Shown here piece after piece: positions 1 through 36,224 of a DNA stretch of 36,224 bases. The DNA is taken from contig JAGHUL010000056.1 in the NCBI GenBank assembly GCA_018064825.1, forward strand, positions 1-36,224, read 5' to 3'. How positions within the stretch are numbered: the stretch's first letter is position 1; each line of letters opens with the position of its first letter. Source of the DNA: Candidatus Colivicinus equi (lineage in GTDB: Bacteria > Bacillota_I > Bacilli_A > Erysipelotrichales > Erysipelotrichaceae). The position numbers were made by a program, and so were the translations under genes. A model generated the notes under the pieces. The model saw only the letters and a program-made list of their open reading frames with translations, was not told the origin of the DNA and did no database searches.

Positions 1-3000
1 ATATCGTTATTAATCTTTTCGATTGTTTCACGATATCCTTCTTCCATGGTCTTTAGAACTTCTTGATGATTTGCTTCTAAAGCATCAATCTTATCTTTAA
101 ATGCTTGAGTCTTTTGTGTTAATGTGCCCTCTGAATCATCAATGATCGCTAAATCAGCTGGTTTAACTTTTAATAAGCTATCATATTCAGACATAACATC
201 AACAATTTGTTTCTTAATGCTGTCAACTCTTTGATTGTGAACAGTTTCAAGTTCATCACGTTTTGTGGCAAGATCCTTAACTTGTTCATCAATGTTCTTA
301 GTATATTCAGAAATCTTTTTATTTAGTTCAGCGAATTCAGCAACCTTCTCTTGTTCATATGCCTCGTATTTAGATTTTTCATCTGCACGCTTAGCTTCTA
401 AATCAATAATCTCTTGCTTTAATTCTTCGCTCTTTTGTTTGTTATCAGCGACGAAATCTTCGTATTCCTTCTTCTTTTCAGCTAAGATGTTAGAATACTT
501 ATCTTTCAAACTTACTAATGCGGCAGTAACTTCTTGTTTCTTGCTTTCGATGTTAGCAGACATGTTACTTCTTGTCTTTTCATTATCAGCTACTAATACA
601 TCTAGTTGTTCTTGAATAGTTTGCGTTTGTTCAACAGCTTTGCTGTAACGTTCATCGCATTCTTTTTCAACAGCTTTCTTACGCATTAATATTTCATTTA
701 CTAGACTATCAATATTAAGTTTTTGATTATCATATTCTTCTTTCTTAAGACGAATATCTTCATCATATTTTTCTTTAACAATTTGTTGTTTTTCTAAATA
801 TGATCTTTCTAGTGTCTCATACTTTTCGTCAAGAATCTTAACTGTTTCATCTAACTCTTGTTTACGTTTAGTCTTGATTTCATTTACTCTTTCATCAAGT
901 TCAACACGGTATTTTTCAAGTTGTTCAGTCTTGTTTTCAAGCATCTCTTCTAGATCAGCTTCAGCAGCTTTGAATTTGTTCTTGTTTTCTTCAAATTCTT
1001 GTTTTGCTTGTTCTAACAAAGCATCTGCATCAACTCTAATCTTTTCATATTTGTCTTGATTTTCTTCGTCTTGAATAGCTATTTCTTGTTTTTTAGCTTC
1101 AAAGCTTGCAATTAATTCATCATATTCCTTCTTAGTCTGTTCGTATTCAGCTTTCATTTCTTCTAAATGTTTATTAGGAATAGTTTCGTAATCAATAGCA
1201 ATCTGTTTGATATTGCTTGTATGTTCTTCATTTAATCTTGCAACATCATTACGATACTCGTGTTCAATTTCTTCGACCTTATTACGATAATCATCTTGTT
1301 GCTTTGCGAATTCGTCTTTTACTCTTTCGATTGAAGCCAAGAAATCATTACGTTGATTAATTAAATCATTAATCTTATCTTCTGATTCAGATTTGATAGT
1401 TGTTAACTTTTCATCTATCGTATTCTTTAATTCTTCGTATTCGTTCTTTCTTGCTTCGTGTTCGCTATTTAATTCATTAATAGCAGCATCAAACTTAGCA
1501 TTTAATCTTGCAATTTCAGCGTTGTGTTCGCCTAACGCATAATCAGATTTTTCTGTGAATTCATCTTGTAAAGCTGCACTCTTTTTTGAGTATTCATCTC
1601 TGATTTGCTGAGCTTCCTCTTCGGCAGCCTTTTTAGCATTAGCAATCTTTTCATCTAGAGCTGCATTTTCTTGATTGTATTTTTCTTTTGCTTTTTCAAA
1701 AGCGTCAGCTGCATCCTCGATAGCTTTGTTTAATTGTGCTTTGTTTGCGGCAATCTTATTTAAATAATCTTCATGTTCATTAATAAGATTTTCTTTTCTC
1801 TTTTCGAAGTCAGCGTTGTACTTATCGATGTTTTCTTTTGTTTCTTCAATGCTTTGTTTTAGTTCATCGATTTGTTTTGAAACATTGATGATTGTGTCTT
1901 CAATCTCATTCTTCTTAACTTCGTATTCTTTTCTAGTTTCATTGATGATGTTATCGAATTCAGCAGTCTTATTTTCTAAAGCAAAACGATTGTTTGCTTG
2001 TAGATTTACGACATCGGCATTTAAGGCGTCAATTCTTGCTTGATATTGTTTTTCTAAATCAGTAAGATTGCCTGAGATTTCGTTATTCTTTTGTTGTAAA
2101 TCTTCTACTGTTTTCTTTAATTGATCATTAGTATTGTCGAAACGAGTTTGTAAGTATTCAGTTTGGTTCTTTAATTGAACTTCTTGTTTCTCAATTGAAT
2201 ATCTTAAACTTTCTAATTCATCTTCTCTTAATTTGTTAGTTTGTGAAAAATCTTTAGCTAATTTTGCATAGAAGTCCTCGTATTTCTTTTTAACTTCTAT
2301 AGAGAAATTATCAAAAGCTTCAGCCTTTTCGTTTTTATCTCTATTTAATAATTCGTGAACATAATTAAGTTCTTCTAACTTCTTGTTATATTCGTTCTTA
2401 TTATTTTCAGCACTAGTTTTAGCTGCTAATTGTTGGTTCTCTAATTCGTTTCTTAATAAATCATTATCTTTTAATAAACTATTATTTTCTGTTTCATACT
2501 TTGCCAACATCAATTCATATTCATGCGAAGTACGATTCTTAATAGATTCTAATTCATTATCAAGATTACGTTTTGTTCCATTTAAATTATCTAAGTCAGT
2601 ATATAGATTCTTTAATTCAAGACGTTTACCTTCGTTGTACGAATCAAATGCTTGCTTCATTTCATCTAATTCAGCTTGCTTAGTTGTTTGAAGTTTTATT
2701 AGCTTATCTTCATGTTTTTTTCTGATGTCATCAATCTTAACTTGAAGTTCATCTTCTATTGCCTTCTTTTCCAATACTAAAGCATCAACTTTTTTGTTTA
2801 ATTCTTCGATATTGTGTTCTTGTGTAAGTTTTACTTTATCGTAAGATACTTTTAATTTATCAACTCTTTCTTCATAATCTTTTTCAAGTTGAGCTTCTTG
2901 TTTTGAAATATTAGCTAATCTAGTTTCTAGGGTCTTCTTTTTTTGTGCAAATTCTTTCTTAGTACATTCTTTTTGTTTTTCGATTAGTTTTTGTTGTATT

Positions 3001-3326
3001 GCATCAATCTTAGCGTTTATTTCTTCTTGTTGAGCTTTATACGTCTCTTCATAAGCAGCTTTCTTTTTGTTTAATTTGTTTGTTTCGACTTCAAGCTTTG
3101 TTTTATTTGCATTGATTTCATCAACAAAAGCTTCATGTTTTACATCTAAATCTTTTAGCTTTTTTACATGAGCTTTCTTTATTCTTGCGATTTCATTAGT
3201 GATTGCATCACTATCTAAAGATAAAGATTCTATTTCTCTTCTTTTTTCTTCAATTGCACCAGCTAAGGCCTCGATATTGATACTATCAATATCGATAGTC
3301 CCGTTTTTCCTCTCGAATAATTTCAT
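1..3326 (-). CDS. Very long coiled-coil protein of unknown function (N-terminal 1108 residues; runs off the left edge)
   Basis: The frame is open from the ATG at 3326-3324 to the window edge, with no stop in 1108 codons. The start MKLFERKNGTIDIDSINIEA is preceded by a TAGGGGGTC ribosome-binding site at 3337-3345. After about 25 residues the protein becomes almost unbroken Lys/Glu/Gln/Leu-rich heptad-like sequence with very few Pro, Gly, Cys or Trp, as expected of a long alpha-helical coiled coil. I see no signal peptide, membrane segment or Walker A motif, so it does not look like an SMC or Rad50 ATPase, although the missing C-terminus could change that view. Long cytoplasmic coiled coils often act as scaffolds or cytoskeletal elements, but here that is only inference. 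It is transcribed divergently from the tRNA cluster. I am confident that it is a gene and cannot assign a function. Confidence 0.88.
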   Translation of the reverse strand, partial: MKLFERKNGTIDIDSINIEALAGAIEEKRREIESLSLDSDAITNEIARIKKAHVKKLKDLDVKHEAFVDEINANKTKLEVETNKLNKKKAAYEETYKAQQEEINAKIDAIQQKLIEKQKECTKKEFAQKKKTLETRLANISKQEAQLEKDYEERVDKLKVSYDKVKLTQEHNIEELNKKVDALVLEKKAIEDELQVKIDDIRKKHEDKLIKLQTTKQAELDEMKQAFDSYNEGKRLELKNLYTDLDNLNGTKRNLDNELESIKNRTSHEYELMLAKYETENNSLLKDNDLLRNELENQQLAAKTSAENNKNEYNKKLEELNYVHELLNRDKNEKAEAFDNFSIEVKKKYEDFYAKLAKDFSQTNKLREDELESLRYSIEKQEVQLKNQTEYLQTRFDNTNDQLKKTVEDLQQKNNEISGNLTDLEKQYQARIDALNADVVNLQANNRFALENKTAEFDNIINETRKEYEVKKNEIEDTIINVSKQIDELKQSIEETKENIDKYNADFEKRKENLINEHEDYLNKIAANKAQLNKAIEDAADAFEKAKEKYNQENAALDEKIANAKKAAEEEAQQIRDEYSKKSAALQDEFTEKSDYALGEHNAEIARLNAKFDAAINELNSEHEARKNEYEELKNTIDEKLTTIKSESEDKINDLINQRNDFLASIERVKDEFAKQQDDYRNKVEEIEHEYRNDVARLNEEHTSNIKQIAIDYETIPNKHLEEMKAEYEQTKKEYDELIASFEAKKQEIAIQDEENQDKYEKIRVDADALLEQAKQEFEENKNKFKAAEADLEEMLENKTEQLEKYRVELDERVNEIKTKRKQELDETVKILDEKYETLERSYLEKQQIVKEKYDEDIRLKKEEYDNQKLNIDSLVNEILMRKKAVEKECDERYSKAVEQTQTIQEQLDVLVADNEKTRSNMSANIESKKQEVTAALVSLKDKYSNILAEKKKEYEDFVADNKQKSEELKQEIIDLEAKRADEKSKYEAYEQEKVAEFAELNKKISEYTKNIDEQVKDLATKRDELETVHNQRVDSIKKQIVDVMSEYDSLLKVKPADLAIIDDSEGTLTQKTQAFKDKIDALEANHQEVLKTMEEGYRETIEKINND

Positions 3327-3360
3327 AAACAAAAAGACCCCCTAAGGATTAATTAAGTTT

Positions 3361-3390
3361 ATTGTAACAAATTGAAATATATTCTTGCAA
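3361..3390 (-). promoter_or_regulatory. Promoter of the coiled-coil gene
   Basis: On the minus strand a -35 TTGCAA (3390-3385) is followed after 18 bases by -10 TACAAT (3366-3361), preceded by TGT as an extended -10. It lies about 35 bases upstream of the coiled-coil start codon. The -35 hexamer is palindromic and also fits the tRNA promoter on the other strand. Confidence 0.55.
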
Positions 3391-3413
3391 TTTAATAAGT
3401 ATTTTGATAGTAT
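3385..3413 (+). promoter_or_regulatory. Probable promoter of the tRNA cluster
   Basis: TTGCAA (3385-3390), a 17-base spacer and TAGTAT (3408-3413) lie 23 bases before the first tRNA. TATTAT at 3411-3416 is an alternative -10. All nine tRNAs are in the same direction with short spacers and no terminator until 4269, which suggests one transcript. Confidence 0.45.
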
Positions 3414-3436
3414 TATATGGCACGGATAAATCAGAT

Positions 3437-3510
3437 GGTTCCTTAGCCAAGTGGTAAGGCAATAGACTGCAACTCTGTGATCGCCGGTTCGAATCTGGCA
3501 GGAACCTCCA
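3437..3510 (+). tRNA. tRNA-Cys (GCA)
   Basis: The acceptor stem GGTTCCT/AGGAACC, anticodon stem ATAGA/TCTGT around loop CTGCAAC, T-loop GTTCGAATC and encoded CCA end are all visible. The anticodon GCA reads Cys. It is the first gene of the cluster. Confidence 0.95.
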
Positions 3511-3515
3511 ATAAT

Positions 3516-3601
3516 GGGGATGTGGCGGAATGGTAGACGCGAGGGACTTAAAATCCCTTGGTAGCAATACCGTGAGGGTTCAACTCCCTCCATCCCCACC
3601 A
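3516..3601 (+). tRNA. tRNA-Leu (TAA)
   Basis: This is an 86-base class II tRNA with acceptor GGGGATG/CATCCCC, anticodon loop CTTAAAA (TAA, Leu), a long variable arm after the anticodon stem, and an encoded CCA. Confidence 0.95.
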
Positions 3602-3621
3602 CTGTGTAACAATTGGAGCGT

Positions 3622-3698
3622 GCGCCCATAGCTCAACTGGATAGAGTGTTTGACTACGAATCAAAAGGTTGCGAGTTCAAGTCTTGCTGGGCGCGCCA
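3622..3698 (+). tRNA. tRNA-Arg (ACG)
   Basis: The 77-base cloverleaf has acceptor GCGCCCA/TGGGCGC, anticodon stem TTTGA/TCAAA with loop CTACGAA (ACG, probably deaminated to ICG), and an encoded CCA. Confidence 0.95.
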
Positions 3699-3707
3699 TC
3701 TAAAATT

Positions 3708-3784
3708 CGGGATGTAGCTCAGCTTGGTAGAGTACTTGATTTGGGATCAAGGTGTCACAGGTTCGAATCCTGCCATCCCGACCA
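3708..3784 (+). tRNA. tRNA-Pro (TGG)
   Basis: Acceptor CGGGATG/CATCCCG, anticodon stem CTTGA/TCAAG with loop TTTGGGA (TGG, Pro), and encoded CCA. Length is 77 bases. Confidence 0.95.
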
Positions 3785-3804
3785 TTTTTATTTAGTAGAG
3801 CAAT

Positions 3805-3881
3805 GGCGAGGTAGCTTAGTTGGCTAGAGCGATCGGTTCATACCCGGTAGGTCGTGGGTTCGAGTCCCACCCTCGCTACCA
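3805..3881 (+). tRNA. tRNA-Met (CAT), elongator
   Basis: The anticodon loop TTCATAC gives CAT. The body GGCGAGGTAGCTTAGTTGGC resembles Gram-positive elongator tRNA-Met, and the first base pair is formed (G-U), unlike the initiator. CCA is encoded. It is one of three CAT tRNAs in the cluster. Confidence 0.88.
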
Positions 3882-3887
3882 CTATTT

Positions 3888-3964
3888 GGACCCTTAGCTC
3901 AGTTGGTCAGAGCTTCCGGCTCATAACCGGGTGGTCGAAGGTTCGAGTCCTTCAGGGTCCACCA
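3888..3964 (+). tRNA. tRNA-Ile2 (CAT, expected lysidine-modified)
   Basis: Acceptor GGACCCT/AGGGTCC and anticodon loop CTCATAA (CAT). The sequence GGACC..TTAGCTCAGTTGG matches the Bacillus tRNA-Ile(CAU) pattern, in which TilS converts C34 to lysidine to read AUA. The Ile2 identity rests on this resemblance, because the anticodon alone would read Met. Confidence 0.8.
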
Positions 3965-3976
3965 AATAATATTTAT

Positions 3977-4068
3977 GGAGAAATACCCAAGTGGTTGAAG
4001 GGGTCGGTCTTGAAAACCGAAAGGTCGTTTGTAGCGGCGCGTGGGTTCGAATCCTACTTTCTCCGCCA
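3977..4068 (+). tRNA. tRNA-Ser (TGA)
   Basis: A 92-base class II tRNA with acceptor GGAGAAA/TTTCTCC, anticodon stem TCGGT/ACCGA with loop CTTGAAA (TGA, Ser), a long variable arm and an encoded CCA. Confidence 0.95.
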
Positions 4069-4076
4069 TCTATTAT

Positions 4077-4153
<77 letters not shown>

Positions 4154-4155
4154 AT

Positions 4156-4231
4156 GGTTCTGTAGCTCAGTAGGTAGAGCAATGGACTGAAAATCCATGT
4201 GTCGCCAGTTCAATTCTGGCCGGAACCACCA
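4156..4231 (+). tRNA. tRNA-Phe (GAA)
   Basis: The acceptor stem is GGTTCTG/CGGAACC, and the anticodon stem ATGGA/TCCAT carries loop CTGAAAA (GAA, Phe). CCA is encoded. It is the last gene of the cluster and is followed by a terminator. Confidence 0.95.
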
Positions 4232-4268
4232 TCTTAAAAATCCTACAGTAATGTAGTTTACATACAGG

Positions 4269-4290
4269 CACCTAGTAAGGTGTTTTTTTT
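4269..4290 (+). terminator. Rho-independent terminator of the tRNA cluster
   Basis: A stem CACCT/AGGTG with loop AGTA is followed by eight T residues on the plus strand, 38 bases after the last tRNA. Confidence 0.75.
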
Positions 4291-4299
4291 ATTATTTAA

Positions 4300-4318
4300 A
4301 AAGCTGTTTAACAGCTTT
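4300..4318 (-). terminator. Probable terminator of the murG-murB-ftsQ operon
   Basis: An 8-bp inverted repeat AAAGCTGT/ACAGCTTT overlaps the ftsQ stop codon and is followed on the minus strand by TT and AT-rich sequence. The T-tract is short, so termination strength is uncertain. Confidence 0.5.
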
Positions 4319-5141
4319 ACTCAACGTCTTCTATTACTTGTTCTGGTTTAACTTCTTCGACCTCTTTTTCCCAAGGACAATTTGAAACATAGGCATTTCC
4401 AGATATATCTTCGAAATAGAAACAACTATCTTTAGACATACCGTATGAAGACTCCATATCGTAATATTTATTTAAAATATCGAGACCGTATGGTGATGTG
4501 AAGATATAATTTCCATCACGCATAATAACTTCGACATATTGATATTTAAGTGGTGCATAGTAATGTATCTCGCTAACTTCATTGATTAAGTCGCTATCTA
4601 AATTTTCCATTTGTTTTTCAATTAAGATTAAATCATCTTCGATAAAACCTTCTATCAAAGGAATCTTATTGATAAGATATGCGTTATCTGTTGTAAGTTC
4701 AATCTTGTCGTTATCAATTGTTAGTATTTGGTAATTACTATCTTCAAAAATATAACCAACAATTTTCTTTTCTCTAATATCAATACTTACGAGATTATTA
4801 TCTAATAAAGATACTTCACATTCTTCTACTAAAGGATTAGAAAGAATTCTTTTTTCAACAATACTAGGAAAAACAAATAAGTATTTACTGGAAGTTGATA
4901 ATTCGCTTGTCGAAATAATGTCATCATCACTAAGGTAATAATTGCCATTGACACTGATAGAGAAAACGTTTGATCTATTGCTTAATAGGTATACAGCAGC
5001 AATGACAGCTAGTGATAAAAAGATACTTAAAATAAAGTATCTTCTTTTTATTTTATTAAATTGGTAATTATCCTTCTGTTGCTTTCGTTCGTGCACAAAC
5101 GGAATATTATCAATCATCTTTTTTTCTTGTTCGTCTAACAA
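4317..5141 (-). CDS. ftsQ: Cell division protein FtsQ/DivIB
   Basis: Bitopic division protein that works with FtsL/DivIC and FtsB at the septum. The 274 residues comprise a charged cytoplasmic tail (1-34), one membrane helix around 35-54, then a POTRA domain starting near VFSISVNGNYYLSDDDIIS and a beta domain containing the family motif LSNPLVEECEV. A short acidic, Pro-containing tail ends the protein. The start is TTG: GGAG lies eight bases before it and the next in-frame ATG (Met9) has no ribosome-binding site. It overlaps the end of murB by seven bases, so the two are translationally coupled. The order murG-murB-ftsQ is a reduced dcw cluster. Assignment rests on topology, POTRA pattern and context, because the family is poorly conserved in sequence. 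Confidence 0.85.
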   Translation of the reverse strand: MLDEQEKKMIDNIPFVHERKQQKDNYQFNKIKRRYFILSIFLSLAVIAAVYLLSNRSNVFSISVNGNYYLSDDDIISTSELSTSSKYLFVFPSIVEKRILSNPLVEECEVSLLDNNLVSIDIREKKIVGYIFEDSNYQILTIDNDKIELTTDNAYLINKIPLIEGFIEDDLILIEKQMENLDSDLINEVSEIHYYAPLKYQYVEVIMRDGNYIFTSPYGLDILNKYYDMESSYGMSKDSCFYFEDISGNAYVSNCPWEKEVEEVKPEQVIEDVE

Positions 5142-6022
5142 TTAAATTTCTCCACTTCGAATATTAATTTAATGCCGTATTTATTTTTAACTTTGTCGAT
5201 TATTTCATAAGCAATCTTTAAATAATCTTCAGCACAGCCATCGCCATCATTGATAATAAAATTTGAATGCTTATTTGATACACAAACATTGCCAATCTTA
5301 TAACCGCGATAACCGATGCCATCAATTAGTTCCCAAGCGAATCCATTGTCAGGATTACGGAAACAAGAACCGGCACTTGGCTTATCTAAAGGTTGCGATG
5401 TTTTTCGACGCTCTAAACGGTCTCTCATTAAAGCGTATATTTCTTCACTAGGTTTGTGCTCTAGTTGTAGTTTTGCAGCTAAAATAACCCAGTGAGGATG
5501 ATCACCAAATATAGAATGGCGATATGTAAAGTTACATTCTTTGTTATCTAACCATACTAGTTCGTTATCTTTTAAAACTAATACACTTTTTACAACATCA
5601 GACATCGACCTACGATATGCTCCAGCATTCATATAAACAAGTCCACCAACATTGCCAGGAATTCCTGAAGCAAATTCCATACCACTTAAGCCTTCTTTAG
5701 CTAAGTGTTGACATAGTCCCATAACCAAGACGCCTGCTTCAGCATATATTTCAGTATTGTTTATTTCGTAATTATTTAAATTCTTTAAACTTAATATAAC
5801 GCCTGAGAATTCACTAGAACCACATACCAAATTAGAACCATTGCCCATAACTTTGAATGGAATATGATTAGTTTTTAAATAAGCAATTATTTCTTTTACA
5901 TCATTGATAGTATTTGGAACTACGTAATGGCAAATATGGCCACCCATTTTAAGGCTGGTCATATCTTTAAAGTATTTGTCATTGTAGTATTCACCGTGAT
6001 TCTTTAAGAATTCATCAATCAT
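5135..6022 (-). CDS. murB: UDP-N-acetylenolpyruvoylglucosamine reductase MurB
   Basis: FAD enzyme that reduces UDP-GlcNAc-enolpyruvate to UDP-MurNAc with NADPH, the second committed step of peptidoglycan synthesis in the cytoplasm. The 295 residues carry the FAD-binding GNGSNLV (60-66) and GIPGNVGG (120-127), the catalytic serine in SAGSCFRNP (Ser219), and the C-terminal catalytic glutamate in LIFEVEKF (Glu289). Length fits the family. The ATG overlaps the murG stop as ATGA, and a GGAG ribosome-binding site precedes it. Confidence 0.97.
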   Translation of the reverse strand: MIDEFLKNHGEYYNDKYFKDMTSLKMGGHICHYVVPNTINDVKEIIAYLKTNHIPFKVMGNGSNLVCGSSEFSGVILSLKNLNNYEINNTEIYAEAGVLVMGLCQHLAKEGLSGMEFASGIPGNVGGLVYMNAGAYRRSMSDVVKSVLVLKDNELVWLDNKECNFTYRHSIFGDHPHWVILAAKLQLEHKPSEEIYALMRDRLERRKTSQPLDKPSAGSCFRNPDNGFAWELIDGIGYRGYKIGNVCVSNKHSNFIINDGDGCAEDYLKIAYEIIDKVKNKYGIKLIFEVEKFNC

Positions 6023-7077
6023 AAACTCTCCAATTTATTGATAATGTCTTCAACTACATTGTCATTAGCTAAAGACCTTGCATTTTTCCTTAGGCTTGAT
6101 AATCTAGCACTATCATTAATTATACTATTTACCTTATCAAACAGTAATTGACCTGTTAAATCTTTTTCTTCAATCATCATGGCAGCATCTTTGTCAACTA
6201 AAGCCTTGCCATTATAGTATTGGTGATTATTTGGCACGTATGGTGAAGGAATAATGATTGCGGGTACGCCAACAGCTACGATTTCACTTAAAGTTGTAGC
6301 TCCACCTCTACAAACTAGTAAATCACTATTAACTTCTAGACTAATGCCATCAACTCTTTCAAATAATTTAAGATAAGGCGTCTCTTTAACTAGCTCCTTC
6401 ATCTTTTCATAATGCCTAGAACCAGTCGCAAAAACAACTTGATAAGATCCATCTAACAATTTAAAATAATCTACTAATTTCGTATTAACACTTTCAGAAC
6501 CTAAAGAACCCATAAAAATAACAACTGTCTTTAAATTAGGATCTAAACCTAAATTAGTTATTACTGTTGGATCTTTTTTGATTCCTTTTGCTTTACTTGC
6601 TTGAGGATTTCCTAAAATAAAGGTATTTGGATTTTTGAATTGCTTCTTATTCTCTTCGTATGAACCAATAATCAAATCAACTTTTTGGTCCAATAATTTA
6701 TTTGCTCTACCAACATATGAGTTTTGTTCGTGAATTGCAGTCTTAAGCTTCATATGATGCGCCGCAAGCATAACAGGAATTGAGATGTAGTTGCCAAAAC
6801 CAATGGCCATATCAAAACCTTTTAGTATCTTTTGACATTCAAAATAAGTCTTGCCGATACTTAATAATGATTTAACTTTTTGTCCAATACCACCTCTAGT
6901 AGTTTCAACATCAATGCCAATATATTTATAACCACTAGAAGGGATTACTTCTTTTTCCATACGGTCATTAGAACCAATAAACGTTATCTCATGACCCCTA
7001 TTTTTTAATTCATCAGCTAAGGTGATTGCAGGATAAATGTGGCCCCCTGTACCACCAGCTACTATCGCAATTTTCAT
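6019..7077 (-). CDS. murG: UDP-GlcNAc:lipid I N-acetylglucosaminyltransferase MurG
   Basis: Adds GlcNAc to lipid I to make lipid II on the inner face of the membrane. The 352 residues form a GT-B glycosyltransferase, with N-terminal GGTGGHI (8-14), HEQNSYVGRAN (117-127), and the C-terminal donor-binding region VCRGGATTLSEI followed by PSPYVPNNHQYYNG. The start is fixed by the MKIAIVAGGTGGH beginning. It has no ribosome-binding site; a TAAAAT hexamer lies six bases before the ATG. It begins four bases after the preceding small membrane-protein gene and overlaps murB by four bases. Confidence 0.97.
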   Translation of the reverse strand: MKIAIVAGGTGGHIYPAITLADELKNRGHEITFIGSNDRMEKEVIPSSGYKYIGIDVETTRGGIGQKVKSLLSIGKTYFECQKILKGFDMAIGFGNYISIPVMLAAHHMKLKTAIHEQNSYVGRANKLLDQKVDLIIGSYEENKKQFKNPNTFILGNPQASKAKGIKKDPTVITNLGLDPNLKTVVIFMGSLGSESVNTKLVDYFKLLDGSYQVVFATGSRHYEKMKELVKETPYLKLFERVDGISLEVNSDLLVCRGGATTLSEIVAVGVPAIIIPSPYVPNNHQYYNGKALVDKDAAMMIEEKDLTGQLLFDKVNSIINDSARLSSLRKNARSLANDNVVEDIINKLESL

Positions 7078-7081
7078 AGTA

Positions 7082-7330
7082 TTATTTTACCACATCGTTT
7101 TTGGCAAACTTGTTACGCTTACCATAATTAAGTGGCAACCTTTCATAAATAAAATAAGTCAGAATAGGATTAAGTAAAATAAAGAAAATATTATATACGA
7201 CAAAATAAGTTAAGAAACCATCATCAATAAAATCAATTAGTGGTCTCATAACAAAAACTTCAATTAAGCAAAGCAATAAATATATGCCAGTACACAATAA
7301 AGTGTATTTTAATCCTTCCGATACTTTCAT
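7082..7330 (-). CDS. Small two-helix membrane protein of unknown function
   Basis: The 82-residue protein has two hydrophobic stretches at about 8-28 and 39-63, separated by an acidic turn (DFIDDG), and a basic tail ending NYGKRNKFAKNDVVK. I do not recognise the family. It lies four bases upstream of murG on the same strand, which hints at a role near lipid II synthesis, but proximity is the only evidence. No Shine-Dalgarno is visible. TTGATT, 17 bases, then TAATAT lie nine bases before the ATG, so its transcript would have almost no leader. It diverges from trxB. Confidence 0.7.
   Translation of the reverse strand: MKVSEGLKYTLLCTGIYLLLCLIEVFVMRPLIDFIDDGFLTYFVVYNIFFILLNPILTYFIYERLPLNYGKRNKFAKNDVVK
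7084..7092 (-). promoter_or_regulatory. Extended -10-like TGG-TAAAAT six bases before the murG ATG
   Basis: On the minus strand TGG (7092-7090) and TAAAAT (7089-7084) are followed by AATACT and the murG ATG. No Shine-Dalgarno is present. If used, transcription would start at or near the A of ATG and give a leaderless murG mRNA. The hexamer overlaps the stop codon of the upstream gene. Confidence 0.35.
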
Positions 7331-7359
7331 ACTTATTAAATATTATTTCAATCTTGTAA

Positions 7360-7365
7360 TATAAT
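7360..7365 (+). promoter_or_regulatory. -10 box TATAAT six bases before the trxB ATG
   Basis: A consensus TATAAT at 7360-7365 is followed by CAAATT and the trxB ATG at 7372. No ribosome-binding site lies between them, so trxB may be expressed from a leaderless mRNA. The -35 region is weak. Confidence 0.45.
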
Positions 7366-7371
7366 CAAATT

Positions 7372-8274
7372 ATGAAATATGATGTTGTGATTATTGGAGC
7401 AGGTCCTGCGGGCCTTAGCGCCTCAATATACGCTCTTAGAGCTAACCTAAGTGTTTTAGTCGTCGAAAAGGAAAGCTTCGGTGGTAAGCTTCCTAAGACT
7501 TATCAGATTGATAATTATCCTGGCTTGGCAAATATCAAAGGCATGGAACTAGCTGACAATTTTGTGAACCAGGCAAAAGATTTGGGAGCTCAAATTATTG
7601 TCGGTGAAGTTGAAAAGATTGAAAACAAAGTTGTTTATTTGAGTGATGGCACAAATTATGATGCAAGAGCCATAATCATCGCCACAGGCACAAAAGAAAA
7701 AACATTGGCTTTACCAAACAGTGAAAAATATGTCGGTAGAGGAATATCTTATTGTGCAGTTTGTGATGGTTTCTTCTATCGCAATAAACCGGTTGTAATA
7801 ATTGGCGGTGGAAACAGCGCGCTTGAAGAAGCTTTGTTTTTAGCTTCAATAGTAGAAAAAATAACCATCATCATCAGAAGAGATGAATTTAGAGCAGACA
7901 AAAGTCTTGTTCAAAAAGTTCTTGAAAATCCTAAAATCGAAGTTATTTATAAGCATCTACCAGAATCACTAGCCATAGAGGATGATAAGATTGTCGGCTT
8001 AAATATCAAGAATGTTGAAACAGGCGAAATATCAACTGTTCCTTGTAAAGGAATTTTCCCTTACATCGGAGCAAATCCAGAAACAAACTTTATTAGTAAA
8101 GACTTACTAAATGAAAATGGATACTTGCTTGTAAACGAAAATATGGAAACAAAAGTTCCAGGAATATATGGAGCTGGCGATTGTATTGAAAAAGACCTAC
8201 GTCAAATAGTAACCGCATGTAACGATGGTGCTATTGCCGCAAATAACGCTATTAAATATCTTAAAAATAATTAG
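7372..8274 (+). CDS. trxB: Thioredoxin reductase (NADPH)
   Basis: Cytoplasmic flavoprotein that reduces thioredoxin with NADPH. The 300 residues show the FAD-binding GAGPAGLSASIYALRA near the start, the redox pair CAVC (Cys128 and Cys131), the NADPH-binding GGGNSALEEALF (145-156), and the C-terminal FAD motif GIYGAGD. Length fits low-molecular-weight bacterial TrxB. It is divergent from the murG operon and its last four bases overlap the end of the convergent Cys-rich small gene. Confidence 0.95.
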   Translation: MKYDVVIIGAGPAGLSASIYALRANLSVLVVEKESFGGKLPKTYQIDNYPGLANIKGMELADNFVNQAKDLGAQIIVGEVEKIENKVVYLSDGTNYDARAIIIATGTKEKTLALPNSEKYVGRGISYCAVCDGFFYRNKPVVIIGGGNSALEEALFLASIVEKITIIIRRDEFRADKSLVQKVLENPKIEVIYKHLPESLAIEDDKIVGLNIKNVETGEISTVPCKGIFPYIGANPETNFISKDLLNENGYLLVNENMETKVPGIYGAGDCIEKDLRQIVTACNDGAIAANNAIKYLKNN

Positions 8275-8429
8275 TGAATTATTTTCTTAACTATACAAGA
8301 ATCATTATGTTTACAATGTGCACAATACTTATTACTTTTAATCAAATAACGTGCGCAAAAATAAGCTATTACTAATATAATAGTAACTACTATTATCGTT
8401 CCGTAATTTCTAGCGATAAAGTTCATCAT
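8271..8429 (-). CDS. Small Cys-rich single-pass membrane protein (FeoB-associated-like)
   Basis: This 52-residue ORF is below usual size cut-offs. It begins MMNFIARNYGTIIVVTI, has one strongly hydrophobic helix at about 10-31, and a basic tail with three closely spaced cysteines (YCAHCKHNDSC). That layout resembles the small Cys-rich membrane proteins encoded beside feoB; no feoB is in the window, so the link to iron is inference. A strong promoter (TTGACA, 17 bases, TAAGAT) lies just upstream, ending eight bases before the first of two ATGs, with no Shine-Dalgarno. It diverges from a DtxR-type metal regulator, which supports a role in metal handling. Confidence 0.65.
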   Translation of the reverse strand: MMNFIARNYGTIIVVTIILVIAYFCARYLIKSNKYCAHCKHNDSCIVKKIIH

Positions 8430-8435
8430 CTACGA

Positions 8436-8466
8436 ATATCTTAAGAATTAGAAGCACTGATGTCAA
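8436..8466 (-). promoter_or_regulatory. Promoter of the small Cys-rich gene with possible metalloregulator operator
   Basis: TTGACA (8466-8461), a 17-base spacer and TAAGAT (8443-8438) form a near-consensus minus-strand promoter. The -10 contains the palindromic core TCTTAAGA (8439-8446), whose CTTAAG centre matches the core of Bacillus MntR boxes as I remember them. Control by the neighbouring DtxR-type regulator is inferred. Confidence 0.5.
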
Positions 8467-8472
8467 TGATGG

Positions 8473-8478
8473 TAAAAT
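8473..8478 (+). promoter_or_regulatory. -10 box TAAAAT six bases before the metalloregulator ATG
   Basis: TGG-TAAAAT is an extended -10, followed by GAAAAT and the ATG at 8485. No Shine-Dalgarno is present, so this is another candidate leaderless start. Confidence 0.4.
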
Positions 8479-8484
8479 GAAAAT

Positions 8485-8850
8485 ATGAAAAGAAATGAAA
8501 CAATACAAAACTACTTAGAAGCAATCTACTTTATTCAATTAGAAAAAGGTAAAGTTAGAGCTATTGATGTGGTTAAATATATGAAGTATTCTCGTCCTAC
8601 TGTTTCTGTAGCTCTAAAGCAATTAGAAACCGATGGCTATATCACTATTGAAAAGAATATTATTTCTTTAAAACCTGAAGGCGTCAAAATAGCGAAAACA
8701 ATGTCTGAGAGACATGAATATATTGCGAAATTATTGATGTCACTAGGTGTCTCTAAACAGACGGCCTATATGGACAGTTGCTTAATTGAACATGATTTAT
8801 CAAACGAATCGTTTAACGCAATTAAGAAAGCGACAAGAAATAAAAAATAA
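8485..8850 (+). CDS. DtxR/MntR-family metal-dependent transcriptional regulator
   Basis: The 121 residues comprise an N-terminal winged helix-turn-helix (recognition helix around SRPTVSVALKQLETDGYI) and a metal-binding dimerisation domain with RHE (76-78) and DSCLIEHDLS (97-106). There is no SH3-like third domain, as in MntR. Aligned to MntR, metal ligands His77, Glu102 and His103 are kept and the Glu corresponding to Glu11 is present. The Asp8 position is Asn9, and the Glu99 position is Cys99, as in the DtxR/IdeR primary site. This may favour Fe over Mn, though that is inference. It diverges from the small Cys-rich membrane gene. There is no Shine-Dalgarno. Confidence 0.88.
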   Translation: MKRNETIQNYLEAIYFIQLEKGKVRAIDVVKYMKYSRPTVSVALKQLETDGYITIEKNIISLKPEGVKIAKTMSERHEYIAKLLMSLGVSKQTAYMDSCLIEHDLSNESFNAIKKATRNKK

Positions 8851-8871
8851 AAGATGACATTGTCATCTTTT
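8849..8871. terminator. Bidirectional terminator
   Basis: A 10-bp stem AAAAGATGAC/GTCATCTTTT with a three-base loop sits between two convergent genes. A/T runs on both sides suit termination in either direction, and it overlaps the stop codons of both neighbours. Confidence 0.75.
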
Positions 8872-9397
8872 ATTGTTCCTCTACTAATAAATTATTTAAA
8901 GCATTCTCTAATAGATAATTTGAAGCTTTAATAAGTCTAACTTCATAATCACTATATTCATTTTTGTTTTGTTCATATATATAATCGTGAATCTTATATA
9001 TCGACATATAGAAACTTACCATGTCGCTCTCTTCTAATATTCTCTGGAAAGCTTTAATCGACAAGACATTGTCATCATTAGCTTTATAGGCTTTTACAGT
9101 ATTGAAATCTTCATAATAGTACACATCTTTATTTTCGATATGAAGGTCTGAGAAGACTGGTCTTTCATAGAATACGTCTAAAACAAAATCTTCAAAATCG
9201 ACATTTGCTTCAAAAGCGTCGCTATTCTCTTCGATGAGTCTTCTAATAGCCTGACGATTTGAATCACCTATCTGTTTATCTTCTTGGGCTAGCAAATTAA
9301 TTGCTTCAAACAAATAATGAAGTTTTAAATCATCCTGTTTTTCACTTTTTGCATAATCATAATCGTTTTTCGCTAATCTTCTTTTTAATCTTTCCAT
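8870..9397 (-). CDS. Hypothetical protein, downstream of efp
   Basis: The 175-residue soluble, acidic, mostly helical protein starts MERLKRRLAKNDYDYAKSEK after a good GGAGGAATC ribosome-binding site. No membrane segment, signal or recognisable catalytic motif is seen. It follows efp by 21 bases in the same direction, so the two are probably co-transcribed. In many Bacillota nusB lies near efp, but I find no match here to the NusB pattern (ARE.ALQ.LY near the start, ELVINEAV later). Function unknown. Confidence 0.75.
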   Translation of the reverse strand: MERLKRRLAKNDYDYAKSEKQDDLKLHYLFEAINLLAQEDKQIGDSNRQAIRRLIEENSDAFEANVDFEDFVLDVFYERPVFSDLHIENKDVYYYEDFNTVKAYKANDDNVLSIKAFQRILEESDMVSFYMSIYKIHDYIYEQNKNEYSDYEVRLIKASNYLLENALNNLLVEEQ

Positions 9398-9418
9398 GAT
9401 TCCTCCAAAAAAGAACCA

Positions 9419-9976
9419 CTAGGCTCTTCCACAATATTTTCCATCAATAGTAGAAACTATTATTTTATCTGTTTCATTAATAAACATTGGAACTTTTACT
9501 AATAAACCAGTTTCCGTAATAGCATTTTTTAGTGCAGCAGTTGCGGTATCACCCTTTACTGCTTGTTCGCACTCAGATAAAGACATTTCAACTTTATCAG
9601 GTAAATAAACGCCTAGCACTTCACCTTCATATATTTGAATGTTGACGTCTAAATTTGGAATTAAAAATTTGCTTTCCCATGATAGACGATCTTTTGGAAT
9701 TTCTATTTGTTCATATGATTCACTATCCATGAATACCATTGAATCACCAGAATCATATAAGAATTGCATTGGACGCTTCTCTATTTCGGCTTCACCAACT
9801 TTATCAGAACCGATGAAACTTAGTTCCTTTACGACGCCTGTACGAGGAACTTTAACTTTTATCTTAACTTTCATTTTGGCCATTGCCGTTTTGTTCAATG
9901 TCGATTCGATACATTGATACAATTCGTTTTCCCATGTAAAACATTGACCAGGTTTGATTTCTGTACAGTTTATCAT
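9419..9976 (-). CDS. efp: Elongation factor P with atypical tip loop
   Basis: EF-P binds between the P and E sites and relieves ribosome stalling at proline runs. The 185 residues have all three domains: N-terminal KOW-like (1-65), OB domain with MQFLYDSGDSMVFMDSESYEQ (71-91), and C-terminal OB domain with KGDTATAALKNA and the ending DGKYCGRA. Domain I aligns without gaps to B. subtilis EF-P as I remember it, yet the tip PGKG is replaced by TAMA, so the position of modified Lys32 is Met32, in a basic stretch MAKMKVKIKVKV. This differs from ordinary Lys- or Arg-type EF-P. A GGAG ribosome-binding site precedes the ATG, and the gene starts nine bases after the DMT transporter. Confidence 0.9.
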   Translation of the reverse strand: MINCTEIKPGQCFTWENELYQCIESTLNKTAMAKMKVKIKVKVPRTGVVKELSFIGSDKVGEAEIEKRPMQFLYDSGDSMVFMDSESYEQIEIPKDRLSWESKFLIPNLDVNIQIYEGEVLGVYLPDKVEMSLSECEQAVKGDTATAALKNAITETGLLVKVPMFINETDKIIVSTIDGKYCGRA

Positions 9977-9985
9977 AGTTTCTCC

Positions 9986-10831
9986 TTATAATTGCCCTAA
10001 TAATACTGAAATAAATATTAATGCTGAACCAATAATTTGGTTAGCAGTTAGTGTTTGATGTAGGATAAAGAAACCACCTAATGTGCCAAATACTGATTCT
10101 AGACTCAAAGTCAAAGAAGCAATAGATGGGTCAATATCTTTTTGGTATCTAATTTGTAGAAATGCTGCAACAATTCCTGATAAAGTAGCGTAGTAAATTA
10201 CGACTGGAATCATATTAGCCAAAGGAGACAAATCAGGTTTTTCATAGAAAATAGTCATCGTTGTTGCGATTATAAAGCAAGTTAGTTGTTGCACAAAAAC
10301 CATAACATAAGGATCGCTCTTTTGTACAAAGATATCGACAAAGATGATTTGTAAAGTCCAGAATACTACGGAAATTAATAGATAGATATCACCTTTGCTA
10401 AAGACGAAAGCACCCGTTCCTGCTAAGCATAAGAAGTATACGCCAACTAATGCCAATAAAACCGCAAGCCAAACTGTCTTCTTAGGTTTCTTGCCAAGGA
10501 ATAAACCAAAGATTGGAACAAGTACAATGTATAGTGTACTCAAGAAGCTTGCATTATTAACGCTACTTATCTCAATACCCATTTGTTGAACAATAGTGCC
10601 AGTAATTGTTATGACACCAGTTACTAGGCCACAAAGCATATCACGTTTTGTAATCTTATGTTTGCCAATAATTAATACAGGAATCATAAGAAAACAACCC
10701 ATATTCTTTATGGTTGCTAAAGTATATGGTGCTATATCAGATGATGTCATGCTTTGTAATGGATATGACATTCCCCAAAACAAAGATGCCAGTAGCAACA
10801 TGAATGTGCCGATTAATTTCTTTTTGCCCAT
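9986..10831 (-). CDS. DMT-superfamily (EamA) transporter
   Basis: This 281-residue protein has about ten hydrophobic helices arranged as two EamA repeats. The first repeat starts with LLLASLFWGMSYPLQS and has the conserved FLSTLYIVLVPIFGLFLG; the second has LLISVVFWTLQIIFVD and SLTLSLESVFGTLGGFFIL. Such proteins are drug/metabolite exporters, and the substrate cannot be read from sequence. It starts 15 bases after the comG operon and ends nine bases before efp. No clear ribosome-binding site is seen; TAAGAT lies exactly six bases before the ATG. Confidence 0.88.
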   Translation of the reverse strand: MGKKKLIGTFMLLLASLFWGMSYPLQSMTSSDIAPYTLATIKNMGCFLMIPVLIIGKHKITKRDMLCGLVTGVITITGTIVQQMGIEISSVNNASFLSTLYIVLVPIFGLFLGKKPKKTVWLAVLLALVGVYFLCLAGTGAFVFSKGDIYLLISVVFWTLQIIFVDIFVQKSDPYVMVFVQQLTCFIIATTMTIFYEKPDLSPLANMIPVVIYYATLSGIVAAFLQIRYQKDIDPSIASLTLSLESVFGTLGGFFILHQTLTANQIIGSALIFISVLLGQL

Positions 10832-10837
10832 ACGTCC

Positions 10838-10843
10838 ATCTTA
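10838..10843 (-). promoter_or_regulatory. -10-like TAAGAT six bases before the DMT transporter ATG
   Basis: TAAGAT (10843-10838), GGACGT, then ATG on the minus strand. TGGACT at 10866-10861 with a 17-base spacer could serve as -35. Read-through from the comG operon is the alternative. Confidence 0.3.
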
Positions 10844-10846
10844 CTA

Positions 10847-11221
10847 TTATCCGACATAATAGTCCACGACCATATTATCATAAACATCGACGTTTATCTG
10901 TTTATCATCAAAAAATAAACTATACGATTCATCTTGCCCATATACCTCTACATTTATACCATTGATATTAAAATCAGTTAATTCCTCGTTTTGCAATAAA
11001 ACGCATTTTACGTGATTGATGATTAATGCCTCTTCATAAAAACTATCAGTAAATTCATTTAAGTTGTAATACGCATTATTACATTTCTCTATATAATCAA
11101 ACTTGGACATCAATATCGTCATCACTATCATCATGACAATCAAAAAACTCGTCGAGATAAAACCCGGCTGCGCTTGAGATGACTTTTTCGTAATTTTTGT
11201 TTTTTCTTTGGTAGATAACAT
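10847..11221 (-). CDS. ComGG-like minor pseudopilin (start uncertain)
   Basis: Last gene of the comG-type operon. The frame encodes a basic N-terminus (KEKTKITKKSSQ), a hydrophobic helix GFISTSFLIVMMIVMTILM at about 20-38, then a small soluble domain. Position and layout match ComGG, a minor pseudopilin with a degenerate prepilin signal; sequence similarity alone would not prove it. The ATG at 11221 lies 125 bases inside comGF with no ribosome-binding site, so the true start may be further in. The stop is 15 bases before the DMT transporter. Confidence 0.6.
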   Translation of the reverse strand: MLSTKEKTKITKKSSQAQPGFISTSFLIVMMIVMTILMSKFDYIEKCNNAYYNLNEFTDSFYEEALIINHVKCVLLQNEELTDFNINGINVEVYGQDESYSLFFDDKQINVDVYDNMVVDYYVG

Positions 11222-11540
11222 AAACGCAATTGTTTCTTATTTCAAAATATAACTCGTCGACATCCGCAATAAATAATTGATAACCAGGTGATAATACTAA
11301 ATTATTGTTATTCATGGCTAAAGAATAATCTTTATCTTGATATATAAAATTTATTTCATCATATCTAACATCTAAGTCATAAGCCAGCAACATTATCCTT
11401 CTTAAATCTACTAAAGCTAATTCATCATTTACTTCGTTATAATCAAAATTGATATTACTTACTAAATTAAATGTTTCGCTACAAAGTGGAAGTATAGTCA
11501 AGGTTATTAGTAAAGCCAAAATAAGTCTAGTCAGATTCAT
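11097..11540 (-). CDS. ComGF-like minor pseudopilin
   Basis: Fourth pilin-like gene of the operon. The preferred start, MNLTRLILALLITLTILPL, gives 147 residues; GAGG lies 12 bases before that ATG. A GTG at 11564 would add eight residues. An N-terminal hydrophobic helix is followed by a domain with ADVDELYFEIRNNCVYVIY, resembling the ComGF C-terminal region. The C-terminus is Asp-rich (DDSDDDIDVQV) and is encoded by DNA shared with the start of the next frame. It overlaps comGE by 14 bases. Assignment is by position, size and helix. Confidence 0.65.
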   Translation of the reverse strand: MNLTRLILALLITLTILPLCSETFNLVSNINFDYNEVNDELALVDLRRIMLLAYDLDVRYDEINFIYQDKDYSLAMNNNNLVLSPGYQLFIADVDELYFEIRNNCVYVIYQRKNKNYEKVISSAAGFYLDEFFDCHDDSDDDIDVQV

Positions 11541-11736
11541 CGATAAAACATGCCTCACATTCACTTAAACTATTGAAGATTTGTTCATAACTATCATTTT
11601 CGTTAATCAAATAATCATTAAAGCCACTTTCCGCATAATTGATAGCTTCGTAAACATATAAGCATAGACTGACTATTATTGAAACAATGAACACATTAAG
11701 CAAAGCGTCCAACAAAAGGAATCCTCTTTTATTCAT
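11527..11736 (-). CDS. ComGE-like minor pseudopilin
   Basis: The 69-residue protein starts MNKRGFLLLDALLNVFIVSI, a prepilin-type signal in which cleavage after Gly5 would leave Phe first and Asp (instead of Glu) near position 5 of the mature chain. The rest is short and acidic (NENDSYEQIF, CEACFIDESD), with two Cys. It overlaps comGD by eight bases and comGF by 14. Short for ComGE, but order and signal support it. Confidence 0.65.
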   Translation of the reverse strand: MNKRGFLLLDALLNVFIVSIIVSLCLYVYEAINYAESGFNDYLINENDSYEQIFNSLSECEACFIDESD

Positions 11737-12022
11737 AAGTCATGTATCCGTTACCCAAATGGATTATGATTGAATGATTATTCAAATCGATAGTTCTAGC
11801 CATATTCACATGTCCCATTTCATTGAAACTAATACCTGATTCAAAATCTACTCTTTCGTAATTTTTTATTGCGATTGATTTACTTTCGACATAATTATTC
11901 ATAAATAGATAGTGATCTAGATTAATACCGTGATAGTTTCTTAAAGTTAAAACCATTAATGTCGTGATAATTAGAATTGATACTAATGATTCTAACAGCG
12001 TGAATCCTTTACTCACTGACAC
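11729..12022 (-). CDS. comGD: ComGD-like pseudopilin (GTG start)
   Basis: Pilin-like protein of the DNA-uptake pseudopilus, about 97 residues. The prepilin signal VSVSKGFTLLESLVSILII fits peptidase cleavage between Gly and Phe with Glu5 of the mature protein. An upstream ATG at 12055 would place unrelated residues (MAQIYIW) ahead of the signal. GTG at 12022 is preferred because TTTGGAGG lies nine bases before it. The start overlaps the comGC stop by 14 bases, so translation is coupled. Confidence 0.75.
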   Translation of the reverse strand: MSVSKGFTLLESLVSILIITTLMVLTLRNYHGINLDHYLFMNNYVESKSIAIKNYERVDFESGISFNEMGHVNMARTIDLNNHSIIIHLGNGYMTYE

Positions 12023-12302
12023 AATGGCCATCCTCCAAATATAAATTTGTGCCATTAGAACAAGTGGTTTGTTCTTCTGAGATATATCCTGCCGACACTA
12101 AATCAGTAATAGAATTAGGCATTGTGCCATAATCTAATTTAAACTGTGTAATTGCGCTATCTACAACTTTACTCATGACTTTACATGCTCTATTATCAAC
12201 GGAGTTAATTACCATCGATACATTGGGCAATGTCAAAAGAAATAGAATTGAAACAATCATCACCACTACCATCATTTCTAATAATGTAAAACCTTTTTTC
12301 AT
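12009..12302 (-). CDS. comGC: ComGC major competence pseudopilin
   Basis: The 97 residues begin MKKGFTLLEMMVVVMIVSIL, a textbook class 2 prepilin signal with cleavage after Gly4, then a Phe and Glu5 in the mature chain. The C-terminal domain contains two cysteines (TTCSNGTNLYLEDGHCVSE) that could form the disulfide seen in ComGC. GGAGG precedes the ATG. It is the major subunit of the pseudopilus that carries DNA through the wall. Confidence 0.88.
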   Translation of the reverse strand: MKKGFTLLEMMVVVMIVSILFLLTLPNVSMVINSVDNRACKVMSKVVDSAITQFKLDYGTMPNSITDLVSAGYISEEQTTCSNGTNLYLEDGHCVSE

Positions 12303-12312
12303 AATCCTCCTT

Positions 12313-13323
12313 TTAAATGTTACTAAGTGCCTGCAAAGGCAAGAATAATATTTGATATATAAAAACGATAATCAAGCCAATAAATATGTATGTTACTAGT
12401 TGAATTGATATCGTATATTTTTTAATCTTTTTTTGTATTTTTTCTTTCGCTAAATTTACATATCCTGCTAAAACATTGTTGAAATCATTTGAATATGTGG
12501 CTATCTTAATAAAACGTGACAAACTATTATCATAATAGATTTGTTTTGATGCGTCTCTTAGCGTCTCACCATTTAATAAACTTTCATCTAAATGGAAAGC
12601 CAGAAAAGAAATAACAGGTTTACTCTTCATACTCTTTAATAGTTCTAATGCCTGCTTTGTCTTATAACCTCTTTGACTACAAATAAGTAATAACGAAACA
12701 AATTGTTCGCAATAACTGATATTAACCAAACTGTTTGGGAAATGTTTAGATAATTGTAAATATAAGAACACGATGCGTTTAGGGCGTGAGAAGTATAAGG
12801 CAAATAATGCTAAGATTAAAATTCCATAATAGAAAACATAAACAACCGCTCTAAATAGAATCCTTAAAGAAGAGAATAATGCAATATTACTATTAAATGA
12901 TTTGAGCATCATAAAGATTGAATCGATGCCATATAAATCAAATAGGTATAAAGCAGTTAGAGAAACAAACAATAGAATACAAGGGTAAGCTAAAGAATTC
13001 ATTATTTGTTTCTCATTCTGTTTAACCCTATCATAGAAAGATAAACTGATATCTATAGCTATAGAGAATGGCAGATTTTTAATTAGAGGAGATAAGTATC
13101 CATTCAAATTACTAGGAATATAGCTTTCAATTATTCTTTCTATCAACATTCCTTCATCTAATTTTTGTAACAATTCATCAATTATTTTTTCGTTACCCTT
13201 TCTTTTGATGAGTTTCAAACCATTAGCTAAAGGTATATTTGTCTTTAATAATTTATTTAAATAAGCAAGGTCTTCTTCATTTAGGATTTGTTTAGATTGA
13301 ATCTTTTTCATAGATACCATCAT
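12313..13323 (-). CDS. comGB: ComGB, inner-membrane platform protein (GspF/PilC family)
   Basis: The 336-residue polytopic protein has two GspF-type cytoplasmic helical bundles, each followed by hydrophobic helices around 105-135, 150-180 and at the C-terminus (SIQLVTYIFIGLIIVFIYQI). It anchors the pseudopilus assembly ATPase to the membrane. The ATG at 13323 overlaps the end of comGA and has AAAGGG four bases upstream; a later Met (residue 5) is possible. Sequence is divergent but position between comGA and comGC is decisive. Confidence 0.85.
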   Translation of the reverse strand: MMVSMKKIQSKQILNEEDLAYLNKLLKTNIPLANGLKLIKRKGNEKIIDELLQKLDEGMLIERIIESYIPSNLNGYLSPLIKNLPFSIAIDISLSFYDRVKQNEKQIMNSLAYPCILLFVSLTALYLFDLYGIDSIFMMLKSFNSNIALFSSLRILFRAVVYVFYYGILILALFALYFSRPKRIVFLYLQLSKHFPNSLVNISYCEQFVSLLLICSQRGYKTKQALELLKSMKSKPVISFLAFHLDESLLNGETLRDASKQIYYDNSLSRFIKIATYSNDFNNVLAGYVNLAKEKIQKKIKKYTISIQLVTYIFIGLIIVFIYQILFLPLQALSNI

Positions 13324-14254
13324 TAATCCCTTTTTGAATTTGCTTTTCTATACTTAGGAAATCTTTTGAATTTATTCTATTTTTTCTAAAGTAAGCTAAT
13401 TCGTTTTTATCCATAATTTCGTAGACCACTTGCTTATGTTTATCCTTGGTATTAACTAATAATCTTTGATTAGCGATGCATATCAAGTTTTCAAATAGTT
13501 CATTCTCGTTAGCTCCTAAATCAACCAATCTACTAATTGCGGAGTAAGCGAATGATGAATGGAGCGTCGATAAAACTAAGTGACCAGTATTGGCAGCTGT
13601 GATGGCACCTTTTGCGGCCTTTTCATCTCTAATTTCACCTATCATGATGATATCTGGATCATGTCTTAAGATTTGCTTAATTCCTTCGCCATATGTGAAC
13701 CCAGCTTCTTCATTTACTTGAAGTTGCACAAATAAATCGTTATAAACTTCGATTGGATCTTCGATTGTGAAAATCTTACGTCCTTTCGCACACTTCAATA
13801 AATTGTATAATGTAGTGGTTTTGCCCGAACCGGTTGGACCAGTAAATAATACTAAGCCATTGCGACGTTTCATTAATGATTTAAAATAGATGTTTTGGTA
13901 ATCAATATTAGATAAATGATCGGCATCTATCTTTAACTCAGAATTTAAAATTCTTAAAACACCATTAGAAAAATTGATATTATTGATTATTGAAAATCTA
14001 AGGGATAGATTCTGGCCATCCACATCAAGTGAAAATTGTCCTGATTGAGGATGTAACATATTCCCGACATCTAAATTCGATAGATATTGTAAATATCTAA
14101 TTAATTTATAGTCATCAAATTTTGTTTTTACTTTGCGAAATATGCCATCGATACGCATTTCAATCGACATCTCTTGGTAATGCAATGTGAAATGGATATC
14201 GCTGGCGTTATATTTAATCGCAAGTCTTAATAAAGCTAATAATCTCTCTTCCAT
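13292..14254 (-). CDS. comGA: ComGA, competence pseudopilus assembly ATPase
   Basis: GspE/PilB-type secretion ATPase, 320 residues. It shows Walker A GPTGSGKTT (139-147), the Asp box IEDPIEV, Walker B PDIIMIGEIRDEKAA and the His box STLHSS. The zinc-binding Cys motif of GspE is absent, as in ComGA. It powers assembly of the pseudopilus for DNA uptake. First gene of the operon, with AGAGGC seven bases before the ATG. Confidence 0.95.
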   Translation of the reverse strand: MEERLLALLRLAIKYNASDIHFTLHYQEMSIEMRIDGIFRKVKTKFDDYKLIRYLQYLSNLDVGNMLHPQSGQFSLDVDGQNLSLRFSIINNINFSNGVLRILNSELKIDADHLSNIDYQNIYFKSLMKRRNGLVLFTGPTGSGKTTTLYNLLKCAKGRKIFTIEDPIEVYNDLFVQLQVNEEAGFTYGEGIKQILRHDPDIIMIGEIRDEKAAKGAITAANTGHLVLSTLHSSFAYSAISRLVDLGANENELFENLICIANQRLLVNTKDKHKQVVYEIMDKNELAYFRKNRINSKDFLSIEKQIQKGINDGIYEKDSI

Positions 14255-14301
14255 TTTTGCCTCTATATATTTATTCCGTCAAAAATGGAAAATGCTTAAA
14301 A

Positions 14302-14323
14302 AAGATGACATTTATGTCATCTT
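14302..14323 (-). terminator. Terminator after the MBL-fold gene
   Basis: A 9-bp stem AAGATGACA/TGTCATCTT with loop TTTA is followed on the minus strand by a T-run. It overlaps the stop codon of the MBL gene and lies about 50 bases before the comGA start, separating the two units. Confidence 0.75.
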
Positions 14324-14913
14324 AAGTAAGGATTATAGTTTAATTCATATGAGAGAATGCTTTCTTCATCGTGACCTGGATGGATACGATAGTCTTTTGT
14401 GAAATTAGTGAACGTTCTTAACGAGTCTCTTAGCTTTCTTTCGTTTCCACCTTTTAGATCCGTTCTACCTACACCACATCTAAAAAGAGTATCGCCAGTG
14501 AATATATCTTCAGAAAATACATAAATAACACTTCCTTCAGTATGGCCTGGTGTATATATTACTTCAAAGTTAAAAGGGCCTATTTGGTTGATTCCCTCTT
14601 TAATATGAACAGTTGGAACACTAATGTATGATACTAGACCGAAGTCACTGCCACTATATTTATCTCTCGCAAGTTCTTCGTCATCATGATGTAAATACAC
14701 TGGACATTTATACTTGTCATATAAACCATCTACAGCCTTTATATGGTCGAAATGGCCATGGGTCAATAAAATACCTAGTAAGTTATATTCGTTCAGTAAT
14801 GAGGCTAATTTCTCGGCTTTTGAGGCAGGATCAATAAGCAAAACATCTTTCCCTTGTTTTAAGAGATAAGTGTTAGTACCTAATGGACCTAAAACATATT
14901 TGATAATTTCCAT
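14317..14913 (-). CDS. MBL-fold metallo-hydrolase (glyoxalase II-like, YqgX type)
   Basis: Metallo-beta-lactamase-fold hydrolase of 198 residues from the ATG at 14913; a TTG three codons upstream is the other candidate. Metal ligands are visible in THGHFDH (51-57), TPGHTEGS, FTGDTLF and the final HPGHDEES. This matches hydroxyacylglutathione-hydrolase-like proteins such as YqgX, for which the physiological thioester or substrate is unsettled. A good ribosome-binding site is missing at either start, and the gene follows directly after the rpmG terminator hairpin, so its expression signal is unclear. Confidence 0.88.
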   Translation of the reverse strand: MEIIKYVLGPLGTNTYLLKQGKDVLLIDPASKAEKLASLLNEYNLLGILLTHGHFDHIKAVDGLYDKYKCPVYLHHDDEELARDKYSGSDFGLVSYISVPTVHIKEGINQIGPFNFEVIYTPGHTEGSVIYVFSEDIFTGDTLFRCGVGRTDLKGGNERKLRDSLRTFTNFTKDYRIHPGHDEESILSYELNYNPYLR

Positions 14914-14920
14914 ATATAAC

Positions 14921-14946
14921 AAAAAATAGGCATTAGCCTATTTTTT
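14921..14946 (-). terminator. Terminator after rpmG
   Basis: An 11-bp inverted repeat AAAAAATAGGC/GCCTATTTTTT around loop ATTA gives a GC-containing stem with T-run on both strands. It overlaps the rpmG stop codon and ends eight bases before the MBL-fold ATG. Confidence 0.8.
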
Positions 14947-15090
14947 CTCCTTATGTGTAGTCATCTTGTTACATCTAGGACAATACTTCTTAATTTCCAT
15001 CTTGTCTGGATGTTTTTTCTTATTTCTAGAACCGATGTAGTTTTCTTCACCACATTCAGTACACTTGAATGTTACAAACTCTCTAGGCAT
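14938..15090 (-). CDS. rpmG: 50S ribosomal protein L33
   Basis: The 50-residue protein starts MPREFVTFKCTECGEENYIG and ends CPRCNKMTTHKEKK. The two CxxC pairs (CTEC, CPRC) mark it as a zinc-binding L33. A strong GGAGGAAA site precedes the ATG and a near-consensus extended -10 promoter lies upstream. It stands alone, not next to secE-nusG as is often seen. Confidence 0.95.
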   Translation of the reverse strand: MPREFVTFKCTECGEENYIGSRNKKKHPDKMEIKKYCPRCNKMTTHKEKK

Positions 15091-15117
15091 TTATATTTCC
15101 TCCATTTACGCTTAATA

Positions 15118-15147
15118 ATTATACCATATGAAATTAAGTAATTTCAA
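15118..15147 (-). promoter_or_regulatory. Promoter of rpmG
   Basis: TTGAAA (15147-15142), an 18-base spacer and TATAAT (15123-15118), with TGG directly before the -10 as an extended element. It lies 27 bases upstream of the rpmG ATG. Confidence 0.75.
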
Positions 15148-15182
15148 TTATCATCCAAAATAAAATAACTTTTTATTTGAAA

Positions 15183-16541
15183 CTAGATAAGATTTGGATC
15201 TTCTTCCTCAAGATGATCGCCATCTAGATAATACTTAGTATCTTCAACCATCTCTTTTCTTAGCCACAATACTGCCAACATATTAGGAAGAACCATCGCA
15301 GCATTCAAAATATCCGCAATAGTCCAAATAACACCTTCAGTTAAAATAGTACCTACGAAAATAACAACAATCCACAATGCTTGATAAACAGGTAGAGATT
15401 TATGGCCAAAGATATAACGACAACAATTTCTACCATAATAATTCCAACCAAGAATCGTTGAATAAGCAAAAGTTAAAATACCAAATACCAATAGTTCGCT
15501 ACCAAAAGGTATTTGTGAGAAACATGTTGTACATAATGTAGCACCAGAAATACCAATAGCAGAAATGTTTGGATTACCAACAACGCTCGAAACAATAACT
15601 AAGCCAGTCATTAAACAAACAACTACAGTGTCCCAGAAAACGCCTGTAGAGCCAATTAGAGCTGGTTTAACAGCGTTTTTAGCTACTGAAGCAGCTGTAG
15701 CTTGAGGAGCACTTCCCATGCCTGCTTCGTTAGAAAATAAGCCTCTAGCGATACCGTATCTTGCGGCAATAATAATAGTGCTTCCAACAAATCCACCAAC
15801 TGCTGCTTTAGTTTCAAAAGCACTAGACAAGATAAGCATTATTGTCTCTGGAAGATATTTGCCATTGATAAATAGAATCGCAACGCAACCAACAATATAG
15901 ACAATAGACATTACTGGAACTAGTTTAGAACATACATTAGCGATTGAATTTAATCCACCAAAAATTACTAATGCTGTCAAAATACATAAGATAATACCAA
16001 CTAAATATTTGTTGACACCGAAAGTACCATTCATGACATCAACAATCGCAGCAGCTTGTGTAGAACAACCAATGCCAAATGCACCCAAAGCACATAAAGC
16101 TGCAAATACTTTAGCCAAGATAGGTTTTCTTAAATATTCAAAAGCTGTCATAGCACCACCAGTATAAACGCCATTAGAATGTTTACGACGATGCTTAACT
16201 GCAATATAAGATTCAGCATATTTAGTAGCAATGCCAAAAATGCCACCAATCCAAGTCCAAAATACAGCACCAGGTCCACCCATTACGATAGCTGTACCGA
16301 CGCCGACGATATTGCCAGTACCAATCGTTGAGCTTAGTGCTGTCATTAAAGAACCAAATACTGAAACATCACCCTTATCACTACTATCTTTTTGTAAAGA
16401 TAGTTTAATGCCTTTACCGATATGCTTCTGCATAAAACCGGTCTTGTATGTGTAGTATAAATGAGAGCCAAGCAAAAAGATGATCATTGCAGGACCCCAC
16501 ATAATATTGCCATCAATATAGTTTAATATTTCCGCAAACAT
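15183..16541 (-). CDS. Alanine/glycine:sodium symporter (AGCS family)
   Basis: The 452-residue polytopic protein carries AGCS-family signatures STIGTGNIVGVG (70-81), GGPGAVFWTWIGGIFGIATKYAE, and NEAGMGSAPQAT. These carriers bring in alanine or glycine with Na+ (AlsT, DagA, GlyP). The C-terminal tail is hydrophilic and acidic (DGDHLEEEDPN). The ATG shares one base with the stop of the LUD-domain gene (TAATG), so the two are translationally coupled and probably functionally linked. Confidence 0.93.
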   Translation of the reverse strand: MFAEILNYIDGNIMWGPAMIIFLLGSHLYYTYKTGFMQKHIGKGIKLSLQKDSSDKGDVSVFGSLMTALSSTIGTGNIVGVGTAIVMGGPGAVFWTWIGGIFGIATKYAESYIAVKHRRKHSNGVYTGGAMTAFEYLRKPILAKVFAALCALGAFGIGCSTQAAAIVDVMNGTFGVNKYLVGIILCILTALVIFGGLNSIANVCSKLVPVMSIVYIVGCVAILFINGKYLPETIMLILSSAFETKAAVGGFVGSTIIIAARYGIARGLFSNEAGMGSAPQATAASVAKNAVKPALIGSTGVFWDTVVVCLMTGLVIVSSVVGNPNISAIGISGATLCTTCFSQIPFGSELLVFGILTFAYSTILGWNYYGRNCCRYIFGHKSLPVYQALWIVVIFVGTILTEGVIWTIADILNAAMVLPNMLAVLWLRKEMVEDTKYYLDGDHLEEEDPNLI

Positions 16542-17122
16542 TAGTAACCCAACTCTTCTTTAACGATGATTATTTTATAATCCTGGCCCTTTGGTTTTTC
16601 CCAAAGAACTGTTAAGCCGCGACATATTCTTTCTGGTGACTTACAATTCATGCATTTGCCAGTCTTAACACAAGGCGTGTTCTTTTTAAGTCTAATAGCA
16701 TTTTTAACGGCAGCAATATTTCTTGCCCTATCAAGTGCTAGTTCATAATTTTCTGCAATCTTGTTTATACCAAAAATCAAATAAACTTTCTTGTGACCAT
16801 AAAGGATTGAAGCAACTCTATTTCCTGTTCCATCAATATTGATGATTTCGCCATCCATAGAAATGCCATTAACTGAACTTAGATATACATCAGCGCTATT
16901 TGCTTTCGCAATTTCTGCTTTTTCCCAGTGCCAATATACATCGTTGTTCTTCGCTAACTCTTCATATAAATTAAGTTCTTGTACAGTCACGGAACCACCG
17001 ATACCAACGCTAGTATTATTAATATTTGCGCATAAATACTTCGCGGCATCTTCTTTACAATCAAAAACATTTACTGCATAACCTAAATCTTTTAAGTTGC
17101 TTGCTAATAATTCAACGTTCAT
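16541..17122 (-). CDS. LUD-domain protein (LutC/YkgG-like)
   Basis: The 193 residues start MNVELLASNLKDLGYAVNVF; AGAGGT nine bases before this ATG makes it a better start than the ATG ten codons upstream, which would overlap ruvB. GIGGSVTVQELNLYEEL and ADVYLSSVNGISMDGEIINIDGTGNR are typical of the LUD domain found in lactate-utilisation proteins. A Cys cluster near the C-terminus (CVKTGKCMNCKSPERIC) could bind metal. No lutA or lutB is nearby, so a role in lactate oxidation is not shown. It lies 11 bases after ruvB and is coupled to the alanine symporter. Confidence 0.82.
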   Translation of the reverse strand: MNVELLASNLKDLGYAVNVFDCKEDAAKYLCANINNTSVGIGGSVTVQELNLYEELAKNNDVYWHWEKAEIAKANSADVYLSSVNGISMDGEIINIDGTGNRVASILYGHKKVYLIFGINKIAENYELALDRARNIAAVKNAIRLKKNTPCVKTGKCMNCKSPERICRGLTVLWEKPKGQDYKIIIVKEELGY

Positions 17123-17132
17123 TTTATTACCT

Positions 17133-18137
17133 CTAAAACAAAGGATGTTCACTGTCTATTTGAAGATGTTCATATGCCTTTGGTGTAACTGTTCTTCCTC
17201 TAGCTGTACGATTTATGAAACCTATTTGTAATAAATATGGTTCATAAACATCTTCTAACGTAATAGCTTCTTCACCTATTGCACTTGCAATAGATTCAAC
17301 ACCAACTGGGCCACCATTGAACCTTTCAATGATACCCTTCAAATATCTAATATCTACATCATCTAAACCTAAAGAATCAACTTTTAGTTTAGTTAATGCT
17401 TCTTTCGCAATGTTCACATCAATAACACCATCATTTTTAACTTGCGCAAAATCTCTTACTCTTCTAAACAAACGATTTGCGATTCTTGGTGTACCTCTAG
17501 AACGTCTCGCAATCTCTAATACTGCTTCTTCATCTATTGATGAATTAAAGACTTTAGCAGTACGTGTAACAATCTGACATAATTCGTTTTCAGTATAATA
17601 ATTTAATTTTGATGTGATACCGAAACGATCTCTTAGTGGTGAACTAATTGATCCTGCCCTAGTCGTTGCGCCAACTAGTGTAAATGGTGGAAGGTCTAAT
17701 CTGATTGATTTAGCACCTTCCTCTTTGCCTACAACAATATCGATATAAAAATCTTCCATTGCAGGATAAAGTACTTCTTCAACTTGCTTAGGCAAGCGAT
17801 GGATTTCATCAATAAACAAAACATCACCTGGTTGCAAAGATGATAAGATAGCAGCTAAATCGCCACTTCTTTCAATGCTTGGACCAGAAGTTGTTTTGAT
17901 ATTAGTGCCCATTTCGTTAGCTAAAATATAAGCCATTGTTGTTTTACCTAGTCCTGGAGGACCATACAACAAAACATGGTCTAAAGATTCACCTCTCATC
18001 TTAGCGGCCTTAATAAAAACCTCCAAGTTTTCCTTCAAATCTTCTTGACCAACATATTCACTTAATGTTTGGGGACGAAGAGATGCTTCGTCATCTTCAT
18101 TTTCTTGCTTTACTGCGGATAATAATTCTTCTGCCAT
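17133..18137 (-). CDS. ruvB: Holliday junction branch-migration ATPase RuvB
   Basis: AAA+ motor that, with RuvA, drives branch migration of Holliday junctions. The 334 residues show [18 protein letters not shown] near the start, Walker [10 protein letters not shown], Walker B FIDEIHR, sensor 1 GATTRAG, the arginine-finger region RDRFG, and the C-terminal winged helix ending [10 protein letters not shown]. An AGGT site precedes the ATG. It begins six bases after ruvA. Confidence 0.98.
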
Positions 18138-18143
18138 AATTAC

Positions 18144-18704
18144 CTACTTCTTTATGAACAATGTTAAAGCTTTTTTAATAAGCTCATCAGTTGAACCTTT
18201 TTCGTTCTCTAATTTCTTTAATATCGGTTTAATTTCTGAAGGACGATAACCAAGTGCTTTTAAAGCATCGACAACATCATCAAACCTTGAATCAATTTGT
18301 TTGTCTTCTTGTTCAACAAGCTTTCCCTTTAAATCAAGGATAATTTGTGAAGCTGTCTTATTACCAATGCCAGGCATCGATTTCATAAATGCTAAATCTT
18401 GATTTTCAATTGCATTAATAATCGAATCAACACTTGCACTAGCTAAAATACCCGAAGCAATTCTTGGACCTAATCCTTTAACTGAAATTAATTTAATGAA
18501 TAGATCATATTCTTGTAATGATAAGAAACCAAATAAACTGATTTCATCTTCTCTAACATTTTGGTAAGTATAAATCGTAACTTCTTTGCCTAATGAAAGA
18601 GCCTCTGGATGATAAAAATTAATGCGGTAGCCGACACCGTTAACATCAATCAAACAGTAATCCAAAGAATATGCGTGAACTATTCCTCTTACAAATCCAA
18701 TCAT
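18144..18704 (-). CDS. ruvA: Holliday junction-binding protein RuvA
   Basis: Tetrameric Holliday-junction recognition subunit. The preferred start MIGFVRGIVHAYS gives 186 residues; an ATG five codons upstream is less likely. An OB domain (1-62) is followed by helix-hairpin-helix motifs VKGLGPRIASGIL and MPGIGNKTASQIILDLK, then an acidic linker and the RuvB-binding domain III (residues about 138-186). There is no Shine-Dalgarno; TATACT lies six bases before the ATG. Confidence 0.95.
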   Translation of the reverse strand: MIGFVRGIVHAYSLDYCLIDVNGVGYRINFYHPEALSLGKEVTIYTYQNVREDEISLFGFLSLQEYDLFIKLISVKGLGPRIASGILASASVDSIINAIENQDLAFMKSMPGIGNKTASQIILDLKGKLVEQEDKQIDSRFDDVVDALKALGYRPSEIKPILKKLENEKGSTDELIKKALTLFIKK

Positions 18705-18710
18705 AATTAA

Positions 18711-18716
18711 AGTATA
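18711..18716 (-). promoter_or_regulatory. -10 box TATACT six bases before the ruvA ATG
   Basis: TATACT (18716-18711), TTAATT, then the MIGFVRG ATG. It follows the terminator of the upstream operon, so ruvAB needs its own promoter here. The -35 region is weak. Confidence 0.4.
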
Positions 18717-18720
18717 CATT

Positions 18721-18748
18721 AAAAAAGGGCCTAAGATATAGACCCCTT
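18721..18748 (-). terminator. Terminator after the double-glycine peptide gene
   Basis: On the minus strand, stem AAGGG/CCCTT with an inner CTA/TAG pairing and a small internal loop is followed by TTTTTT. It ends the ABC importer-peptide unit, nine bases after the peptide stop codon. Confidence 0.7.
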
Positions 18749-18756
18749 AAATAAGT

Positions 18757-18951
18757 TTATTGATCATCCTTATTTCTGCATGCGCCACAATTATCGAAAC
18801 GACGCTCAAACGATCTAAATGGACAACCTCTGCTATTATCAAAATCTGGACATTCTTCGTCTACCGGAACCCATGTACCCCATGGTTTCCCTCCACCTTC
18901 AATAGTATCCAGTTCTTTTTCTTCAAGCACATTTTCTTTATTATCTTTCAT
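18757..18951 (-). CDS. Short double-glycine-leader peptide with four cysteines
   Basis: The 64-residue product has an acidic leader MKDNKENVLEEKELDTIEGG that ends in Gly-Gly, like the leaders of class II bacteriocins and other peptides exported by C39-peptidase transporters. Cleavage after Gly20 would release a 44-residue core beginning GKPWGTWVP with cysteines at 34, 43, 55 and 58, the last pair as CGAC. A good site, TTAGGAGC, lies just before the ATG, so translation is likely. It follows the ABC permease gene by 41 bases with no promoter or terminator seen between. No peptidase transporter, immunity gene or modifying enzyme is in the window. The class and function are unknown. Confidence 0.72.
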   Translation of the reverse strand: MKDNKENVLEEKELDTIEGGGKPWGTWVPVDEECPDFDNSRGCPFRSFERRFDNCGACRNKDDQ

Positions 18952-18992
18952 AAAGCTCCTAATATACTCCTATTACGAATATTTAACTATTT

Positions 18993-20642
18993 TTAGAAGG
19001 AAATTTCTTTGTTTCCAGTAACCTTCATATAAACAATTAACGAAATGATTGTTGCGACAGTCAAGATAGTTGCATATGCTGCTGCGATACCATAGTTTCC
19101 ACGAGAAACATAAGTGTAAGTCGCAAGAGTCAACGTTATTGTATTTAAGTTATACAAGATAACAGCTGTTGATAATTCGGTGATGATTGTTACCCAAGAC
19201 ATAATCGCACCAGACAAGATACCATTAGCCATCATTGGAACTGTAATCTTAAAGAAAGCTTTAAGTTTAGAAGAACCAAGTGAGATAGCAGCCTCTTCAA
19301 TAGACATTGGAATCTGTTGTAAAGTTGCTGTAGAAGATCTAATAGTATATGGAATACGTCTAATAACTAGAGCAATTATCATAATTGTCGCTGTACCAGC
19401 TAATACTAATGGCTTCTTATTGAACGCCATAACTAAGGCGATACCTACAACTGAACCTGGGATGATATATGGAATCATTGATAAAGTATCAATTACTCTA
19501 TTAACTGTATTATTTCTTCTAACAACTAGATAAGAAATCAAAACAGCTAAAGCGATAACGATAATTAATGCGAAACCACCAATCAAGAATGTGTTAGGAA
19601 TAGCTTTCGTTAAATGAGTAAATGCGTATTTGTAAGAATCTAATGAGTAGCCATCTAAGAAGATCTTTCCTGAAGTCTTCAAGAATGATGTATAAATTAC
19701 ATAAACTTGAGGTAAGAAAGCAAGTGCTACAACAAACCAACAATAGAAATTAATCAAGACAGCTTTAATTCCGTGTGGTTTCTTTCTTTCAATTGAATGT
19801 AAAGCATTCATTGTGAAAGTGAATTTGCCATTAATGTATCTTTGAATAAGGAATATTATTGCAGTGATAATAATAGCAATGATAGAAATAGCAGCACCAA
19901 AGTTATGATTACTACCAGTTTCCGCAAAGTATGAGTTATAGATAACTACTGGGAATGTTTGGTAACCTTCGCCAATCAATAATGGGGTACCGAAGTCAGC
20001 GAATGCTCTCATAAATACCATCAATGTTGCTGCAATAATTGTAGGCATACATAGAGGAATTACTATCTTGAAGAAACGCTTAGCTCCTGAACAACCCATG
20101 TTTTCTGAAGCTTCTAGTAAAGAATTATCGATATTCTTTAAAGCACCAGAAACATATAAGAATACAAGTGGGAATAATTGCAAAGCCAATACTAGCAAGA
20201 TGCCGTTAAAGCCATAAATTGATGGAACTCTAACTGGTAAGATACTCTCGATAAACTTTGTAACGATACCACTTCTACCTAATAACATGATCCATGAATA
20301 AGCACCGATAAATGGAGCAGACATAGAACATAGAATAATGATTACTTGTAATATGGTTTTCCCTTTAACTTCATACATTTGGTAGAAATAAGCTAATGGG
20401 ATACCAATAACTAATGTAAGTGCAGTTGCACAAACAGAAACTTTAATTGAATTGAAAATTGATTCAATGTAATATTTTTGACTAAAGAATTTTTGGAAAG
20501 CAGCTAAAGTAAACTCGCCATCCGCAAAGAAGGCACTGATTAATAGTTTAACTAATGGATATAGTAAGAACAAACCGTATGCAAGTAGTACGGATATGGA
20601 TACTATTTTCCAAATGTCGATATTTTTCTTGGTTTTATCCAT
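18993..20642 (-). CDS. ABC importer permease, two fused permease domains (FbpB type)
   Basis: The 549-residue protein has about twelve membrane helices in two halves. Each half has an EAA loop for the ATPase: EASENMGCSGAKRFFKIVIP around 174-193 and IEEAAISLGSSKLKAFFKIT around 463-482. Fused double permeases of this kind occur in importers of ferric iron, 2-aminoethylphosphonate and related solutes. It starts three bases after the ATPase gene; AAGAGGC lies upstream of the ATG. Confidence 0.9.
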   Translation of the reverse strand: MDKTKKNIDIWKIVSISVLLAYGLFLLYPLVKLLISAFFADGEFTLAAFQKFFSQKYYIESIFNSIKVSVCATALTLVIGIPLAYFYQMYEVKGKTILQVIIILCSMSAPFIGAYSWIMLLGRSGIVTKFIESILPVRVPSIYGFNGILLVLALQLFPLVFLYVSGALKNIDNSLLEASENMGCSGAKRFFKIVIPLCMPTIIAATLMVFMRAFADFGTPLLIGEGYQTFPVVIYNSYFAETGSNHNFGAAISIIAIIITAIIFLIQRYINGKFTFTMNALHSIERKKPHGIKAVLINFYCWFVVALAFLPQVYVIYTSFLKTSGKIFLDGYSLDSYKYAFTHLTKAIPNTFLIGGFALIIVIALAVLISYLVVRRNNTVNRVIDTLSMIPYIIPGSVVGIALVMAFNKKPLVLAGTATIMIIALVIRRIPYTIRSSTATLQQIPMSIEEAAISLGSSKLKAFFKITVPMMANGILSGAIMSWVTIITELSTAVILYNLNTITLTLATYTYVSRGNYGIAAAYATILTVATIISLIVYMKVTGNKEISF

Positions 20643-20645
20643 CTT

Positions 20646-21776
20646 TTACTTTGCCTCTTTTTTATAAATATCTAAATCGTTAATTACGCCTTCCACTAAA
20701 TTGTAACTACCAGTTTCATCAAAAATATTAATCTTTTCTTTCTTAACTCCTAGAGTTATTTCTGTTCCTTTTGGAATGATAGAATCGATTAGTGATTCTT
20801 GAACGATTTCAGCTTTTTCGCCATCTTCAAAATGAACGAAGTAATGTGTATTTAAGCCTAGGAATACAGCATCATCAATTGTTGCTTTAATTCCTTCTTC
20901 GCCATTAGTATTAACCACTAATTCTTCAGGTCTAATACTAGCCTTAACTTTTCTATTCTTGATTTCTTCTTTTCTGATTGTATCTAACTTAATTTCATAG
21001 TTACCAGGAAGTTTCAAGAAAGCTTCACCACTTCTTTCAACAAGTTCTGCGTCAATAACATTTGTATGTCCAATGAATGTAGCTACAAATAAGTTTGCAG
21101 GACGTTGATAAAGAATCTTAGGAGTACCAATTTGTTGAATATCGCCAGCGTTCATAACCGCAATACGATCAGAAACAGCCATAGCTTCTTCTTGGTCATG
21201 AGTAACGTAAACAGTAGTAATACCAACACTATTTTGGATTTCTTTAATTACTGTACGCATTTCAACACGAAGTTTTGCATCCAAATTACTTAATGGTTCA
21301 TCCATTAGAAGAACATCTGGAGTAATCGCCAACGCACGCGCTAAAGCAACACGTTGTTGTTGACCACCTGATAATCTTTCAGGCATACGATCGCGATATT
21401 CATCAATCTTCATTAATTTTAAGAATTTGTCTGTCTTAGATGCGATTTCTTCTTTTGGAAGCTTACGGTTCTTTAAACCAAAGGCAACGTTATTCTCAAC
21501 CGTCATATTTGGGAATATAGCATAGTTTTGGAAAACCATACCTATATTACGCTTAGCTGGATCTGCATCATTAATTCTTGTATTGCCGAAATAAAAATCT
21601 CCACCCTCGATAGAGTTAAAACCAGCAATCATACGTAATAAAGTTGTCTTACCACATCCAGATGGACCAAGAAGGGTGAAGAACTCACCCTCCTTGATAT
21701 CTAGTGATAAGTCAGAAATTATTGTTTTATCGCCATATTTTTTTACAGCGTCTACGATTTTAATATTTACACTCAT
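20646..21776 (-). CDS. ABC importer ATP-binding protein (PotA/FbpC type)
   Basis: The 376 residues contain Walker A GPSGCGKTT (38-46), Q-loop VFQNYAIFP, signature LSGGQQQRVALARAL, Walker B LLMDEPLSNLDA, and the switch His in VTHDQEEAM. A C-terminal TOBE-like regulatory region follows from about 240. It energises the fused permease and binding protein encoded on either side. GAGG precedes the ATG. Confidence 0.93.
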   Translation of the reverse strand: MSVNIKIVDAVKKYGDKTIISDLSLDIKEGEFFTLLGPSGCGKTTLLRMIAGFNSIEGGDFYFGNTRINDADPAKRNIGMVFQNYAIFPNMTVENNVAFGLKNRKLPKEEIASKTDKFLKLMKIDEYRDRMPERLSGGQQQRVALARALAITPDVLLMDEPLSNLDAKLRVEMRTVIKEIQNSVGITTVYVTHDQEEAMAVSDRIAVMNAGDIQQIGTPKILYQRPANLFVATFIGHTNVIDAELVERSGEAFLKLPGNYEIKLDTIRKEEIKNRKVKASIRPEELVVNTNGEEGIKATIDDAVFLGLNTHYFVHFEDGEKAEIVQESLIDSIIPKGTEITLGVKKEKINIFDETGSYNLVEGVINDLDIYKKEAK

Positions 21777-21817
21777 ATTTCTAACCTCACTTAATTTAAA
21801 TTGTTGTTTTGCTACTA

Positions 21818-22888
21818 TTATTGAGCAGCTGTGAACATTTCAGTCCACTTTTCTTGCCATTCAGCTTTCTTTTCGCCACAAAGAGCCATATCTTCGTAAG
21901 CAACATTGATCTCTGAGAATGGTTTCATTTCTTTAGCTGTGTTTTGGATAGCTGGATTAACTGGACGAGCAGTAGTCTTAGCGATTTCAGCTTGACCTTC
22001 GTCAGAAATTAACCAGTTAAGGAATAATTTAGCATTGTCCATATTTGGAGCGTTCTTGATAATACCAGCACCAGCAGGTAGCCATACAGCACCTTCAGAT
22101 GGATATACTAATACAACGTTATCAGCACCATCAACTAGTAAGCTTACGCATGGATCTTCATAAGAAACACCAACAACGTATTCGCCTTCTACAACACCCT
22201 TATAGATAGCAGAAGAAGAAGATAGTTGAACACCGTTTAAGTTGTCAATGAACTTGCCAACCCATTCCCAAGCAGCATCATCATAAGGTGCATTGCCTTT
22301 AACTAATAGCATATTAGTTAATTCAGCCCAAGCACTTGAAGAGTTAGCTGGGTCGCCCATAGCGATGTGACCCTTTAGTTCAGGTTGTAATAAATCTTCA
22401 TAAGAATCAAATTCATTAATGTCTAGACCTAATTTTTCATATTCTTCAACATTAACTAATAGAGCTGCAGAACCATCTAAGCAATAGTGAGTTGCAACAC
22501 CATTTGTATTTTGATAAGCTTCTGGAAGTTTATCATCGCCTTCAGCAGTGAATTGCTCGAAGAAATCAGCTTTGTTTAGAGCATTAGCGTAGTTTAAACC
22601 ACCATATAGAACGTCGCCTTGAGGATTATCCTTTTCAGCTTCAATTCTTTCTAGACACTCACCTGTACCAGCACTTACTACTTCAACATTAACGCCGTAT
22701 TTTTCAGCGAATACATCAGTAGCTGCGATTAGAGCATCAGAGTTAGGTGAATAGATAACTAAATTTCCACCACCTACTGTAGTTTCTTCAGTAGTTTCGT
22801 CAGTTGTTTCTGGAGTTTCGTTACCACCACAAGCAACTAGGCAAAGAGCTAATAAAGCAACCATCATTAGTTTTAAAAACTTTTTCAT
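21818..22888 (-). CDS. ABC importer substrate-binding lipoprotein
   Basis: The 356-residue protein begins MKKFLKLMMVALLALCLVAC with lipobox LVAC (Cys20), followed by a Thr/Glu-rich linker. The mature part looks like a family 1 binding protein: NLVIYSPNSDALIAA, GDVLYGGLN, and FDSYEDLLQPELKGHIAMGDP. GDVLYGG and ELKGHIAMGDP are common in binding proteins for iron and 2-aminoethylphosphonate, but the ligand cannot be decided from the sequence. First gene of the operon, with TAGGAGGC before the ATG, and controlled from a promoter overlapping a cre box. Confidence 0.9.
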   Translation of the reverse strand: MKKFLKLMMVALLALCLVACGGNETPETTDETTEETTVGGGNLVIYSPNSDALIAATDVFAEKYGVNVEVVSAGTGECLERIEAEKDNPQGDVLYGGLNYANALNKADFFEQFTAEGDDKLPEAYQNTNGVATHYCLDGSAALLVNVEEYEKLGLDINEFDSYEDLLQPELKGHIAMGDPANSSSAWAELTNMLLVKGNAPYDDAAWEWVGKFIDNLNGVQLSSSSAIYKGVVEGEYVVGVSYEDPCVSLLVDGADNVVLVYPSEGAVWLPAGAGIIKNAPNMDNAKLFLNWLISDEGQAEIAKTTARPVNPAIQNTAKEMKPFSEINVAYEDMALCGEKKAEWQEKWTEMFTAAQ

Positions 22889-22923
22889 TTTTGCCTCCTA
22901 GGGATTAAAAACCCTGTATATCA

Positions 22924-22951
22924 ATTATAACAAAAGTGAGAGCGTTTACAA
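22924..22951 (-). promoter_or_regulatory. Promoter of the ABC importer operon overlapped by a CcpA cre box
   Basis: -35 TTGTAA (22951-22946), 16-base spacer, -10 TATAAT (22929-22924). The minus-strand sequence TTGTAAACGCTCTCA (22951-22937) fits the CcpA cre consensus WTGNAANCGNWNNCW at every fixed position and covers the -35 and spacer, the geometry for repression. A short hairpin (AGGG/CCCT, 22901-22916) lies in the leader just upstream of the ribosome-binding site. Confidence 0.7.
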
Positions 22952-23002
22952 AACTCTACCAAGGTAAACCTCGTTCACAAAACATTCTAAGGAAAAATAA
23001 AA

Positions 23003-23027
23003 AAGATGAGTTAATCAAACTCATCTT
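23003..23027 (-). terminator. Terminator after obgE
   Basis: Stem AAGATGAGT/ACTCATCTT with a seven-base loop spans the obgE stop codon and is followed on the minus strand by a T-rich tract. Confidence 0.8.
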
Positions 23028-24297
23028 CACCATCCATAAACTCAAAACTATAATCCCTAATGAATACTAGATCACCATTCTTGCAACCTTTTTGCCTTAA
23101 AGCGTCATCTAGTTTCATCTTCGATAAAGTCCTAGAGAATTTATATACACTATCATCATCTTTGAAGTTAGTGTTAATGAACAATCTCTCAATACGTTCA
23201 GATTCAACACGCCATACACCATTTCCTTCATCGAAGATTGTGAACTCTTCAGGTTTTTCATATGTGTAAACAACATTATCGTTGCTCTTATCTACATCAT
23301 ATAGAGGGAAGTATGGAATATTAGCCAACATATCTTTAGCTTTATATAGTACAGGTTTTAAACCTTCATTGATTATCGTTGTTGTTTCAAACACTTCGAC
23401 ATCAGGATATTTTTCTTTAAATTTAGTTAAGTTAGCCTTATCCTCATCTAAGTCCATTTTATTCGCGATAACAATCTGTGGGCGTTTCTCTAAATTGCCA
23501 GGATACTTCTTTAATTCATCATTGATGATTTCGTAATCCTTAACCGGATCTTCTCTACCCATATCTAAGACGTGGATTATCAAACGACATCTCTCAATAT
23601 GTTTTAAGAATTCGTGGCCTAAGCCCTTACCTTCGCTAGCACCTTCAATAAGGCCTGGCAAATCAGCCATGACAAATGAAGAATCTCCAACTTTAACCAT
23701 GCCAAGTTGAGGCTTTAAGGTTGTGAATGGATAATCTGCTATCTCAGGTTTTGCATTAGAAACTACAGATAATAGTGTTGACTTACCTACTGATGGAAAA
23801 CCAACTAAACCTACATCGGCTAATAATTTTAATTCCACAAGAACTTCTTTATCTTCACCTGGCGTACCTAAAGTCGCATGTTCAGGCGCATTGTTTCGCG
23901 AAGATTTAAAGTGGAAGTTACCCTTACCGCCTTTACCACCTTGGCAAATAACTTCTTGGGCATCAATAGTATTTAAATCCGCAATTATCTCATCATTGCT
24001 TAAATCCTTAACAACGGTACCCAAAGGAACTTTAACGATGATGTCTTTGGCATCGGCACCATACATATTGTTGCCTTTACCATTTTCACCAGATTCAGCT
24101 CTAATCATCTTTGAGAAACGTAAATCTAATAAAGTAGATTTATTAGTATCTACTTTAAAGATGATAGAACCACCATCACCACCATCACCACCACTAGGTC
24201 CACCTAATGGATTATATTTTTCATGCTTAAAAGCGACGATACCATCGCCACCATTACCAGCTTTAAGTTTAATCGTAACCTTATCAATAAATTGCAT
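23011..24297 (-). CDS. obgE: Obg-family GTPase
   Basis: Essential GTPase acting in late 50S ribosome assembly and stress control. The 428 residues have the glycine-rich Obg domain (1-158, with GGPSGGDGGDGGS and GGKGGKGN), the G domain with GFPSVGKST (P-loop), DLPGLIEGA (switch II) and NKMD, and the C-terminal OCT domain (EEFTIFDEGNGVWRVES). GAGG precedes the ATG. The usual rplU-prp-rpmA-obg order is kept. Confidence 0.97.
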   Translation of the reverse strand: MQFIDKVTIKLKAGNGGDGIVAFKHEKYNPLGGPSGGDGGDGGSIIFKVDTNKSTLLDLRFSKMIRAESGENGKGNNMYGADAKDIIVKVPLGTVVKDLSNDEIIADLNTIDAQEVICQGGKGGKGNFHFKSSRNNAPEHATLGTPGEDKEVLVELKLLADVGLVGFPSVGKSTLLSVVSNAKPEIADYPFTTLKPQLGMVKVGDSSFVMADLPGLIEGASEGKGLGHEFLKHIERCRLIIHVLDMGREDPVKDYEIINDELKKYPGNLEKRPQIVIANKMDLDEDKANLTKFKEKYPDVEVFETTTIINEGLKPVLYKAKDMLANIPYFPLYDVDKSNDNVVYTYEKPEEFTIFDEGNGVWRVESERIERLFINTNFKDDDSVYKFSRTLSKMKLDDALRQKGCKNGDLVFIRDYSFEFMDGEDEFD

Positions 24298-24315
24298 AAA
24301 TAAACCTCAAAAATA

Positions 24316-24336
24316 AAAGCCCGTAGACCGGGCTTT
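24316..24336 (-). terminator. Terminator between rpmA and obgE
   Basis: Stem AAAGCCCG/CGGGCTTT with loop TAGAC, followed on the minus strand by TATTTTT. It would end the rplU-prp-rpmA transcript, perhaps incompletely, because I see no strong separate promoter for obgE. Confidence 0.75.
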
Positions 24337-24346
24337 AATAAATCAA

Positions 24347-24631
24347 TTAAGCTTGAGGATATACAGAAACTTGTTTCTTGTCCTTGCCTAGATGTTCAAA
24401 TCTAACGATTCCATCACAAGTACAGAATAAAGTATCATCTCCACCCTTTTTAACGTTTGTTCCAGGATGAATCTTTGTTCCTCTTTGACGATAAATGATT
24501 GAGCCAGCAGTCGCAAATTGACCATCAGCTAATTTAGCTCCTAAACGTTTTGAATGAGAATCACGTCCGTTCTTAGTAGAACCAACACCCTTTTTAGAAG
24601 CGAAATATTGAATATCTAATACATATTTCAT
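24347..24631 (-). CDS. rpmA: 50S ribosomal protein L27 with cleavable N-terminal extension
   Basis: The 94 residues begin [20 protein letters not shown]. The segment before ASKKG matches the Prp cleavage motif known in Staphylococcus (x-Q-F/Y-F then Ala), so the first ten residues or so should be removed before L27 functions at the peptidyl-transferase centre. The body has [13 protein letters not shown] and [19 protein letters not shown] precedes the ATG. Confidence 0.97.
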
Positions 24632-24636
24632 GTTTT

Positions 24637-24942
24637 TTACTTCCTTTCCACTTTTATGAAGTCTCGATACGATTCTTCAATAGTTTTTAGTTGAACCATT
24701 ACTAGTTCAAAGTAGTCTTGAACCATTTCACTACTTGAATGATTATTAATTGTAATCTTATTTGTTAACTGTTTAATTTCGATATCTTCATCAAGCATAT
24801 CTAATGCATTCATGAAGCCAAACATAATTGAACTAACCGAAGCACAGATTAGATCTTTACCATACTCATCAGATTTGGCGTGACCAGATACTGTAAGTGA
24901 AGTATATGAATCGTCTTTTACTTCGTATGTTACTTTAATCAT
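24637..24942 (-). CDS. prp: Ribosomal-processing cysteine protease Prp
   Basis: The 101-residue protein between rplU and rpmA has the catalytic His in VSGHA (His21) and catalytic Cys in DLICASVS (Cys33). It trims the N-terminal extension of L27, which is present in the next gene. The ATG overlaps the rplU stop as TAATG. Confidence 0.95.
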
Positions 24943-25250
24943 TAACCAATCTTTTCTACAGTTAACTTAGTGTATGGTTGACGATGACCTTGTTTACGTC
25001 TAGTAGAACCCTTCTTTTGTTTATACTTGAAGATAACAATTTTCTTTTCTTTGCCTTGTTTTTCAACTTTGCAAGTAACTTTAGCACCTTCAACGTATGG
25101 AGCTCCAAGAGTCAAACCATCATTTTCGATAGCAACAACTTTATCAAAAGTATATTCAGCACCAGCTTCTACATCTAATTTTTCAACATAGATTGCTTGA
25201 CCTTCTTCAACTTTTAATTGTTTGCCACCAGTTTCAATAATTGCGTACAT
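24942..25250 (-). CDS. rplU: 50S ribosomal protein L21
   Basis: The 102 residues begin [18 protein letters not shown] and contain [20 protein letters not shown] and [16 protein letters not shown], all typical of L21. AAGGAGG precedes the ATG. A conserved-looking structured leader lies upstream. Confidence 0.98.
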
Positions 25251-25263
25251 AATGCACCTCCTT

Positions 25264-25353
25264 AATTTAGATTCAGACTCGCCATGAAGGTGATCATAAG
25301 ATACTTAAACCTTTTTTGAGCGGTTATAATCCCCTCTAAGGAGGGACTACAAC
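25264..25353 (-). ncRNA. L21 ribosomal protein leader
   Basis: Between promoter and rplU, the minus-strand RNA has a stem CCCTC/GAGGG (25345-25332) and then AACCGCTCAAAAAAGGTT (25325-25308), which pairs AACC with GGTT. This element and its position match the L21 leader of Bacillota as I recall it, thought to bind L21 for feedback control. Exact ends are estimated. Confidence 0.75.
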
Positions 25354-25359
25354 GTATCT

Positions 25360-25388
25360 ATCTTAACAAATAATACCTATATTTTCAA
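25360..25388 (-). promoter_or_regulatory. Promoter of rplU-prp-rpmA
   Basis: TTGAAA (25388-25383), a 17-base spacer and TAAGAT (25365-25360), preceded by TGT as an extended -10. Transcription should begin near 25353, at the start of the leader. Confidence 0.7.
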
Positions 25389-25420
25389 TAAGTTTATCAC
25401 TAAAAATCATCATTTAGTGA

Positions 25421-26881
25421 CTAATCATTTTCTATTTGTTCATCATAGTCTTTATCAAGCTCAAAATAGAACATTGAACCTTCACCATATTTAGATTCCA
25501 CACCATATCGCGCATTGTGAGCCTCTAAGATAGCTTTCGCAATAGCTAAACCTAAGCCGGTTGAATTTACGCTACGATTAAAGTTTTTATCAACCTTGTA
25601 ATATCTATCCCAAATATATGGCAATATTTCCTCTTTAATTCCTTCGCCATGGTCTATTACTTCTAATCTAATTCTATTTTCATCATCAATCATCTTGATC
25701 TCTATCAAACTATCTTCATCAGAATGCTTAATAGCATTAGATAAGAAATTATAGATAACTTGTGACATCTTAAGTTCATCCGCATATATCACTACATCTA
25801 CTAGCTCAGTATTTAAAGTGATGTTTTTCTCTTCCATCAATTGCGATAATAATTCAATGACATCTAAAACGCATTGCTTCAAATCAAAGTTTGCTTTTGA
25901 CAACGTTATATTTCCTGTCTGCAACTTTGATAGTTCTGACATATCAGTAACTAATCTATTTAAATAATCAGTTTCTTTGATAATTACATCTAAATGTTCA
26001 TTACGCTTTACAGGATCATCACCAGAAATATCTTTAATCATTTCGGCATATGCCTTAATCATTGTAAGAGGCGTTTTAATATCGTGTGATACATTAGCTA
26101 ACAAGTCTTTCCTTAAGTCGTTTATTTTTGATAGTTTATCAGTTGCATCATCTAATGTTGAAGCTAGTTCGTTTATTTCTGAATATGAATTTGTTTTAAA
26201 AGAAGCATCGTAATTACCTTGCGCTAGTTTATTAGCTTCTTGTTTCATATCAACTATTGGTTTAGAGATTCTTCTAGACAAGACAAAAGCCAAAACCAAA
26301 GAAATGCCTACGGCAATAATGGCTACATATAAATATTGATTTAAGATAAAACTCACATAAGACTCAATAGGTTCTAGCGGAGTATTGATTAGTAAATAAT
26401 AATTGGCTAAATTGGCTTTTATTTGTCTGCCATATAAGGCCATTTCTTTATCGATAATAGTTGATGACATTTCCATAGATAATGGAGATCTATTTTTTAA
26501 TATCTCTATCATCTTCTTTGGATCTTTTTCGATTACAAATTTATCTTCTTCAATCTCAACTTCTTTATCAAACATACAAAGTTGACCCAAAGAGTCAGAA
26601 GAATAAATCTCTTTGCCCGCTTCATTATATGCAATTACACAAACGTTATTACCGATAACAAGTTTGCCGCTATCATCAATATCTTTTTGCGTTACTTTAT
26701 CCTTTAGAATTAAGTCTTCGACTGTATATGAAATAGAATCGATGGTCTTTAATCTATCCTCTTGGTAATAAGGCTTAATAATAGCCACCAACAAAACTCC
26801 TAATAAACATAGGATTGATAAAGAAAAACCTAAGAAATATAACCAGGTATGGAATCTTATACCCTTTAAATTAAATTTCAA
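25421..26881 (-). CDS. Membrane sensor histidine kinase (TTG start)
   Basis: The 486 residues have a first membrane helix at about 13-35, an extracellular sensor region (about 36-180), a second helix near 182-201, and a HAMP linker. The HisKA phospho-acceptor is in NVSHDIKTPLTMIKAYAEMI (His near 265). The HATPase domain shows NFLSNAIKHS, DHGEGIKEEILPYIWDRYY and STGLGLAIAKAIL. The start is TTG and overlaps the response-regulator stop by 11 bases; AAGGGG lies about 14 bases upstream. The signal sensed is unknown. Confidence 0.9.
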   Translation of the reverse strand: MKFNLKGIRFHTWLYFLGFSLSILCLLGVLLVAIIKPYYQEDRLKTIDSISYTVEDLILKDKVTQKDIDDSGKLVIGNNVCVIAYNEAGKEIYSSDSLGQLCMFDKEVEIEEDKFVIEKDPKKMIEILKNRSPLSMEMSSTIIDKEMALYGRQIKANLANYYLLINTPLEPIESYVSFILNQYLYVAIIAVGISLVLAFVLSRRISKPIVDMKQEANKLAQGNYDASFKTNSYSEINELASTLDDATDKLSKINDLRKDLLANVSHDIKTPLTMIKAYAEMIKDISGDDPVKRNEHLDVIIKETDYLNRLVTDMSELSKLQTGNITLSKANFDLKQCVLDVIELLSQLMEEKNITLNTELVDVVIYADELKMSQVIYNFLSNAIKHSDEDSLIEIKMIDDENRIRLEVIDHGEGIKEEILPYIWDRYYKVDKNFNRSVNSTGLGLAIAKAILEAHNARYGVESKYGEGSMFYFELDKDYDEQIEND

Positions 26882-27533
26882 ACTTGTAGCCCATTCCCCT
26901 TACAGTAACAATATTGTCGCGATACTTACCTAAATCGTTTCTAAGCATCTTAATATGTGTATCAACAGTTCGATCATCGCCATAGAAATCGGTATCCCAA
27001 ACAACTGATAAAATCTTTTCTCTAGCTAAAGCGATGTTTTTATTTTCAACTAAGTATATTAATAAATCTAATTCTTTAGGTGTAAGCATAACTTTTTCGC
27101 CATCAATAGTTACGCTTCTACCATCACAATCAATAACCAAAGTATCAAATACATATTTATCATTACTATGTTTATGATGACGATCACAAATAGCTTTTAT
27201 TCTAGCCATTAACTCTTTTGGCGAGAAAGGTTTTGTAACATAATCATCTACACCTAAGTCAAAAGAGAATAACTTATCATCTTCTTCTTGTCTAGCACTA
27301 AGCATGATAATAGGAACATCTTTTAATTCCTTAATCTTCTTACAAGCTGAGAAACCATCAAGTTCAGGCATCATGATATCTAGTATCACGCAATCATAGT
27401 CATTATTCTTTACTAGCTCAATTGCGTCTTTGCCATTACTAGCTTCATCGCACACATAGCCAGATACTCTTGAATACTCTTTTACAACTTCTCTAATCTT
27501 AATTTCATCATCGACAATCAAAATCTTTAACAT
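26871..27533 (-). CDS. OmpR-family response regulator
   Basis: The 220 residues consist of a receiver domain with acidic pocket Asp9-Asp10, phospho-acceptor Asp52 (VILDIMMPELDG) and Lys101 (VTKPFS), then a winged-helix DNA-binding domain (LTPKELDLLIYLVENKN, DDRTVDTHIKMLRNDLG). GGAGGC precedes the ATG. It starts ten bases after dnaE and is followed by its kinase. Targets are unknown. Confidence 0.95.
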   Translation of the reverse strand: MLKILIVDDEIKIREVVKEYSRVSGYVCDEASNGKDAIELVKNNDYDCVILDIMMPELDGFSACKKIKELKDVPIIMLSARQEEDDKLFSFDLGVDDYVTKPFSPKELMARIKAICDRHHKHSNDKYVFDTLVIDCDGRSVTIDGEKVMLTPKELDLLIYLVENKNIALAREKILSVVWDTDFYGDDRTVDTHIKMLRNDLGKYRDNIVTVRGMGYKFEI

Positions 27534-27543
27534 AAACTGCCTC

Positions 27544-30500
27544 CTATAAAATCGTTAACTTTCTTACTAAGCAAGAACCTTGTCTCTCTATCTTGCCTTC
27601 AAACGTTACATATTTATCTTTAGCTAGTTGACTACCGATGTTACGATACAAATCAGGCATAATAGCTAAAGACAATTCACCTTTATCGTCTATCAAATCC
27701 ACGAAAGCCATATCTTCACCTTTTTTAGTCTTTAAAGATTTAACTCTCTTGATTTCACCAAAGCCATTCACATAGCCACTAGTATTAGCTAAATTATAAA
27801 GGTTATCACAACTAATATTATATTTCTTCTTTAAAGAAACAATTGGATTATAGCTAAAATAGAAACCTAATACTTTCTTTTCATTTTCAGCTAATACCAT
27901 ATAATCATCTTTTAAACTCTTAATTAATGGAACGTCATCATTGTCTAGTATTGATATTTCATTTTTATGTGCATTCGCATACATCAAAACATTTTCTAGA
28001 CATTCAATCATTGTATGTCTAGTTTCATTAAATTCATCAAATGCTCCGGCATATATCAAATTGCCAATAACATTCTTATCCACACCAACTCTTACTAATC
28101 TACATACAGTATCTATATATTCGGTATATGGGCCATTATTACGTTCTTCTATTATCTTACTTGCAGAAATAGAACCGACATCTTTGCATATAGTGAAAGG
28201 CAAAACGACGGCATTATCTTTGATTAGGTATGTTAACTCAGAATTATTCATCGATATGCCTTTTACTTTCTGACCGATATTCATACACTCACTCAAATAA
28301 TCATAAGTCTTGCCCTCAGCGCCAATCGAACCGTTAAGCAATGCTTTATAGAAATATAAAGGATAATTAGCTTTCAAATAAGCCATTTGATAAGCAATTA
28401 AACCATACGCAATAGAATGCGATTTATTAAAGCCATAATTCGCAAACTTCATAATTAATTCATAGATTTTATTTCCAAGTTCTTCACTATAGCCATTATT
28501 CTTACAACCAGCAATAAAATCAGGATACAGTTTTTCTAGTTCAGCCGCTTTCTTTTTTGACATTGCTTTTCTTAAAACATCGGCTTTGCCATAACTAAAG
28601 CCTGCAATGCTTCGTGCGATATCCATAATTTGTTCTTGATATACGATTACGCCATATGTCTCTTTTAAAATAGGCTCCAAAGCTTTATCTAAATAGCTAA
28701 TCCTGTCAGGATGAGCTCTATTCTCTAAGAATACAGGGATATTTTCCATTGGACCTGGTCTAAATAAAGCGATAGTCATTCCAATCTCTTCAAAATATTT
28801 AGGCTTCATCTTTCTAATCAGGTTCTGCATGCCGCTAGATTCTAATTGGAAAACACCCAAAACATTTACATCGTCAATTAATGTATATGTTTTTTGATCG
28901 TCTAATGGAATCTTTCTAATATCAAAACTTTCTGATTTATTAATATCTTCAACGATTTCAGAAATAATGCCTAGATTTCTCAAACCTAAGAAGTCCATCT
29001 TGATAAGTCCCATTTCTTCGAGATGTTCCATAGTATATTGTGTTGAATAAATATCATCTTCAATACTCATGACAGGAACAACTTCTGTTAATGGAAGTTG
29101 TGACATGACAATACCAGCCGCATGAGTTGAATGTTGTCTAGGATTACCTTCCAATTTCTTTGCAATCGAGAATAACTTACGATACTTTCCATCAGACTCA
29201 ATCTTTTGTTTAAATAACGGAACGCTACTATATGTATAATCCAAAGTAATATTCGGTGCGTTAGGAACTAACTTACATAAACTGTCTATTTCGTTTGTCG
29301 AATAGTTTAAAGCTTTGCCAACATCTCTTAAAACCTGTTTAGCTTTTAAAGTTCCATATGTAACAATATGGCCAACATGATCTATGCCATATTTATCCCT
29401 AACATATCTGATAACTTCATCTCTTTTATCATCAGGGAAATCGGTGTCTATATCAGGCATTGATATTCTTTCAGGATTTAGGAATCTTTCAAAGATCAGT
29501 CCATACTTCAATGGATCAATTTCAGTAATGCCCAAACAATAAGCAACTAAAGATCCTCCAGCACTTCCTCTAGCAGGACCAACTAAAATATTATTCTTCT
29601 TTGCATAAAGAATGAAATCGTAAACAATTAAGAAATAATCTTCAAAATGCATTTTAGTAATAACAGATAATTCATATTCTAGTCGTTTAACATACTGGCT
29701 ACTAACTTTGCCTTGAAGTCTCTTATCTAAACCAACCTTACATAATGAAGTTAAGAAATCTTTGCTTGAAACACCATTCTTACATTGATATTTTGGCAAA
29801 GTTGTCTTGTACGATAAATCTACATTGCACATTTGCACGAGCTTATCAGTATTATCTAAATCTTCCTTATCATATAATGAACTCATTTCTTCGTTTGATA
29901 GTAAATATCTACCACTATCATCACTATTATCAGGATCTAAGATAGTACGTTTATCCCTGATGCACTTCAAAACATCATAAACATCTTTATCTTCTTTATT
30001 AATGAAATATGTACGATTCAAAGCAAATGAGAAGATGCCATATCCTCTTAATATTTCTTTTAATTTAACATCTCTAACCCTATTAATAGCATTGTTGTGA
30101 TCTACTAAACCAACAACGTATTCACCAAACATAGATTTTTGTTTTTCCATTGCTTGATTAACATCTAGCTCTTTATCCAAAGCATACGTTAAATCCATAT
30201 CATCTGATAATAGACACAAAATATTATGGTCGCGATATTCATTAAGTTTTGTAATAGACACAGCGCAATAGTCATGAGTACATATATAGCTAGAAAGACC
30301 CATTAAGTTTTTAAAACCTTCATCATCTTTCGCGTACATTACAACATCTTGTTTACGTCCATCTATTTCAACAAAAAACTCTAAGCCAAATACTGCTTTT
30401 AAATTATTCTTCTTACATGCTTTATAGAAGTTCATTGAGCCAGATAGAACATTTATATCTACTAAGCCTAATGCTTTATAGCCATTATCAAGACCGCCAT

Positions 30501-30573
30501 TTACAATATCGTTAATCTTGCACATGGAATTCAAACAGCTATGAACACTTCTAATAAATAAAGGACTACTCAT
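27544..30573 (-). CDS. dnaE: DNA polymerase III alpha subunit DnaE
   Basis: The 1009-residue family C polymerase is at the short end for Bacillota DnaE. The PHP domain at the N-terminus is degenerate: the usual HxHSxxS is RSVHSCLNS and the DH pair is DI, so metal-dependent PHP activity is unlikely. The palm has GPARGSAGGSLVAYCLGI (332-349) and the catalytic aspartates of PDIDTDFPD (Asp374, Asp376). Helix-hairpin-helix and OB regions follow (FGEIKRVKSLKTKKGEDMAF). No ribosome-binding site is seen; TATAAT lies six bases before the ATG. Two-component genes follow on the same transcript. Confidence 0.96.
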   Translation of the reverse strand: MSSPLFIRSVHSCLNSMCKINDIVNGGLDNGYKALGLVDINVLSGSMNFYKACKKNNLKAVFGLEFFVEIDGRKQDVVMYAKDDEGFKNLMGLSSYICTHDYCAVSITKLNEYRDHNILCLLSDDMDLTYALDKELDVNQAMEKQKSMFGEYVVGLVDHNNAINRVRDVKLKEILRGYGIFSFALNRTYFINKEDKDVYDVLKCIRDKRTILDPDNSDDSGRYLLSNEEMSSLYDKEDLDNTDKLVQMCNVDLSYKTTLPKYQCKNGVSSKDFLTSLCKVGLDKRLQGKVSSQYVKRLEYELSVITKMHFEDYFLIVYDFILYAKKNNILVGPARGSAGGSLVAYCLGITEIDPLKYGLIFERFLNPERISMPDIDTDFPDDKRDEVIRYVRDKYGIDHVGHIVTYGTLKAKQVLRDVGKALNYSTNEIDSLCKLVPNAPNITLDYTYSSVPLFKQKIESDGKYRKLFSIAKKLEGNPRQHSTHAAGIVMSQLPLTEVVPVMSIEDDIYSTQYTMEHLEEMGLIKMDFLGLRNLGIISEIVEDINKSESFDIRKIPLDDQKTYTLIDDVNVLGVFQLESSGMQNLIRKMKPKYFEEIGMTIALFRPGPMENIPVFLENRAHPDRISYLDKALEPILKETYGVIVYQEQIMDIARSIAGFSYGKADVLRKAMSKKKAAELEKLYPDFIAGCKNNGYSEELGNKIYELIMKFANYGFNKSHSIAYGLIAYQMAYLKANYPLYFYKALLNGSIGAEGKTYDYLSECMNIGQKVKGISMNNSELTYLIKDNAVVLPFTICKDVGSISASKIIEERNNGPYTEYIDTVCRLVRVGVDKNVIGNLIYAGAFDEFNETRHTMIECLENVLMYANAHKNEISILDNDDVPLIKSLKDDYMVLAENEKKVLGFYFSYNPIVSLKKKYNISCDNLYNLANTSGYVNGFGEIKRVKSLKTKKGEDMAFVDLIDDKGELSLAIMPDLYRNIGSQLAKDKYVTFEGKIERQGSCLVRKLTIL

Positions 30574-30579
30574 ACTCTA

Positions 30580-30585
30580 ATTATA
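30580..30585 (-). promoter_or_regulatory. -10 box TATAAT six bases before the dnaE ATG
   Basis: TATAAT (30585-30580), TAGAGT, then ATG on the minus strand. There is no Shine-Dalgarno, so dnaE may be leaderless. The box overlaps the -35 of the divergent copper promoter, so the two promoters may interfere. Confidence 0.45.
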
Positions 30586-30609
30586 CTTGATAAGACAATG
30601 TGGTAAGAT
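30581..30609 (+). promoter_or_regulatory. Promoter of the copper operon
   Basis: TTATAC (30581-30586), a 17-base spacer and TAAGAT (30604-30609), with TGG before the -10. The CsoR-type operator begins four bases after the -10, around the transcription start. Confidence 0.5.
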
Positions 30610-30612
30610 AAT

Positions 30613-30634
30613 AATATACCCTAGGGGGGTATTT
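30613..30634 (+). promoter_or_regulatory. CsoR-type copper operator overlapping the copA ribosome-binding site
   Basis: The sequence ATACCCTAGGGGGGTAT (30616-30632) has inverted halves ATACCC and GGGTAT and closely resembles the B. subtilis CsoR operator (TACCCTACGGGGGTA). csoR is the third gene of the same operon. The G-run also serves as the copA Shine-Dalgarno, so one short sequence carries both functions. Confidence 0.8.
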
Positions 30635-32728
30635 ATGGAAAAGATATATGAAGTAAAAGGAATGACTTGCGTCATCTGTAAAGCCAATGTCGAAAAAACC
30701 TTAAGTAAAATTGAGGGTGTTAATAGTGCTGTTGTATCTTTGATGGATAATGAAGTACTAGTAGATTATGATTCGAATACAGTTAATGAAAAAACGATGC
30801 ACGATGAATTAGTTAAAGAAGGCTACGAATTAATAATTAATAAAAATAAGAAAATAGATACAGATTTCTATAAGATGATAATCTCCATCGCATTAACAAT
30901 CATTTTGATGATTATTGCGATGAAAAAAGAATATAAGTATATTCAATTAATTCTTTCAACCATAATCATCATCTTAAACATTCGTTATTATAAATCAGGC
31001 TTTTCTTCATTAATCAATAAGCACCCAAATATGGATGCATTAGTATCGATATCTAGTTTTGTTTCATTTATTTACTCTTTGCTTACTATCTTGTTAAACA
31101 AAGACAACCACATCTATTTTGAAACAAGTGCAATGATACTAGTCATCGTTTCTATTGGCAAACATTTAGAAGAAAAAAATAAAAAGAAAACAACTAAGTT
31201 CATCAGAGGATTATCAACGCTTATTCCAATGCAAGCAAACTTGTACGAAGAGGGAAAAGTTTCAATCATACCTATCGAACAAGTTAAAAAAGGCGACCAT
31301 TTATTAATCAAAGCAGGAGAATCGATTCCTCAAGATGGAAAAGTTATTGAAGGAGATAGTACTGTTGATGAATCACTTATCACAGGTGAATCAATTCCAA
31401 ATAAAAAAGAAATAGGTTCTAACGTAATTGGTGGAACAATCAATATTGATGGTCAATTAATTATTGAGGTAAGCAAGAACACCAATCAAACTACCCTTTC
31501 TAAAATTGTTTCACTCACTAAACAAGCAACCACAAAGAAAATACCAATCGAACGTTTTGCCGACAAAATAGCAAACTATTTTGTAATTGCAGTTCTGTTA
31601 ATCTCTATAATTACGTTTATTGTATGGATGATTATATCTCACGACATAGAAAAAGCTCTTAATTTCTCGTTATCTGTTTTAGTAATTTCTTGTCCATGCG
31701 CACTTGGTTTAGCTACCCCTAGCGCCATAACTGTCGCATGTAACACCGCTACAAAAAATAACGTTTTAATTAGGAACCCGGAAATACTTGAGCTAGCATA
31801 CAATATCAAAACTATAATTTTCGATAAAACAGGAACTCTAACAGAAAACAAATTACAGGTTGTTGATGTAAAAGAATTTAATAAAGATTTTAGAAAAGTA
31901 TTGTTATCACTTGAAAAATATTCGGACCATCCTATGGCTAATGCAGTAAAAGATAAGTTCAACGAAGAAACATTTGAACTAAAAAATATAAAGCAATTAT
32001 CTTCGCTAGGTATTATTGGTGAATATAATGGTGACAAATACTACGCTGGAAATATGAAACTGTTAAAGCAAATGGGATTAGATATTGAACTTGAGGATAA
32101 CGGATATTCATTCATCGGCGTAGGAAAAAATAAAGAATTGCTTGGCTATGTATTCCTAGCCGACGAAATAAAAAAGAGTAGCTATAAAGCAATAGCTACA
32201 TTAAACAAAGAAAAAATACACTCAATTATGGCTACAGGTGACAACGAAAAAGTAGCTAACATAATAGCACAAGAATTAAAAATTGATGAATATCATAGTG
32301 AGGTAACACCACAAGATAAACAAAACATAGTCAGTGAAAATAAAAAACATGGAATAGTAGCTATGGTTGGTGACGGCATTAATGATGCAGTGGCTTTATC
32401 TAGTGCCGATGTTGCCATCGGATTGAATAGTGGAACTGACATTGCAACTGCAGCTGGAGATGTTACATTACTTGCCAACAATATAGACGATATAAATTTC
32501 TTAATGAGATTATCAAAGAAAACCATGAGAGTAATAAAACAAAATATGTTTTGGGCTCTATTCTATAACGCCATATTTATTCCAGTAGCTGCTGGATGTT
32601 TGGCAAGCTACAACATTGTATTAAATCCTATGATTGGCTCAATTACAATGTCAATCAGTTCAATAATCGTAATAAGCAACGCTTTAAGAATAAAAAATAT
32701 CAAAGGAGAAAAAGATGAAAACAATTAA
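30635..32728 (+). CDS. copA: Copper-translocating P1B-type ATPase CopA
   Basis: Exports Cu(I) across the membrane. The start MEKIYEVKGMTCVICK (697 residues) is preferred over an upstream frame extension because AGGGGGG lies five bases before this ATG. It has one N-terminal heavy-metal domain with CVIC (Cys12, Cys15), the actuator motif TGES, the membrane metal site CPC in ISCPCALGLATPSA, the phosphorylation site DKTGTLT, the SDHP motif and GDGINDAVAL. The single metal domain and CPC support Cu or Ag. A CsoR-type operator precedes it and copZ and csoR follow. Confidence 0.97.
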   Translation: MEKIYEVKGMTCVICKANVEKTLSKIEGVNSAVVSLMDNEVLVDYDSNTVNEKTMHDELVKEGYELIINKNKKIDTDFYKMIISIALTIILMIIAMKKEYKYIQLILSTIIIILNIRYYKSGFSSLINKHPNMDALVSISSFVSFIYSLLTILLNKDNHIYFETSAMILVIVSIGKHLEEKNKKKTTKFIRGLSTLIPMQANLYEEGKVSIIPIEQVKKGDHLLIKAGESIPQDGKVIEGDSTVDESLITGESIPNKKEIGSNVIGGTINIDGQLIIEVSKNTNQTTLSKIVSLTKQATTKKIPIERFADKIANYFVIAVLLISIITFIVWMIISHDIEKALNFSLSVLVISCPCALGLATPSAITVACNTATKNNVLIRNPEILELAYNIKTIIFDKTGTLTENKLQVVDVKEFNKDFRKVLLSLEKYSDHPMANAVKDKFNEETFELKNIKQLSSLGIIGEYNGDKYYAGNMKLLKQMGLDIELEDNGYSFIGVGKNKELLGYVFLADEIKKSSYKAIATLNKEKIHSIMATGDNEKVANIIAQELKIDEYHSEVTPQDKQNIVSENKKHGIVAMVGDGINDAVALSSADVAIGLNSGTDIATAAGDVTLLANNIDDINFLMRLSKKTMRVIKQNMFWALFYNAIFIPVAAGCLASYNIVLNPMIGSITMSISSIIVISNALRIKNIKGEKDENN

Positions 32729-32909
32729 GATTGATGGAATGATGTGCGAAAGATGCGTAGCACACGTAAAGAAAGCTCTAGAAAAAATAGGAACAAATGT
32801 TGAAGTATCCTTACAAGAAAACAAAGCTACTCTAGAAACTGATGCTGAAGACAAATTCATCAGAGAAGTTATCGAAGAAGCAGGATACGAAGTTGAGGAA
32901 ATTCTTTAA
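32715..32909 (+). CDS. copZ: Copper chaperone CopZ
   Basis: The 64-residue heavy-metal-associated domain starts MKTIKIDGMMCERCVAHVKK, with the Cu-binding pair CERC (Cys11, Cys14). It delivers Cu(I) to CopA. AAAGGAG precedes the ATG; the gene overlaps the end of copA by 14 bases and shares its last base with the csoR ATG (TAATG). Confidence 0.93.
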   Translation: MKTIKIDGMMCERCVAHVKKALEKIGTNVEVSLQENKATLETDAEDKFIREVIEEAGYEVEEIL

Positions 32910-33163
32910 TGCAAGACCACAAACAAGTAAGAAAATATTTATCTATCGCTAAAGGACAATTGGATGGAATCATCAAAATGATCGACGAAGACCGTTATTG
33001 TATTGATATTTCTGATCAATTGATGGCAACAAGAGCCTTACTAAAGAAGACTAATAATCTCATCATCAAAAATCATATTGATAATTGTGTAAAAGATGCC
33101 ATCAAACATGGCAATGATGATAAACTAGATGAGGTAATAAAAGTATTAGAAAAACAAATCTAA
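32909..33163 (+). CDS. csoR: Copper-sensing repressor CsoR
   Basis: The 84-residue all-helical protein belongs to the CsoR/RcnR/FrmR family. Cys31, His56 and Cys60 form the Cys-His-Cys set of copper-sensing CsoR. It should leave its operator when Cu(I) binds, turning on copA-copZ-csoR. The matching operator is found before copA. Its start is coupled to copZ (TAATG). Confidence 0.93.
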   Translation: MQDHKQVRKYLSIAKGQLDGIIKMIDEDRYCIDISDQLMATRALLKKTNNLIIKNHIDNCVKDAIKHGNDDKLDEVIKVLEKQI

Positions 33164-33175
33164 GAAGGTAAATGT

Positions 33176-34213
33176 ATGAAGAAAAGAACAGAAACTAGGC
33201 CTATTAAAGTAGGCGATATTCAAATCGGCGGTCAAAATAAAGTAATCATTCAATCAATGACCAATACCAAAACTAAAGATGTTGAAGCAACCGTCCAACA
33301 AATATTAAGGCTTGAAGAGGTTGGATGCGAAATAATACGTGTTGCTGTCTTGGATTTAGAAGATGCTAAAGCAATAAAAGAAATAAAGAAACACATTCAT
33401 ATTCCTCTAGTAAGTGATATCCATTTCAATCCCGATTTTGCGATTGAAGCAATCAAGTCAGGAACTGATAAAATTAGACTAAATCCTGGCAATATTGAAA
33501 ATGAAGAAAAAATAAAAGAAATAGTCACTTTGTGTAAAGAAAGACACGTTCCTATTAGAATTGGTATCAATGCAGGTTCACTAAATAAAAAATATGAACA
33601 TTCAGAAGAATCGATGATAGCTTCCGCAAAAGATCATTTACGAATTCTAGAAGCTCTAGATTTCCATGATGTTGCCCTATCATTTAAATCTTCTGATCCT
33701 ATTGAATGTATCAAAGCATACAGACTAGCTGCCGAAACATTCCCATATCCACTACATTTGGGTGTAACTGAAGCAGGTGGTCTATTAAATAGTTCAATTA
33801 AATCTTCAGTAGCTTTGGGCAACTTGTTATTAGATGGAATTGGCGACACAATTCGTATTTCTATCTCTGATGATCCAATTGAAGAAGTGAAAGTTGCCAA
33901 GAAACTTCTTCGTGTATGTGGTTTAAGAAATGATGTACCAAATCTTATCTCATGTCCAACTTGTGGTCGTATTCAATACAATATGCTTCCAATAGTTAAA
34001 CAAATGGAAGATTATCTTGAAAAAGTAAATAAGAATGTAACAGTTGCCATTATGGGCTGTCCAGTTAACGGGCCTCAAGAAGCAAAAAGAGCTGATGTAG
34101 GTGTCGCTGGAGGAAAAGATAGTGCAATCTTATTTAAAAAAGGTCAGATTGTGACAACCATACCTCAAGATAAAATAATGGAAACATTAATTAAAGAAAT
34201 CGAAGAATTCTAA
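33176..34213 (+). CDS. ispG: 4-hydroxy-3-methylbut-2-enyl-diphosphate synthase IspG (GcpE)
   Basis: The [4Fe-4S] enzyme of the MEP isoprenoid pathway, 345 residues. The N-terminal TIM barrel holds VSDIHFNPDFA and RLNPGNIE. The C-terminal cluster domain has SCPTCGR (Cys260, Cys263) and MGCPVNGPQEAK (Cys295 with Glu302), the three-Cys, one-Glu ligand set. AGAAGGT precedes the ATG. It follows csoR by 12 bases, so it may be co-transcribed with the copper genes although the functions differ. Confidence 0.97.
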   Translation: MKKRTETRPIKVGDIQIGGQNKVIIQSMTNTKTKDVEATVQQILRLEEVGCEIIRVAVLDLEDAKAIKEIKKHIHIPLVSDIHFNPDFAIEAIKSGTDKIRLNPGNIENEEKIKEIVTLCKERHVPIRIGINAGSLNKKYEHSEESMIASAKDHLRILEALDFHDVALSFKSSDPIECIKAYRLAAETFPYPLHLGVTEAGGLLNSSIKSSVALGNLLLDGIGDTIRISISDDPIEEVKVAKKLLRVCGLRNDVPNLISCPTCGRIQYNMLPIVKQMEDYLEKVNKNVTVAIMGCPVNGPQEAKRADVGVAGGKDSAILFKKGQIVTTIPQDKIMETLIKEIEEF

Positions 34214-34217
34214 AGAA

Positions 34218-34251
34218 AAAAGAGAATGATTGAAATAAATCATTCTCTTTT
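34218..34251. terminator. Bidirectional terminator
   Basis: A 14-bp perfect stem AAAAGAGAATGATT/AATCATTCTCTTTT with a six-base loop lies between convergent ispG and the membrane-protein gene, with A/T runs on both sides. Confidence 0.85.
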
Positions 34252-34776
34252 CAACTTATCAATGTGAATTAAGTTATTCATATGACTATCTTGAACTAGC
34301 CTAAATAAGATATTGGTTAGTGGCGTAAATAAATAAGGTAAGAAGATGAAGCCGATCATCAGCAATAAATTATCTTTGGTGAACATTGAATATAACTCAT
34401 CCGGTAATATCCTAATCAAGAAAGTCGAAATCAAGAAGATTACTAAGATAGAACCAGAGATATAGTACAATACTTCATTCTTGAAATATACAAGACGTTC
34501 ATTAAGCAAAGCATTATCTAAGCAAACAAGAAACAAGAAATAGTTTAGTCTAGGAAAATAATAAGGAATACTAGATCTGAATAGGAAAAAGGAAACTAAA
34601 CTATAAGACAATAATGTAACAGCCAATAGACGCCAGAAATTGCTATTCTTTCTATTCGCAAACATAATTGCCACACCAATTGCAACTAAGCTCATGCCCA
34701 GAACATCTAAACCATTCAATATTAGGCACCATCCCATAACAACTAAATAGTAGTTAACCATCAATATCTTTTTCAT
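34240..34776 (-). CDS. Polytopic membrane protein of unknown function
   Basis: The 178-residue protein has about five hydrophobic segments (5-22, 26-41, 48-66, 103-124, 135-160) and a short hydrophilic C-terminus. I do not recognise the family and see no catalytic motif. A GAGGTGAG ribosome-binding site lies before the ATG, and an extended -10 (TGC-TAAGAT) farther upstream. It is divergent from the WYL regulator, whose palindromic operator lies in the shared intergenic region, so it may be a target of that regulator. Confidence 0.72.
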   Translation of the reverse strand: MKKILMVNYYLVVMGWCLILNGLDVLGMSLVAIGVAIMFANRKNSNFWRLLAVTLLSYSLVSFFLFRSSIPYYFPRLNYFLFLVCLDNALLNERLVYFKNEVLYYISGSILVIFLISTFLIRILPDELYSMFTKDNLLLMIGFIFLPYLFTPLTNILFRLVQDSHMNNLIHIDKLKRE

Positions 34777-34823
34777 CTTCTTCTCACCTCACGAGATTAT
34801 CTTAGCAAATTAGGAAACATACA

Positions 34824-34852
34824 TTGTTCAAATATTTGGACAATGCTAAAAT
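34824..34852 (+). promoter_or_regulatory. Promoter of the WYL regulator with a 20-bp inverted-repeat operator
   Basis: -35 TTGTTC (34824-34829), 17-base spacer, -10 TAAAAT (34847-34852), then ATTAGT and the ATG at 34859. The inverted repeat TTGTTCAAATATTTGGACAA (34824-34843) pairs at nine of ten positions and covers the -35 and spacer, suggesting repression by the WYL protein itself. No Shine-Dalgarno is present. Confidence 0.6.
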
Positions 34853-34858
34853 ATTAGT

Positions 34859-35776
34859 ATGTCTGATAATAATCGTTCAAGGATCTTAACTTTGATTAAA
34901 ATACTTAAGGAAAATACTGATATAGATCATCAGTTATCCTTAAAACAAATCATTGGGCTTTTGCAAGAAAACAATATTGAAATTAAAAATCGTAAAACAC
35001 TATACGAGGATTTTAAAGTACTTAATGATTATGATTATCAGGTTGAATATGATAAAGGTTATTATCTTTCTGAAGCTCCTTTTTCAATATCGGAGATAAA
35101 GATAATTAGTGATTCAATGAACTCATTAAAAAATATAGATGACAATGTTATGAATAACTTATTGAACAAGTTGTATTCATTCTTATCTATATATGAACAA
35201 AAATTATTGAAAAGTTTGGAATATCGCAATAAACATCGCGAAAAGAAATTCATAAATCGTTTAGAAGATACCTTACAAGCAATAAACAACCATAAGTACA
35301 TCATAATAAAACGGAATAATAAAAACGAAGAAATAATATCACCATTATTCCTTTATCGTAGTAATGATTATTACTATCTGTATTATCACTATGAAGCAAA
35401 TGACAAGATTTACCATGTTCGATTCGACAATATTCTATCTATCAAGTTTACTGATCAAACTGACGAAATCAATATCAGCAAGCAGCAAATAATTAAGAAG
35501 ATAAACGAATCAACAAATGCCTTCTATTCTTCTAAGGCAGAAGCAGTGAATTTTGAAATATGTGAAGACAGCGAATATTTAAGGCAAAGGCTTAGTGATG
35601 ACTTCCCTACTATAATCTTTACTGCTAAAGGTTTTAATATAAAAGCTAGTATCAATGAAGCATTCTTCGCAAAATGTTTATCTTATGGTACAAAAATAAA
35701 AATTAGCGACAAAGATATCGCTAATTCGTATGTTGAATATTTAAATTCTATAATTAATAACCATACCAGCAACTAA
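34859..35776 (+). CDS. WYL-domain transcriptional regulator
   Basis: The 305 residues start with a helix-turn-helix (about 1-60, with LSLKQIIGLLQENNIEIKNRKTLYEDFKVL) followed by a WYL-type domain around 140-210 (KYIIIKRNNKNEEIISPLFLYRSNDYYYLYYHYE) and a C-terminal extension. WYL domains sense small ligands or nucleic acids in many regulators; this one's ligand is unknown. The palindrome over its promoter suggests autoregulation. The end overlaps the convergent deacetylase gene by 23 bases. Confidence 0.85.
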   Translation: MSDNNRSRILTLIKILKENTDIDHQLSLKQIIGLLQENNIEIKNRKTLYEDFKVLNDYDYQVEYDKGYYLSEAPFSISEIKIISDSMNSLKNIDDNVMNNLLNKLYSFLSIYEQKLLKSLEYRNKHREKKFINRLEDTLQAINNHKYIIIKRNNKNEEIISPLFLYRSNDYYYLYYHYEANDKIYHVRFDNILSIKFTDQTDEINISKQQIIKKINESTNAFYSSKAEAVNFEICEDSEYLRQRLSDDFPTIIFTAKGFNIKASINEAFFAKCLSYGTKIKISDKDIANSYVEYLNSIINNHTSN

Positions 35777-36224
35777 TATCATAACCAAGGTTTTCCATTG
35801 TTAAGGCATCCGATATCGTAACTATTTGGAAACCTTTTTCAATTAGTTTTGGTACAATTTGTTCTACAGCTTTAGCTGTGTCGTTATATACATCATGCAG
35901 TGTGACAACAGCTCCACTATAAGCGTTATCCATAACCGTTTGAACAATGGTGTCCACATCGACGTCTAACCAGTCGCCGGAATCAACGCTCCAACAAATA
36001 GCTGGTATACCTGCAGCTTTAGTTATTGCATCGTCAAGTAGTCCTCCAGGTGGGCGATAAATTTTCATTTCATAATTTAGATGATTCTTAAAGAAATTGA
36101 TTGGCCCATATATTTCGTTCTTAATTTGAACAGCGGTATTCAAATTTGTTAAATACTCTTGGCTAGTAGTGTTAGAACCATATTCATTTCCTTTAGAAAT
36201 ACTATCCTCTAAAAAAGCATATAA
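35754..36224 (-). CDS. Polysaccharide deacetylase (NodB domain), C-terminal part
   Basis: The frame is open from the right edge of the window, and 156 codons plus the stop are visible. YRPPGG (the RPPxG active-site loop), CWSVDSGDWLDV and VVTLHDVYN are typical of NodB carbohydrate esterases (family CE4) acting on peptidoglycan or chitin-like polymers. The N-terminal metal motif (TFDD and HxxxH) must lie beyond the window. Apparent internal starts in this frame are not real. It converges on the WYL gene with 23 bases of overlap and no terminator between. Confidence 0.9.
   Translation of the reverse strand, partial: LYAFLEDSISKGNEYGSNTTSQEYLTNLNTAVQIKNEIYGPINFFKNHLNYEMKIYRPPGGLLDDAITKAAGIPAICWSVDSGDWLDVDVDTIVQTVMDNAYSGAVVTLHDVYNDTAKAVEQIVPKLIEKGFQIVTISDALTMENLGYDISCWYGY

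Follow-up and report, generated by a model that had tools for sequence, protein, structure and literature searches.

Leaderless mRNAs are an already known kind of transcript. Within the Bacillota, mapping of transcription starts has assigned 8.6% leaderless mRNAs to Streptococcus pyogenes and 9% to S. agalactiae and S. pneumoniae, where they form a minority beside Shine-Dalgarno genes and are strongly conserved between species (PMC6431027). A survey from 2011 covered 209 Firmicutes genomes, predicted leaderless genes in 56 of them and described a TA-like signal of low-GC Firmicutes, consisting of TATAAT at leaderless distance and a TG peak that substitutes for the -35 element, for Lactobacillales (Lactococcus) and Mycoplasma (Zheng and others 2011; PMC3160421); no occurrence of the term 'Erysipelo' was found in that survey. 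In Actinobacteria and Deinococcus-Thermus, the -10 box likewise adjoins a start codon that is not preceded by a Shine-Dalgarno sequence (PMC3160421; PMC12340547), but the box is a degenerate TANNNT, the genomes are GC-rich and about 20-40% of the genes are concerned. Reports on leaderless genes in Erysipelotrichaceae were not found in the open-access literature.

The gene starts described here resemble these systems, although the assignment is predicted from sequence and concerns a different lineage of the Bacillota, the Erysipelotrichaceae. Many genes carry a -10 box six bases 5' of the start codon and no Shine-Dalgarno sequence, and their mRNAs are very probably leaderless. As in the low-GC Firmicutes, and unlike in Actinobacteria and Deinococcus-Thermus, the box is a near-consensus TATAAT, and its net share amounts to 5-10% of the genes (for first-of-unit genes, 9% and 16% in the two sampled genomes of the genus). 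The preliminary description of this DNA had considered such a rate not to be expected in Bacillota; this calls for correction, because streptococci reach about 9% leaderless mRNAs. The window, i.e. the whole stretch of DNA analysed, comprises 36,224 nt and contains the following features:

6019..7077, minus strand: murG, possibly leaderless (Pfam PF03033, PF04101)
7084..7089, minus strand: -10-like TAAAAT of murG, a weak case, overlapping the stop of an upstream small ORF; ATG at 7077
7360..7365, plus strand: predicted -10 TATAAT of trxB, six bases 5' of ATG 7372
7372..8274, plus strand: trxB-like reductase, predicted leaderless (Pfam PF07992)
8473..8478, plus strand: predicted -10 TAAAAT of the DtxR-type regulator, six bases 5' of ATG 8485
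8485..8850, plus strand: DtxR-type iron-dependent regulator, predicted leaderless (Pfam PF01325, PF02742)
9986..10831, minus strand: EamA/DMT transporter, possibly leaderless (Pfam PF00892)
10838..10843, minus strand: -10-like TAAGAT of the EamA transporter, a weak case, six bases 5' of ATG 10831
18144..18704, minus strand: ruvA, predicted leaderless (Pfam RuvA_N from residue 1; ortholog starts)
18711..18716, minus strand: predicted -10 TATACT of ruvA, six bases 5' of ATG 18704
27544..30573, minus strand: dnaE (DNA polymerase III alpha), predicted leaderless (Pfam PF07733, PF17657)
30580..30585, minus strand: predicted -10 TATAAT of dnaE, six bases 5' of ATG 30573
34825..34842, plus strand: palindrome TGTTC-N8-GGACA, a likely operator with its left arm within the -35 zone
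34847..34852, plus strand: predicted -10 TAAAAT of the putative WYL-type regulator, six bases 5' of ATG 34859
34859..35776, plus strand: putative WYL-type regulator, predicted leaderless (ortholog comparison)

All seven hexamer/spacer pairs given in the preliminary description were found exactly as written, six bases 5' of the ATG: TAAAAT/AATACT at murG, TATAAT/CAAATT at trxB, TAAAAT/GAAAAT at the DtxR-type gene, TAAGAT/GGACGT at the EamA/DMT transporter, TATACT/TTAATT at ruvA, TATAAT/TAGAGT at dnaE and TAAAAT/ATTAGT at the WYL-type regulator gene. The last spacer base (-1) was T at 7/7 sites, as had been claimed. For the window test, 28 of the 37 ORF starts were used; nine doubtful or overlapping ones were omitted and the start of ruvA was shifted to 18704. 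TANNNT was present at -12 in 7/28 starts and in 0-3 at every other offset from -30 to -7, which corresponds by our own arithmetic on these 28 starts (seven against about one per offset) to a p value of about 1e-4. When any ATG of the window was considered, TANNNT-N6-ATG was not enriched (36 occurrences, compared with 28-57 for other spacings of 0-15), and the pattern is therefore specific to gene starts.

The gene-start test was extended to 373 genes of this genome (G000), representing 29% of it, to a genome of the same genus (G001) and to genomes of two other genera of the family (G048 and G115, the latter with 51% GC). A third genus of the family (G060) and an equally AT-rich genome of the sister family (G014) served as controls. 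Start codons were picked without use of upstream signals, and a near-consensus -10 was allowed to differ from TATAAT at no more than one position, the initial TA and the last T being invariant. The loose TANNNT was dropped as test motif, as it was too noisy in AT-rich upstream regions. Outside the window, TANNNT alone is not conclusive: in the first genome sample the loose motif occurred at -12 in 15/199 genes, no more often than at -29 (also 15), the highest count elsewhere, whereas the tighter TA[ATG]AAT occurred 12 times at -12 and at most five times elsewhere in the same 199 genes. The near-consensus box was found at -12 in 26/373 genes of this genome, with about 6 expected (mean 6.1, maximum 13 at offsets -50 to -15; mean 5.2, maximum 11 in 60 dinucleotide shuffles), in 37/329 genes of G001 (control 5.1, maximum 13), in 19/272 genes of G048 and in 7/91 genes of G115 (control mean 0.5). 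No excess was present at -12 in G060 (1/131 genes) or G014 (2/266). When more than one candidate start was allowed for each gene, the same peak appeared over a higher background (37/373 vs 13.1 in this genome, 45/329 vs 10.6 in G001), and G014 had no peak (9/266 vs 11.5). Roughly one in five to one in four individual leaderless calls are expected to be chance hits.

Genes with a Shine-Dalgarno-like site almost never had the box at -12 (0/178 in this genome, 1/155 in G001, 0/148 in G048, 1/46 in G115). The box was preferentially located at first-of-unit compared with in-operon genes, with 19/179 vs 2/137 in this genome, 25/142 vs 4/142 in G001 and 10/105 vs 2/140 in G048; the preference in G115 was not significant (4/46 vs 0/31). 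T at -1 was present in 21/26, 29/37, 18/19 and 5/7 box genes of this genome, G001, G048 and G115, compared with 50%, 46%, 51% and 33% of the other genes. TG at -15,-14 was present in 9/26, 17/37 and 9/19 box genes of the first three genomes, compared with 6% of other genes, and no clear -35 element was detected in the pooled promoters. Taken with the ortholog spacing described below, the -12 peak, the lack of Shine-Dalgarno sequences there, the first-gene bias, the TG motif and the pyrimidine at -1 support the earlier proposal of leaderless transcription. Shine-Dalgarno-like sites occurred at about half of the genes in this test, and Shine-Dalgarno initiation coexists with the predicted leaderless genes in the same genome, as had been proposed. 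The exact anti-Shine-Dalgarno tail pattern was found in 0/13 genus genomes and in 5/8 sister-family genomes, and a 16S family search returned no 16S gene in 36 genus genomes, which is read as assembly gaps and not as an altered tail.

Whole-genome counts of TATAAT-N5T-ATG were compared with other spacings, of which TATAAT-N8T-ATG (N9) preserves the frame; a reversed pattern was avoided as it alters the ATG context. In nine genus genomes 558 occurrences were counted vs 138 for TATAAT-N8T-ATG (159 for N8 and 160 for N4), the excess being individually non-significant in two of the nine. The counts were 1667 vs 1369 in 43 sister-family genomes and 2512 vs 1955 in 122 other genomes of the class, none of which was significant individually. 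These counts agree with the gene-start test; the -12 pattern is genome-wide.

Support is strong for dnaE, ruvA and the putative WYL-type regulator gene, all of which are conserved and in whose orthologs the six-base spacing is retained while the spacer letters vary. In close orthologs of dnaE, N6 was retained in 25/31 across 15 different spacers, with a spacing of 7-10 in five and of 16 in one. In more distant relatives, 18/48 had a leader and a Shine-Dalgarno sequence. Four changes of state were required on a 73-row tree vs 17.0 with shuffled labels, and the predicted leaderless state of dnaE has long been passed down in each of two Erysipelotrichaceae clades. The start of ruvA was reset to ATG 18704, five codons within the mechanical ORF 18144..18719, which corresponds to the homologous codon used by relatives, and N6 was present in 12/13 close orthologs. 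For the WYL-type orthologs, N6 was found in 21/21 when the pattern was accepted at any in-frame start no more than eight codons away, and in 20/21 with the nearest start. Upstream of them, TGTCC-N8-GGACA was located at -34..-17 in 17/21 and at -35..-18 in 2/21. The window protein had zero Pfam matches, and its orthologs matched only HTH_11 and WYL, all below the cut-off.

It is very improbable that AT-rich composition alone places TANNNT at -12. The missing enrichment at any window ATG and the weak loose pattern in the first genome sample would fit such a chance origin, but the near-consensus box peaks at -12 over neighbouring offsets and shuffles even at 51% GC, the equally AT-rich G014 has no peak, and the spacing is preserved in orthologs. 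True promoters whose transcripts begin a few bases 5' of the start codon or within it, i.e. leaders of 1-4 bases, are unlikely. Transcription starts vary by a base or two relative to the -10 box, and this variation, the spacings of 7-10 in some dnaE orthologs and a shoulder in this genome, with counts of 14 at -14 and 10 at -13 that exceed the control mean and have no counterpart in G001 and G048, point in that direction. Against them, the box is sharply concentrated at -12 and a pyrimidine at -1 precedes a purine at +1, both of which indicate the A of the ATG.

AU-rich leaders aid initiation in some bacteria, and the TA-rich box could accordingly be a translational enhancer in a longer leader with the promoter farther upstream. 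This is highly unlikely, as the sites show promoter features, namely the extended -10 TG, the first-gene bias and absence inside operons, and as the palindrome of the WYL-type gene, a likely operator, lies at promoter distance. Leaderless transcription is preferred: with the -10 box at a fixed six-base distance and no Shine-Dalgarno sequence, the polymerase probably uses the A of the ATG as its first base. The housekeeping sigma factor would recognise the extended -10 element TG-N-TATAAT, in many cases with no clear -35 element beside it, transcription would begin at an A that follows T or C, a pyrimidine-purine step, and the 5'-terminal AUG would be recognised by the ribosome, probably a 70S particle with initiator tRNA.

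If this is true, leaderless expression arose or persisted in one more lineage of the Bacillota and includes the gene of the replicative polymerase, dnaE, whose occurrence with and without a leader in neighbouring lineages makes start-mode switching testable by direct comparison. In practice, the -12 box should be taken into account when start codons and promoters are predicted in these gut genomes. Homologs of leaderless-type genes were themselves leaderless-type in 15/29 cases in the four positive genomes, a count that pairs can enter from both sides, compared with 16/246 for other genes, and in 0/6 cases in the two control genomes. This count took the place of a simple pairing of orthologs across small samples of the genomes, which was underpowered: G000 and G001 shared 2 of 13 leaderless-type genes (p = 0.16), partly because the gene finder missed starts, and the p values were 0.004 for G001-G048 and 0.03 for G001-G115. 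One apparent shared pair in G014 was a match of 24% identity and of doubtful meaning. It is conceivable, though rather doubtful, that in Erysipelotrichaceae a recurrent set of core genes was transferred to start-codon promoters and retained on them across genera as a family-specific leaderless regulon, comprising dnaE, ruvA, priA, pcrA/uvrD, miaA, ispH and regulators and forming a second, separately controllable translation programme. Sister lineages retaining the leadered state would then be a natural experiment.

The remaining window genes are supported to differing degrees. At two of them the exact -10/T pattern provides weak evidence. One is murG, which starts four bases past an upstream ORF; the other is the EamA transporter gene, which starts 15 bases past one and for whose TAAGAT box ortholog support was sought and none found. 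Support is moderate for the DtxR-type gene, with TAGAAT-N6-ATG in one ortholog (L083) and no such pattern in another (L035), and for trxB. Eight same-genus orthologs of trxB have a purine-rich leader instead of the -12 box, and among the nine orthologs trxB is predicted to be leaderless in this species only.

The preliminary description had placed a -10-like hexamer six bases before the ATG of seven genes (murG, trxB, ruvA, dnaE and the genes for a DtxR-type regulator, an EamA/DMT transporter and a putative WYL-type regulator), with a spacer ending in T, and had read them as candidates for leaderless transcription. All seven hexamer and spacer pairs were present in the window where claimed, and T was the last spacer base (-1) in 7/7. 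For the gene-start test 28 of the 37 ORF starts printed for the window were used, nine doubtful or overlapping starts being excluded; TANNNT began at -12 relative to the ATG in 7 starts and at other offsets from -30 to -7 in 0-3 each. At arbitrary ATGs across the window TANNNT-N6-ATG was not enriched, so the pattern is a feature of gene starts, at which it is confirmed.

The window makes up a single contig of a draft genome (1.69 Mb, 130 contigs, 96% complete, 5.4% contaminated). In a sample of 490,919 bases of this genome, genes were called by a simple coding-score finder blind to upstream signals, and near-consensus -10 boxes (TANNNT, at most one mismatch to TATAAT) were counted at every offset. 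The proposed excess over a shuffled control was found: 26/373 genes carried a box at -12, compared with a mean of 5.2 (maximum 11) in 60 shuffles of the upstream regions and a mean of 6.1 (maximum 13) at offsets -50 to -15; a lower shoulder comprised 14 boxes at -14 and 10 at -13. In G001, a genome of the same genus, 37/329 genes had the box at -12, with 7 at -14 and 5 at -13. In the proposed split by Shine-Dalgarno site, the -12 box occurred in 0/178 Shine-Dalgarno-like genes of this genome and in 1/155 of G001. First-of-unit genes were preferred over in-operon genes (19/179 vs 2/137 in this genome, 25/142 vs 4/142 in G001), and the leaderless-type share of first-of-unit genes, net of background, was ~9% and ~16%, respectively.

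Nearly all -12 boxes were TATAAT or TAAAAT. An extended -10 (TG at -15,-14) accompanied 9/26 boxes in this genome, 17/37 in G001 and 9/19 in G048, a genome of another genus, compared to 6% of other genes, while no clear -35 element emerged upstream of the -12 boxes. If transcription started on the A of ATG, a pyrimidine followed by a purine would be expected, seven bases past the -10 end. T at -1 followed by the A of ATG, as in 21/26 boxed genes of this genome, 29/37 of G001, 18/19 of G048 and 5/7 of G115 (a third genus), fits this expectation.

Whole genomes were surveyed by the count of TATAAT-N5T-ATG over that of frame-matched TATAAT-N8T-ATG, which was 558/138 in nine genus genomes (7/9 individually significant; N8 = 159 and N4 = 160 for other spacings), 1997/1231 in 96 other genomes of the family (five individually at p < 0.001), 1667/1369 in 43 sister-family genomes and 2512/1955 in 122 other genomes of the class; none of the 43 or the 122 was individually significant. 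Ratios of 6-15, above that of the window's genus, were seen in G048, G102, G115 and G119 (family genera g21, g37, g44 and g47), each genus being represented by one genome and some counts being small. Among genomes picked by these spacing ratios, the -12 box preceded 19/272 genes in G048, 7/91 in G115 (51% GC; control 0.5) and only 1/131 in G060 of the same family; in G014 of the sister family (30% GC) it preceded only 2/266.

Outside the window, the leaderless-type genes sampled in this genome included, by Pfam, rimM, ffh (SRP54), a Sir2 deacylase and a PP2C phosphatase; among them were miaA (IPPT), truB, ispH (LytB), priA, a uvrD/pcrA-like helicase and a CDP-alcohol phosphatidyltransferase for G001. 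Across the four positive genomes, homologs of leaderless-type genes were also leaderless-type in 15/29 cases vs 16/246 for other genes, and in 0/6 cases in two control genomes. Six-base spacing was kept in 12/13 close and 1/15 distant relatives for ruvA and in 21/21 orthologs of the putative WYL-type gene. Upstream of the latter, a TGTCC-N8-GGACA palindrome lies at -34..-17 in 17/21 and at -35..-18 in two; the left arm reads TGTTC in the window, and the palindrome is absent from L066. Taken together with the T before it, the left arm (TTGTCC) is 17 bases upstream of the -10, the usual -35 distance, and the palindrome is therefore likely an operator for autoregulation. Opposite to the other cases, trxB has purine-rich leaders in eight same-genus orthologs, so its leader was lost in this lineage or gained elsewhere. 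Most of the listed orthologs of the control genes rplU and efp had leaders that were purine-rich and Shine-Dalgarno-like.

For dnaE, 81 orthologs were collected and two dropped for a missing start. Of 31 close relatives, 25 had the six-base spacing, with 15 different spacers, five had 7-10 and one had 16. Among 48 more distant relatives, 24 had six-base spacing and 18, including Holdemania and Anaerorhabdus furcosa, were leadered (-10 at 15-26 bases plus a Shine-Dalgarno site). Some relatives start with GTG at unchanged spacing. In a quick tree of 73 rows, with several weak joins and long branches, the leaderless type fell mainly into two groups (31/32 rows, including the window, and 22/23 rows), with four leader-state changes vs 17.0 for shuffled labels. 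In two near relatives (L061:1736-1795 and L060) the -10 sits ten bases before the ATG, an apparent intermediate state whose leader is about four bases long.

Anatomy, enrichment and conservation thus support the leaderless reading, which remains a prediction from sequence. Transcription would begin on the start codon's A, and ribosomes with initiator tRNA would read the 5'-terminal AUG without Shine-Dalgarno contact, as PMC6431027 describes for leaderless mRNAs elsewhere. Leaderless genes as such are an already known kind: only 15 in Clostridioides difficile (PMC7438776), nine transcripts in Mycoplasma gallisepticum (PMC4245973), 8.6-9% of mRNAs by mapping in streptococci (PMC6431027) and, in a 2011 study (PMC3160421), 56/209 Firmicutes genomes with a mean of 4.2%, together with the low-GC TATAAT form and TG peak described in Lactococcus. 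New are the Erysipelotrichaceae lineage, for which word searches of open-access literature found no prior report, the membership of dnaE, and leadered and leaderless orthologs side by side.

Judged by dnaE similarity, the closest named relatives are Erysipelotrichaceae assembled from metagenomes, in many cases of ruminant gut; 'Erysipelotrichaceae bacterium isolate S33M_St_43' comes first, with 89% identity in dnaE. None of 36 genus genomes yielded a 16S rRNA gene, not even one that is 99% complete in 20 contigs; this is probably an assembly gap. At obgE (23011..24297, minus strand, start 24297) a terminator-like hairpin with a T-run ends a few bases upstream of the start; in most close relatives this start lacks both a clear Shine-Dalgarno site and a -10 at -12. 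The palindrome ATACCCCCCTAGGGTAT (30616..30632) lies in the gap that separates dnaE from a divergent gene for a heavy-metal P-type ATPase, which is followed by a CsoR-type repressor gene. Some of the dnaE relatives have this palindrome too, and it is likely to be the operator of the repressor.
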